NCBI GenBank assembly: GCA_947396885.1
Contig: OX377203.1
Coordinates: 8,603,298-8,667,297 of the forward strand
Source of the DNA: Heligmosomoides polygyrus polygyrus
Taxonomy: Eukaryota; Nematoda; Chromadorea; Rhabditida; Heligmosomidae
DNA: 64,000 bases
Direction of reading: 5' to 3'
Part shown: positions 1-64,000 of the stretch, in pieces
How the letters are laid out: every line of letters begins with the position of its first letter
Numbering within the stretch: position 1 is the first letter of the stretch
The notes under the pieces: generated by a model
Told to the model about the DNA's origin: nothing
What the model saw: the letters and a program-made list of their open reading frames with translations, nothing else
Database searches by the model: none
Translations under genes and position numbers: made by a program

Positions 1-59
1 GGAATGGTTGCCGTGGCAATAGAAATAAAAAAAATCGATTCGAAACGTGACGAAGGTCG

Positions 60-185
60 GATTTTTTCCTGCCGCTCGACATCGTATCGTTTTCGTTCCA
101 GAAAGCGAGCTAATGCGATCGGAACAAATGGTAATCAGTTGGAGCAAGGTCGGCAAGGGTGTGGAGGACAGTCATCGACAAAGAT
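60..185 (-). pseudogene. mariner transposase remnant (third-Asp region)
   Basis: On the minus strand one frame reads DLAPTDYHLFRS, the stretch around the third catalytic Asp of DD34D mariner transposases, and is soon followed by a stop. No terminal repeat or other catalytic block is visible nearby, so this is a short relic or the edge of an element outside the window. The plus-strand open frame at 4-300 overlaps it and has no recognisable content. Confidence 0.4.
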
Positions 186-315
186 GGGCGATTTCTCGAT
201 GAGTATGGCTAGTTTGATCGAAACATATAAATTCCTGAAAATTATCAACAAAAAATCACAAGAACATATGAGTCACTCTACTCCTGCCATAATCGTCTGA
301 TGTCACGAGTCCGTC

Positions 316-1510
316 ACGGGGAGGGGGACCGAAGCCAAAAGATGCCTACGGCGTATGCCAGCCGGGCGATGCTTTCGAACTATAGCCTTGGCTGCCCATC
401 GTCCAAGTTTACGAGATATTCAACGGGCAACGCGTCAGGGTATAAATAGGGATCGATGCAGAGCGTAGGGATTCAGGAGGCGTGCCTTAGACGTCGTTCA
501 GCGTGCGTCTGGATCCAGAAGACGTGTTGAAGACGTCGTCCAATTTGCGTAGGGATTCAAAAAGCGAGCTGAAGGCGTCGTCTAACGTGTGTAGGGATTT
601 AGAAGACGTGCTGAAGACGTTGTTCAACGTATTCAACGTCGTCTAACTTACGTAGGGATTCAAAAGACGTTCTGAAGATGTGGTCTAACGTGCGTCAGTA
701 TCTACAACACGTGCGGAAAACGTTGTCCAACGTGCGTAGGGATTCAAAAGACGTGCTGAAGATGTCCAACCTGCGCAGGACTCCGAGTAAGCGGGACCTG
801 CAGAAGGGAAACCAGTGAAGCCAAAAGATGCGTACGGCGTATGCCAGCCGGGTGATTGCTGGTGAACTATATCCTTGGCGGCCGATCGTCCAAGTTTACG
901 AGATATTCAACGGGAAACTCGTCAGGGTGTGAATGGGATCGAGTGCAGAGCGTAGATATCAAATGCCCTAGACGTCGTTCAGTGTGCGTCTGGATTCAGA
1001 AGACGTGCTGAAGACGTCGTCTAACGTGCGTAGGGATTCAAAAGACGTGCAAATGATGTCGTCTAACGTGCGTAGGAATTCGGAAGACCTGCGCTAGACG
1101 TCGTGAGTCAAGACTCAGAAGACCTGTGCTAGACGTCGTGAGTCAAGATTCAGAAGACCTGCGCTAGACGTCGTCCAACGAGCGTAGGGATTCAGAAGAC
1201 GTGCTGAAGACGTCGTCTAACGTGCGTAGGGATTCAAAAGACGTGCAAATGATGTCGTCTAACGTGCGTAGGAATTCAGAAGACCTGCGCTAGACGTCGT
1301 GAGTTAAGACTCAGAAGACCTGTGCTAGACGTCGTGAGTCAAGATTCAGAAGACCTGCGCTAGATGTCGTCCAACGTGCGTAGGGATTCAAAAGACGTGC
1401 TAAAGACGTCGTCTAACGTGTGGAGTTATTCAGAAGACCATCGCTAGACGAAGTGAGTGGAGATTCAGAAGACCTGCGCTAGACGTCGTGAGTCAAGATT
1501 CAGAATACCT
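316..1510. repeat. 42-bp ACGT-rich minisatellite with higher-order structure
   Basis: A degenerate unit of about 42 bp is repeated. It has the form TAGGGATTCAAAAGACGTGC followed by TGAAGACGTCGTCTAACGTG plus CG. A 196-bp higher-order unit is repeated head to tail: AAATGATGTCGTC starts at 1051 and again at 1247. A different block of about 140 bp containing GTCCAAGTTTACGAGATATT occurs at 328-470 and 817-955. The array is dense in GACGTC and ACGT palindromes. A single diverged unit lies at 56346-56420. No gene is supported inside it. Confidence 0.85.
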
Positions 1511-1886
1511 CTGAACGTACTGAGAGTGGTGATGGACATCGTAAAATGATGAACTGGTCATATGCTTTGCTATGCAAGAAATCGCACACTTTGAGCTTAA
1601 CTTATTGAGGAAAATTAACGCACTAAGTATTCAGCTAGCTTAGAGTTCATCTTTGATAAACTTAATTCAATAAACTAGTGTGCAATTAGACATTAATGTT
1701 TTGAACTACATTATTGCAATTATTCATGAACAAATTTTTTGAATTTACGAAATGGTTTGAACATTTCGGAGATAGGAATTGAGGAACTTTTTTGCTCAAG
1801 ACGACATGCACATCTGGTCGACCAAAGATATAAATACCATCCTGTCGCATTGCTGTATTCAATTCAACAATACATGAATTACTCAC
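1511..1886. other. AT-rich stretch, no gene seen
   Basis: The stretch lies between the minisatellite and exon 3 of gene A. It is probably intron 3 of gene A. The motif TTCAATAAACTAGTGTGCAA at about 1667 has a diverged copy near 6151. Confidence 0.5.
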
Positions 1887-2164
1887 CAAATTCAAGCCTT
1901 TGTGATAGTCGATTATGTAGTAATCTTGCCAATCTCCTGATGTATGCTTTTCACAATTAACTGAAAACAAAACCTCCTTACTGGGGAGGTTATTTCTTGT
2001 TTCAGATATACGATAGTTTTTACTTACCGCTGCCAGGCCACGGGAAGGCGTTAGCTGAGAAGACCAGCGACACCTGACGATGTACAGAAAATCCAAGAAC
2101 ATAGAGAACGAAGCTATGCTATAAGCAAGACTAAGGATGTACTCACCACGAAGAAACTAAGCAT
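1887..2164 (-). CDS. gene A: small secreted-protein family member, exons 1-3 (partial)
   Basis: Three exons follow the family pattern on the minus strand: exon 1 at 2164-2147 (18 nt, MLSFFV), exon 2 at 2073-2028 (46 nt, hydrophobic, phase 0 to 1) and exon 3 at 1960-1887 (74 nt). Donors are GTGAGT, GTAAGT and GTGAGT; acceptors are CAG. Exon 3 holds NCEKHTSGDWQ and ends in YHKGLNL, matching the other copies. A TATAAA at 2205-2200 precedes the start. Exons 4-6 were not found and may lie beyond the window. The longer open frame at 1686-2102 simply reads through the donor of exon 3 and is not the gene. Function unknown; a secreted product is inferred from exons 1-2. Confidence 0.65.
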
Positions 2165-2495
2165 TCTGTGGATAATGCCTAGCCCTAGTATGAGCAGCCT
2201 TTATATGTAGTGTAGGTTCGAAGAGCGACAGCTTTCTTTGTCCTGCATTCTGTTTATCAGACTTCATGAGTACGACCACTGTTGGAATACGTGCCGTCGG
2301 ATAAATCCGCTTTCGTGCTTCTGTACGTTTTCCCATTATTACGAAAACTACGAAGGACAAACGCAGGATGTCGACGTTGACAAAAGCCGCCAGTGTCACA
2401 CAGAACTTCAGCATTTGTGCTATATTTGAAGCATACAATGACAACGTAAATGCGTCGTCATTCACAGACACATCCGCATCCAATTTAATAGGGAT
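2165..2495. other. upstream region of gene A, no gene seen
   Basis: The segment upstream of gene A runs into the LINE target site. The 202-codon minus open frame at 2157-2765 crosses the LINE insertion boundary at 2511, so it is chance reading and not a gene. Confidence 0.5.
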
Positions 2496-2860
2496 GAATG
2501 GGGGAAGCTTGGTGACGATGTCCGTTCCTCCACCTGGTGCCACTGGAAACTGCCCGCTTTGTGAGCTGAGCCGAAAACGGACATGCGATTGCAGTAGACA
2601 GGCCCTTGTGATAGGCCGGCCTACGAAGACCCATGTCACATCGCATGGTGTATGGCAGTTCAAGTATTTCGAGATAGTGCTACGGCGTCCGCGGAAGTCG
2701 ACGCGCACTCGCAGATCCCGGCGAGTGTGAGAAGTATGCGAGGGTCCCTGATGCGAGGACGGCATCGTGGGGCGACTGGAACGTAGAAGAGTTGATCTCT
2801 GTGCGGTGCAGGAGACGAGGTGATCCGCAAGTCAAGGGACATAGGACGTGGCGGATCTAG

Positions 2861-3334
2861 TCCGGGGGGGGGGGAGGGGGGCGCATAACTAAAAACTATG
2901 TGAAAAATCGACTTGGGACTTACCGAGTAACTCCAACTGAGCACGATAGAACCTAAAACAAAGAGAAAACGAACGGATAAATAAATAAAATCACCGCGGT
3001 TTGACGGCTGTATCGGCGGGCAAAGAGTGACGCAATGGAGTCGTGCCGCGTGCTGAGCACCGCTTGACATGTTATAATCAGGATCTAACATGGTGAGGAG
3101 GGTGCATAAAGCCGTGCTGAGCGCCGGATGACATGTCATAACCAGGATCTAACATGGTGAGGAGGGCACATAACTTCACCCGCTTACAACCGCGGCGAAA
3201 ACATTTTTTTTCGTTTTTTTGTGCTCGTGAATTTTTCTGGTTTAGGTTCTATCGTGCTCTGTAGAAGTCGCTTGGTAAGTCCCAAGTCGATTTTTTACAT
3301 ACGCATTGGTTATGTTCTCCTCCCCCCCCCCGGA
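2861..3334. mobile_element. 474-bp TIR element nested in the LINE endonuclease
   Basis: CTAG flanks both sides (2857-2860 and 3335-3338). The ends are inverted: TCCGGGGGGG on the left and CCCCCCCGGA on the right, with about 95 bp of matching arms, including TAGGTTCTATCGTGCTC near the inner edge. Inside is a 65-bp tandem direct repeat at about 3045-3175, containing GATCTAACATGGTGAGGAGG twice. It has no coding capacity. LINE coding resumes on either side, so it inserted after the LINE. Confidence 0.8.
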
Positions 3335-3372
3335 CTAGGATAGATCCGGAAGTGGCTTCAAGGCCGTTACAT

Positions 3373-4142
3373 GTGGAAGTACCAGGACCACCAGTAGTGT
3401 CGGAATAATCGTCTCCGAACGATTTCCTGACTCGATTGTAAGCGTCGAACGCTTGGACGATCGATTGATGAAGATGGTTGTCGCCGCTAAGGAGCGACTC
3501 TATCACTTCTTCTTTGCGTATGCACCGCAGACTGGCTGCTCGGATCAAGCCAAGGAAGAGTTTTGGAGCCTGCTTGATGAGAAGACAGCAGTGGTATCGT
3601 CGAAAGATGTCATCATAGTCGCTGGTGACCTTAATGAGCACGTAGGTGCTCCGAAAGGCGGGAACAGCTGTCATGGTGGTTTCGGATACGGATCACGTAG
3701 CGCCGATGGTGGGAGCATTCTTGATTGCGCGGAATCGCATAACTTCACCATTGTGAACATTGTCTTCCGAAAACGCGACTCGCACCTTATCTCATACTAT
3801 GGTGGGAGTACTAAGAGTCAGATAGACTTTGTCCTTGTGAGTGATCGCGACCGGAGTCTTGTCACAGACGCTAAGATAGTGCCGTATGAGACGGTCGCCC
3901 CACAGCACCGACCGCTGATCTGCACTCTGAAGACCGCCCCTCCGAGGCTGAAGCAGGTCGAGTGCTGCGGTGCTGCAAGAGTCAAGTGGTGGCGAATGAG
4001 AGAGAAGGAAGCAGCTGTGATTTCTTGCGTGTGGTTACCGAAAGTCACGGCTGTAGACGAAACTTGGAAGAAGGCGACCGATGCGATTCGTCAAGCTGCA
4101 CAGTTGAACTCGGCATTACGAAGCCTGGGCGACGGAAGGTGA
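3373..4142 (+). pseudogene. RTE LINE endonuclease domain (C-terminal part)
   Basis: This is the open part of the apurinic/apyrimidinic-type endonuclease. GDLNEHVG is the catalytic Asp/Asn block. IDFVLVSDRD and the APQHRPLICTL histidine block follow in order. The domain's N-terminal part, with the LCAVQETR motif, lies left of the nested element at about 2790-2850. The frame ends at 4142, just before the local inverted duplication. Confidence 0.8.
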
Positions 4143-4177
4143 CACAGCACACAGCACAGTCCACAGCAGGCCTGGCT

Positions 4178-4275
4178 ACGTGATAAAGCGACTTGTTCTC
4201 TCGCACTTTTGCTTTCACGCCATCTGTCCATGGCGTGAAAGCAAAAGTGCGAGAGAACAAGTCGCTTTATCACGT
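4178..4275. repeat. perfect 46-bp inverted repeat with 6-base loop
   Basis: Arms 4178-4223 and 4230-4275 are exact reverse complements, separated by CTGTCC. The right arm is LINE coding sequence (HGVKAKVRENKSLYH). The left arm is an inverted copy placed immediately before it, so it is not part of the normal element and breaks the reading frame between the endonuclease and the linker. Confidence 0.95.
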
Positions 4276-4278
4276 ACT

Positions 4279-6032
4279 TCTCGGCGAAAAGACGGCCGAT
4301 AACTGGCGGAATTACCAAGAAGCCAAGAACGCTACAAAAAAGGCCGTGGCTGTTGCAAAAGCCACTTATTATAGAGATGTAAACGAGAAGCTCGAGTCGC
4401 GCGATGGTGAGCGGTATCTGTACCGACTTGCAAAGTTTCGCCATCAGCAGACCGAAGATATTGAAAAGTTTTTCGGCATCAATGATGAGAACGACCATCT
4501 TCTTACGGACCGCAAGAAAGCATTGAAGCGATGGCGCGACTACATTGAGGAAATCTCTACAGTATAATTTCCTTATCCAGCCATCCCTCCTAAACAACCA
4601 CGGACCCGTTCAGAAGATCACCGTAGAGGAGATTGAAGCGGCTTTGGAGAAGATGGGGTCCGGCAAAGCGACTGGGCCCGATGACGTGACAGCTGATTTA
4701 TTGAAGTCCAAGTACTGGTTATCCTGCTGAGTGGTTGGCGAAGTTCTTTAATCAGGTTGTGGCGGAGAGGAAGGCCCCTGAGCGTTGGCGCTAAAGTACG
4801 ACGATTCCGATTTGGAGGAAGAAGGGCAGTCCTGCAGAATGCTCCAATTACCGTCCGATTCGCTTGCTTTTGCAAAACATAAAGATCTTTGAGCGAATTG
4901 TCGATGGACGAATTCGTGACATCGTCCAGCTTTCAGCAATCAGTGCGGCTTCGTAGCTGGCTGTGGCATCATTGATGCCATACATGCCGCCCACCTCCTG
5001 ATAGAGAAGCATCGCGAGAAACAGAAGCCAGTGCATATCGCTTTTCTCGACTTGGGGAAGGCCTTTGACCGCGTACCGCGTGAAGTGCTATGGTACGCCC
5101 TGCGTCAACATGGAGTTCCTGGAGACTTCATAGAGTGGGTGTGAATTCTCTACTCTTGTCCAAAGAGTCGAGTTCAAGCTGCAGCTGGAACCTCGATGGA
5201 GTTTTCCATCTCTGTCGGGGTACAACAGGGGTCTGCGCTTTCCCCACTCCTCATTGTTGTCGCCATGGATGCCATCACACAAGATCTTAAGAAGCCCATC
5301 CCCTGGGCGCTGCTTTATGCCGATGACGTGATGCTAGCTAGCGGAGATAAAGGTGAACTCGAGCGAGAGGTGCAAGCTTGGTGTGATCGCTTGGAGCGGT
5401 TTGGACTCAGATTGAACGTGAAGAAGACCGAATATCTAGCGACGGACGTTACTGAGTCCAGCTCCATCAAGGTTAACGGCATCGAGCTTCCACGCACTGC
5501 GGTCTTTAAGTACCTGGGATCAGCAGTCGCGTCTGACGGCAAACTGATGGTCGAAGTGAATTCACACGTGAGTGCAGCTTGGTCCAAATGAAGCTCGATG
5601 ACTGGCGTGCTCTGCGGCAAGAAGATACCAGAGCACTTCAAGTCGAAGATCTACAGAGCAGTCGTACGCCCAGTAGCGATGTACGGCGCTGAGTGTTGGC
5701 CTGCCACTAAGGAAGTTGAAACGCGCCTCAGCATCATAGAGACGAAGACGCTGTGCTGGACAGCTCGAGTGACGCGCTCGGAACGCATCCGAAACGATGT
5801 CATTCGGCAGAGGTTCGGTATCGCGCCGGTAGCTGAGCGCGAAGCTCGTTCGCGGTGGTACGGCCACGTTCTGCGTGGAAAGGAAGACTGCGTCCGCAAG
5901 ATAGGCCTTAACTTCGAAGTGTCTGAAAAGCGGCCTAGAGGGCGCCCGAAGCAGCTATGGGCTGATACGTTACATATGGACTTGAAGGTAGCTGGTGTCC
6001 ACCCTGATCTAGCACTGGATCGGGAACGGTAG
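4279..6032 (+). pseudogene. RTE LINE linker, reverse transcriptase and C-terminal region
   Basis: The linker runs to 4567. RT motifs follow in order: NYRPIRLL near 4850, FLDLGKAFDRVPRE near 5048, GVQQGSALSPLL near 5217 and the catalytic YADD at 5316-5327. The C-terminal part has YGAECWPATKEVE and RWYGHVLRGKED. Stops interrupt it near 4793, at about 5143 (EWV, stop, ILYSC) and at 5589-5591, and there are frame changes. It once encoded the polymerase that copies the element at a nicked target. It is inactive now. Confidence 0.85.
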
Positions 6033-6117
6033 CGTCATGACACCACAGTAGCGGACCCCGCCACGAAGCGGGACAAACGCTAAGAAGAACAAGAACAAGA
6101 AGAATGGGGGAAGCTTG

Positions 6118-6379
6118 TTTTGCCTGGATATGAGGAACTAGACATTCAATTCAATAAACGAATAGTGTGCAATTTTACGTCATGATCGACACTCTTGTGA
6201 ACAAGCCTAATGCTTTCTAAATGAAACTGGACACCTTCCAAATCAGAACAAGCCCTTTTCGCATTAAAGACTCTCCAGAAAGGTTTGAATACAAAACTTG
6301 CTTTGAAAACCTCGCGTAGGACGGGCTCAAATTGGCTGGGAACAGCGATCATGGGAAATAAGCCGTCCTTCTACCGCGC
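6118..6379. other. continuation of the LINE target locus, no gene seen
   Basis: This sequence would join 2495 before the LINE inserted. It contains AATTCAATAAACGAATAGTG, resembling 1660-1680. No family exon was recognised here. Confidence 0.5.
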
Positions 6380-6600
6380 CACCTCTTTCCTGCCAAACTG
6401 AGCCTGCTTCCGCGTGCAGGCCAAGGACTCGCGCCGCCAACGGCCCAATTTCCGTCGTCATTAACTCTGCGCAGAGTTGTAATGGGATCGAGATACCTGC
6501 AGTTTGTTATTTCCCAGAGAGAGGCAATTCTGCATATATACAACACTTGAGCCGTTTCGACGTACCGTTTAGATAGTCCCCTGGTAAAGCCATCAGAGCG
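6380..6600 (-). repeat. interspersed repeat R1, partial copy
   Basis: It shares with 36600-36760, 57270-57430 and 59160-59310 a block with ACTCTGCGCAGAGTTG, GAGATACCTGCAG and TTCCCAGAGAGAGGC. Orientation matches the 59-kb copy. The tRNA-like part is missing. Confidence 0.7.
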
Positions 6601-6604
6601 TACC

Positions 6605-8885
6605 AAACTCAACACATTTCCAACAACAGTGCCTTTGAATTTCCCGCAATGCTTCGAGTTTGGCCGCCTTCCTCACCTATACAGCAAATCAACGTTCCGC
6701 AAATTTGTGGTAGGGTTGCACAAATATCAGTATATATATATGTGCAGTAGATGTCGGAATAACCAACAGTAATCGCAACTCTTTCATCATTCAAATCGGA
6801 CTTTGCCAGCTTTACCATTCCCTTTTACCTTTTACGTACAGGGAATCTCCTCCCTTTCCCAAAGCAGATGTCAAGTTCAGAATTTTATCAGCCGCTTTGT
6901 CAGTTCTGCTTGACAATCATCATAAACGGCAACATAACACAAACCTGACTTGTGCTCAACGGCAATGGCTCAATTCGAATGCGGACGTCAGGAGTGTATA
7001 TTAGTAACTACATAAAGCCAACCAACTGCTTCGAATTACGCTCGAAAAAAAATTGCTGCAACGCGGGACGGTGTCTCGATGAGGCTTGCCTACTTCTACT
7101 ATCTATTAACAAACGAGCCGCACCTGGGAACACACGTAGTCATTGTGACATGGCAAAACCTTGAAGTGTTGCAAAAGCGACAAGTGATCTATTTTTAGTG
7201 TAAAACTGTTGTTTAATGTCTTCTGTCTTATGGTTCCTTTAGAATTTGAAATGCTTATCGAGGTCGAGCTTCTTTATAAAGCAGTGGTTTTAACAGCGAG
7301 AGGGCGTTCTACCGCAGACGACCTCCGCTTCACTTTCCCTCATTGACTTCCACATTTCCCTTCATTTTCTGCATATCCAGATGTCCTTGAGATTTCTCGT
7401 TGTTGGTTTTTCAATAGATGGTTTTATTCCCAAATTTTGGGGATTTCGTGAGTATCGTGTCCTGATCAAGTCGTGGTCGTGTCGTCTTCGAGAAGTAGGC
7501 AAGCCTGGTCGAGACACCGTCCTGCGTTGCAGCAATTTTTTTCGAGCGTAATTCGAAGCAGTTGGTTGGCTTTATGTAGTTACTAATATCCACTCCTGAC
7601 GTCTGCATTCGGTTTGAGCCCTTGCCGTTGAGCACAAGTCAGGTTTGTGTTATGCTGCCGTTTATGATTGTCAAGCAGAACTAACACAGCGGCTGATAAA
7701 ATTCTGAATTGACATCTGAAAACATCAAATTTTTTTGCTCCGAAAATAGCCACATCTTCAAAGCAAGGTTGGAAAAGCTCGATCTTTTGCAAATTCTAGG
7801 AAATAATAATGTCTAACGATGATGTCTTTGATTGCAGCCAACTTTCACTTTTATCTTTGCCATGGCTTGTCAAAGACAATCTGCCGGCCCCGCTCTTCAT
7901 CTCGCAGTCCAGTCTTCAGGATGATACCAGCAGTCCAATGAAGCAGTAGATTTTTAAGAATACAGTTCTCAATCATGATTGTTAATTACAATGAGTGTTT
8001 TTCTAACCAACATAATAATTCTCAGATCGTAGGCGAGTTCATTGTCTTATGGGTGATGTATATGTATGTATCTATGCAAAGGCGGCGTCAGTAAGAGTAG
8101 TCCCGGGTTGCATTTAATATTCTTTATACATTTTTCTTTTTCTTGCTTTTGTTCAACTTAAACGAATCTTATTCTCCGTACCGACGTCTTTCGTTCGTGC
8201 GTTCGAATATGCGCAACTCCCTTCTATGCTACCGCCTGAGGTGCGTACCAGTTTAAAGAGGCCTTTGAGATACAGGGCCCGCCTTGGGGTCGTGTACGTA
8301 GAAGGTCGTAGGCTTTGCGCATCTTATAATTCGCATGCTAGACGATAAGAATTTCATCTAGGCTTCATGTTCTTTTTACTATTTTCAACAGCCTTTACAG
8401 GTTATTTTTTCTTCCATTGTAAGAAACAAGGCAGACTACTCTTCGACAAACCTCTTTTTTCATTAACAATGAACCAGGCAATGAACTCACAACGATCTCA
8501 ATTTATCCAATTTCAAACTGGAGTTCCCACATTCACCAATGGATTGAAAAACACTCAAACTGAACATATGTCATGTATGTGGTCTGACTTAATCTACTGT
8601 ATTTGTTTTGTTTATTATTTATGGCACACATTTTGTGTAGTAAATAAAAAAATAAATAAATAATCTGCTTTAGGAATGGGAGGAGATTCACTGTACGTAA
8701 AAGGTAAAAGGGAATGATAAAGCTGGTCCGAATGATGAAAGAGTTGCGATTGTTGCCGGTTATTCCGACATTTACTGCACAATGGATCACGATTTTTGTG
8801 CAACCCTCCCACAAATTTGCGGAACGAAGCATTGCGGCAAATTTAAAGGCAACGTTGTTGGAAATGTGTTCAGATCGGCAACAGG
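6605..8885. repeat. large foldback repeat interrupted by a 0.93-kb insertion
   Basis: The left arm, 6605-7100, is the reverse complement of two separate right-hand blocks, 7488-7720 and 8655-8885, at roughly 85-90% identity by eye. The blocks are continuous in the left arm, so 7721-8654 is extra sequence in the right arm. The centre, 7101-7487, is unique. Open frames in the arms (for example 6952-7164 and 7411-7635) are mirror copies of each other and are not genes. Confidence 0.75.
7721..8654. other. insertion inside the foldback arm, no recognised gene
   Basis: AT-rich sequence whose 98-codon plus frame at 8367-8663 starts with a hydrophobic MFFLLFSTAFTGYFFF stretch, then loses any pattern and ends in a TAAA-rich run. 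I see no splice-consistent family exon and no terminal repeats. Treat it as uncharacterised. Confidence 0.4.
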
Positions 8886-8996
8886 AATGTGCTTAGGTCT
8901 TTAGGAGCGTCAAGAATCTTTCAAACTAGCGTCGAAGATTGCCATGTCAAATGACAACACGGCTCCACATCGTCAGCGACGATTTCACACTAAACG

Positions 8997-9275
8997 CCAT
9001 GCACACTTCTGCGACACCGCGGCGCGGCAAGTGGGGCGACGACTACTCCGCGAAATCCGGCGGTCGCGGCGCGGTCGCGTTAGAGCGCCGTTTTAGGCAA
9101 CGGGACCGACGTCCCCGTCCACCAGGAATGGTTTGAACCATTCCAGCCTGCGGCATACAGCGCGGCGTCGCTTGCGACAGTCTCAATAGTGTGCACGCCC
9201 CTCCCTGCGGCCGACGCGGCCCTATGCTTCATCATGGCCGCCGCGCCGCGCTGTCGCAGAAGTGTGCATGGGCCT
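8997..9275. repeat. GC-rich Harbinger-like MITE (inverted relative of the 26.05-kb copy)
   Basis: CCATGCACACTTCTGCGACA at the left and TGTCGCAGAAGTGTGCATGG at the right form terminal inverted repeats. The interior matches 26052-26378 in reverse orientation, including GAATGGTTTGAACCATTCC. It is non-coding; the 65- and 74-codon frames in it are GC-rich chance reading. Confidence 0.75.
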
Positions 9276-9277
9276 CA

Positions 9278-9413
9278 AGGGATCGTTTAGTTGTAAGCGA
9301 CGCAAGACGCGGTGCTGTATTAAGTTCCTATATGAATTCATTGCGCCGCGCTATCGATACGGTGGTCAACCATAACATCGCGTTGCGCATCTCGTGCACA
9401 CTAAACGATCCCT
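9278..9413. repeat. small MITE, TIR AGGGATCGTTTAG
   Basis: AGGGATCGTTTAG at 9278 and CTAAACGATCCCT at 9401-9413 are inverted. The interior is GC-rich with CGACGC-type motifs like the other Harbinger-like MITEs of the window. Confidence 0.6.
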
Positions 9414-10454
9414 AACAACAGAGAAAGGCATCGTTCAAACAAGTCTCCATGCCCACACCCGCCAAACACCATCTCAATATTCATATAACCTAGAGGATTG
9501 CTCAAGTAGAAAATATTGCTACACTTATCAATCAATTATTCTGTCATCCTCAACAAGGGGTGTAGCACATGCATAAAATTGCTTGTCACGCGATTTACGT
9601 TCTGCTTTCTCACGCAAAAAAAATTCCTACGACATCGCATCAAGAAGCAACGAATTATTAGGTCGTTGCATATGAAGGCTGCGGCAGCGGCGTTGTGCCC
9701 AATTTTCCATTCATATAAGTAGAGCACCTGAATATCACGTTGATTCATACTGTAAAAACGATGTCAAAAACTCGGCGAGGTGCAGATATCTCACAAAAGC
9801 TATAAATGGTAAGGAACCGAAGATTCTGTACTTTCAGAAACTATGTATATACAGTGCGTAAAACAGGAACATCTGTAGCCACGAAAAGTCCGACCTGAAA
9901 TTGAGGCAGCAAAATCGGCCATCTCATATGCAACGACCTAGCACAGTTGGAATCCTGAGTGATACGAGGCTAATGTGATTCAAGTGAAATCCTCTCGTTT
10001 ATTTTTGACGTCTTACTCCCAATTAGTCATTCCATGGGCAGGAAAACCAGCCGTTTTTAAAGCAATTTTTGGTTTTAAAGACGAAGGAAAAGTGACACAT
10101 GTTGTTGCGTACGAGATACGACGCAGGGGTCTTCTTGAGGGGTTCTCCTCTGAAGGGTCTCTCTTCCTTACTAAGGAGTTTCAGAAAAGTCCTGTGCTTT
10201 CAAATTTGTTCACTGCTGATATCCGTCGAAGGGTAGGAGCGAAACGGGTAATGGTCCTTTTGTTTCTTCCGTTTTATGAGCATCAATAAAAAACGCAATT
10301 CTTGAAGTCGTTGTTTATTCAGAATGACCACCTTCATTCGACAAGAAACTGATACAACAGTAGAAGAAGATCACGTGCACTCCTGCCCATTCGTCTTACT
10401 GAAAGTTTTAGAAGTTTTGCAAGAAATTCGAAACAAATAAAACGTATTGGAATA
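9414..10454. other. 3' flank of gene B; unexplained open frame
   Basis: Mostly AT-rich. A 104-codon plus frame at 9975-10289 has no motif I recognise and converges on gene B, so it may be chance. AATAAA on the minus strand at 10319-10314 is a plausible polyadenylation signal for gene B, in the same GAATAAA context as genes C and F. Confidence 0.4.
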
Positions 10455-13400
10455 TTACCGGTAGAGGCATACAAGTCTGTAATAGGAGTAGAGGGTAAGG
10501 TCGCTATAAATGTGTTTGAGAGCAGAGCATCCGTATCTTGTTCGCGGGTGCTTTTGCGCGGTTGTTTTATCTGGAATGTACGGACGTGAGTTTGCAGATG
10601 CAGGAATCTTCCTGAAAATATAAAGAGTTACCATGTCTTTTGGCATCTGTGAGAAAAGATAGTTGAGGTGCTTCTTATGGAAAGTGGTGTCGGCGTACCA
10701 CCTTAAAAAAGGACTGCAGAGCAATACGTGAAAGGCATAAAGTCAGCGCTGAGAAGTGGATAGCGGTGGAAATTTGAGAGCATCTCGCACCCGTGATGGA
10801 CACGTGAACCCATGATGTGAGTAAATTGGATCCGAAATTTCGTAAAGCATGAATCATAATTACAAAAAAACCTTTAAGCCTTAAATCGTAAATCATAAGA
10901 GATATCTGATTTCTAATGACATAGATTAGAATAAAAAATAGGGAATAGATTCTTTTGTTAGTACATCAATCTTCTACAATATGTGTTAAGTAGATCCCCC
11001 TTTCTATCTGGTTTGTACTCATTCCTTGCCTGATTTCCTCTATCCTCGGACAAGCCTTCGTACGATGACTCGTTTCTGTAACCGAGGATAACGCTGACTA
11101 CTGGCTGATCTGTGGCTTGAGCTTTCACCATGTATCTATCAGTAGCTCACCACCTTCGGTCTGCCGTCTCGGCATAATTAGGCCAGCTGTGCAGAATCAG
11201 AATTTGTATCTTCCTGTCGTTTCTCCAGTTACCCCTCAGGTTGCCTTCTTCAGTTGTCTGCCCGATATTTTCGTCTATTTTCTTCATTTATTCGTTCCTG
11301 TAAAATACAAAGCTATTAAAAATAAAGTTTAATTGCCTAAGTTTGGAGTGTATGAGCCCAAGAGGCTAATAACGGTAGTTCAAACTTGGTTCCGTGCGAA
11401 ACTAAAAGACCCGCTTGGCATTATCAAATGTTAGTATAAATGGCACCATATTCTACGCTTCCCTGCTAATGGTAACTAAGACAACCCGATATTTATTTTT
11501 ACAATGTTATTTTCAGCTTAAGCTGATTAGATTTTTTAGCCAGATGGATACCTATCAGTTTAGTTAAATACGTTCCAAACCAAGCTCGACACTTTTTGAG
11601 AAAGCTTGAAAATTCTTGAGTTAAAAACTTTAGCCTATACAAATTGTTGGGATAGTGACCAGATAAATAGTACAATCTTAAAGTTCGCGTCCTTTTAGAT
11701 AGCTTTTAGCTTGCATGCACATCCATTTTAGCAGAACTATCGAACAAGACACTGTTTAAGCCATGGATGAATATAAATATTTATTTATTGAATATTTATT
11801 TAACCGCTGACCAACTCGTCGTAAGCAACATTTGCTCCAGTAATCCAACAAATACCGCATATTAGCTGAGCTTTTTCTCTCTTGGATTTCGAAATATTCC
11901 CAAAAATATTCCCGTGCTACAGATGGTTGAAACCGTACAGTGTGTTTTTGGACATCCTGTGCAATAGAATTATGTTGTTGTTTTTTCAAGTAAATGGAAG
12001 CAAATGGTGTGATATTCTTAAGCGATTTGGAGGGCGCTGACTATGACTTGTTAGAATTCAAAAGTTTTGTTAAGGGTCAGGCACACTTCGCTGCCCCTGC
12101 TGCGGCAGCAATGGTTACGGATAGTATCGACATGCTGACTCTTTTGCCGCGCAGCAATCTGCCGCAGCATAGCCGCACCTGTGAGCACGCTTTGCTGCGG
12201 CGGCGGGGCCTTTTTGCCGCAACAACAAGAATTGTCGAACGAAAGCCGCTAAAAAGCGCGCACTGCTGTTTGCTGCGCCCATCCTTTGCGAAAGTAGTGT
12301 GCACCCTCTTTCGCTTCTCAAGCAGGGTTTGTGGCCACAGCAAAGTGTGCTCGAGCCTTTAGACTTAAGGTTTGCGAACACATTTGCGGCAAGCGTCGGG
12401 CGGCGAGTAGCAAAACTCGTGGAACGCGCCACCCACACACATTCAAGTATTGCTACGGCTAGCAGCACGGGCAGTGTACTCTACCTAGTCGAGACCTACA
12501 GCTGCTATTCGCTTTTCTTCCTTTTGTCTGTGTTCTAGCCGATGCCTACCGAGGTCGGCTAGAGCGCAGACAGAACGTTGCGGCTGCAATAATTATGTAA
12601 ATCATCCCTCGCTTGCCGCCGGCGGCGAGCTCAGCGTTCCCGCCCTATGGTTAAGGATACGTCGCTTTGCCACAAAAGTGTGTGGAGGCCTTTAGACATT
12701 GTAGGAAATGGCAAGGTGCTATGAGAGGACACTCTAAAACTCGTCCTTATAAATCAAGTCGTGTCATGTCATGTATACCTCCGTTGCTGTCGGATCAAGG
12801 ATGACATTTATGAAAATGTTATCAATTTTTATTTAACATTAATTAATTATATTTCTACCGCAGGAAAAGAAATGTGAAGAAAGGCGTAAGGTCGGTCGTC
12901 GCCCTATTGGTCGTTTCATTAGAGTGCCTGCTAACGGTAAAAAAAAAGTTCGGAGCCTACTGCTGAGTGTAATTAACATAGTTCACAGCGAATGAAATGA
13001 ATATGTATGAAAATTCTCACGTCTGCCTGGAGTATTTGCAGTAAGTCGTTGAATTGGTATGAAGAGGTGGTTCAGTGTAGTCAATCAGATCGTGCCTTGC
13101 CGTTGCAACTGCTTCCCCAAGAATGTTGCAGTCCAACGTCTGCAAATTAAGCTGAACCTTTAACTCTTTAAAAACATCACTTCAAGGAGCTTCTAATCGG
13201 GCCAATATGAAGGTACGTCCTCCAAAACTACTTCTGAGAATCAATCTTCCATGGCTAATTTTCCATAATTTTAATGGAGGCGTTGTGAAGAAGCGGTGTT
13301 GTTTTTGCAAAGATATGGTTGGCTGGGTGGAATTCGTTTCAGGACCAGATTCTAGGGATAAAGAGCGGAAGTTCTAGAAGCCAGTTATTCTTTTTTACAG

Positions 13401-15174
13401 ATGAAACCCATATTGCATCCATCATCGTTTGCGCGTGTAGCGCTGTAGGACTTCGTGTTCGCTGACGATAGTGCTATCTTTGCAGACACTGATGCAGAGG
13501 CAAGGGATAAAGGATAAAAAGGATTTTTTAAAGGATATTCTTCGAGAAATCGCCGCTATTGCTCTTCCATACGGATTAACTATAGGCGCTGAAAAGACAA
13601 AGGCGCTCGCAACCGATGGCTCACCATGCACACTCTTCTTGGACAACTCACAGATCGAACGAGTCGCGGAGTTTAAGTACCTCGGCTCTATAGTGCAGCA
13701 GAACAAAGTCTCATGCACCACGAAAATCCACAGCAGAATTGGCAAGGCTGCGATGACCTTCGGCTCACTAACCTGGTGTCTATGGAGTAGACAAACGTGT
13801 CGCTCGCAACAAAAATGCGCGTATTTCGATCCACTGTAATGCCAGTATTGCTTTATGGTGCGGAAACATGGAAACTTCTAAAAGCAGATTTGCAGAACCT
13901 TGATGTCTTCCACATGAGGTGCCTCAGACGTACACTAAACGTCTCAATTCGTGATCGGATTAAAAAACAACAAGTCCTGCTGCAGCAAGACCACTGTCGG
14001 ATGCGAAATCCGTACACGCAGGCTACGGTGGTTTGGACATGTAAGTCGAATGGCAGCTCAACGAATACCCAACAAATTGCTGCGAAGAATCAGACCGAGT
14101 GAATGGAGTCCAGGAGGAAGTCCAGCGAGCTGCACCAAAGAAGAAGTGGATAAAACAAATACAAGACGACTTGAGTAAACGAGGATTGTGTTTAGAGCGC
14201 GGAAGTGAAATGCTCTGGATCGTCTGGCATGGCAAAACTTTGTCCGTGACCCTCACCACTCCATGGCACCCACAGCGATGTTATTGGCTACGAGGACGCC
14301 CTCAAACCTGACGCCCGCTAATGGGGAGTAAGTAAGTAAGCGCTGTAGAAGGATGTGCCGGCTGTCGCGTGCACCCGATACCATGTTGCTGGATCGGATT
14401 TCCCGCCCATGATAACCAAGCCTTCCATCGCTTTGGGGTCGGTGAATTGCTGTCAGACTTGTCTTGGACGGATCTTCATCGGCTGGCCACCGCAAGTCAT
14501 TGCATGACCAAATATGCATTCAAATCGCCACCATGGCATCACGTAGAAGTAAAATACGTATCTAAAATGAATTGAGTAACACCATCCTTTATCCTTTATC
14601 CTTTTTACTCACAGCCACTGAACCTCTCCATTTCTTCTCCTCTCCATTTTCTACGCACATATAAATGCTAACGGAGATCGTTCTATTAGCCGGATCCCTC
14701 CCTTTTCCGAGCTCTTAAACTAACATTTTTAAACAAAAAAAATCGGAATATTGAGCTCGGTGACACCTAATCCGTTCTATGCATGTCGCGAATTTTTTCA
14801 TAAAGTGCTTTAAGCCAAAGCGCAGATCGTGTCTACATTGTGCCCAGCTCCCCTAGCCAAATTTTCCAATCCCAGTAAATCTGGTCTTTACCCGGTCTCG
14901 TTAAGCCAAAACTTACTAGATTCATGTCCTTGTGGAACTCTTCTATAATTGGAATTTGCCAATCTCCTGTTGGGCCACATGTTGCTGAAACCGATCATTT
15001 TTGCTAAGGGCGTCATTGTTGCTTGAATCGCTGCTTCTAAATACTTACTACTGGATACTGTATTGACGTTTGACCAGAGGATCAATAGTATCTGAAAAAT
15101 TAATACGTAGCGTAAAAAATTAAAACCTTTGAAAAATCTCTAAAACATTGACTGACAGTGAGGATGCAGCGCAT
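10455..15174 (-). CDS. gene B: small secreted-protein family member, six exons, frame problem in exon 6
   Basis: Minus-strand exons are 15174-15157 (18 nt, MRCILT), 15091-15049 (43), 14984-14917 (68), 13139-13021 (119), 10701-10632 (70) and 10570-10455 (116). Phases are 0,1,0,2,0. Exon 1 uses a GTCAGT donor. Exons 1-2 form a signal peptide (ILLILWSNVNT). Exon 3 carries CGPTGDWQIP and ends FHKDMNL. Exon 4 carries TLDCNILGEAV and the sequon in HTNSTTYCKYSRQ. Exon 5 ends SQMPKDM. Exon 6 has TRYGCSALK and ends VCLYR then TAA. Exon 6 is one base short for the spliced frame, whereas reading through the 61-nt intron 5 keeps it open. Five mature cysteines, like gene E. Intron 3 holds a LINE fragment. 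Function unknown. Confidence 0.75.
10902..12069. other. intron 4 of gene B, AT-rich, no feature recognised
   Basis: Mostly unique AT-rich sequence without inverted ends or coding motifs. Open frames at 11117-11332 and 11756-11989 show no homology I can name. Confidence 0.4.
12073..12358. repeat. Harbinger-like MITE (TTA target)
   Basis: TTA flanks at 12070-12072 and 12359-12361. The ends are AGGGTCAGGCACACTTCGCTG on the left and, as reverse complement, AGGCTCGAGCACACTTTGCTG on the right. The interior is GC-rich and palindromic, and the overlapping frames on both strands are therefore spurious. A related single end, with CCACAAAAGTGTGTGGAGGC, lies at 12655-12698. Confidence 0.65.
13395..14340 (+). 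pseudogene. 5'-truncated LINE, reverse-transcriptase C-terminal half
   Basis: The catalytic FADD is at 13458-13469. It is followed by GLTIGAEKTKALATDG, AEFKYLGSIVQQ, VLLYGAETWKLL and RRLRWFGHVSRM in successive frames, ending with a TAAG tandem tail at 14329-14340. It was inserted antisense in intron 3 of gene B. This is a different LINE family from the 2.5-6.1 kb copy, judged by motif wording and tail. Frameshifts at about 13500, 13800 and 14000 make it inactive. Confidence 0.8.
14341..14916. other. intron 3 of gene B beyond the LINE, no feature recognised
   Basis: No coding or inverted-repeat structure was recognised. A CCTTTATCCTTTATCC microrepeat lies at about 14585. Confidence 0.4.
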
Positions 15175-15960
15175 TCTCTGAGAGACGATAGATAGATGGA
15201 CGATATGTACACTAGGCAAGCTTCGATTAGCAGCAGCACAAGAGATCTCTATTATATGCGACAGAAACTCGTTTTGCTGTTGTTCAAATATGGAAACACA
15301 ATAGATAAATATCGAATTGTTCGCTATTCCAATAACAGTTACTACAATGAAACAGAGATATTGGATGAGAAAAGCGTGTGCTCTGTCTCATGAACCCCTA
15401 TTCGTTCACCATTGTGGCACTAGCTGGATATTGCGACTGCTCAATACAGTTGGGAGCGCTGTGACATAAAGTGCAAGTTCGTAGAACAAATCTGTTTACT
15501 GTTAGTGATATCATTGCATTATTATTGCCACTGTTATTGCGTTATGTTTTATGCTATTATAACATCTCAGGATTTTGAAGATTCTCTATTTATTGATCTG
15601 CACCTCATTCTATTGTATTTATAAAATTGAAACCGTCTTCTCGGCTCTTAGGATGTTTCTGTTCGCATCCAACCTATTGCGCCAGGCAGGATTTAAGCCC
15701 GCACCCACTGCTTTCTGGGTGGAACGATAGCCCACTTCAGCACCAGCGATGTTTAGTCGAACTCAACATCCTCAACATCCTGACTGCAGTGATGAGACAG
15801 CACTTACTCGATATCGGGATGAGCTATCCGGTGAATTCAGTATGGAACTGAGGGTAAAACTCTTGTCAGTAATAATTTTGGAGTTAAATAATGTATTAAA
15901 GCTAGATAAGTGTCAGCAAAGTTTGTAGTACTGCTGTTCCGAGGTTGTTAGCTGGAACTT
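15175..15960. other. upstream region of gene B, no gene seen
   Basis: AT-rich. The TTTAAAAGCTGC promoter block of genes C, D and F is not present here. Open frames at 15196-15393 and 15627-15851 have no recognisable content. Confidence 0.4.
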
Positions 15961-15961
15961 T

Positions 15962-16001
15962 ATCGGCCTGACGTTTCGATCGTCTCGTCGTTTTCAGATC
16001 C
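15962..16001 (-). ncRNA. degenerate hammerhead-like motif of a Penelope-like element
   Basis: The minus strand reads CTGAAAA (15997-15991), a short arm, GAAAC, GTC, AG: the order of the hammerhead core. Stem II is poorly paired and stem I is imperfect, so it is probably a decayed copy. It lies downstream of the minus-strand GIY-YIG remnant, where Penelope-like elements carry such ribozymes. Confidence 0.35.
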
Positions 16002-16191
16002 TGAAAATGGTTCGACGCTTTATGTATGCAACCTACACGGCCAAGAGCCCCACCCAAGCTGGCGTTTCCGACCTAGTGCCGGAACACAATGCGAAAACCC
16101 GAAGGGTGAAGACGAACTCACACGATGCTCCACCGCCTGAGTGTAGCGACTGCGCTACCACTCTTCGTTAGTGAGAGCAGTAGCGAATGAG

Positions 16192-16795
16192 TTATACTGC
16201 CCGGTCGTCATACATTAGTAGTGTTGGAGGCAGCACGTTGCTCCTTTCGAGTTCGTAGTGTGGTGCAAACGGTGCGTGGTCATTCGTTAATGACAAACAC
16301 TCATTCCGGGTGTTCATTCTTTGGATTTCTGAAAGAAATCCAGAACGCATCGAGCGTTTTCCCAGAGCAAATCTCTGTGTTATGCGCCAAGATCGTAAAT
16401 CTAACATCAAAATCATCGCCGTGGTGCCGTTCGACCCTATGTTTGCCGAGTGAAGTTGATATGTTACAACGTCTTTTAACACATATATGTTCTTTAATGC
16501 GAATATATAGAGGTCTCCCGATTTTTCCTTTATATGTGCTACTACAAGTCCCGCTCTCAATCTGATAAATCATTCCGCTTTTCGCGCATTTTCCAATTTT
16601 AGAGTGGAGACAAATAACATAATCATCTGAAAGGCACTGCTTATCGTAGCTTCTATTCCGTACCAACTGTCTTCTAATGTTGTTGCTGTGAATGCTGACT
16701 AGAGCGACATCATCTTGCAGGCCTTCATGGAAAACACATTTTCGAAATGCAGCAGTGAATGCGTCAAAGATAAAGGAAAGACATAAGGGAACCAT
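16192..16795 (-). pseudogene. Penelope-like element, GIY-YIG endonuclease remnant
   Basis: Two overlapping minus frames together show GMIYQIESGTCSSTYKGKIG followed by RPLYIRIKEH, FTILAHNTEICSGKTLDAFW and a short C-terminal tail, the pattern of the endonuclease of Penelope-like retroelements. The first part of the GIY block is altered (IYQI, TYKG) and a frameshift lies near 16310. Sequence further upstream, at 16800-17238, may hold decayed RT but shows no clear motif. Confidence 0.65.
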
Positions 16796-17438
16796 GTTCT
16801 GGTGGCGTGTAACATATCACTAACTACTAAGCGACAACAAGAAACATCGTACTTCATGCCTCCTCCGCACACCCAGCCTCTGTTGAATGAGCTATTATTA
16901 AAGCATGGTCAGAACAGTGGCCGATGTGAGTAAAGGAGAAGTAAAACGACAAGGTCCTTGCAGTTAGCTTCGAAAATTGCAGTTGACAACGACTATTCAC
17001 TACCACTTCAATGCACAGAAAGACGAACGGGGTACCGATATGTTTTTGAGGTTTGCTAAATAAGTGATTTTCTTTTTGGATTGCCATTAGGTAGTGTCGG
17101 TTTGCCTTCTAATCTTCCGAATTCTCTTAGGAGCGAATCAGTATAATAATTACCTATCCTTTTCGGCGTAATAATTTTAGGAGTCGCTCCTGTTTTATCG
17201 TCTAAGGGCAGGATCGAAACGGTTGCAAGCCATTCCACTTTCTTATTCTTTTTACTAATCCTTCCTGTTGTTTATCCTGTTTTATTTAGTTGTGCTTTAT
17301 TATTAGTCGCCTATCCTGACTTTTGACTAACTCATAACAAGTGCAGTTAGATGCACAAATACCCATAGCAGGTGTGCTTCAAAAAACGCTGCGGTAATTT
17401 GTAGATGCTGAGAATTTTCAGCGGATTCACATAGATCA

Positions 17439-17846
17439 TGTCGTGACCGCGCATGCCAACGGGGGTCTTGGTGCGGAGCCGCCAGTGCCACCAGCGCACG
17501 GGGGGGGGGGCGTGTCGGCTCTATAAAAGCCGCCACCCGGCGCCTCCGGGGCACTTGCTCGGCAGTCGTCTCCCCCGGACTCTTCTCCACCTCAAGGACG
17601 CAGTCGTCTCCTCCAGCTCCGCACCACTCCGAGGACGAGCTCTCCCCGCGGATGCCTCAGAACCCAACTCACGCGCCGGCCCTACAATGTCTGGCACTCG
17701 TGACTAAGGCAACGAATAACGTGATGTAGTTGTAGCCAATAAATGTAGTTCCAGCAATCACATACTCACACTCACATACACTCACACACATATACACATT
17801 CGTAGACTTAGCAAGTCACAGCTAGAATCACCATAGATTCTAGACA
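17439..17846 (+). mobile_element. solo LTR with 5-bp target duplication GATCA
   Basis: The 408-bp segment begins TGTCGTGACC and ends CTAGACA, and is flanked by GATCA at 17434-17438 and 17847-17851. It has a TATA box (CTATAAAAGCC near 17520) and an AATAAA at 17739, followed by a CACACT-rich stretch. No internal retroelement sequence adjoins it. The start TGTCGTGAC and the GATC target match the 57.5-kb solo LTR. Confidence 0.8.
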
Positions 17847-17875
17847 GATCAGGCGTGAAGGCCTAATGTTCCTTA

Positions 17876-18107
17876 ACGGCCTCCGCATACTTTGGCAACG
17901 CCGCGGCCCTACCCTTAACCGTAGGGAAGAGAAGCAGATCTCGCCGCCGGTGGCGAGCGATGACGAGCGATGCCATGTTTCATGTTGGGCGACGACGCCG
18001 CGCAGACAGGAAACGGGAAAGCGAAGAGCAGCAGTAGGACCGGACTAGAAAGGACAGTATCACTGCCACCCTTCACCCGCCGCTTGCCGCAAAAGTGTGA
18101 AGTCACT
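17876..18107. repeat. Harbinger-like MITE (TTA target)
   Basis: TTA flanks at 17873-17875 and 18108-18110. The inverted ends are ACGGCCTCCGCATACTTTGG and CCGCAAAAGTGTGAAGTCACT. The GC-rich core resembles 12600-12640 (CGCCGCCGGTGGCGAGC). Confidence 0.55.
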
Positions 18108-18110
18108 TTA

Positions 18111-19170
18111 GTCATGTAGAGATGTCAATAACAGATGAGAAGTCAATTCTGTAGAAAGCCCACTACCTGCGTTTTCACCCAGATCTGTCGATGCCTTGTG
18201 GTCAATAACAGACAGTCGTGCTATGCACTAGTTATAAAAGAAGGATCAAGCTGAACCTAGGCTGCTTGTTCCCCTTCCCATTCACCAGCCTGTGGCGTTC
18301 AGCTCCCGTCTGACTTGCTGCGCTTTCTCTGGGCCGCCTTAGGCGATCCCTTCTCCCATCCCCCGTTAGTTTCCCACCCCCTTATCCCACACCCATGTAC
18401 ATATTGTCTAATAATGTTATTGATAAAATGTTGTCATAAAGGTATTTATTGTAACGTTCACATGGTCAAGAATTTATTGTAGGGGAACGATTTCTGCTGG
18501 TCGGTTACGGCTTCTGTGTAAACGGGAGTTAGAACGGTCGAGTATAAGGGGTTACAGTCACCATATGTTTTTGAATTTTAGAAACGGTAAAGACACTGAG
18601 AGCTCAATCCTTATTAGCTTGTACAATACATATGTCGTACCAATATTGGAATGTCAGGTTTGAAGCCCATTTACAAAAAAAAATCCAATCCCAGCTTGAA
18701 AAGGTGCCAAAAACGTTTACAAAAGTTTTGATTTATGCGGCCCTCAACCCCAAAGGTGTCGTGGAGCAGTATGCTTGCGTACCCGGATATCTCCTCTACG
18801 ATGAGCGGCGCACCCCTTGCTCCGATCCCTTCTGATGGCGGTTAGTGAACGCCTTTCCGCCGTTTTTTCAGCCGATTTCGGTAGGTTACACTCCGTTTAG
18901 ATAACTGAGGGTAGTCGGATCAGAGTCATCGATTTCGCTCAAACTTCGGCTTAGAGGGAGGGGAGGGTATTCGGGCGTTGATCACGAATCTGTCGTTATT
19001 TTTGAAAATTTCGACCGAACAGTAGAAAAAGTAGTGCTCATCTGTCCATACCTTACACAATCGATCGAAATACTAAAAACGCACGTCAAGTTCATAATCA
19101 GCACCACAAGCAATCGCTGAGACTCAAAGTTAGACGAAGTTTGTGTTAGTACGTTAGGCACCCTTAGATT
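18111..19170. other. intergenic; partial MITE with GATCACGAATCTG
   Basis: An end related to the 58.56-kb MITE (GTTGATCACGAATCTG) lies near 18977. The 67-codon frame at 18632-18835 is unrecognised. Nothing else supported. Confidence 0.4.
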
Positions 19171-19174
19171 ACGG

Positions 19175-19526
19175 TAGTGTGCCGCCGCCGCGCCTTCGAT
19201 CACGGTATGGGAGATTCTTTCGAGAATGCCTAAGGGGTTTCGTAGGCGTCCAACCACTGTCCGGGTTTCCTGTTGTCATACAGAATCCACTTTGCATCAC
19301 ATGTGATGATTTGATCCAAAACCGGGTCAGTTTGTTGCGTAAAATAGAGAAGAACAAATCTTTTGGGGCACCCACTTCTCCAGCATTTTCACCTTTCCGA
19401 GGCGTTTCAAAGCATCCGCAACCGCAGTTCTACTGACGTCTTGATCTTCCGCGATGCCGTAAACTGCAGGATCGGTTCAGCTTCCACCAGCTCGTCGTCC
19501 AGGACTGCTCTAGGTCGATCGCTAGG
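19175..19526 (-). pseudogene. mariner transposase, middle segment (left piece of a split copy)
   Basis: Minus-strand frames read RPRAVLDDELVEAEPILQF and then ITCDAKWILYDNRKPGQWLD, the pattern around the first catalytic Asp of DD34D mariners, with frame changes. The preceding N-terminal part of the same protein is 3.7 kb away at 23205-23380. The intervening element was therefore inserted into this mariner. Confidence 0.65.
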
Positions 19527-19599
19527 CCTATGGTATACTCCCGCGTCGCTCCAGCGACGGGCGCGGGGCAACTGTCAACGGCGCGCCCTCGCTGCAGTC

Positions 19600-19945
19600 T
19601 CAGAAAATTCTGAACAAGTTACTTGCAAGCTGCAGCGAGTAATTGATTGCCTCAAGTAAGTCATTTGTAAGTTGCTGCAGGCTAGCACAACGTCGCATGT
19701 AAGTTGGACGAAAACTCCTGCTAGTCATTCGAAACCTGCTGCAAGCTAACAGAAATGTCGCATGTAAGCTGCACGAAGACCCCTGCCAGTCATTCGAAAG
19801 TTGCTGCAAGCTAGCAAAAGATGACCCCTGCTATGTCGCATGTAAGTTACTCGAAGACCTCCGCTAGTCACTCGTAAGCTGCTGCAAGCTAGCACAAGAT
19901 GACCCCTGCTATGTCGCATGTAAGTTACACGAAGATCTAAACTCG
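19600..19945. repeat. 78-bp tandem repeat
   Basis: GTCGCATGTAAG starts at 19692, 19757, 19835 and 19913, giving spacings of 65, 78 and 78 bp. Each unit contains GCTGCAAGCTAGCA and CACTCG/CATTCG variants. Because 78 is a multiple of three, the minus frame at 19746-19988 stays open with a repeating YMRHSRGH peptide; this is not evidence of a gene. Confidence 0.8.
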
Positions 19946-19987
19946 CACTGAGCTTATATATTAGCACTAGAGCAGATGTGTAACTCA

Positions 19988-20060
19988 AATATAGAGCCCT
20001 TTAAGCTAAATAGATCTATTTAGCCATATATAGGTCTATTTAGCTTAAAGGGCCCTATAT
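19988..20060. repeat. hairpin-forming inverted repeat
   Basis: ATATAGAGCCCTTTAAGCTA on the left pairs with TAGCTTAAAGGGCCCTATAT on the right, arms about 28 bp, loop about 12 bp. Confidence 0.85.
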
Positions 20061-20406
20061 GTAGTAGTCGGAGTAGCCGACTTACTCGAATGTTCCCCCA
20101 TATTAGCCTAATCGATGCGCACTTGTAATTTTTCCGTAAACCTATTCCCAATATTCATGTTTTATTGGGTACAGCACCTCGCAAATTCACAAAAAGAGTC
20201 CTAAGAGTGCTAAGATGCCTTGCCGGTGCCGTACTGGGACCAACCCGCTAAATACTGATTTTAATCATGAATGAAGTATATAACTTGTTGTGAAGAAGAG
20301 AAACGCAACAATAACAGCTACCTATGAAGTTAGTAATCGAACGGGAGGCGCTAGTGTATCCAGAAATTAACACGCCTCAACCACAGTGTATTCAACGACT
20401 GCTCCG

Positions 20407-20570
20407 ATCTTTAGGAAACACCTTGCTGTGTGTGAGCTACTCCTTTCTGATAGAAGGCAAAGTCTTAAACCTAAAGGTTTAAGACTTTGCCTTCTATCAC
20501 ACAGCAAGGTGTCTCCTAAACACAGCAAGGTAATTCACAGCAAGGTTTAGGAAACACCTTGCTGTGTTAA
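20407..20570. repeat. nested palindrome with TTGCTGTG repeats
   Basis: ATAGAAGGCAAAGTCTTAAA and its exact complement flank a short CCTAAAGG centre (about 20451-20499). The outer CACCTTGCTGTG / CACAGCAAGGTG pair extends the stem, and the heptamer CAGCAAG recurs several times to 20570. Confidence 0.85.
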
Positions 20571-20849
20571 ATCGCGCCGTGTGAATTAAAGGATCGCGCC
20601 GTGTGATATGTCGATTGGCGCAATAGTGTTCGCTGGAGGGCGCTGGAGTTCGCTGAAACTCCTCAACCCAGTTCCACGCTGTTTAGCGGAGGGGATAAAA
20701 TGGGAGCTTTGAAGGGAAGTCAGTGGTTCGCAGCGAAAGCTTGATCTCCACGAATTCGCAAGCAAACGACCCATCCATGGTTGTGGGTATCGCTGGGACT
20801 CATCAATTCCACTAACCTTCTCGAAGGCTTAGGAAGGATTCTACGCTTC

Positions 20850-21180
20850 AATGGCCTGGCTGCGCTTCTCGAATGCTAGAGATTCGAAACGTTATCGTGG
20901 TAAAAAGAGCCATACATATAGCGAAACCACCACTGTTACAGATTTTGGTTCACCTTGCAAGAAGAAAACCGAAAGAAGGGTGACCATATTTCTAGCGTGC
21001 ATTCCCATCGCTACTGGCTTGGTTCTCAACAGTTTAGGAACGCCGGTATTGATGCCTCCCGCTACTTGATCGATATTGATGGTTTTCATACTCCTTGGGC
21101 CAGATTTATGAAACGGCCAAAATACCGCCAAACCACCTGACATGACATTCATTACCATCAGGTTTGGCGATATTTTCACC
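20850..21180 (-). pseudogene. possible Tc1/mariner fragment
   Basis: A 95-codon minus frame contains NLMVMNVMSGGLAVFWPFHK, resembling the VMVWGG-type strand of Tc1/mariner transposases, but no catalytic residues are visible. Weak call. Confidence 0.25.
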
Positions 21181-21859
21181 GTGAGAGCGCGGTAAGCGGT
21201 GATGAATCTGGGCCTTGGTTTTTTTATTCAAGACATGGGCCCTAACTACACGGGGAAATACATTGATGAAAACAACATCCAAGGAGTGTGGTGGTTCTGA
21301 GTGTGGTTCTAGTGTAAACTGCGATTAACATGCAATAAAAGTCAAAAAAGAAAAACCCGCTTCGAATACAGTATACACCCTATTACACGTAGGGATGATT
21401 CAGAATGCCTTTAACTTCAACGTTCTTCAACTTCATGTAGAGAAGGAACAGAGGTTGGATATACTTATAGTATAGCAGTGTCAATAAACATCAGGTATTA
21501 GTTATGAACTATCACATGCCGAGTCCTTGAAGCCAAAAACAACTGTCCCCTGTCAGCATGGTGACCCCCCCCCCCCCCCGACGTCGACCAACGGTCGCGC
21601 CGTTGCAATGAATGCCGTCAACAGAGAAGGAAATAGAACTGAATCAACACATAGCCAAAAATATCAGCCGTGGACGACCATTTGTAAAAGTTGAAGTGCC
21701 TGCCCGGCCAGACAACCCCGATCGGGAGGTTCCCGCTCCGGTTTGAACAAACAAGATGACACCGCCCCGGTTTGAACAAGTATGCTGCATGACAGCGCGC
21801 GCACACCGCGAGTGGGGACGCGTGCGTCATGTTTCAAACCAATTGGGCGCGAAACATTA

Positions 21860-22230
21860 GCTTGCACGAAAGCTTCTTGCAAGCTTGCACTTGGAGAAAG
21901 GTTCAAATTCCTGGGTGCAAGCTTGCAAGTAAGTTAACCGCGAGGGATAAGTCGCAAGTAACTTGTTTTGGAGCTCTAAAGGCGCAAGTAACTTGTTAAG
22001 AACTTTCTGCGTATGTTTACCGCGAGACATGAACTTGCAAGTTAGTTAACCGCGAGAGATAGTCGCATGTAACTTATTTTGGCGATCTAAGGGAGCAAGT
22101 AATTGAGGTTAACCTTGCAGGTAAGTCAAACGCGAGAGATTAGTCGCATGTAACTTATTTCGGGCATCTAAGGGCACAAGTAACTTAATTTAGGGCTCAT
22201 AAGGCGCAAGTAACTTGTTCAAAATTTTCT
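21860..22230. repeat. tandem array of GCAAGTAACTTG-type units
   Basis: Units of about 60-70 bp contain TAACCGCGAGAGAT, AGTCGCATGTAACTTATTT and GGCGCAAGTAACTTG in order, repeated four to five times with divergence. It resembles a subterminal or internal satellite of the surrounding element. Confidence 0.65.
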
Positions 22231-22480
22231 GAGGTGGCGGACGGCGCAGTGGGGCGCGGTTGCCGGTTGACGCGCCATCGCTCCCGCGATGCATCGCAGA
22301 GGGGTGTTATACCTCCGCGTCGCGGGAGTGTAACATACTCCCGTGCGACGGGCAGCGATGGTCGCGGAGGAGGGAGCGCTGTCGTGCCCTATTCTATGCA
22401 CTTCAGCTCACTTATTTCGACACTTCATTGGTTCGTGACCATGACTCACCATGACTCATGACTCATTTTGGGTTTTCTCG

Positions 22481-22735
22481 ACGGCTTGAACGACTCGTTT
22501 TTTTGAGGAGGTGTTTTTCGAGGCCGATTTTCTCACTTTTGTGCCGATAGTCGCATTTGTTTCGCCTCTGAATTTCCTCGCCGGCACCGAAATTACATTT
22601 CTGTGCCGGACAAGTCACAGGGAGTTTCTTCTGACATGTCCGGCACAGAAATGTGCCAACTGAACGACTCGTTTTTTGAGGAGGTGTTTTTTGAGGCCGA
22701 TTTTTCTCACTTTTGTGCCGAAACCCTCCTGGCTA
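22481..22735. repeat. direct repeat flanking a strong hairpin
   Basis: TTGAACGACTCGTTTTTTTG...TCACTTTTGTGCCGA at 22484-22550 recurs at 22661-22721. Between them ACATTTCTGTGCCGGACA and its exact complement TGTCCGGCACAGAAATGT (22592-22655) form a hairpin. Confidence 0.8.
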
Positions 22736-23204
22736 AACATCACTTTCAGGAAATTGGGCCACAACTGGGACGTTTCCGTGCCAGGCACCTGGTCACGAGA
22801 AACCTCTCGTGTCGTGTTGAGCACAGAAACGTGGGTTTCAGTGCCTGCGGGTGGAATGAAAAACGAAAGAAATGCATGAGTGGCGGAACCCCCCCCCCCC
22901 TAGCTAAACATGACATCGACGAAATACCGTTGAAAACCACAATCCTACAAGGGTTTACGGATCAGATGGCGATAAAACAGGAAAAACGCGAAATCACGAA
23001 CGTAACGATCGACAAAACAAAGAATACCAGAAAAAGAGATGCACTGAATCAGCTAATTCGCTAAAATTCTGCAGAAGTCTCCGTCTGCAGAACTGCGTGA
23101 ACTATGTCAGCCTCAGCGATGGCGATGGCTTGCGACGCGCATCGCGAGCCGTCGCGTCGCTGTGCACTCCCGCGTCGCAGCAGCGGACGGGAGTATACCA
23201 TAGG

Positions 23205-23380
23205 TCCTACGGGGGTCACCTTCGACGCTGAGATCTCCGGTCCGAAATTCACTGAACCACTGGCGCACAGTGCTTTCTCCAACACTGTTAGACCCCGCAC
23301 ATGACTGATTTGTCGAACTGTCTCGGTTGTGGACTCTCCCAATTTGAAATCAAAATCAAATAAATAAATAAATAAATAAA
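23205..23380 (-). pseudogene. mariner transposase N-terminus (right piece of a split copy)
   Basis: The minus strand reads FDFKLGESTTETVRQISHV and, after a frame change, RQWFSEFRTGDLSVEGDPR, the helix-turn-helix region of mariner transposases. The protein continues at 19526. The upstream TAAA tandem repeat at 23359-23388 marks the edge. Confidence 0.65.
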
Positions 23381-23388
23381 TAAATAAA

Positions 23389-24742
23389 AATATCGTTCGG
23401 AATTGCTCTTTCGACATACTTCAATAAGCCCTTCAAGAGCAGAAATATAAAACAACGTTGAAATTATTCAGTCAGTAAATTATTCATTCAGATAGAGAGA
23501 AAATTTTTGTACAGAAGTAGTGTTAATGCGCAATGCAAGTTCAATTTTTACATAATAATAGACCAATAAAAAATAGTAACACAAAACGCTGAGAACTTTT
23601 CGGAACGGAGCGTAAAAATCTTCTTTTCCTTCTGATACTATAGATATCAACAGTAGACATATGGTATAGTCTTGTTCCAGAGTAGGTCGATAAAACGGTT
23701 TCGCAGGAAATTTTAAGTTGTCTTGAAATTCTTGTTTTTATTTTTTACTTTAGTACTTCTGTTTTTGTTTTTTTGTTATGTTATTTTGTTATTTTTTATT
23801 TTTGTTTTTTTTTGTTTTTTGTTTTTACTTCTAATTTTGTTTTCCTTTTCTGTGATTCAGTTCCTTGCTTGTGGTTATTTTGTCTGGACTGTGAAATTTT
23901 CGTTGTTTTTCACAACTTGAATTAAGGACTGCGCTCACCGTTCCAAGCAAAATTGGATAATAATAGCTATTATTATTTATTTATTTCGATGTATAAGGCA
24001 GTCGTGAGAGAAGTGAACAATGAAACACATACCTGAGAAAAGGAAAACGGTAACATACTCTACTCATCTCTTACTCATCAACATACTCATCTCTTTAAGG
24101 ATAAAAATAGCAAGATTGTGTTAGACAATAGATGAAACACAAGAGGTAACTCTTAAAAATTTAGGATGCTTTTCGAGAACGTGTCTATAATCAAACTAAA
24201 CCTTTTTAACGAGGACAAAATAGGCTTTTAAAAAATAAGAGTTGAACTAAAAACCCCTTTAAAGAGTGCTCAAAGAAAACGTCACAGTTCTGAATAAGAA
24301 AACTTCCTTTCCCACCTTCCAAGACAATCTTTGTTTTTCGGCTTAATTCTGAAGTGTAGTGATACAAAGATCTCATTATGCAAAGAGATTGTGCGTTGCA
24401 CCTCGAGAATTCAATGTTTACTTGACTGATAGTGCAAATGTTGGGTGTTTCTTCCGTTACTGATTCCTATAAGGCCACTCATTGGGATACGACGCAACTT
24501 TTGTGCAGCGCCGCCTGTTCTCCAGAACAGTCTCGCCCCATGTACTAGAAATGCTGATTCCTAGCACATCTATAAAACACCTTTTAATTAAAATTTTAAG
24601 AAGAATTGTAATTATTAATTTAATTTTCTTTTTAAAAGCTAAAAACTTTTTCTAGTAAAATTTCTTCAGTAAGACGACAGCTGAAAGCAATTCTACGTAA
24701 GGCTTTCTTCTGCTGTGATAGTGGTGAAGCAGTTCTAGAATA
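23389..24742. other. AT-rich intergenic DNA downstream of gene C
   Basis: Includes a T-rich run at 23723-23870 whose 65-codon LF-repeat frame is low-complexity artefact. No gene, RNA or terminal-repeat structure recognised. Confidence 0.5.
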
Positions 24743-24748
24743 TTTATT
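24743..24748 (-). terminator. AATAAA polyadenylation signal of gene C
   Basis: AATAAA on the minus strand, about 130 nt after the stop codon, in the context ATCGAATAAATATTC. Gene F has the equivalent TTCGAATAAACATTT at 61752. Confidence 0.6.
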
Positions 24749-24874
24749 CGATAGCTGTCCAATCAGCGAAGTGTTCGATCTTCTTCAGAAACGACTTAGC
24801 ATTTTTTTCCATTTGCTCTTCTAAAATGTAAGGAGTTGAAGTCATTATTACATCATCAAACGTTTCGTATTCTA

Positions 24875-27800
24875 TTACGGGTAGAGGCATATCAGCTTGA
24901 AGTCTCTCCAAATCCATCTTAGGCGAGAATAAGCATAGCATCCATAGCGTGTTGCACCATGCCGTTTCACCTCTTCCACTATCTGAAGTGACACGAAGCA
25001 GAGTGAACGAATTTTTGCAAGCTTAATAACAAAAAGCAACCTTATCTTTTGGCATTCCCTTATATAATAAAGTCATAAGGTCGTCCGTGAAAAGCGCTCG
25101 TAGCCTGAAAATGTGAGCTTGAAGAAGCGCAACAAGGAGTGAAGGCCTCAGCACACTTTGGCAGCGAGGCAGGGAGCTGCGGGCGGTAAAACGGGCAGCT
25201 CATGCAGAAATGAATACGGAACGTCACTGAAATTCTTGAAAGCGGCAAGCGGCAGAGAGCGGGAGCAGGGAAGCACCGCACTCCTTGCATTCGGGACGTA
25301 TTGCCGCTGCGGGAAATTTAAAATTTGACTCAGCCTAGGGACTAAGTGATCGAGAGAGCTTAACCCATTGACGACAGCGCGGGTCGATTTCGACCCGCAG
25401 TTTTTCTGTGACCGCGCGGGCCGTTCGCGGTTATAAAACTGTTCGCTACGGCCCATTTCTCGCTTTGCACATAGTTTACGAGTAATCATTAGATATGTTG
25501 GATCCTAGCAACTGTGACTACTGCACTGTGATCCGGCAGTCATTTGCTTCTAAGCACTAATCAAAACAAATAATCTGCACCACACACTATTCAAGCTGCA
25601 CAAAGATCGGCACTATTCACAAACAGCTACTCACGTCTTGTAAAATTGGTCATGCAGAAAAATAACTAGTCACATTTCTTATAAAAATTTTGAAAACAAT
25701 CTGGACAAAAGTATAATATGTCAAACACCTGCTACATCATGTGGTTACCTTATCTGCATGATTCGTGGAAAATGTGCTCCCTTTTTCTTTGCAGACTTCC
25801 TTGCAGCAGCAAATACATATTTTATGGTTTGCTTCAAACCTGTCCCGTCCTTCTCCAATATGTCGCTAATCCTTGAAGAGGGAGATTCGTTTGGAATATC
25901 GTGAAGTAGTGTTTCCGCGAGATTCCGGCGTCCGAGCGGTCCCAGCGCGCTGCTGTCCCACGCGCCAGACACGCGACTTGCATCGCGGTCGTCGACGGGT
26001 TAGGCCCCGTTTATACTTCGTCGCGGCGCGACGCCACGCATAGTGGCCATAAGGCCCATGCACACTTCTGCGACAGCGCGGCGCGGCCATGATGAAGCAT
26101 AGGGCCGGGACGGCCGCGGCGCGACACTGCGACACGTGCCGCAGGGAGGGGGCATGCACACTCTTGCGGCTGTCGTGGCGGCTATCGCAGGCGACCCCGC
26201 CTTGTGCCGCAGGCTGGAATGGTTCAAACCATTCCTCGAGGCGCGGCATCCACGGGGACCTCGGTCCCGTCGCCTAAAACGGTGCTCTAACTTGTCCGCG
26301 CCGCGACCGCCGGATTTCGCGGAGGTAGCTGTCGCCCCACTTGCCGCGCCGCGGTGTCGCAGAAGTGTGCATGGGCCTATATTGATTGTGCGACGCGATC
26401 GATCAATTTGGCCTCACTGCATGGCCATCGCGTCGCGCCGCGATGAAGTATAAACGGGGCCTTAAAGAATGCGTCCGTTTCCACTCTAGATCCCAGCCAC
26501 GATCGACTGAAGGCAACAGAACCCTGGCAGCTTGTGTGAATCATTATTGCCGCTTCCGCACTTGCTGCGCCGCAGTCGCTGCAGCCGTCCAAAATCGTGC
26601 TGCAGGAGTGTGGGTGAGGGACGTTCTGCCTGCAAGCGGCGCGGGCAAAGACGCGGGACAGTGCCTGCGGAGTCAATTAGTGTCGACTCGCGCCGTAACA
26701 TCCGCCGCTTCGCGCTTAGGGGTCGTTTATTGTGCGCGCGAAGCGCGACGCGATGCACGTGTAGGGGCCAAATTGGTCGTCGCGCGTCACATGCACACTA
26801 ATCGACCCCTTAGCCAGACAGCCCTCTCCGTGAATGCGATGGTGACCCAGCCAACCACGGCAGCCTGTAGGTCGACCAGATTTGGTGTGATTACAATCGA
26901 TAGAGGGATATGAGGTCCAGACGGCTTGCATTGGCAGTCCAGAAATTGGGATTGATCTGAACCCTACCATCTCCTATATCAGAATTTCAAGCTCTATCAA
27001 ATTATCCAGGAAAGAATCTTGCCTCAATAATCCCTACAGCAATTTTTTAGGCGCTGTTTAAGTTTTGTTAAATATCAGTTTTTATTTATATTAGAATTAA
27101 ATACGAGGCATGCTTCCAGCCTACTGACGTGAACTCTATCATTTCCTGCATTATATCCTGTCTAAATAACCCTTGTGGCGACTTTCTAGGCGTCGTTTAT
27201 TTTCGCTAAATATCAGTTTTGTTTATACCAGGATTAATTGCGGGCATGCTTCCATACTACAGATGTAAACATCAGTAGTACGGAATCATGCCCGCAATTA
27301 ATCCAGGTATAAATCACTACCATCTCTTATACTAGAATTTCGAGCTCTACCGAATGATCCAGAGAAGAACCGTGTCCCAATAACCCTCACAGCGAGTTTT
27401 TTAAGGCTCTGCTTATTTTCGCTGAATGTTGGTTTTTATACTCATATATCATATAATTAAATTCGAGACACTATATCAGAATTAAATTTGCTTCCAGGCT
27501 AAAATTGCACAAGGACTCCAACTGGATAGACGAGAGATTTTTTAAAAGAAGTTTAAAGCGTTGGTTTCAACGTGACACCTTTTATCATTTTGTAACTGAT
27601 TTTTCTATGGAACTTTATAATGCACACATCACATATTTCAAGACAAAGACTGGACAGGGGCTTCATCGATTCTAATGTTCACCAAGAGTGAATTTCACCA
27701 CACAGTCCTCATATGGCTCGTCCAGTCGTCTGAGGCTTCTAGCAGGTTTTTGACCTCGCGTCCCACAGGCAATGTACCTGCATAGCCAATGTCAGGTCCA

Positions 27801-30800
27801 CCATTTAACGAGTTAGGAAACACTCATAAAATTCCTCAAGAAAACTAAAATACTTCGGTATTCTTAGGAGGCCGCCCGACTGTCAAATCGAACTCATCGT
27901 GCAATTCAAAAATGCGAACGTGCTCTACGCACTAAAGGATCAAAAAGTCGTTTTCAAAAAGGTTGAGCACAAGGGGTGCTCTTAGAAGGTCTTTCGTCTA
28001 TCTAATTATATTCCTCGCGCAATTTCAGCCTGGAAGCATGCCTTACAATTAATTCTGATATAAATAAACACTGATATTTAACGAAAATAAACAACGTACA
28101 AAAGCCTCCTTAAGAGTTATTTAGACAGGATAATTTCTGGCTCATTCGATAGAGATCGAAATTCTAATGCAGGAGGGTAGAGTTCACATCAGTAGCCTGG
28201 AAGCATGCCTCGTAGTCAATTCTGATATAAATAAAAACTGGTATTTAACGGAGGTTGAACAGCGCCTAAAAAAATTGTAGTGCGGGTTATTGGGGCAGGA
28301 TTCATTCCTTAATCATTCGATAGAGCTTGAAATTCTGATGTAGGATATCAGAACTTCAAGCTCTATCGAAGGATATATATCAAGCAATTAGGCGAATTGC
28401 TGGGTAGTTACTTACTTTGATACTTACTTTGATGGTCCTTTTGTCGGCTGGAGGTCTTCTCAGCGGGGACCACAACTCTTCCAGACCGCTCGATCTCTGA
28501 CGGATTGCATCGAGTGAGGCAGACTCCGTTCTCTAAAAGATCTTGAGAATGAGTCTGCCCATCGCGTTGGCCGTCGTCCCAGGTCTATTATGGTTTCTCG
28601 GAAGCCATTCTGTGACACGGAGACTCCATCTATCGTCCTTTCGTCGAAGCAGGTGTCCGGCCCAGCGATATTTGGACTTCTTCATGTACAGAGCGGGTCT
28701 GCTAATTGCGGCTTCTCCCGTAGCTCCGAGCTTCGTAGGCCTTCTTGCCATTGCTGACGAAAGCTTGTCCTCAGAAGACATCTCTCCAGTGCATGATGCG
28801 TAGTTTGCATTGCTATGGCAATTGTCTTGTTGTCGGGCCAGGTTTCCGTCACGTAACACATCGCAGGCAGTACAGATACGTTGGATATCGAGGCCCTGAG
28901 GCCGGCATCCTTGACCTGATCGGTGACTGCTGTACTGTCACCTCCAGGTGCCGAGGCGAGTGCACACGCCGAAGAAAACAAATAGACGAGCCTTCAGCAC
29001 TTTATCGGGATTAACAGGAACACGATATGCGAGCACAAGGAACGAACAGGGAGAAGCCGGGCGGGAGAGCAGCAGAGCAAGAGAATGAGTCAGCGCGCGG
29101 CCGTGCACTATTTATGCACTTGCGAGTCCCGCGCTGGCGCAAAGCGTGATTTTGAATTTGAATTTGAATTTGAAAAAAGATCGATACATATCAAATGCGC
29201 ATGTGGTTGTCGATGCTAGGCACTCTGCGCGAATCGAACTGAAGGCTGCCCATGCTGCGCGTCTTCTGCGGGCGATTTCAGGAGCGAGGTCATTATCCAT
29301 GTTCAGCTCTCTTCCCAGATAGTCGTAGGAGTCGATTTGTTGTAGAGCGACTCCATCTAACCTTAAGAGTCCCGTGTCACACCACTGGTTGACCATAAAT
29401 TGCTTTTGGACATATTCATGTCCAATCCAATCTTCATACCTGCCACATTGAGCTCGTTCAGCATTTCCTCGACTTCTGCCGTGCTGGTAGAAATGATAAC
29501 AATATCGTCGGCGAAGCGAAGGTTGCTGATCCGTCTACCGTCAACAGGGTAGCCTTTATCGTCCCAATTACGATTCCCGTGTCACACCACTGGTTGACCA
29601 TCATTCGATAGAGCTCGAAATTCTAATAAGGAAGGCGGTAGGGTTCAGACCAATCCCAGTTTCTGGACTGTAAATGCAAGCCGTCTGGGCCTCCTATCCC
29701 TCTATCAATTGTAACCACACCAAATCTGGTTCACCCACAGGCTCCCATGGTTGGCTGGGTCACCATCGCTTCCACGGAGAGAGCTGTCTGGCTGAGCGCG
29801 AAGCGGAGGGTGTCACGGCGCGAGTCGACTCTAATTGGCTCCGCAGGCACAGTCCCGCATCTTTTCAGGCAGAACGTCCCCTCCCCAGGAGTGTTGGTAG
29901 TATGCAAGCGAAAAATATGAAAGCAAGTATCAAGCACAGAAGTAAATGTTAACTTTAAGCTCCTTAGCGCATTAATCGTAGCTATTTTTATTGCAGACTA
30001 CCTTATGTTAACGATATGTGGAAGAAATGAATATGGAAACCTCACGTGAACGACGATGTGAATCTGCAGTATTTCTTCCTATCGACAGTGCATTTTTTCG
30101 GCGTTGGATACACAATTTCTATAGACGCTGCATATGCAGCTCCATAGACAACGTTGCAGTCTACAGTCTGTAAAAATCGGTGTTCTAGGCCTCTTCAGAA
30201 ATCACTTGTTGCGGTTAGGTAATAACTGAGCTTTTCGTCACGGCAAGAATGCGTCGCACATCCTACCTCTACATGATGCCATGAAGGCATGCCGGAAGCT
30301 ATACTGTAAGCACTACTATACGGTAATACGTGCCAAAGCATAGAGTCATTGTTCCCTCATTATGAAATCTCAGAACAATAATTCAACTGTGCCGGTGGTC
30401 TAGGGCGCCTGCCCGGAAGGAAAGAGTGCGGGTTTCAGTCCCGTATTTGAGCCTTATCAGTCTCTGTGGTTACGCGGCGTGACTGCTGAAGATGATGGTG
30501 ACTTTGGGAGATGAGAGACCGGTCACTGCTCGCGGATCTATATAAATAGCCTATTGACTCCGCACTTCATTTTTGGCCAAATCGCACCACTGTAACTTCT
30601 TGCCTCCCCCTTCCTGTCGTGGAACTCAGGCCTGTGATGCGTCGATTGTTGTTGTTGTTTGTATAAACACTGTAGTTTTTCTAGACCTGAAGAAGGGCTT
30701 TAGGTCCGGAACATTGTCAATAAACATTTTGCTTTTTCGAGCTTCACTCTTAAGAAGAAGGGTATGTATTAGGAGAGGGGGTAAAAGTAATGGGACTTCC

Positions 30801-32146
30801 CATGGCGTGTCCATATATCCGGTGGCTGAAGAGTGGTCTCGTGTTTATCGTATTTGTATGTTTGTATGCTACTTACTGAAGGCCGCCTGAGAAGTTACGA
30901 ATTCCGCCCTTTCCAGAAGCATGCCAAAACCGCAGTCTGTCTCATGCCGAAACGCCAGTCTGACGAGTCGACCTGTGTCGTGCAAATTTCGCCCAATTCC
31001 CAACCCCGAACAGCCTGGGCTAAACAGTCACGCAAGCCGAGAAACACGTCCTCTACCTTAACCCTGCCAAGCAGCGAGTCTGGGTGAGGCCTGGTGACCT
31101 GTTATCGACCTTCGTTCGGCGAGATGTTCATGGCGAGAAGCACCTTCCGAGCTTTTGGGTCAGCGCCCATGGACCGGAGTAATGGAAGCTGTTTACCAAA
31201 AGCACGACGATGGACTCCAAAGCCATGGTGAACGAAACAGAAGAGATGGACCGGCGATTTGCCCTTATCCGGTCTCAGCGCTTCAAGAAGTTCCTCCTCT
31301 TTGACAACGCCGCACCCCATCGGGAACAAGTAACCACGGATAAGCTCGCCCAGCTGGGCTACGTTCACATGCCTCATCCACCGTATTCGCCGGCATCTCT
31401 CCATGCGACTGCCACTACTTCTTGATCCTACAGGACTTCCTGGTCGGAAGGGACATAAGAACCCAAGCAGTCCTTAACAACCATATCGAGCGGTTGATCA
31501 ACACCAGGCCCAAGCAATTTGGAAGGATAGGATCAGGAAGTTGGCTGAGCGATGACAGCAGGGTCATTCCTTTAATGGCAAATACATTCCTCAGCATCGT
31601 TGATTTGTAATTGAGTAATAAAGAGATAAAGACTTTTTTTCAATTTGTCTCATTACTTTTGCCCTCCCCCCCCCCCTAATGAAAGCAAAAATAGAGAGTA
31701 CGATAGAGCAGTTCATTCTTTTTCGAATGCATCAGAATGAAACGTAAAAACGACGAGACCTATTTTCCAACTAGTATTTTACAACTACAGTAAAATAGCT
31801 CACCAAATTCATGCCTTTGTGGAACCTCTCCATAAAGTTATATTGCCATGGACCTTCCTTCCAGCATCCCGGATCTACAAACACCATTCCAATAAATTAC
31901 ATGCCTTGAAACAAAGATCTTTCACTGACTAGCAAGTTTCTAGAAATCGCACTTTTCGACCGCATTACAACCACATTAGATATGGAAAAACTTAGTCACA
32001 TCACTTACGTCCACATATCTGCACAGCGATGCTTCCTAAGAAAAACAGCACCTAAAGGAGTTCTATAGACCAAGTTGGAATAATAGGTGAGCGGTTTGTG
32101 AAAGTCGAAGAAAAGAGAGTGGACTCACAATGCCAAGGCTTAGCAT
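24875..32146 (-). CDS. gene C: complete six-exon small secreted protein, 141 residues
   Basis: Minus-strand exons are 32146-32129 (18 nt), 32051-32009 (43), 31874-31804 (71), 30167-30046 (122), 25104-25041 (64) and 24982-24875 (108), 426 nt in all. All introns begin GT and end AG, with phases 0,1,0,2,0. Exons 1-2 give a signal peptide (MLSLGI then VLFFLGSIAVQICG). The mature part has GCWKEGPWQYN and HKGMNL in exon 3, TVDCNVV and CTVDRKKYCRF in exon 4, GMPKDK in exon 5, and VKRHGATRYGC and KLICLYP in exon 6: six cysteines, so three disulfides are plausible. Intron 3 (1636 nt) holds a mariner and intron 4 (4941 nt) holds several nested transposons. I do not recognise the family. It is probably secreted; a link to parasite secreted proteins is only a guess. 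Confidence 0.8.
25364..25999. mobile_element. piggyBac-like element (TTAA target) in intron 4 of gene C
   Basis: TTAA at 25360-25363 precedes CCCATTGACGACAGCG. The other end reads, as complement, TTAACCCGTCGACGACCGCG from 26000. Size is 636 bp. The sequence after the left end contains a CGGGTCGATTTCGACCCG palindrome. A 75-codon minus frame at 25745-25972 inside it has no recognised domain. The same terminal motif bounds the 60.3-61.2 kb insertion in gene F. Superfamily assignment is inferred from TTAA and end sequence. Confidence 0.6.
26003..26461. repeat. Harbinger-like MITE with a second MITE nested in it
   Basis: TTA flanks at 26000-26002 and 26462-26464 surround GGCCCCGTTTATACTTCG and its complement CGAAGTATAAACGGGGCC. 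A second element, 26052-26378, is nested inside with ATA flanks and AGGCCCATGCACACTTCTGC ends. The outer one landed in the TTAA target of the adjacent piggyBac-like element. GC-rich, non-coding. Confidence 0.75.
26719..26809. repeat. 91-bp Harbinger-like MITE in the left arm of element T
   Basis: TTA flanks at 26716-26718 and 26810-26812. The ends are GGGGTCGTTTATTGTG and CACACTAATCGACCCC. The right arm of element T (about 29795-29830) reads the same sequence without it, showing the pre-insertion site. Confidence 0.85.
28430..29608 (-). pseudogene. 5'-truncated LINE with internal insertion
   Basis: On the minus strand FADD lies at 29515-29504, followed by LNELNVAGMKIGLDMNM, DYLGRELNMDNDLAPEIA, VSVLPAMCYVTETW, KSKYRWAGHLLRRKDDRW and REW-type C-terminal residues. 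About 270 bp (near 28905-29175), with a CATAAATAG, GATAAAG and a GAATTT microsatellite, interrupts the frame and could be a separate insertion. A 32-bp piece (CGTGTCACACCACTGGTTGA) is duplicated at 29366 and 29574. Confidence 0.75.
30389..30460 (+). other. tRNA-like sequence
   Basis: GGTGGTCTAGGGCG resembles an A box and GCGGGTTTCAGTCCCG resembles a B box and T arm, about 35 nt apart. The acceptor ends do not pair convincingly, so a tRNA pseudogene or SINE head is more likely than a working tRNA. It is on the opposite strand to gene C, in intron 3. Confidence 0.3.
30683..30720 (+). ncRNA. decayed hammerhead-like motif of a Penelope-like element
   Basis: CTGAAGA at 30687-30693, then a GGGC/GGTCC arm, GGAAC and TTGTC. 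The order is right but the GAAA core is altered to GGAA. It lies 50 bp before a mariner. Confidence 0.35.
30772..31676 (+). mobile_element. mariner element, internally deleted (905 bp)
   Basis: TA flanks at 30770-30771 and 31677-31678. The terminal repeats are GGAGAGGGGGTAAAAGTAAT and ATTACTTTTGCCCTCCCCCC. Plus-strand fragments at 31210-31425 show the second Asp in LLFDNAAPH and the block YSPASLHA, and 31422-31610 holds the C-terminus. The N-terminal and first-Asp regions are largely missing. Inserted in intron 3 of gene C, antisense to it. Confidence 0.8.
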
Positions 32147-32171
32147 TTTGATAGCGATGCCTGACGGTAGT

Positions 32172-32560
32172 CTGAGCAGCTTTTAAATGCTGTAGCTATT
32201 GTCCAGATTACGCAGCACTTAATGTCCCATAACGTTTCTTTCCACATGGTGAATAAATTGGCGTTCTGTTCAAATTAGTAGACTCAACATGCAATGTTAA
32301 CGTAGAATGTGCGTAAACACAAAATTTAAAATGTTTGATGCCGACATTCCAGTGTCCTCAAACATTATGTTCATCACTATCTTACAAGCGTTGACTATTC
32401 CCTTCGTTATAGAAGTCAAACAAGCACCACCATTAAAAAAAAGTGCTCATTTCATTTTTCACTACTTTTTGAGCAGCATATGCTCTCTAAACATCTCCAA
32501 ATTGAGATTGTTTACACCGAACTGTTGGTGAAGAAACGAAGTCTCTATTTACCATTTCTG
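32172..32560 (-). promoter_or_regulatory. upstream block and core promoter of gene C
   Basis: Reading on the minus strand, TTTAAAAGCTGCTCAGACTA ends about 20 nt before the start codon of gene C. Several hundred bases further upstream match the regions before D (35100-35530) and F (54860-55236), including AAACATTTAGAATTTTGTG-like and CTCTACGTTAACATTG-like strings. Shared origin by duplication is clear. A promoter role is inferred. Confidence 0.6.
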
Positions 32561-32784
32561 AAACTACTGACAGCCTTGTTTGCAATAGTTTTTGTAGTAT
32601 CGTGCTTTGAAGCCTTGAATAAGTATGCTTATTTTCATTCTCAATGGTTCTCATCAAAGACGTTAAAATTTTATGATTTTTCAAAGGGTATGTTTACCGT
32701 GTTGATAAGTGAATTAAAACTTTAATGAAAAATACGCAAAAATTTTCTTAAAAGAAGTTATTCTAACCTCGGATAGTATCTATT

Positions 32785-33191
32785 ACTAGTGCGCAACCGA
32801 CTATACGACCGAATTTGCGCAACACCAAATTGCACCAGGCAACGAAGGAGATTGCATGATTTCAGGGGTTGTCTACCTAATAAGGTGCAACAGCTGTGGA
32901 GGTGAATACATCGGTGAAACAGCTCGCCCCTTCTATGATCGCGTTAAGGAACACCTGGAAGACAAGAACAGGTCACGGCCATCAGCTGCGTTGGGCTGCC
33001 ACAGGGTAAATGACCATAACGGTGTCGACTTTGGCGTCACATTCAAAATTCTAGCACGGGAGACCCATACCGCCGCACGCAAAACCCTGGAGGGGTTCTG
33101 GATACAGGCCAAGAGCCCGAGGCTGAACCGGCGGGGGGAATGCGTCTATATAACCCGAGAGCTCACCCCTTACATCAATCTCGCCTTTTAG
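32785..33191 (+). pseudogene. Penelope-like element, GIY-YIG endonuclease, near-intact domain
   Basis: The frame reads RNRLYDRICATPNC, a short frame change, then GVVYLIRCNSCGGEYIGETA, RVKEHLEDK and TLEGFWIQAKSPRLNRRGEC to a stop at 33191. The GIY-like (VYLI) and YIG motifs, the downstream Arg and the catalytic Glu region are present. It acts in Penelope-like retroelements as the target-nicking domain at the C-terminus of the RT protein. The RT part is absent here. It lies between the divergent genes C and D. Confidence 0.75.
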
Positions 33192-33368
33192 CTAGTTTCG
33201 CCTTGAAGGGTCTCCGCGGGTGTTCTAAGTGTTGGGCTGTTGTTGTCTCTCTCAGCTGGAAGGGTTGTTGTTCATCGGGTCTTCGAATTTCGCAAGGTCT
33301 GTCTGCTATCTGCTATCTCGGTTCGAGTTCAACACCACGAAAAGCAATTTGACAGCGATAAGTATCTA

Positions 33369-34616
33369 TTACGTTGTCACGTAAGTTCTGTCCGATTTTC
33401 GACGGCAATTTTACGGTTAACATCTCAGCAAAAAATAAAGTTTACTAATCACAGTAAAAACCGTTACAATCAGTGCCCCTCTGCCAACGATATACAAGAA
33501 CATTAATTTTATTTCGGAGGAAATCTGAATTACTGGAAGCAATGAAACACTTACAGGCAATTACGATACCTGCTTCAATTGAAAAGTTTTTCTCCTTGAG
33601 AAAACCATCAAGATGTTTGAAAGATGAGAGTCTCTTGGGGTTAGGTCCGGTGAATAAGCGTGATACGGGAGAACTTCATGCTTCAACTGATTTAATTTTT
33701 GGACGATCAGATGCGAGACATGCGGACGGGCGTTGTCATGAAGAAGGATCGGTCCTTTTTGATTCACCAGTGCAGGACACATTTCAAGCAACATTTGGTG
33801 AATCACGTCTAATTCACGACAGTACCTCACTGCGTTGATGGTTTCACCAGGCTTCAAAAAGTTTTAGTGGGTAAAACCAGTTCCAGACCACCAAAATGTA
33901 AGCATGACCTTCTTCGGTGAAGATTAGAATTGGGAAAGTGTTTCGACGGTTCTTCCTCATTCGGCCATGGCGCTGGTCTTCTTCTGTTGTCGTACAGGAT
34001 CCATTTTTTGTTACAGGAAATTACCCGGTAAAGAAGCGGATCGTTTTCGTTCTTTATAACAAGGGAAGAATAGATCTCCAGACGACACCTCTGCTGCTGC
34101 TCAATGAGTTCGTGGGGCACCCATTCATCCAAATTTTTCACCTTCCCTATCGCCTCTAGGTTCCTCAAAATGGTTATACAATTCACCATAATCACCCACA
34201 CTTCTTCGTGGATCGAATTCCACCCTTTCTTCCAAACGTCCGTTATTAACCTTTGGGGTCGTCCTTAACAGTCCTCGTCTTCGAGATCCACGTCTCCAAC
34301 ATGGATATGGTATCGTCTGCGCACGGTGCATTCGTTAGCGGAGTCCTCTCCCCATGCTGTCCTAATGTTTTGAGATGCCCCGCTCACACTGTGGCCAAGC
34401 TCGACCGATAAAGCATTATTACCTGGAAGTGCATTTTTCCATGGTGTCGTCCAGCACCTTAAACGTTGCAATGTTCACTGGTTTTTAAAAGTAGCCTATC
34501 TGGTTCTATAGTGCAAAACAAGCGCTACAAAATGGCGCTACAACTTATGCACAATTACTTCCCTATTCATACAAAAACACCTATCGGAATCGGACAGAAC
34601 TTATGTGACAACCTAA
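33369..34616 (-). mobile_element. mariner element, full length but inactive (1248 bp)
   Basis: TA flanks at 33367-33368 and 34617-34618. The inverted ends are TTACGTTGTCACGTAAGTTC and GAACTTATGTGACAACCTAA. Minus-strand fragments: N-terminal helix region, WVPHELIEQQQ, ISCNKKWILYDN (first catalytic Asp replaced by Asn), ILLHDNARPH (second Asp) and YSPDLTPRDSHL (third region altered). Several frameshifts. Confidence 0.85.
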
Positions 34617-34618
34617 TA

Positions 34619-35099
34619 GTTTAATGTAGAGGAAGCTGGTTTCGATTTGGACGAGTTCGCTTTGACTTCAAAGGTCTTAGGCTAGGCTAGATCAGCGTTT
34701 GATTTGATTTCAAAAAGCGTCCAGTTTTACTTGAAAATTGTCCAATTTTATGTGAAAATTGTACATTGTAGATAACGACGGGACGCTGGAAGACAAAGAG
34801 CTATTCTGGCATTCTTAACATCAGATCGCTCCCTCCTCAGTCAGTGTCTTCACACCTTTCACAGACCTTTCTTGTCTGCATTGTCGTCAATAACCACGAC
34901 AAGGGTAAATCAAGACTTTGTTTCTTCACCAACAGGGGCCGGATTCATCAGCGACTTACAGCGACATTTGACAGAGAAATCACAGCAGAAAATCCTGATA
35001 ACGCCAACATTTCATATATCGCTTGTTGATAAGTCGCGTTAATTCGCGCTTTTTGAGGAGTTTCGGCTGTAGGTTCTCTGTCAAATCTCTGTAAGTCGT
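34619..35099. other. intergenic, no feature recognised
   Basis: Unique sequence between the mariner and the upstream block of pseudogene D. Confidence 0.4.
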
Positions 35100-35530
35100 T
35101 GATGAATTCGGCTCTAGGTCGGTTTGAACAATTTTAATTTGAAGATGTTTTAGGAGCAGGTGCTGAAAGTAGTAAAAGAATGAGCACTTTGAGCACTTTT
35201 TAGTGCTCGTTCCTGTTCGACGTTCTATAATTAAGGGACAGTAAACGTTTAGAAGCTCGTTCGTTTTTTTTTTCAGTTTCGTTTGAAAAATACGAAAAGC
35301 GGTGATGAGAAAATGTTTGGGGATACTGTCACGTCGTCTCAAACATTTAGAATTTTGTGTAAATGCACACTCTACGTTAACATTGCGTGTTGAGTCCACT
35401 AATTTGAACAACCCTCCAATTTTTTCTCGATGTGGAAAGAAACATTATTACGAACGTAGTGAGGTGTTATCTCGGCTATAGCTACAACATTTAAAAGCTG
35501 CTTAGACTACAGTCAGCCGTCGTCATGAAG
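35100..35530 (+). promoter_or_regulatory. upstream block of pseudogene D
   Basis: Homologous along about 430 bp to the region before F (54860-55236) and, inverted, before C. It includes the core TTTAAAAGCTGCTTAGACTA at about 35490-35509. Confidence 0.6.
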
Positions 35531-35867
35531 ATGCAAAAGTTCGACATTGTAAGTCTACTTCCGTTTTTTCTGTTTTCGCAAACCGCTCCTGTTATTCCCA
35601 CTTGGCTTATAGAACTCTTTTAGGTGTTGTGTTTCTTGGGAAGCTTCGCTCTACAGATATTCGGACGTAAGTGATGTCATTAAGTTTTTCACACCTAATG
35701 GTGTTGTGTTTACAAAAAAAAGCTATTTCTAGAAACTTGCTAGTCAATAAAAATCATTGTTTAAAACAATGTAATTTATTGGAAATGGTGTTTGTAGATT
35801 CGAAATATAGGAAGGGTGGTGAATGGCAAGTTGATATTATTTAGAACTTCTATAAATGCATAAATCA
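35531..35867 (+). pseudogene. pseudogene D: exons 1-3 of the secreted-protein family
   Basis: Exon 1 is 35531-35548 (MQKFDI; an extra ATG sits 6 nt upstream), exon 2 is 35624-35666 (43 nt, VLCFLGSFALQIFG) and exon 3 starts at 35798 after TTTGTAG. Exon 3 aligns as KGGEWQVDII, but a TAG stop occurs at 35842-35844, the expected cysteine codon is TAT, and the donor at about 35867 is lost. Exons 4-6 were not found. The upstream block and first two exons remain intact, so a truncated transcript is possible. Confidence 0.75.
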
Positions 35868-36599
35868 GTTAGGCTATTTTTTTTGTCAAATGACTTAAGG
35901 TTTTTGACTTAAGGTTTTCTGAAAGGAATACGGCCTAAATAGAGGTAATTTGGACCTAAATAATTGCTACTCACTTGCTGTTCCTAAATTGCCCAACTTC
36001 ATCTAAATTCACTGCCGTACAAGAACAAAAGTAGTTGGTTGCGCTATCACAATATAAAAAGAATGACTGGTGATAATGTTGGTCCCTCAGCCTCTAGTCA
36101 TGACCCAAAATCAATTTTCTTCGCATATTTATCTGCGATATTTACAAAGCACGGAACGACGGTCCGGAACGTGATACGGCACAACAGAAAGTATGTCGAA
36201 AACCTATGACAGGAGCTCACTGAGCGTAGGAGTGGGGACGAATGCCGGCATGGTCGATTGAAGGGTCAGAACCACGGCAGTGAAAAGTCTGGTCGGTACC
36301 TGGGTGCCGCCGTGCATCCCTCGACCGTCCGGGTGGCCGTCCGAGAGGGTCCTTTGTCCTCGCTTATATAGGTCCGTCTTCCGGAAGCCCATACCTGAAA
36401 CAGAGGAGGGGAAAGGCGGCGAAGTTTCGAAAGAACCGACGAGTAGGACAAAACAGGAGGTTGCTCTCATGGTAAAACGGGGCTCACCGCACTGAGTCCT
36501 CCTTCCTCTCTTATACTGTATAAGTAGCCTCGTACGACTTGTCGTCTCACATTGCTTACCATTTCAACGTTTTTGTAATGTTTCTTTACATTTTTGGTC
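35868..36599. other. no feature recognised
   Basis: AT-rich to 36180, then mixed. Open frames at 36204-36495 overlap on both strands and have no motif. It may hold decayed repeat sequence. Confidence 0.35.
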
Positions 36600-37100
36600 T
36601 TATCAGGAAGCAATCTTAACGGTAGGTTGGAATGGCCGGAGTGTGTATATGGGCAGAATCGCCTCTTTCTGGGAAGCAACAAAATGTAGGTACTTCGACA
36701 CCAGTACAACTCTGCGCAGAGTTAGGGACGACGGAAGCTGGACTGTCGGCGATGTTAGCCGGCCGTTAGGGCTCGTTTATCGACTTCGACGCTGAGCGAC
36801 GCGACGCTATACCTGCCATCGCGTCGCTCAGCGTCGGTAGTATAAACGAGGCCTTAGCGCCGAGCGCCCGCGTGATGAGGGTTGCCACCGCGGAACAGCA
36901 CTGCGCTCGGATGTCTTAGTGGGAACAACCACGTTTCGGGGGTTTTGATCCCTCAGACTGCGTTTCTATTGCAAAACCGATGCCTTTCGTGTATGTGATA
37001 TAGTGATATTTTAGAATGTTATCCAAACATTTACATATACACGTGCAAGGTTCAGCCTGATTCTTCACATTAACCAAGGTTCTTGGGGTTGCCATATGTA
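36600..37100 (+). repeat. interspersed repeat R1 with MITE inserted
   Basis: It matches the 57.27-kb copy: CTTAACGGTAGGTTGGAATG, GCAGAATCGCCTCTTTCTGG, ACAACTCTGCGCAGAGTTAG, and past the tRNA-like part GATCCCTCAGACTGCGTTTC. A Harbinger-like MITE (36769-36853) sits inside. Confidence 0.7.
36769..36853. repeat. 85-bp Harbinger-like MITE
   Basis: TTA flanks at 36766-36768 and 36854-36856. The ends are GGGCTCGTTTATCGACTTCG and AGTATAAACGAGGCC. The interior forms a hairpin with CTGAGCGACGCGACG / CGTCGCTCAGCGTCG. Confidence 0.85.
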
Positions 37101-37660
37101 TAGGAGAGCGACTTTACTCATTCATACTTACCGTAGCCAATGTACTCAATCAAAGTTATAAGAAAGAAAAAGAAAGAGAAGAGAAAGAAAATGTCGCAAG
37201 AAAAATTACTACAGTATAAGAGATTTATTCAATTTGCAGCACCGAAATAGAATAGAACCATTGCTAAATATTAGTAATAACATGAGGGTAAAAGACATTA
37301 TACGTTATCAGGCAATTCGTAAAATTCAAAATGACTTTATCATTTGCTCTATAGAAAAAGCAGTAATAAGTGCGGCGTTATTTGCAAAAAATCTACAAGA
37401 TCTATTTAATGAAGGAAATGGGTGTGACCTATGATTATAAATCAAAAACAATAATTAATGGTAAAACACGTAATACCTATATTAAGGATTGGTATGATTT
37501 ACATGCAAAATGAAGGAGTACCATAGGGATTTTAGCACTTCACTTGCAGATCTAACCACGTCTACGTTTAAATCCGAGTATTTCAAAAATGCAATTCAAG
37601 AGAGACATTATCATCATTTAGATAATAAAAAAGTGATGAGGGTGGTCGAAATAAATATAA
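37101..37660. other. AT-rich segment with two small open frames
   Basis: Plus frames 37234-37434 and 37510-37698 are AT-rich and lysine/isoleucine-rich (VKDIIRYQAIRKIQNDFI) with ordinary-looking residue composition. I recognise no domain. The segment follows a purine-rich AAGAAAGAAAAAGAAAGAG tract and directly precedes a Penelope-like endonuclease, so it could be a decayed part of that element. Confidence 0.3.
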
Positions 37661-37663
37661 AAT

Positions 37664-38368
37664 ATGTTCCGGACAGCCATTGCCACTTCGTCGGATAACG
37701 AGCAAAAGCTGCTGTCTTTAAAAATGGCACAAAATATTGTAGATGTCAACGGGTACCCAGATAATAGTACTCCTAGAAGAGAGAGACCACGACCCAGCGT
37801 CATGGTTCGCCGTGAGGAAGAGCGGGAAAAAATACCCTTCTGCGTGCCTTTTATCTCAGACGAAGTGAGCGCAGAGATCGTTCGCAAAGCGGATCTCCAA
37901 GAAATTGTGAGGGTGGTCGAGGTGCCTCCCACAAACTTAAAGGGGCAGTTGGTTCGGAACCGAATCTACGATCGGATGTGTTCCACTCCATCCTGCGTAG
38001 TTTGCCCTAGCGGCAACAAGGGAGACTGCATGACATCTGGGGTGCTATACCTCATGTCATGTGGAATGTGCGGGCAGGAGTACATAGGGGAAACGGGTAG
38101 ACCGTTGTGTATTAGAGTCAGAGAGCATCTAGATGGCCTCAAGAAACCCAATGTGTCAACTCCTTGGGGAGAGCACAGGGTCCGATGCCACTATGGCGCC
38201 ATGTTCCAAGTGTCCATCTCCATCTTAGCGAGAGAAAGCGACATCTCAGCACGCAGGACACTTGAGGCGCTTTGAATAGCGGCCAGAAATCCACATGTCA
38301 ACCGCAAAGACGAGTGCATAGCGATAACCCAGGAACTGGCACCCTTTGTCGAGCTCTGTGGGTTTTGA
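37664..38368 (+). pseudogene. Penelope-like element, GIY-YIG endonuclease with one in-frame stop
   Basis: The 203-codon frame contains LVRNRIYDRMCSTPSCVVCP, SGVLYLMSCGMCGQEYIGET, RVREHLDGLKK and ILARESDISARRTLEAL. It stops at a TGA (38273-38275) where other copies have Trp, and then continues in frame as IAARNPHVNRKDECIAITQE to TGA at 38366-38368. The zinc-finger-like CxxC pairs before GIY are kept. It is the best preserved of the Penelope endonuclease copies here. Confidence 0.8.
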
Positions 38369-38607
38369 TCAATCTGATCTGACCTGCAGGGTATTTAAGA
38401 TGGGTGGTACCCGGGGCTAAACTCACTCACCTACGTCTATCTCCATCTACGGGTGACTGGTGGTGCTCATCGGCACTCACCTGGAAGGTTACTTAATACA
38501 CCGTACCTGGTACATCGGTCCTTTACTTTAGATGTCTTGAGAACACTATTCTGTAGGAGAAAATGGCGTTTGGGGGAATAGTTTCACTAATATTCTCGAC
38601 TTTTCCA

Positions 38608-38646
38608 TGCTTCGAAGAAGGCGAAGACGCCGAAACTTCAGCCGAA
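38608..38646 (+). ncRNA. hammerhead-like motif, altered core
   Basis: Arm GGCG-AAGA-CGCC followed by GAAAC, TTC, AGCC. The first core reads TTCGAAGA instead of CTGAAGA, so catalysis is unlikely. Downstream of the GIY-YIG frame, as expected for a Penelope-like element. Confidence 0.45.
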
Positions 38647-38689
38647 GTAAAGCCTGTTTAACAATCTTGGTGAACAGCTCATAGAAGCA

Positions 38690-38850
38690 CGCTGGAATCA
38701 TTTAGATACATGGACGACATACTTATAGATCATAGCTTTACTGACTGCATTATTGATAACACTCTTGGATTAGTGCACAAAACACGTTTGCCTTTAAAAA
38801 GACACATGGCATTAAGCACCCATAGATCTAAAGTTAAGAATTGTAAATAA
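38690..38850 (+). pseudogene. possible Penelope-like RT fragment with YMDD
   Basis: One frame reads LESFRYMDDILIDHSFTDC, like the catalytic C motif of reverse transcriptases, followed by LVHKTRLPLKRHM. The surroundings are AT-rich and decayed. No other RT motif is visible, so the call is tentative. Confidence 0.35.
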
Positions 38851-39640
38851 TTACATAGAATCCAACTCATTTATGAAACAGATTCACTCAATCCTAAAGT
38901 TTTTCGATTCCCATCCACGAATTTCCATTCCATGAAATCAAGCTTTCCATCAAAGAAAAACGAAATGCGATATTCATAGAAATATTTAGAATAGCCAATG
39001 CTTGCTTAAAATTTGGACATTTTTGTGGAAAATTATAGAATTTTCACAAAGTTCTTGGAAATAACAGATTTAATGTAGATTTTGTTGTCAATAACATCAA
39101 TGTAGCTTGCTAGATAGTAATGAAAAGTCCACAAGCTTTGTGAAAACATTAAGATGAATTTGACCATTGACAAAAATTTAGTCTAATTTAAATAATAAAT
39201 TTACATATGCGTACGATAAAAGTTTCACTTTATTTCAATTGAGCACAAAATTTATTTGAATAGTTGCGAGTTAAAAATAATAAACTAAAAGACTAAAAGA
39301 CAAGCTTAAGATGAAAATAACGCCACTGCCTTAACATTCCTAAAAAACAAAATTACTCACATTGTAGTATGATATAAGCTATCCGTTCTGCTAACAAATA
39401 CTGCACTACAGTCGAGCGATTTTTGTCAAAATGAAGACCGAATTGGCTGCTCGTCAGCTGATCGACGTATTGTAAGTTTAAAAGTCTTCACAAACTTAAA
39501 TTAATTTTAAATATAAATTAACTAATATAATTAAATATATAAACTATTAAAACCGAATATAAAATATAAATTTTAATTTTTGATTCATTTTGATTCACCC
39601 ATCTTCCGTTCAGCTAGGGTGTCAATGGCTCATTTGTCCA
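38851..39640. other. AT-rich, no gene recognised; candidate exon-like site
   Basis: An ATG at 39432 begins 41 nt ending at a GTAAGT donor (MKTELAARQLIDV), which might be a start exon for gene E. Its length and phase differ from the family's 18-nt exon 1, so I do not assign it. Confidence 0.3.
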
Positions 39641-39648
39641 CTCATAAA

Positions 39649-39684
39649 GGCTCTGAAGAAGGCGACAACGCCGAAACGTCAGCC
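39649..39684 (+). ncRNA. minimal hammerhead ribozyme motif (Penelope-type)
   Basis: Stem I is GGCT (39649-39652) with AGCC (39681-39684). Next come CTGAAGA (39653-39659), stem II GGCG-ACAA-CGCC (39661-39672), GAAA (39673-39676) and C-GTC (39677-39680). Stem III is only two base pairs with no loop. This is the small hammerhead form reported for Penelope-like elements, which is known to act as dimers. All invariant core bases are present, so cleavage after GTC is plausible. It sits at the 3' end of a decayed element. Confidence 0.7.
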
Positions 39685-40095
39685 GAAATAAAGCCAATCT
39701 TGGCTACGCTAAACAAACTACTCGAAAATTAGTTTTGTTAAACATTTACGTTCAAAAGCATTGAATTTTTTAGAAGTTAAAATAGTAAAGTAATAATTTT
39801 ACACATTCAAAAGCGTTATAGCACCTTCCTCTTTACTGATGAGCCACCGTGAAAGCGTTATAGCAAAAGAGGTTCGTGTAGAGATAGTTGACGGAACGAA
39901 CCGTTTTGGAGAAAGCATAATTTATAATTTTGTTTTTGCTTTCAATTTTTAAATTAAACGTGGAAAATTGTGCAGGAGAAAGATATATCGTTTCACGTAG
40001 TTAGAACTGTAGTTGTTTGATGTAGCTCATTCTTTGCTACTATCGTATATCCTTCTCGTAATTCCATATTCTGTACATATGCAGATAGGCTTATA

Positions 40096-41012
40096 CAGGG
40101 TGCGCCAAAATTATGGCGACAGCACATGCGCAAGCAATTTGACCTTTTATTCGAAGCGTCTGCTTTTTTTCGTGCTCTTATTGTTTTTATTGGGTCAACC
40201 AGTTTATGCTTACCTCAGTCAAACATAAGTCGTTTTTCAAGATAGTGAAACGTTCGTGCCACCGTTTTAAATCATTGAGCTTTACCGTAAAAACTTCTCG
40301 GCACGGTACATTCACCACCGTCTTGGAGTTTATCAAAGTATTATGAATAGGTCCACTAGACGCTAAGAAAACCTGGGAACCGAGGATTATAGATCAGGAC
40401 GGGAAAGACGCGTATCTGTGACAACTACGGACAACATTAGGAAGGTACGTGAACGAATTCGCAGGAAGCCGACGCGCTCGGTCCGCCGGTTGTCGGGAAA
40501 ATGGAAATCATGGAGACGTCGTTGAGAAGAATCTTCCGCAAACTAGGACTTAAGGCCTACAAGAAGACCAACGTGCACCCTCCTGGACCTCCAAACAGGA
40601 AGGAGTTGCAGCTCACAGAGCAAGAATGCTGCAAGACTGGTGCAAAGGCAACTTTCCGCAATTCATCAGCTTCCACGGGTGGCCAGCCAACTCTCCGGAT
40701 TTGAATCTGATGGATTACACGGTCTGGTCAGCTCTGGAATTCAAGGCCTGCGGGAAACCTCACCGCCACGTGCATCCTTTGAAGAAAGGCGGGGGACGAG
40801 CTCAACGCGCCTTACTTGCGTGCGGCCGTCGATGCCTTCCCGAGGAGTCTCAAAATCTGTATCGATGCCGATGGAGATATCTTCGAATCTCAATGTTGCG
40901 TATAGTTTGCAATAGACTGATAAGCATTATCGCATCGTTAGTTTCTTGAAAGTACCGCATTTTCTCTCTCGGCGAATTGAAAACCATGTCGCCATAATTT
41001 TGACGCAACCTG
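40096..41012 (+). mobile_element. Tc1/mariner element, internally deleted (917 bp)
   Basis: TA flanks at 40094-40095 and 41013-41014. The inverted ends are CAGGGTGC..CCAAAATTATGG and CCATAATTTTGACGCAACCTG. Plus frames show LRRIFRKLGLKAYKK and, near the C-terminus, GWPANSPDLNLMDYTVWS, the third catalytic Asp block. The frame is broken. It lies upstream of exon 3 of gene E and may have destroyed or displaced its exons 1-2. Confidence 0.8.
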
Positions 41013-41162
41013 TACATAAAAAACATCGTATTATGCTTGATATCTCTACTGCGAGTTCTGCCTACGGCCACTTCTTCATAATCTTAACTAACTCTATAGT
41101 TTATTCTAATTTATAGTTTATTCCAATTGTATCGTTCAGATGGAATAGCTTCCTTCTTACAG

Positions 41163-43286
41163 AAGACTGCGGTCCATCAGGAAATTGGCAAATCCCAGAA
41201 ATGGAAAACTTTCACAGAGGCATGAATATGGTAAGCGCAAAAATAGACGCAATCAAGGAGAGTCATAAAGAAAAGGCATTCTTTATCTGAAATGATAAAC
41301 ACTATTGCCTTACCTGTGTGCAAACCAATCAGGACTTCACTATTTAAAGTGCCGTTGCTTACGCATAAACGACAAAAGCCATTGCTTAGTTGTAAGTTGG
41401 GGTCACAAAAGCAGAATGTGATGATCCTTTCATAATCCTGCATACTACGCTTGAATTCCTGCACCTGGCTTAAGTCCTTGTTTTGACTAGAAACTAGAGT
41501 GGCAATCAGGGTCTTTTCTAAACAGATATTTAAACAATGAAGGAAAGGCTTTGCAACAGAGAATCTCACGAAATATGGGACGCAAGAATAGACTCCTGCA
41601 AGATTTTTTCGCCCAATAATTGCTTCGTTGAACATACATGACTTACAGACATTGGATTGTGGCACTGTTGGAGTAGCTGTTGACGCTGCGTACAAGGAAT
41701 TGGTAGACTATAACGGCCCCAAGTACTACACCAATTCTACGAAATTCTGTAGATATTCAAGGCAGTCGTGAGTTTTTCTACACAATTTCTCACGTTATTC
41801 TATTGAAAAACTAATTTGTCCCGGAATTAATTTGTTTATTTATTTGTTTCTGTACGATGCGTAAGGCAACGTGATATAGGGTGCAGTACGATAAAAAAAA
41901 CACTACAATAACACGAAAATATAAGCACTTAAAAATTATAGATGCAAAAGATTGTTCCCATTCCTACTATTAAGCAGACGTAATCCTGGACTTCAAGGCT
42001 TCAATAGCTCTAGATTTCACGCCTACAGGGTGCGTAAAAAGTATTGACGCACTAAGCGTAAACGTTAGAAATAACAACACATCATAAAATTTAACAAGTT
42101 TATATGCAAAATGTCAACTATGATCTAGCGAACAAAATAGCATCACTTGCATTTTCAATGGGCTTCTTTGCTGCGAATGCAGGGGCGAAGACGGCGAGGA
42201 AAGGAATCGACGGTGCGCCGCAATTAGTCCACGTCGATTTCGTTCCATGCTTCAACCTTCACTGACTTGATACTTTTGTGCATTCAACATGTAAATGTGT
42301 TACATACTCTTCGAGGACCTCCAAAGTGGTGATTCTGACGGAGGGCTCGCAGCAAGGAAGGCGCATTCTGCCAGTATCATGGTTTGTGCATTTATCACTA
42401 GCGCCTCTCGTTGTCGTGCATACAGGAGTGAAGATAAAGCAGTAGAACTATTTGTATTGATGTCCTAAAAAAGCAGCTGGTTTTTTGGCTCAAATCCCAC
42501 CTCGAGAGTAAGCCGTATGTCTTCCAGCAGGATTAGACTCCTGCGCAGAGTCGAAGATTGCTCAGGACTGGTGCCGCGCCAAGTTGAAGGACTTCATTTC
42601 GGCAGAGAAATAACCTCTGTATAGACCGGATTTGAATCCGCTGAATTACTCCATATGGAAAGATTTGGAGAACAAGGCTTTCACTACTTTCCACAAAAGT
42701 ATGAAGTCAGTGAAGGATGATCTGATCAAAGTATGGAACGAAATCGACGTGGACTACCTGCGGCGCACCGTCGATGCCTTTCCTCGTCGTCTTCGCCCCT
42801 GCATTCGCAGCAAAGAAGCCCATATGGAATACAAGTGGTGCTGTTCTGTGCGCTAGATCATTGTTGACGTTTTGTATATTAACTTGTTAAATTTTATAAT
42901 GTGCTGTTATTTCTAACGTTTACGCTTAGTGCGTCAATACTTTTTACGCACCCTGTATACATGCCGGGCAGCAGTCTTGAGGTTGAAAAGAGCTGCGTTC
43001 ATGTAATTCGTCTTTCAATTTTCTTTTTAAGATGGTGGAGAAGCTTCGACGAGTTTAACTATAAACAGGTCAACTACCTTTTCAACCTGATGCCGAAAAG
43101 CATGGTGATCATTTACAATCGGAGGTATCATGATGCATTTGCATAGGCCTAAATTCACACAATTTCCAGATCGAGAAAACAGCTAAGAAGCATCATCCTA
43201 CGAAATACGGATGTTCCGCGGTTAGATACAAGTACAGCCGACACAGTTTCTATTATTACGTTCGACTACTGTGCCTTTACTGGTAA
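41163..43286 (+). CDS. gene E: secreted-protein family member, exons 3-6
   Basis: Plus-strand exons are 41163-41230 (68 nt), 41649-41767 (119), 43032-43104 (73) and 43170-43286 (117, ending in TAA). Lengths and phases match gene B where comparable. Exon 3 has DCGPSGNWQIP and FHRGMNM. Exon 4 has TLDCGTVGVAVDAAYKEL and a sequon in YTNSTKFCRYSRQ. Exon 5 has WWRSFDEFNYKQVNYLFNLM. Exon 6 has TKYGCSAVRYKYS and ends LLCLYW. Five cysteines. Exons 1-2 were not found; a transposon sits at 40096-41012. Exons 3-6 are open throughout, so this is either a gene with unrecognised first exons or a recent loss. A second transposon fills intron 4. Confidence 0.7.
42026..42955 (+). mobile_element. Tc1/mariner foldback element with arms of about 280 bp (930 bp)
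   Basis: TA flanks at 42024-42025 and 42956-42957. The ends CAGGGTGCGTAAAAAGTATT and AATACTTTTTACGCACCCTG extend into arms 42026-42300 and 42665-42955 that are reverse complements over nearly their whole length. The right arm encodes NPLNYSIWKDLENKAFTTFH and VDYLRRTVDAFPRRLRPC, a transposase C-terminus. The left arm is an inverted copy of it. In intron 4 of gene E. Confidence 0.8.
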
Positions 43287-43770
43287 TACACATGTATTTG
43301 TACTGCTAGTCACTTCTTAGTGCGCTAATTTTCAGGAAGACAAACGGACAAGACTGCGTGTGAGGTCTTGATTGGAAGCAGCAAGTCACTTCAAAGAAAT
43401 CTTCTAGAATAAATTTTTTGAAGCATCCTGTTGTGGTGTAATTAAAGAGAATGGGATTTTGAAAGAGCGGTTCCGTGAAACAGAAATGAATCAACTAGGC
43501 GTCAATAACTTTTTGACAGCGATCTCAATTTTCTGTGTAACAATGCGCCTAACTTCCGATCGTATCAGGTCAGCAAAGGAGACCAGCACGACCCCACTGG
43601 CCAGGTAGCAGCCGTTCTCAAAGGTGACAGATATCAAGCAACTGCCAGTGCACACACAAATTAAACGTGTTGTTGACGAAGTACACTGATAATTGTCTTC
43701 TTACCTAAAGAAGGACCTAAAGCGTATGACTGAGCTAAGAAATTGAGTCATATGAAAGAATCTACACATT
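43287..43770. other. 3' flank of gene E, no gene recognised
   Basis: AATAAA at about 43408 on the plus strand could end the transcript. Nothing else supported. Confidence 0.4.
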
Positions 43771-43772
43771 TA

Positions 43773-44839
43773 TTAGGTTGGTGCATAAGTTCTCGGACAT
43801 TTGGGGCATGAAATATTTATTATCACAACATACGAACAACAATACCAAATCATTTGAAGTAACGACCTTTTACATCAATTGTCTTTCGCCAACGTGCTGG
43901 TAAGTCATGGATTCCTTTTCTCCAAAACGTGGCCGGTTGTGATTCGAAAAATGTGAGCAGTGCCTCCTTGACATCCTCTCGGTTCCTAAATTGCTGGCCG
44001 TCCAAATAGCGTTGAAGGCTTAAAAACAAACGATAATCAGAAGGAGCGAGATCTGATGAGTAAGGTGGATGTGGAAGAACGGTCCATCCGTAGTCCGCCA
44101 ACTCAGCCGCCGTCGCTCTAGCAATATGCGGTCTAGCGTTGTCGTGTTGAAAATACACCTTCACCTGCTCTCCTCGTGTAGTTTGAAGGTGGGCCCTCAA
44201 CTTCCTCAGTTGATTGACGTAAACCTCTGCCGTCACTGCTATCCCTTCGTCCAGCGGCTCCCAGTACTCTACGCCAAGAACGCTCCACCAATTGCATAGC
44301 ATCATCTTTTTCACGTGAAGGTCGGGTTTCGGAACGTCCTCTGCCTCTCCAGTTGCGTCAACCCACTGTGCACGCCGGTGATAGTTAGAGTAGAGTATCC
44401 ACTTCTCATCCCCGGTGACAAGGTTGTCCAGCCATCCGTGGGTACGTCTGAGGGTAAGAAGAGACAGAGCGACATCGGCTCTGCGATCCATGTCATCTTG
44501 TGTCAAGTCGTGAAGTACCCAGCGACCCAATTTTTGCACCTTGCCAACCGACTTCAATCCTCGAACGACTGTTGAGTGACTAACACCAAGAGTGCTTGAT
44601 AGTTCGCGAGTGGTTTGGTATGGGTCCACTTCCACTCTACTTTGGAGGTCTCGATGAATTGCTTAGCCATAATAGCTGACGTTAACAACGCAGAAGTAAA
44701 TGTAGGGAACAGTTTTGTAGCCCTTTCCCTTCTCTATCGATCGATCATTTACGCGTTGATACATGTGAGAAATTTGGCGGGAAAATACGCTTTCAATTCA
44801 GGAGGGATCAAATGTCCGAGAACTTATACACCAACCTAA
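43773..44839 (-). mobile_element. mariner element with long transposase frame (1067 bp)
   Basis: TA flanks at 43771-43772 and 44840-44841. The inverted ends are TTAGGTTGGTGCATAAGTTC and GAACTTATACACCAACCTAA. Confidence 0.9.
43850..44677 (-). pseudogene. DD34D mariner transposase, N-terminus missing
   Basis: An uninterrupted 261-codon frame to 44635 (plus upstream open codons to a TAA near 44663) covers the second helix-turn-helix and the whole catalytic domain. VEVDPYQTTRELSSTLGVSH is followed by WVLHDL, TGDEKWILY (Asp 1), YFQHDNARPH (Asp 2) and PPYSSDLAPSDYRLF (Asp 3), with 34 residues between Asp 2 and Asp 3. About 90 N-terminal residues usual for the family, including the first helix-turn-helix, are absent, and the element is correspondingly short. 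Catalytic residues are intact. DNA binding is probably lost. This is the youngest-looking coding mariner in the window. Confidence 0.85.
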
Positions 44840-44841
44840 TA

Positions 44842-45439
44842 GTATAAAAATTTGTTTCATTTTTGTCAAGCAGTTGAACCAAACGATTATGGGGTTCCCA
44901 AAGTTCACAATGATGTCAGGACGGCGGCGCTGACGAGCGCTGGCGAGGGTTCACTTTAATGCCCGCGATGCCCAGCCTGACAAGTGGTTCGGAGCGCAAT
45001 GGATAGTGGTGCTTCGTAAGAGGGTGCTCGAGGGTACGGGTTTGGCGCGTTGTTGCATTACAACAGATCGGTTGAGATTTGAGGGGTCCTCGCCACGTTA
45101 TTTTCAACTGTTTTCTGCACATTTTCTAGCTGCGTGCCGTGAAAAGTAACTTTTTTTGCGAATTTTTTAACACTGACTGGTTTTAAACCACAAAACAATT
45201 AGAATGACACTCAACATAATGATGTATGAATGATCAGCACCACTTATACGCAGGCACACAAAATATAAACATAAAGACTTGTAAAAGCCGCCGAAATTTT
45301 AAGTCCACGCTGGGATTAGTGTGGATTTGAAAACGATCTGCGGACGATGTCTTCCAAACGATTAGCAAGTGCCGACCAGCTCCTAATTCGACACAAAGGT
45401 AGATCTGTGGGGGTTTCAGATCTTAATAACCTCTAAATC
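44842..45439. other. no feature recognised
   Basis: No coding motif or terminal repeat seen between the mariner and the Penelope RT relic. Confidence 0.4.
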
Positions 45440-46020
45440 CATGCGGCTATCTGTCAGCGACAAAGATGGCGAGTTTGTCGTAATATTTCGACAGCTCGAC
45501 ATCGCTATAACCGAGCACAATCTGGAAGATACCTTTGTGTATCATCCAGCCACCCTCAAGGCGTTCTCGGCGCAGTGCCGTAGGATAAACAGGGAGTGGT
45601 TATTGTTTTCAAGCTAGCTGGACTCAATTCGGCGCTCATTACGCGTCTCAAATTGGAGACTCCATCCTGTCTTGAATTGTGTTTGCTAATCAAAACTCAT
45701 AAATCTGAGAGCACATACAACTGAGACACAATTACAGCTGACAGGATAAAGGTAAGACCTATCGTTAGCTGTGAGAAGGTTCCCATGGACAAGATTGCGT
45801 GGTTCCTAAACAATATCATTGGGTATCTCCCAACTCATCTAACCAACACCCATGCGTTCCTTGACAGCCTACACTTAACTCACCTGAACTATAGTTGTGT
45901 GATGGAGTCGTTCAACGTAACGTTGTTGAATACAAATGTCAGCAGCGACTCAACACTCGAGGCAGTCTATGAACTTCTTAGTGAACACCACCCAGGCTCA
46001 AGGGTGAGGTTTAAGAATTG
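45440..46020 (+). pseudogene. Penelope-like reverse transcriptase, N-terminal relic
   Basis: In successive plus frames: DKDGEFVVIFRQLDIAI, then VRPIVSCEKVPMDK-like residues across a frame change, then FLNNIIGYLPTHLTNTHAFL, ESFNVTLLNTNVSSDSTLEA and VYELLSEH. This matches the fingers and first palm motifs of Penelope-like RTs (SFDV, LYTNV). Stops and shifts are frequent and the YxDD and endonuclease are absent. Confidence 0.65.
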
Positions 46021-46860
46021 AAGGAAAGGGGTGTACTGTGACGCCATTCAGGAAGGGGTCGTACACTTTCGGTTTTTGTAGAGGATTCTCTCGTACTCTC
46101 TGTATTTCATAGGTTTTTAGTGGTGTTTGTAATTCTTAATGAGCTTTTTTCCAAGCGTGTCTGCGACAGAGTAGAGTATTACCTACGTTTTCTGTAAGTA
46201 TAAAATTAAATATAATAAGAGTTTTATATAGTGATTGTTATATTTTTCCTTAAAAATAAGGATTTTCTACAGGAAGATTTGGAGTCAATGGGAGGTTTCC
46301 ATGTGTTCAAGATTTTTTTCAGGAACTGATCAACACGACAATTTTTTGCCTGAACGAGCGACATGTACGTCCGAAATTGCACTCTGTAAATTTTCAAGGT
46401 GTTAATCACTAAGACTGAAGTGGTTTTACTACAAAACTTTTGAGGCGCTCTTTGAATAGATAACGGAATGCAACCGAAAGAAATACTTGTGACGAAATTA
46501 GCTCCTTCTCTTTTGCAGGAAACAGCATCAGAAAGTAAAGTTGTACCCTATAAATGCAGAAGTGTGCTCGCAGCAACTCAGAGCTTGCCCTATACATATT
46601 GCTTTGGAGAGGGTGAGTTGCTGTTAATTGTATTTGGGGAAAATTGTAGTATAACTTCGTCAAGCTGTGGAACCGATGCTATCAAACAGACCTCTCACAA
46701 GCGTCTTCCTGAGAGCGTCGATAAAGCCAGAAAAGTCAGAAGTATCACTAATCCAACAAGCATTTCAAGTACAGCAGTTTCTTATTGATGGGAAATAAGG
46801 TGAAAAGGGCGTTGGACAACGGAGCGGTTCTTACGAAGATTGGGGATAACCTGGTAAACA
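46021..46860. other. no gene assigned; exon-like frame at 46468-46788
   Basis: The 106-codon plus frame contains a TTTTGCAG acceptor and a GAGAGG/GTGAGT donor around VVPYKCRSVLAATQSLPYTY, so an exon of another gene is possible. It does not match the secreted-protein family and I recognise no domain. Confidence 0.3.
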
Positions 46861-46867
46861 TCATGGC

Positions 46868-47590
46868 TTAGAAATAGATGTGATTTTCGAAGCCAAGAGT
46901 CCTTGGAGGTGCACTTTGACATGGTCCACATTAATAAATCGTTCTCCAACTAAGAAGCGCTGCAGCGTGCTATAAAGGTGCTAATCATTTGGCGCACAGC
47001 CTACTGTAAGGTGGGTGAGTTAGACGCCCCCAGCTAAGGTCTTCGATTTTTTGAAGCTCCCGATTCGTGACGTGTGATCTGGCGTTATCTTGCTGATAGA
47101 TAATTCCGCTCCTGAAAACCTGTCTGAACCGATTCCAGCCGAGTTCAGCTTGCGCGCGGCCAGGTGTGAAGAGTAGATTACAGCATTAATGCTGGAACCG
47201 TTCTTGACGAGCTCCCAGAACTTAATACCTTCTTGACACCACCAAACGGAGGGAACGTAGCGAACCGGACGCCTCAAAAAATAGAAGACCTTGACTGGAA
47301 GCGTCAAACTCATCCACTTTACAGCCCAGACCTTGCGCCGAGTGACTACGACATTTTTAGTTCGGTGCAGTACTTCTTGGTTGGAAGACGATTTAGCAAT
47401 GTGGACCGGGTCAAAATGCACCTCCAAAGATTCTTAGTCTTAAAAGCACAATAACTCTATTGCCGTGGGATAGACCAGCTACCTGATATATGGGAAGCAC
47501 TTCTGCGTTCCGAGGGATCTTAGTTCATTAATTATTTGTTAATAAAGATTTTGCTGAAGATTCTTGAGGGTCCACGAAATTAGTTGCCAA
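46868..47590. pseudogene. two mariner halves in head-to-head orientation
   Basis: On the minus strand, 47250-46880 encodes VWWCQEGIKFWELVKNGSSI and then LQRFLVGERFINVDHVKVHL. On the plus strand, 47290-47450 encodes PLYSPDLAPSDYDIFSSVQY and FLVGRRFSNVDRVKMHLQRF. The two C-terminal parts point away from each other. The right end resembles a mariner end (TTAGTTGCCAACTTAATAG). A rearranged or foldback copy; neither half is functional. Confidence 0.65.
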
Positions 47591-47779
47591 CTTAATAGAA
47601 ATGAGCAGGGCAGTGTTCTGCATTTCAAACGCGTTATGAGCAGGTATAGATGTAGTTTGGTCAGGATAGACCATTGGAAACTAACAGAAGACACCGACCT
47701 AGCATTGCAACCGTATCGATTGTAGGTGTAAAAAACAAAACAATTTTTTAAAAGTTGTCCTAATAATTAACTAAGTAAT

Positions 47780-47920
47780 CAAAATTGTGAGAAATTTTGT
47801 TGTTCGTTATCCGGCCAAACATCTCCGGATAACGAACAACAAAACGTATAGGTCAAAACGCGCCGGAAACCGGATAACGAATAACGGATAACGGTTAATC
47901 CGCTCATCCCTGGTTCACAC
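47780..47920 (-). repeat. single hAT-like end with subterminal repeats
   Basis: Read on the minus strand, CAGGGATGAGCGGATTAACC is followed by repeated CGTTATCCG/CGGATAACG units and a CGTTATCCGG hairpin. It ends at 47912, next to the 8-bp sequence that also bounds the following hAT-like element. Its partner end was not found. Confidence 0.5.
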
Positions 47921-50900
47921 CAGAGGTGTGCGTTTAACGATTCACGATTTACCGATTTACCGGATTTACCGGCATTTTCGTTAAAACTTTTTACGAAATT
48001 CAACGACGAAAAAAATCGTTAAATTGCCATAATGACTTTGTGCGACCATTTTTAAAATTTTGCTCCCTCTTCATGTAAATTCGTTTTTGACGACTTTTTT
48101 GGATGAGCTTTCGCAGTATACCGAGGAAACATTCTATTTACTTGAGTGGGTAGGTAATCGATATTGTTCTCGAGTTTTGATGCATTTTCCTTTTGTTGGC
48201 ATTTTCTTTGCTCTTTAACCAATTTATTTCCGTGCAACCCCACTTTTCTCTGCCGCAGTTGTTTCGTGCTTTCCGACTTCCTGGTCCGTTTCTTGGGTTT
48301 GATTGCTACATATTAGTTGTTCATAATTGCCAACCATTCAGCTTTTTCACCGTTTTGTGATATTTGCTTCGTAAGTGGGGCTGGAAAAATATAGAGAACG
48401 CAATGAAAACGCTATGAAACACAAGCTATGCGAGTAGGGCGGGGTATTTCTGATAAAACTCTACAAACGCTCACTCTAAACGTTGTTCCCTCTCACCCCC
48501 CCCCCTGCCCCGATTGAAAGGTTTGATTCTATATGCATTGTTCACGGCGCACTCCAAAGGCAAGCTGGACGGTCTTAGAACAATTCTTGAGTAGGACGGC
48601 TAAGAATTGCCGTTAAAACTCCCTAAACGCTCACTCTACAAGCTGAATGCTCTACAGATTGTCGCTCCCGCTCAAAAGCGTCCTTTTCGTCAATTGACCA
48701 AAACCTATGCGCGGTACTGCATATGTAGATTGGTACAAAAACTGATACTTTACAAGCTGTCTATCGCATAAAGAGTTTTCAAGGCATTACGAATGAGGTA
48801 TACTCTTAAAGGTGCAGATCCGGCTCTAGCAAAAATTTTCCTTTATGTGTGTGAATTTTTTTATGCGAATTTACTTTAATACCGTTCATCAATCTAAAAT
48901 ATGCTCTACAAAATTGAGGAGAAATTGAGAAACGCAAAGCATATTCGAAATTCAAACAAACGTGCTGCATAATAGTGTGTATGGTACCGGGTTCCTCAAG
49001 AAGAAAATCTGAGTGGTCAGTTGCTTAAAAAATCGTAAAAGACTGACAGACGAGTCCTATTTGGAGGAATTGGGAAGGATAACAACAACGTGAGCCACTG
49101 TTTATGCAGGACGAGGAAAGCACTTATAAATACTCGTGCCTCTTATACTTTTGCTTGATATATTGGGTTGTCCCATAAGTCTTCGCCGTTTTTTTCAACG
49201 ATTCACTGCAGATTTCGCCGGCGATCTCTTGCATAGCGCTGCATAGCTTTCGAAAGAGAATGATTTGCTCTATCAAAGCATGTATTGCATTTTCTTTTTT
49301 ATGATGAATTTTGTCAATTTTTAGGTCGTTGAAGTGAAAAGTGAAAAGGTGAAAAAGTAGCCATTTGCGCACTTGTTCTCTCCGCTTAGGTTTGTAATGT
49401 TTTGCGCACATTTTATAGCATTTGGAAGACAATGTTCTGTACTACAAGAACATTTGTAGTTCTATTTGCTCATTTGTCCTTTGTTGATTTTTAGGTCATC
49501 AAATTGGGACGTCCGAAGGAGGATTTTTTCGACAGCTCCTGCTCTGTGGTTGGACTTCTTGGGTTGGTGTTATATATCATTCGAAATAAAATGTTTTTCT
49601 CTATAAGAGTTTATGTCGTGCTTATTGCTTTCTATTGAATATCAACAAAATGCCAAAAAGAGAAAAGTCGTCTCCACCAACAACTCCTTCTCCTTCTTCA
49701 GTTGTTGATATTCGACAGAAATCAGCGTGAGCCAATAAAAGCGACACAAATTCTTACTGAGCAAGACATCCTCTTCCAAACGACATATAACACCAATCAG
49801 AAAAGTCCAACCACAGAACCGGAGTTTTGGTAAAAATTCGGACGGAAAAGTCGGAATTCCCAATTTGATGCCCTAAAAATCAATAAAGGGCAAGTGAGAA
49901 AATAGGACCAACACATATTCTTGTAGTACAGAACATTGTCTTCCAAGTGCTATAAAAAAACTGCGCAAAAAATTACAAACCTAAGCGAAGAGAACAAGTG
50001 CGCAAATGTCTTCTTTTTCACATTTTCATTTTTCACTTCAACGACCTAAAAATTGACAAAATTCATGATGAAAAAAAGAAATGCAATACATGCTTTGATA
50101 GGGCAAATCATTTTCTTTCGAAAGCTATTCAGCGCTATGCAAAAGACCGCCGGCGAAATCTGCAGTGAATCGTTGAAAAAAACGGCGAAGACTTATGGGA
50201 CAACCTATTACAAAGGAGAAAAAGACTAATAATTGAAATCTGCGTTGCTTGGGTGGTAAAGGCAAAAACACTTTAAAAACACGATAAAAATTTAGACAAC
50301 GGTTTTTGGCTGTTTATTTGATTCTCTGCTGACGTCTGCATTGAGAATAGAACCTTTGGAACAAAGATAACCTTTCTGTGAAAGATTTATGGACTTCGCA
50401 AATATCTTCTAATAACGGGCTGTACCAAGGAATTTGCTGTTATCGTTGCTTGACTGAATTCATCATTAAATGTTCTGCAGTTTTGTAAAACAATTATGGC
50501 AGTATAGAGGAATATTGGGCCGCAAAAGTCTACATAGTGGGTCAAATTTCGTCAAGAAGAAAATGTAAAGCTCAGAAACGTTGACCCGCGATACGATGCA
50601 CCTTGTATCGTTCCAGACATTCTACCAGCTAAAGGAACTAGGCATAGTAAGAAATTTCCTATTTTAGAAGTCTTATTACTCTTTGGTTTCAAAATCCTCA
50701 TGATTTCTCTCTCTCTTAGCAATTTTGTTGATGATAGATGGTCTTTTGTTATTTGCTGCGAAGACGAAGGCATCCCCCTATAGTTATATAATTATCATGC
50801 AGATGGAGTCGAAACAAATTCAATAAGGAAAAAAGATCTGGCTTTTTACACGTTAAAATGCAGCTAAACTGAATGAAGTTAAGAGACATTTCATTTACCG

Positions 50901-50989
50901 AATTTACCAAATTTACCGTTTTTAACGCAAAAATGTTTCGTTAAAAATGGTCGTTAAAAATTTACCGAAAAAATTTAACGCAAACCCTG
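47921..50989. mobile_element. hAT-like element with 8-bp target duplication (3069 bp)
   Basis: GTTCACAC (47913-47920) and ATTCACAC (50990-50997) bound it, 7 of 8 identical. The ends are CAGAGGTGTGCGTTTAACGA and, as complement, CAGGGTTTGCGTTAAATTTT, with TTTACCGATTTACCGG-type subterminal repeats on both sides. The superfamily is inferred from the CAG ends and 8-bp duplication. No transposase recognised; a 63-codon lysine-rich minus frame at 48052-48243 is unassigned. A 1046-bp palindrome is nested inside, leaving about 2.0 kb. Confidence 0.65.
49163..50208. mobile_element. 1046-bp nearly complete palindrome with mariner-type ends
   Basis: TA flanks at 49161-49162 and 50209-50210. The ends are TTGGGTTGTCCCATAAGTCT and AGACTTATGGGACAACCTAT. 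The left half matches the reverse complement of the right half almost throughout (for example GATTCACTGCAGATTTCGCC, AGCATGTATTGCATTT, GTCCAACCACAGA), with the turn near 49660-49720. No catalytic motif. A diverged relative lies at 55680-56260. Confidence 0.85.
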
Positions 50990-50997
50990 ATTCACAC

Positions 50998-51471
50998 CCG
51001 CTGCCAGAGCTCTGTATGCAATCAGCTTAATGTTGGCATTTGCCTTTGAAATTTAGTGCTTTTACTGTTTCATGCTTGCCTTTATGCTTTTTTTTGCTTG
51101 AAGAAGTGTGCTGGCAATAACGCAGAGCTTGCTATAGTATGGAAACGGACGCATTCTTTAAGCTCGATCAATCAGCTGAGTCCCTAGGCTGAGTCAAATT
51201 TTAAGTTTCCCACAGCGGCAGTACGAATGCAGAGTGCGGTGCTTCACTGCTTTCGCTCACTGCTGCTTGCCGCCTTCAAAAATTGCCGTGACATTCCGAA
51301 TTCATTTCTACATGAGCTGCCAGTTTCACCGCCCGCTGCCCGCTACCTCGCAGGAATAAATGTGCGGACGCCTTTACTCAGGCTGCTCTTCTTCAACCTC
51401 ACACTTTCAGGCAACGAACGCTTTTCACAGACGACATTATAAGAATATGATATGAGAGAATGTCGAAACAG
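50998..51471 (+). pseudogene. relic G: intron 4 and exon 5 of the secreted-protein family
   Basis: Sequence 51000-51410 matches intron 4 of genes C and F, including TGGAAACGGACGCATTCTTT and CTAGGCTGAGTCAAATTTTAA. Exon 5 (51411-51471) follows TTTTCAG and reads QRTLFTDDIIRI, then a TGA stop at 51448-51450. It is 61 nt instead of 64. No exon 4 or 6 was found near it. The open frame at 51227-51442 is intron reading, as in the other two copies. Confidence 0.7.
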
Positions 51472-51899
51472 GTAGTTTTTTGCTAAAAAAGAACTGCATC
51501 ACATCCTAACTAAGCGCCTTTGTGCGAAGCGTAAAAGAGTATTTTTTTGAAAGAAGTCCATATATTTTATAACGGCAGGTACTAGCAAACCTTTTGTATA
51601 TGCCTGCAACATAATTTCGGTTTGAAACATTTCGAATAAGAAGTAAAGTTGTGTACGTATTTATGGCTTGCCCTGTGGCTGCTCCGTTCTTATGAACCAA
51701 GCCAGACACCTCCGTTTATTTATTTTGAACATTCTACAGAAGGTGCGCTCGGACGAAAAGCATTGCCATTCAACTTGACAAGGCCATGTATCTTTCAATT
51801 ACTGCGGTTTTTCTGCACTCTGCAAAAATAAGAAAATTAATTCATCACAATCCTCTTTCATCGGCATTACAGTACACTGCGTTAAACATGCACCTGGTG

Positions 51900-52040
51900 A
51901 TCTGCAACGACATATCATTCTCATTTCTAGAACATCAATTTGCCCGCGGAAACACCGTATATAAGGACCACGATTCATTCACGAAGTTCATCCTTGCTCG
52001 TCTAATAAAGTGTTCTTCAAATCGGCGTCCTCTCCAACAA
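51900..52040 (+). promoter_or_regulatory. probable LTR promoter and polyadenylation region of the BEL/Pao copy
   Basis: TATATAA at 51958-51964 and AATAAA at 52004-52009, about 45 bp apart, precede the gag region by about 400 bp. LTR boundaries could not be fixed because the 3' LTR is missing. Confidence 0.4.
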
Positions 52041-52399
52041 ATGTCGACCATGCCAGGATCAGGGAGTCAGTAACGCAGATCGACACCACATTCGCTGCTC
52101 CACGGTCGAGGTACCCACTTCATCCGCAATATTCACTCCATCCTGCCGACGTAAGATTCGCTGCCCAACGGTCCAGGTATCCACTTCGTCCAGTACCCCT
52201 CCAGCTCTACCATAATCGCTGTTATTCGATGACCTACGTCCAAGCTTTGTCCACAGTACTCCCTTCGCTTCACGTACGTCATATTAGTGGCTAATTCAAT
52301 TTTCCTTGTCTACGCCAAATTCGCAGTACACTTCACGTTTGGCCGACAACTGAAAGACCGACGACAGTTTTCATCAAGACAAATCGTCGTTCAATTCTA

Positions 52400-54420
52400 G
52401 ACCATCAAGCAGATCCTTCATGCCATGACTTCCCTGAAAAGGGCGCAACATTTACACCGTTCAGCAACAAAGAACTCATCGACCTCAGAGAAGAGCTTGT
52501 AGAAGCTCGGGATCACCTGCTAAAGACCTACACCAGAGTTCAACAACTCCACGTTGAGTGGTCTAACGAATAGGTCACATCCTGGAGAACAGCATGCCTT
52601 CCTTCAATGTGTTGAGAAGTACGGGTACTATACCAAGAGGATTCAGGAAGCGAAGAGTACCTTGACGACGACAGGTGAACTCCTTGCATCCGTTTCTACG
52701 GAGTTCAGCAAGTGTCTCTTACAGATCCCACTCAGAAACAAATCGCCCACATTCTCGAGCGACAATCGACAATGGAGCAACACCAGAGCCTAAGAAGTAT
52801 CAGTCATACCCAGTCAACCGCAGAGAGACCCGACTTCCATGGTTGCTTGACCTTCCCAATTTTGATGGGAACTTGCTGGAATACCCAGAGCTTTTTCGCG
52901 TTACTTTCCTCTGTTCGGCAATAAGTCGAAACTTGATGACACTACAAAGTTCTCGCTGTTTAAATCCTGTGTACAAGAGCAAGTTCTCCACTCAATTCAA
53001 GGATTTGCTTTCACAGCTATGAACTATCACATTGCGCTCGATATACTCAAGAATCGCTACGACGATAAGGTAACAGCTCGACATGTACCGTTCAGTAAAC
53101 ACGCTAACTTACCTCCATGCGATCCCGAAGGAAAAAAGTCTCCAGTCGCTTTGCAAGAAAATGTTTGCTTTGACTCGGCAATTGCGCATACGAAGACGAC
53201 GCCAAAAAATTGGGGGCCATCCTCAACAGCAAACTTCCTCGTTATATTAGAAGCCAGATTTACGTCAAAACGGGAAACTTCCACAACCTTACTCCAGCGC
53301 AGCTAATGTAAATCTTGACAGAAATTGTCACAAAAAGCAGCACTTCAGGAGATTGACTTCTACTGCAGAGCTCTCATCAGCCAAAGAAAAGAGGCATACG
53401 TCAGTTTTCATCGGCCTCGAAGTCCTCAAAAGTAGCACCCACAACGGGAAACTCAGTATTCTCAAAACAATTCACGACCACGACAATAACTCCAACGCCG
53501 ACTAGGAGGAAAAGGCCAAAGGCGTGCAGCTTCTGCAAATCAAACACGCATTCAGGTTTTGACTGAACGAGATTTCCATCTCCTCAGCTTTGCAGCCGGG
53601 TCACCAGAGATAAGAGCCTATGTTTCAACTGTTTGTCAAGCCAACATTGAACACAGGAGTGTCAATAAAAACGGATATGCAGAAAATGTTCCAAACGCCA
53701 TCACGGAGGAGAACAGTATCCGGCAACTACAAATTCGAAGCCTCGACAACTAAGAACATAGCAGGTACATTTTACTACCGACTCTATATAATCACAAAAA
53801 CCAGCAACACCGACACTACTGACAAGGATATAGTAGATATAATCACTGTAAAACTCTTCCGTCTCATGAAATCGATTGACTATTGTTACAGCTCGTCATC
53901 TTCCGATGACGAGAGATTAGATGACCTGTTACAACAATTATAGACACTCGACATGCAAGTCACACTAAATAATTTCGTCAGTACCGACGATGAAATTTGT
54001 CTAAGAAACTTCAACGAGACCATACACTACGACAGCGCCGAAGGAAGATGCGTTGTTCAACTTCCATTCAAGGGAGAAAAAGGATTTTCCGTCCAATATT
54101 CAACTCGCTTATGCCAGACTCGTCCAAAACATAAAGATGTTGAGACATAAAAATGATCTCCTCGACGAATACTACAGAATCATTCACGACCGACTCAAAC
54201 GGAAAATCATAGAAGAAGTTTACGAGAATTAATTCTCTTGCTATTGCCACTACTTGACACACCACCACGCTGTCACCGCCGAGTCCAGAATAACAACGAA
54301 ACTATACGCTACGATGGATCGGCTGAAACCAAGAACAATTCTAGTCTAAACCATCTGCTGTTTTGCGGACCAGTATTACTTGCAGATCTCTTAGGAGTAT
54401 TACTTATACAGAATTCCTGT
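52400..54420 (+). pseudogene. BEL/Pao LTR retrotransposon remnant: gag, zinc knuckles, start of RT
   Basis: In several plus frames: a gag domain of the DUF1759 type at about 52840-53300 (LPNFDGNLLEYPELF, FSLFKSCVQEQVLHSI, LDILKNRYDDKVT), cysteine-histidine knuckles at about 53525-53720 (CSFCKSNTHSG, SLCFNCLSSQH, CRKCSKRHHGG), and the RT N-terminus at 53950-54420 (DEICLRNFNETIHYD, HHHAVTAESRITTKLY, CGPVLLADLLGVLL). It is truncated near 54420, before the catalytic motif. Stops and frameshifts throughout. Confidence 0.8.
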
Positions 54421-54859
54421 AGAGTTAGAAAACTTTCAAGTAAAATTGGACAATTTTCAAATCAAATCGGATCTGATCTAAGCTTGCCTAAAACAAAAAA
54501 AATCGAAAAAAATCAAGGCGAACTCTTCCAATTCGAAACGGGCTCCCTCTACGATAAAATAGAGGCTACCAAAAATGGTCACAACAATTTTCTGTTTAAG
54601 GAAAACTTTAGGGTATGGTTTCTCAGAGCTTTATTTCATTTCCAATAACTGTTTGAAACATGCTGTTCAAAATTGAATAAAATTTTTATTTTTTTTAGAA
54701 AATACTATAAAAATAAAAATAAAAATAAATAAACATATTCAAGCCTGGTTTTAAAGAGCAGGATGGTGGCCATTTTGTAGTGCTAAAAAAACAAATGGTC
54801 AACGTCTAAGACGTCGCAATTGTACACAATTACAACAAGAGTGAAAAGAATTTCTTCAC
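54421..54859. other. no gene recognised
   Basis: The tail of the frame 54238-54648 leaves the RT homology here. An AAATAAAAATAAAAAT low-complexity run lies at about 54705-54735. Confidence 0.45.
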
Positions 54860-55236
54860 CGAAAGGTCTGTTTGAACAATGTCAATTCGAAGATATTGTA
54901 TCGATGCTGCTCGGAAAGTAATAAAAAAGAAAGGAACACTTTTTTGCGCTAGTGCATTTTTGACTTTCTATAATGAAGAAAAAAAGTAAAGTTTGGAGGA
55001 TATGTCAAAGGCAGTGATGGGAAAATATTTGAGGACACTTTCATGTCGGCGTCAAACATTTGGAATTTTTGTGCACTCTACGTTAAGATTGCATGTTGAA
55101 GCTAGTAATTTGAACAGCACGCTAATTCATTTGTGATGAGGAAAGAAGCATTATTAAGCACGTAGCGCGGTGCTTTCCGGGCTATAGCCACAGCATTTAA
55201 AAGCTGCTCCGACTACCGTCAGCCATCGTCATCAAG
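54860..55236 (+). promoter_or_regulatory. upstream block and core promoter of gene F
   Basis: Homologous along its length to 35100-35530 (gene D) and, inverted, to the region before gene C. Core TTTAAAAGCTGC at 55196-55207, 30 nt before the start codon; GACTACCGTCAGCCATCGTC follows. Confidence 0.6.
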
Positions 55237-58200
55237 ATGCAAAAGCTCTGCATTGTGAGTCTGCTTTCGTTTCATCTGCCTTCACAAACCGCTCCTGCTA
55301 TTTCTACTTGGCTTATAGAGCTTCTTTAGGCGCTGTTGTTCTTGGGAAGTGTCGTTCTGCAGACATATGGACGTAAGTGCTGTGATAAAGCTTTCCTCAG
55401 ATATAATGTGGCTGTACTTAGGCAGTCGAAAAAATGCGATTTCTGGAAACTTGCTAGTCAATGAAAAATCTCTGCTCAAATCTATGTAATTTATTGAAAA
55501 TTGTGTTTGTAGGGGAATGCTGGAGTAGAGATCCATGGAAATATAACTATATGGTGAGGTACCACAAAGGCATGAATTTGGTAAGCTGTTTTGCAGTAAT
55601 TGTAAAATACTAACCATAAGTTGAAATAGAATTTCATCGTTTTTAGGCTTTATTCTTAATTTCGCTTTTTTCAAAAGTTTTTTGAAGTTTTTTTGTATAC
55701 TGTTTTATACATTTGAAAAGGGATAACTTGCTTTATCAGAATTGTGTTTCGATTTTTTCTCGACTTGATCATTTTTAGCGGAATCTTGGCAGCGGAAAAA
55801 AAAATGGCATTTAACAACAGCTCCTTCTCCTTTCACATTCCGTTAAAAACCGGTAACAATCGAAATGGGAAAAAACGAAATATACATTTGGATAGAACGA
55901 AATATTTTTTGCAAGGATGGACAACATTCTTCAAAAAACTTAAACAAAGGTTAGGAGCTGTTGACAAAAATAACTCGTGGTTTTTGGACACTCCAATTCA
56001 ATAGCCTAAGAAATTATAGAAATCAAAAATAATGAAAATACCCAACAAAAATTCTTGTAAAGTAAATCGTATTCTATTAATGACTTATAACTTTGCGCAA
56101 AAAAACTCAAACATAGGTAGAGAGAAGGAGCAGTGGGCTAAGATGTTTTTGTTTTTCCACTTTAACGACCTAAAAATTGACAAATTGAGGAAATCGCAAT
56201 TCATACCTTGTTATAGAGCAAATCACTCTGTCTTAAAGTCCTGTAAAGTGTTTATATTGATCAGTAGGCAGACCAGTAGGACGGAATATGTGTCGCAGAC
56301 ATGGCATTTCCCATGCGTTGGGCCTCAGCAGATGTGTCACTGACATTATGCAGCATGCGTCCGGATTCAGAAGACGTGGCACGGACGTCGTACAACGAGC
56401 GATGGATTTTCAGATGACCATTTAAGGGATTCGTGTAACGAGCTCTCTAGCATATTAGTGGAGGCTAGGGGAGGGGAATAGGGCGATTGACCACAGAAAT
56501 TGAAGGAGTAATACTGCCGTCGGATAGTAAACGATATTGACCGGTTGACCAATATCGATTAATTTACTTTATGTTTTTGCAGATTAAGCACTTCGGATTA
56601 AGTCTCTCACAGTCTGTTCTTTGCTGCGTAGAGAATGGGTGCTTTGGAGAACAAATAAATCGAGCAGGCACCATAGGAACAGTCCTAAAGTTTTCCTTCC
56701 CCAGTATATCCGCTATACCGGGTGTCTCGGAAAAAATGCATATACTGTTTGAAGGGTGATAACTTTGTTCATAGAAAGGTACTAAAGAAGTTGAAGGCTC
56801 GTATGAAAGCATGAGAAAATAGAAATTTTCTGACGCATGACACAAGTGGAATGCTCCATGCACTCGTCTGAAATTTTGCATTTTCACTCAATTGTGTTTC
56901 GCTTGAATACTTGTCATAATTTTTTGACAAAGTGGTCCTATCAATTGATTTGTGTGTATTTTAACGTTTAAAACTTAAAACACATTACTGCTTGCGAAAA
57001 GTGCAGTTTAACCTAAAAATGCAGGTAGTATTTGAAAGTTTATAACATCGCTGCTAGTGAAGCATTTTAAGATGTTTTAGACTCATTTGAAAGCGCACGG
57101 TAAGGAGATTACTGTGGCGTGCGAATAGTCATTAGACACATTCCAAGCCGTTCATGTGTCGTAAAGTTTCTGTTCTCCTAAGCTTTCTTATGCGTCCCTA
57201 ACTTCTCCAGTAAGTACCCTGCGAACAAAGTTATCACCTTTCAAACAGTGTGTACATTTTTCTGACCAGGATACTATCTCAACGGTAGGTCGGAACGGCG
57301 CTAGTTGTATATGGTCAGAACCGCCTCTCCCTGGGAAGTAACAAACTGCAGGTATCTCGACTCCAATGCAACTCCGCGCAGAGTTAGGGGCGAAGGAAGT
57401 CGCGTGTTGGCGCCATGTTGATTCACGCGCTCCGCAGCTGACGGGCGCGCACAGGATGAGGGCTCGTATCGCGGCTCAGCGCAGTGCATAGGTGGCGTAG
57501 TAGGGAAGAGCTCATGCTCATGAGCGAGGTGTCGAGGGTTTGGATCCTGTCGTGACGTTCGCCACGCTCCATCACGACTCTTCCAGGGTACACACGCTGG
57601 GAGGCGCACTGGTCCCGCTGCGCAAGGCATACGGTCGCGCGCACACGCCGCGACGCACTATGAACGCCTTCCCGCGCGCACCCGGCAGTCTTCGGCTTCG
57701 TCGTCGCTCCGAGCGGTCGGTCCGCTCTCCGCTCCGGCACTCCATCGTCAGCGCAGTGTCCACACCATCCGGACTTCGACTCGACAGGCCGCGCAGGACT
57801 CCAGGACGACCAGGACAGGACGCGCAGAGACGACTACAGAGGTAACCGCAGAGACCGACCGAGCTACCGCCCTCGTGAGCGTAGGCTCCAGGGTAGGAGC
57901 GAGGAAGGAGCTGCGGCTTGCGCTTGGGGCTGACCCGTAGGTAAGCTGGCGGGGCTTAGCCTTGACTCGTAGGCTTTGTGTTCCATATTGATGTATATTG
58001 TCTGTATGTTGGGTTGATATGAAGTATAATGTCTGATGCGCACTGTCATGTAACTCGAGAGCGGGGGAAGGTTTATTCTGAGTGCAGTGGCAATACTGCA
58101 GAAGGTCGGCTGGTTCAATTGTATCATGCGAGTGATGTGAAGATGGACGGGAGTCGCCGGGGAGCCAGTGCAGGTGCAGACTGCTCAGGAGATCCTAAAT

Positions 58201-61200
58201 AACATCCGCATTGGTATGAGGTGTGCTAAGTCGGGGCAATAAGGGCCACACCCTTACGTGGCAGGTTAGGTAAGAGCTAGCGCGCATAGGTAAGACCTCG
58301 ACACCGGTTGTGCCTCACACGTGGCCTCGGGTTGAGGGCCGCATGAGTTCTACCACCGATGCAGCAGACTCACCCAGGGCACGACAGATCCCGCAGACTG
58401 CGTTTGTTTTGAACTTTTGCGAAATCCATGTTTATCATATAGGTAATCCACCTAGGGGTATTATAGTGTGTTATAGAGCATGTTTACATATAACATACCA
58501 CCCACACCGTTAACAAGGGTGGTCCAGGCAGGATCACCGATTCCCCATAAACTTTGTCTAAGGGGTTATTTGGGGTGCTGATCACGAATCTGATATCCGT
58601 TCTTCACGATTCGGCTGGATAATATGGGTTCAGGAAGGTACAGGATTACATTCTTAAAGTTTTTGCCGGTGAGGCAGGTAGAGGCAGAATCGTGAAAAAC
58701 GGATGTCAGATTCGTGATCAGCACCCCAAATAACCCCACTAAACGAAGTTTCAGCGGACATTTCTTTTGACCGAAGTCTTGTCGGTGGAGTCGGAACTTC
58801 TAACTAGTGCCACAAAAAATCTATCGTTACATAACTACGGTCACACAAAATAGGCTTCAAACAAGTGACACAGAAGTGAACATTTTAGCTAATCTGTAGT
58901 TTGAAGCATATGTTATATGTAAACATGCTCTATAACACACTATAGTACCCCTAGGTAGATTACCTATACGATAAACATGGATTCTGCAAAAGTGCAAAAG
59001 AAACGCAGTCTGCGGGATCCAAACCCTCGACCCCTCGCTCACGAGCCCGAGCGTATCCCTACTACTCCACCTGTGCACTGCGCCGAGCCGCGATACGAGC
59101 CCTCATCCCGCGCGCGCCCGTCAGCTGTGGAGCACGTGAATCAACAGGGCGCCAACACGCGACTTCAGTCGCCCCTAACTCTGCGCAGAGTTGTATTGGG
59201 GTCGAGATACCTGCAGAGTTTGTTACTTCCCAGAGAGAGGCGGTTCTGCCCATATACAACACTTACGCCGTTCCGACCTACCGTTGAGATAGTATCCTGG
59301 TGAGACGCCCTGTACTATTCTACATATTAGCAGTACTTTACTACAATGAAGGCAAGAAGGATTAAAGAAGAAAAAAAGCTTCCGAGGTGTTCCATTCTTG
59401 GGGCACTTGGGCGAAGCCCCCAAACAGAAGTTTTGCGACTGACAGGCCGCTGAACGTCTGGTAAAGGTTATGAGCTGTTAGCTAAATCCTTAGTTGCGAA
59501 CAAAACTCTTGCGCCAAACCGGCCTAATTCCCACACCTGATTCCTGTTGTAAGGATTCACGATGAGGGGACAACGACTCCACCCTTTGGCACATATTACG
59601 GAATAATAGTGCATACACTATTGCATCCGGCACGCCTTCACAACATCATGTAGAGCTAGGATGTGGGACGCATTACTGATGAAGACCTCATTTTTTATCT
59701 AACAGCAACCAATGACTTCCTCGCACATCAATTTTTACAGACAGAGAACTGTGACATAATCAGTGATGCCGAGAAGGCAGCAAAGAGAGAAGTTTGGGAT
59801 CCAAAGCCGGAAATGTGCACTGTCGATAGAAAGAAATACTGCCGATTCACATCGACGATCTGGTGAGCTCGCCATATTCATTCCTTCTTCCACGGTATCA
59901 CAAGGTGGTCTGCGATAAAATGACTGTGGTTAATACGCCAAGGAGCTGAAAGTTGGCATTTACCTTTGATATTTGATGCTTTTACTGTTTGATGCTTGCC
60001 TTTACGCTTTTTTGCTTGAAGAAGTGTGCTGGCAATGACGCAGAGCTTGCTACCGGCTGCGATCTCTGGGACAGTACCAGTGCATACTTCTGCAACGCGA
60101 TTTTGGACGGCTACGGCGATTGCGGCACCGCAAGAGCGGCAGCGGCAATAATGACTCACACCCGCTGCTAGAGCTCTGTCTTCCTCCAGCCGATCGCGGC
60201 AGTGATCTATTGTGGAAACGGACGCATTCTTTAAGCTCGACCGATCAGCTGAGTTTCTAGGCTGAGTCGGATTTTAGCACATTGACGACAGTCGCGTTTT
60301 GCAGCAGAAAGCCGCATCAGACACACGCGAATTTCTACGCGCGCGCTATGAGCCACCGGTGGCTCATAATGTCCCTCGCGGACCACTTTTCATGCTTTTT
60401 TTCTATCAAATTTTGACCAGAAGGGTTATTTAGGGTACTGATCAGGAATCTGATATCCGTTTATGAAATTTCGCCCGATTACGATAGGCTGTGGTAGGCA
60501 CGGGTGACTAAGGCTGCCGAGGTCATGATCACTGTTTTCCTCCAAACGTTCCCCAGGGGGGGGGGGTTATTTGGAGCTGCTGATCACGAATCTGACATCC
60601 GTTTTTAGTATTACGGTGGAGTACGGTAGGTTACAGTAGGTATAGGTTATTGCCGACAGCCTTAGTCACCCGTACCTACCGTAACCTATCCTAGTCCACT
60701 GTAATGCCAAAGACGGATGTCGGGTTCGTGATCTCCACCCAAAATAACCCCCATAGGCGAAGTTTGGGCGAAATCGGTGATCATGACTCCTAAGCCTTAG
60801 TCACCCGTACCTACCGTAATCGGCCCGAATTTCAAAAAAGGATGTCAGATTCGCGATCAGCACCCCAAATAACCTTATTGGGCAAAGTTTTATTGAGAAA
60901 CACTGACTTGGCTTGATTTGATTGTAGAGTTGGTCTCTTTCCTAGTAAAATTTTTTAGTTCGATATATCTAATGAGAGCAAAAACAATTTTCTTTCTTAT
61001 TCCTGTTGGACATTCTCTTACCACAGGTAACTAGGAAAGAGAAGAATTCTCTATAAAAAACCGACGGCAGCAGTACAAAAAATAACGCGAAAAGTTATGA
61101 GCCACCGTGGCTCATATTGCCCCAGGCGGACAGACACGTATGAGCCACCGGTGGCTCATATTGTCGTCAATGTGTTAAGTTTCCTGCAGCGGCAGTACGT

Positions 61201-61625
61201 CCCGAATGCCAAGAGCACGGTGCTTCGCTGCTTTCGCTCTCTGCTGCTTGCCGCCTTCAAAAATTGCCGCGACATTCCGCATTCCTTTCCTCATGAGCTG
61301 CCAGTTTCACCGTCCGCTGCCCGCTGCCTCGAAGGAAAAGTGTGCAGAGACCTTTACAATCGTTGCTCTTCTTCACGCTTACAATTTTAGGCAACGAGGA
61401 CTTTTCACGGACAGCCTTATGGAAAAGATATATGAGCGTCTGCCAAAAGAGAAGGTGGTTTTTTGCTATTAAGTTTACAAAACTTTGTTCATCTGCTTTG
61501 TCTCATTCCAGATCTTGGAGGAGGTGAAACGGCACGGTGCAAAGCGCTACGGATGCTTTGTTACTGATTATTTCCCATTTCCCTTTTTTCACAGAAACTT
61601 CGTGCTGATATGCCTCTATCCGTAA
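55237..61625 (+). CDS. gene F: complete six-exon small secreted protein, 142 residues
   Basis: Plus-strand exons are 55237-55254 (18 nt), 55330-55372 (43), 55513-55580 (68), 59741-59862 (122), 61391-61454 (64) and 61512-61625 (114), 429 nt in all. All introns are GT-AG with phases 0,1,0,2,0. Exons 1-2 give a signal peptide (MQKLCI, ALLFLGSVVLQTYG). The mature part has ECWSRDPWKYN and YHKGMNL (exon 3), ENCDIISDAEKAAKRE and MCTVDRKKYCRFTS (exon 4), LFTDSLMEKIYERLPKEK (exon 5), and EEVKRHGAKRYGC and NFVLICLYP (exon 6): six cysteines at the same places as gene C. Exon 4, 5 and 6 sizes point to the C subgroup. Intron 3 (4160 nt) holds foldback, MITE, R1 and LTR insertions; intron 4 holds a piggyBac-like element. 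Function unknown. Confidence 0.8.
55680..56260. repeat. diverged relative of the 49.2-kb palindrome (half copy)
   Basis: ACTTTAACGACCTAAAAATTGACAAATT and GGTAGAGAGAAGGAGCAGTG correspond to the arm of the 49163-50208 element. The open frames 55744-56004 and 56032-56343 resemble the frames in that element and share HFNDLKIDK. Not a host gene; lies in intron 3 of gene F. Confidence 0.5.
56712..57265. repeat. MITE with inverted ends of about 50 bp
   Basis: The left end CCGGGTGTCTCGGAAAAAAT continues into ATACTGTTTGAAGGGTGATA. The right end is its complement, with TATCACCTTTCAAACAGTGT and CATTTTTCTGACCAGG. The interior is AT-rich and non-coding. It abuts repeat R1. Confidence 0.6.
57266..58497 (+). 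repeat. repeat R1 with tRNA-like boxes, split by a solo LTR
   Basis: The left part, 57266-57547, ends in TGGCGTAGTAGG (A-box-like, near 57491) and GGTTTGGATCC (B-box-like). The right part, 58387-58497, resumes with GATCCCGCAGACTGCG and ends at ATATAACAT. The uninterrupted inverted copy at 58890-59310 shows the junction. Confidence 0.7.
57548..58386 (+). mobile_element. solo LTR with 5-bp target duplication GATCC (839 bp)
   Basis: It begins TGTCGTGACG and ends GCACGACA, flanked by GATCC at 57543-57547 and 58387-58391. The inverted R1 copy at about 59015 has the site without the insertion (TTTGGATCCCGCAG). The sequence is GC-rich, and frames in it on both strands are spurious. Start and target resemble the 17.4-kb solo LTR. 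Confidence 0.8.
58562..58737. repeat. MITE, TIR GGGGTTATTTGGGGTGCTGA
   Basis: GGGGTTATTTGGGGTGCTGA at the left and TCAGCACCCCAAATAACCCC at the right, with arms of about 45 bp including GATCACGAATCTGA. Relatives lie at 60418-60890 and near 18977. Confidence 0.85.
58890..59320 (-). repeat. repeat R1, uninterrupted copy with tRNA-like segment
   Basis: On the minus strand TGGAGTAGTAGG, an anticodon-like hairpin CGCTC/GAGCG and GGGTTTGGATCCCG follow in order. Both flanks belong to the repeat, and the end reads TACAGGGCGTCTCACCAGGA. Non-coding; in intron 3 of gene F. Confidence 0.7.
60278..61174. mobile_element. piggyBac-like insertion (TTAA target) in intron 4 of gene F
   Basis: The left flank is TTAG (60274-60277, altered TTAA) and the right flank TTAA (61175-61178). 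The ends CACATTGACGACAGTCGCG and ATTGTCGTCAATGTG are inverted and match the gene C insertion. Relic G has the uninterrupted site (GTCAAATTTTAAGTTTCC). Inside are MITE ends with GATCACGAATCTGACATCCG and the 18-bp palindrome TGAGCCACCGGTGGCTCA near both ends. Confidence 0.7.
60418..60890. repeat. cluster of MITE ends and a CCTACCGTAACCTA palindrome
   Basis: TTATTTGGGGTGCTGATCAC-type ends occur at 60424, 60566, 60710 (inverted) and 60845 (inverted). Between the middle pair, TACGGTAGGTTACAGTAGGT and ACCTACCGTAACCTATCC form an inverted repeat. It looks like two nested or tandem copies of the 58.56-kb MITE family. Confidence 0.65.
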
Positions 61626-61751
61626 TAGTGTACAGAACATTTAGCAATTTAGTAATGGCTTTAGTTCCTTACTTTTTAGGAGAGCGGAAGGAAAACGTTG
61701 CTGAGACTTTTCTGAACGGAATCGATCACTTCGCCGATTGAAGAGCTTTCG

Positions 61752-61757
61752 AATAAA
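61752..61757 (+). terminator. AATAAA polyadenylation signal of gene F
   Basis: AATAAA 126 nt after the stop, in a context shared with gene C. Confidence 0.6.
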
Positions 61758-61828
61758 CATTTTAGAGCTGCTTTAAGACCATGGCGTTGCTTTTATCGCG
61801 TTTTCCACAGGGCGGAGATGAGGCGTTA

Positions 61829-62164
61829 GGCCTCGTGCATACTTCGCATCTCCGCGATGGAATCGCGGCGATGAGTTTTGTAGAGCGACGCGATAGAATT
61901 TGAATTTCGCTGTGCTCGTCGCATCGCCCATCGTTCTGCAAGGGAGCGCGACGGCGATCCGTCGAGGACTCCAACGCTAAACACCGCGCGCGGCGCGAAA
62001 AATATGCCATGCCCGCGATGAGCGCGGGAAGCCATCGTGCATGCCGACCGCCACTGTTGCGGGGCCGCGGCGAAGTTTTCTTTGACTATTCGGCCGCGTG
62101 CGGCGGAATGCCCATGAACTGAGCGCCGCGATGGCATCGCGGCGATGGAGGTATGCCCCCGGCC
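61829..62164. repeat. Harbinger-like MITE (336 bp)
   Basis: TTA flanks at 61826-61828 and 62165-62167. The ends GGCCTCGTGCATACTTCG and GGAGGTATGCCCCCGGCC are inverted. The GC-rich interior has repeated ATCGCGGCGATG; the open frames in it are spurious. Confidence 0.75.
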
Positions 62165-62340
62165 TTAGAGTCGCATCCACAAACACTTCTCATTGATAAG
62201 AGTACCTGCGTCTGAGTAGCAGCTGAAAGCGATCAAAAACTGATTCTCCTTGTTCTGCTTTCGCCTATGACACTTGATCGAAATGGAATCGTTGGCCAAA
62301 TTGATGTTTTCATCAAGCCTTTTAACCACTGCAACTTCTA

Positions 62341-63573
62341 TTAGGTTGGAAAAAATATCTCTTCACACTGTGAAAAGTTTTTTACCGTTCTCCTTGTAAA
62401 CACCCTAGCCAGTATTGATTGCTGATTTTATCATCCTATCACACTTCTCTACCGTTCGCAGGTCAAGACCGTTCTTGAACATCATTATTTATCCAACTCC
62501 CGGACTCAATGCCAGATTGATTGATTGATTGATTGATTGCACATGTCTGTGCGCTATACAGGAAGGAACGCAATCAAAGAAAAACATAAAATTTAAGTGT
62601 TTTTGAGTGTTTCTCGATTCCATGTCTGTCTCTGATGCAATACGCAATGAATCGTAACGTCGCAGCAAAACAAGCTCTCAACTGCAAAAATGGAATGCAG
62701 AGAATTAGGAGGAGAGATTGTGATAATGAAAGGGGATAAGGATAGTTGTAACGTGTTAATGCTTCAGTGCCGATACCATATCTGAAACAGTACGTTATTA
62801 TTATAAGCTTAAAAAACAGGTGAACATTGAAGAGAGTAACGAGATCAGATCCACCTACCTTATGGCCATTTTCGACATGGCATTCTTTATGAATTCATTA
62901 AAGGATCTGCAGCAGTCAGGCAGCCGACCATATTGACGACATATATGACTGGGATCTATTACTCAACGCGCCTGTTATGAGTTGTTCGGAATGTTTTTAA
63001 AGGAAGATTATTCACTCGAGGACAAAGCAACGTCAGGAAGGCCAACTGAATTGAACGACACTGAACTACTCCATCTTCTTCGTACCGATAGTAGGCAGAC
63101 GACATTTCAACTGGCAGAGAAGCTCGAAGTGTCTCATAGGATAGTGGGAATCCATCTGAAGAATCTTGGCTTTGAATGGAAATTTGGAGCTTGGATTCCA
63201 CATGCCCTGTCAGACACTCAGTGCAAAACCACATGTTGCAAGACTCACAAAAGAAACAATAAAGAAGCTGGGCTGGGAGGTAATGCTACATCTACCGCAC
63301 AGCACTGACTTCGCCCTACCGACTGCCATCTCCACTGTGCTCTCAAGCAAGAAATTGGGAGAAATATTCTGAAACGGATGAAGGCTTTAAAAATTGGATT
63401 CAGCAATGGTACGACTCTAGAGCTGCAGTCCTTCAAAAGAGAAGAATTAGAAAAGTACCCAGTCTTTGGAGAAGAGTAGTGGAACAAAATGGAGTTCATC
63501 TCAATTGATTTGATATTGTTGTTGTGAAGCAATAAATCTTTGGAAAAAATGAAAAGACTCTTTTCCAACCTAT
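62341..63573 (+). mobile_element. mariner element, catalytic core deleted (1233 bp)
   Basis: TA flanks at 62339-62340 and 63574-63575. The ends are TTAGGTTGGAAAAAATATCT and CTTTTCCAACCTAT. The plus frame at 62982-63308 has GRPTELNDTELLHLL, DSRQTTFQLAEKLEVSH and WIPHAL. It then jumps to AKPHVARLTKETIKKLGWEV in another frame, so the region with the first and second Asp is missing. A TTGA tandem tract lies at 62517-62540. Confidence 0.85.
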
Positions 63574-63599
63574 TAATTACACATGTTTAAGTCTGAAGC

Positions 63600-63980
63600 G
63601 ACTAAACCTAGGCTCTATGGCGTTATAATCTTTTTTTACGATAAAAAGCCTCGCACTAAGCAGGACTCGAACCCACACTTGCTGTTTTGCTGGCAGGATA
63701 CTACAGCCTGTGGTCTCCGCACACTTTTGCTCAAGTGGCGGGCGCCGGTGGCGATTGGGAGAGGAAATGCCGAACCGCGCCGCGTCTGTTTCGGTGCGAG
63801 AAAATGCCGGAAACTATGGAGAAGATGCCCACTGCCAGGGGAGAAAATATCCACGATCACTGTCGCTAGTGGGTTCAAACCCATTTGACAAAACACGTGA
63901 TGATCGTGAACAAGGATACGGTCTTTTCGTCATGGGTAGGACATGCGAAAGAAATCGAGGACGTGGGAAGTGGGGCTAAG
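63600..63980. other. two facing tRNA-like B boxes, no gene assigned
   Basis: On the minus strand GTGGGTTCGAGTCCTGC (about 63677-63661) and on the plus strand AGTGGGTTCAAACCCATT (about 63868-63885) look like T arms. Matching acceptor and D arms were not found, so SINE or tRNA-derived debris is likelier than tRNA genes. Open frames on both strands are GC-rich overlaps. Confidence 0.3.
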
Positions 63981-64000
63981 AGAATATCTCATCCGTGTGC

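Follow-up and report, generated by a model that had tools for sequence, protein, structure and literature searches.

A family of seven-exon genes predicted to encode small secreted cysteine-bearing proteins in a nematode genomic window

Do the short exons scattered over both strands of this window (the whole stretch of DNA analysed, 64 kb) belong to one gene family, and how does that family compare with the secreted protein families described from nematodes? Seven loci (A to G) have short exons, intron phases and motifs in common. A previous reading, made without database searches, had taken them for an unrecognised, spliced family of six-exon genes, encoding a cysteine-bearing protein with a leader and present in variously decayed copies. 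The gene models and the held-out profiles support this view and the observation is partly confirmed: the family stands, with its exon count corrected to seven.

Architecture and condition of the copies

The exons measure 18-122 nt. All modelled introns (25/25) have GT-AG borders and the acceptor consensus across the family is TTTTCAG. The intron phases of the seven-exon model are 0,1,0,2,0,2; the first five agree with the series 0,1,0,2,0 proposed earlier, locus B departing from it at exon 6. The remainder of exon length modulo 3 is constant across the copies having a given exon, with exon 6 of B as the sole exception. The leader is split over exons 1 and 2 (hydropathy maxima of 2.1-2.8 in A, B, C, D and F), exon 3 carries the block W...H[KR]xxN[LM], exon 4 is cysteine-bearing and exon 6 contains YGC...CLY, all of which the sequence-only reading had described and which the modelled loci bear out (Table 1).

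The six-exon structure does not hold. The TAA after CLY, earlier taken as the stop, falls inside the splice donor G/GTAATA, and a seventh exon is present past an intron of 53-60 nt in the four loci having exon 6 (4/4). Its pattern, [KR]-x-[NE]-G-x-x-C-(x)-stop, contributes the final cysteine. Composed from the four exons after they had been viewed, this pattern has no further match on either strand of the 64 kb, nor any in 60 Markov-1 shuffles. Therefore, F ends at 61704 and not at 61625, and C ends at 24796.

Table 1. Exons modelled at the seven loci and candidate core promoter of F (positions in the window).
Locus	Feature	Position	Strand	Remark
A	exon 1	2147..2164	-	
A	exon 2	2028..2073	-	
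A	exon 3	1887..1960	-	held-out profile
B	exon 1	15157..15174	-	
B	exon 2	15049..15091	-	
B	exon 3	14917..14984	-	held-out profile
B	exon 4	13021..13139	-	held-out profile
B	exon 5	10632..10701	-	held-out profile
B	exon 6	10459..10570	-	motif kept; out of family frame under modelled splicing
B	exon 7	10371..10398	-	exon 7 pattern
C	exon 1	32129..32146	-	
C	exon 2	32009..32051	-	
C	exon 3	31804..31874	-	held-out profile
C	exon 4	30046..30167	-	held-out profile
C	exon 5	25041..25104	-	held-out profile
C	exon 6	24879..24982	-	held-out profile
C	exon 7	24796..24820	-	exon 7 pattern; closes 148-aa frame
D	exon 1	35525..35548	+	
D	exon 2	35624..35666	+	
D	exon 3	35818..35856	+	decayed, in-frame stop
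E	exon 3	41163..41230	+	held-out profile
E	exon 4	41649..41767	+	held-out profile
E	exon 5	43032..43104	+	held-out profile
E	exon 6	43170..43282	+	held-out profile
E	exon 7	43336..43363	+	exon 7 pattern
G	exon 5	51412..51468	+	decayed, with stop
F	candidate core promoter	55195..55236	+	ATTTAAAAGCTGCT ~42 nt upstream of ATG, by eye
F	exon 1	55237..55254	+	
F	exon 2	55330..55372	+	
F	exon 3	55513..55580	+	held-out profile
F	exon 4	59741..59862	+	held-out profile
F	exon 5	61391..61454	+	held-out profile
F	exon 6	61512..61621	+	held-out profile
F	exon 7	61680..61704	+	exon 7 pattern; closes 149-aa frame

Of the seven loci, only C and F are complete within the window, with reading frames of 148 and 149 aa, respectively, and with all splice sites intact. 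The other loci are partial, out of frame, edge-cut or remnants, as the unequal integrity noted earlier had implied. No exons 4-7 of A were found between its exon 3 and the window edge, and E has no recognisable exons 1-2 in the window. D and G are remnants of family genes; exon 5 of G lies inside a stretch (51201-51485) displaying 80% identity to positions 61175-61468 of F.

Leave-one-out profiles were used to assess the assignment of exons 3-6. Of 17 tests, 16 ranked the held-out copy first, and in the other (exon 5 of E) it came second to the remnant G. For exons 3, 4 and 6 the scores are 17.4-44.3 bits, versus a maximum of 8.9 in the reversed window. The exon 5 profile is weak (6.4-15.1 bits, the best in the reversed window being 2.1-4.9) and has one chance site within the window at 7.0 bits. 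Exon 4 of C was originally located by a profile built without it.

Upstream of the genes, the element ATTTAAAAGCTGCT is found at C and D as well as at F and a similar element, ATATAAAGGCTGCTC, is found at A, no element of this type being seen at B (all by eye). Inverted repeats are numerous in the window. A scan of Rfam at gathering thresholds gave no match and ARAGORN, used with the bacterial code, no tRNA. The comparison of C with F reveals that flanks, exons and intron pieces match, the unmatched sequence lying between. That the family protein is carried by a transposable element is very improbable: remains of elements are plentiful in the window (5 of the 20 long frames scanned, with Transposase_1, GIY-YIG, endonuclease-reverse transcriptase and DUF1759), as are the inverted repeats just mentioned, but the family genes encode a leader peptide and are split by six introns, the named element frames sit between the loci and outside the family exons, and no shared terminal repeats are seen by eye in the C-F similarity blocks.

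Predicted protein and constraint

The genes would encode a product some 148 residues long that has a basic mature part of about 128 residues (15-16 kDa); secretion of the product is predicted from the hydropathy of the leader. Six cysteines are at shared positions and a seventh is present in C and F. The junction of exons 3 and 4 forms an N-x-T sequon in 4/4 loci. The conserved frame consists of W...H..N[LM]T.[DN]C, YC, MPK or LPK, YGC, CLY and the final C. Between these blocks the copies differ strongly, most of all from YGC to CLY: between C and F, pN is 0.06 in the 15 codons up to and including YGC and 0.46 over the next 16 alignment columns. In this loop pS is 0.54 and, as no C-F segment has pN well above pS, diversifying selection is unsupported.

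Constraint appears weak in C-F and clearer in B-E. A dN/dS near 1, which the sequence-only reading had set against itself, was not found for B-E over exons 3-5 (0.19, interval 0-0.45); for C-F the ratio is 0.65, with a bootstrap interval (0.40-1.06) that reaches past 1. The family had also been called young, which is doubtful because dS is about 0.46 in C-F and the synonymous sites of B-E are close to saturation.

C and F show no stop in 147 aligned codons versus a mean of 4.6 expected under neutrality at their divergence (P 0.0095), a result biased by their having been picked as the intact pair, and they differ by 64 amino-acid changes versus 73.9 expected under neutral change (P 0.0085). Their coding sequences have 117 differences over 441 bases (37/39/41 by codon position), a divergence close to that of the promoter (74% identical) and higher than that of introns 1-2 (79-80% identical). 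These values bear on the possibility that all copies are recently dead or unexpressed, the frames of C and F being merely still undecayed. We judge this quite unlikely: the deficits of stops and of amino-acid changes in C-F and the intact splice sites of both genes speak against it, as does the low ratio of B-E, though the latter possibly reflects their past, whereas the incomplete, out-of-frame or edge-cut state of 5/7 loci, the upper end of the C-F interval and a coding divergence at least that of promoter and introns would suit it.

Comparison with known protein families

Pfam was scanned with HMMER, whose filters discard weak matches and could pass over a very remote tie. At E<=10 no family was matched by F, C (seven exons), E (exons 3-7) or B (exons 1-5); with the earlier six-exon set, the first member likewise gave no match and the count across five aligned members was zero. 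The ASPR profile, which we take to be PF17641 and part of Pfam-A, was thus without match at this threshold among the members scanned; the SCVP and SL4P models are presumably both contained in Pfam as well.

The PDB, searched with the six-exon profile, gave 13 matches at E<=10, with no CAP chain among them. Aligned by hhalign to a CAP alignment of 15 sequences, the family obtained a probability of 0.5% (E 0.12), and equally high scores were reached by 6/60 column shuffles locally and by 37/53 globally. As no nematode is named as the source of any of the 15 sequences, the hhalign result does not settle a tie to CAP. The earlier guess, from the YGC...C spacing alone, of a very diverged relative of nematode secreted-protein families is, when read as a CAP-type relative, unsupported by the Pfam, PDB and hhalign results. 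Set beside the CAP superfamily (PF00188; SCP/TAPS, ASPs, VALs), the family is alike in its predicted secretion, its putative disulphides and, by eye, a GC...C-x-Y ending. It is unlike it in giving no profile match, in having a mature part of some 128 residues and in lacking two blocks seen in the CAP alignment, GEN and HFTQVVW (consensus/invariant columns, by eye).

ASPR stands for Ancylostoma secreted protein-related (InterPro IPR035109). Published passages (PMC6497320, PMC7274458, PMC12193031, PMC9865600) present it as a cryptic secreted family, linked to ASPs solely through psi-BLAST or iterative HMMER (PMC6497320), describe 92 genes in A. ceylanicum and report its members in hookworm secretions and among infection-induced genes. 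They also treat the secreted clade V proteins (SCVP) and strongylid L4 proteins (SL4P) as nematode families whose function is unknown and which are defined by the similarity of their members to one another. The present family resembles ASPR in being lineage-specific, multicopy, secreted (by leader hydropathy only), cysteine-bearing and outside the plain CAP model, and resembles SCVP and SL4P in being defined through its own self-similarity. It differs from all three by the lack of a Pfam match at E<=10 in the members scanned, and the likeness is drawn from published descriptions.

We consider it unlikely that the family is a far-diverged ASPR branch, and hence part of the CAP superfamily, having lost the mid CAP domain so that YGC...CLYx[KR]xNG ends a shrunken CAP fold. 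The link of ASPR itself to ASPs, made solely by iterative search (PMC6497320, in the passage cited above), together with the size class, secretion and ending similar by eye, is in its favour; the lack of any Pfam match or CAP chain at E<=10 for the members and profile scanned, the hhalign probability of 0.5% with 6/60 shuffles scoring as high, and the empty result of the protein collection with six-exon queries are against it.

This collection, whose sources include NCBI, UniRef and nr, is searched through shared 5-residue words; the six-exon query of F gave 5 candidates, none at E<=1, and the six-exon family alignment gave 548, none at E<=10, an absence that is only suggestive. Several other matches are attributed to chance. 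In the PDB, retinol-binding protein 2 (locus E alone, E 0.0097), a ribosomal protein (0.13) and histone deacetylases (0.23), the last two for the profile, are partial and differ between queries, and the NCBIfam model IlvX (E 0.73) was matched by 1/6 members. A sequence from the viral contig collection (L001), chosen by the exact word PKEKILEE among 10 pattern matches, scores 31.6 bits with F and 22.7 with C, the best of 100 F shuffles (98 with any match) reaching 23.9; it resembles a zinc-binding endonuclease by eye and is regarded as a coincidence. The genome contig collection gave 97 pattern matches, 0 confirmed. Neither HKGMNL nor FHKGMN was found in any paper; the single occurrence of FHKDMN is in an unrelated one.

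A putative lineage-specific secreted family

The best reading of these sequences would be a lineage-specific nematode family of secreted cysteine-rich proteins in the manner of ASPR, SCVP and SL4P. We lean slightly towards a multicopy, fast-changing family whose seven short exons (phases 0,1,0,2,0,2) would encode a secreted protein some 148 residues long, acting by a mechanism that we infer as follows. In a secretory cell, the gene would be driven from a TATA-type core promoter followed by a very short leader; the signal peptide would be cleaved, the junction sequon glycosylated and the cysteines paired into up to three bridges. Once released, the protein may contact, through its variable loop, a partner outside the worm cells that most likely belongs to the host, to microbes or to prey. 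Segmental duplication within a transposon-rich stretch would produce the copies, which would then decay, so that the pool of variants changes. More tentatively, and with somewhat less than even confidence, we propose that both fold and name are new to any library, that the copies of the family together offer many versions of a loop set in a constant frame, which is glycosylated and disulphide-bound, and that annotation misses the genes because they are hidden in seven exons of 18-122 nt, the last of them masked by an apparent stop.

A secreted family serving the worm itself (seminal fluid, cuticle or gut), changing by sexual conflict or weak constraint with no host-facing role, has a smaller but appreciable chance of being right. 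Every sequence fact fits it as well as a host-facing role and there is no direct counter-evidence; the one point against it comes from ASPRs, the closest in kind, which the passages cited above report among hookworm secretions and infection-induced genes.

If expressed, the lineage-specific secreted family that we favour would add to the many such families reported from hookworms, and gene callers could truncate or omit it. The seven-exon model gives a profile (six cysteines, sequon and final GxxC) with which other worms can be searched, and a role at the host interface becomes testable through the contrast of a fixed frame with a changing loop.

Gene models and the seventh exon

A six-frame search of the window for the exon-3 motif HKGMNL, allowing at most two changes, returned ten places, and the rest of the exon-3 block surrounds five of them (1887, 14917, 31804, 41213 and 55563); the exon-6 motif YGC...CLY was found at four places. 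Searches of the window with exon profiles gave seven loci, A to G, whose gene models and splice sites were read directly from the DNA.

Family loci and element-like reading frames (window positions)
Feature	Position	Strand	Remarks
Locus A	2164-1887	minus	exons 1-3, then repeat-rich stretch up to window edge
Locus B	15174-10371	minus	seven exons; exon 6 outside family frame after modelled splicing
Locus C	32146-24796	minus	complete
Locus D	35525-35856	plus	exons 1-2 and decayed exon 3
Locus E	41163-43363	plus	exons 3-7
Locus F	55237-61704	plus	complete
Locus G	51412-51468	plus	decayed exon 5 in stretch 80% identical to F
Transposase_1 (mariner-type)	43853-44662	minus	E 1.4e-25
Transposase_1 (mariner-type)	47023-47433	minus	E 3.3e-7
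GIY-YIG	32790-33188	plus	Pfam match
Frame resembling the GIY-YIG frame	37661-38272	plus	no Pfam match
Endonuclease-reverse transcriptase	3339-4139	plus	weak, below Pfam cut-off
DUF1759	52866-53303	plus	Pfam match

On the sequence, this is a real gene family with seven predicted exons and predicted secreted products. Each copy was withheld in turn, a profile was built from the remaining copies and the entire window was searched: the withheld exon ranked first among the non-training matches in 16 of 17 tests and second, behind the remnant G, in one. With these held-out profiles, exons 3, 4 and 6 far outscore the reversed window. Taken alone, exon 5 is weak (lowest score 6.4 bits, with a chance site reaching 7.0), and its putative assignment rests on position and phase. 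Each of the 25 modelled introns begins with GT and ends with AG, TTTTCAG being the acceptor consensus, and exon lengths modulo 3 are concordant across copies with the sole exception of B exon 6.

The sequence-only reading proposed six exons and ended the gene at the TAA after CLY. In all four loci, this TAA is instead part of a donor, G|GTAATA, followed by an intron of 53-60 nt, an acceptor and a short exon 7 in which the frame runs on and closes with [KR]-[AT]-[NE]-G-[KQ]-x-C-(x)-stop. A search of both strands of the 64 kb with a pattern drawn from these exons finds those four sites alone, and 60 shuffles yield no occurrence; the pattern was composed after seeing the four exons, and these counts express specificity, not independent prediction.

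Exon 7 of B is in frame with the exon-6 motif of B and not with its exon 5. By eye, intron 5 of B (10571-10631) is open if left unspliced and leads on into exon 6 in the frame of the family; this copy is therefore either broken or spliced differently. Exons 1 and 2 of E were not found in the window, and an insertion upstream of exon 3 may be the cause of their absence.

Genomic setting

The similarity of C and F covers flanks, exons and parts of the introns, with unmatched sequence within introns 3 and 4, and thus suggests that a segment was duplicated and then took up insertions. Loci C and D are arranged head-to-head. By eye, ATTTAAAAGCTGCT lies about 42 nt upstream of the ATG in C, D and F, a similar element, ATATAAAGGCTGCTC, is present at A, and no counterpart of ATTTAAAAGCTGCT was seen upstream of B. 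We infer that this element, which looks like a TATA-type core promoter, would leave a very short leader.

Element families were matched by five of the 20 long reading frames scanned, and the other 15 gave no match. The GIY-YIG frame and the one resembling it are perhaps Penelope-like elements, and the DUF1759 match we take to be perhaps a BEL/Pao-type retroelement. The sequence 5' of E exon 3 (40300-40950) resembles, in translated comparison, a stretch of E intron 4 (42024-42957) that sits within a 229-nt inverted repeat; it looks transposase-like by eye, and its frame 40547-40912 has no Pfam match. Intron 3 of F (57346-59216) contains nested inverted repeats of 202 nt (90%) and 111 nt (94%). 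Positions 464-1510 hold a minisatellite-like array whose units are spaced 42 nt apart, with longer periods as well; a 116-nt reference has 11 copies, ten within this array and one at 56316.

Divergence and selection

The dN/dS ratio is 0.65 for C-F (bootstrap 0.40-1.06) and 0.19 for B-E (exons 3-5; bootstrap 0-0.45), the latter with synonymous sites almost saturated. At the C-F divergence, neutrality predicts 4.6 stops on average (zero stops, P 0.0095) and 73.9 amino-acid changes versus 64 observed (P 0.0085); the pair was chosen as the intact pair, which counts against the result. Also counting against constraint, the 117 differences in 441 coding bases are even over codon positions (37/39/41), and coding divergence is about that of the promoter (74% identical) and above that of introns 1 and 2 (79-80% identical). 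Change between C and F is uneven: the segment that closes with YGC has a pN of 0.06, the loop following it 0.46 (pS 0.54) and the opening half of exon 4 0.38, values that are descriptive, the segments being short. In no C-F segment is pN well above pS, and diversifying selection is therefore a possibility only. At least two copies look functional.

Predicted protein and known families

The leaders of loci A-D and F each contain a hydrophobic core, with 12-residue maxima of 2.1-2.8. Assuming cleavage after the Gly at the end of exon 2, mature C has 128 residues (15.1 kDa, pI 9.5, 15.6% aromatic) and mature F 129 (15.8 kDa, pI 9.2, 15.5% aromatic); the E protein is similar in these properties. 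Six cysteines are common to C, E and F, and to B as far as it is readable; with exon 7 included, E has six, an even number, and C and F seven. B, C, E and F each carry an N-[LM]-T sequon that straddles the boundary between exons 3 and 4.

The protein collection gave no match to the six-exon queries, and profile comparison did not support a CAP (PF00188) identity. The family is without a label in the libraries searched. PMC6497320 presents ASPR, SCVP and SL4P as families of A. ceylanicum genes whose members were grouped by their similarity to one another; among this and the further sources on ASPRs (PMC7274458, PMC12193031 and PMC9865600), ASPRs or the ASPR InterPro family are reported in adult hookworm secretions. 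No Pfam family matched the scanned members at E<=10, a result that does not support membership in ASPR. Like these three families, as known by description, it is predicted secreted, cysteine-bearing, multicopy and fast-changing; its role is one that we infer.
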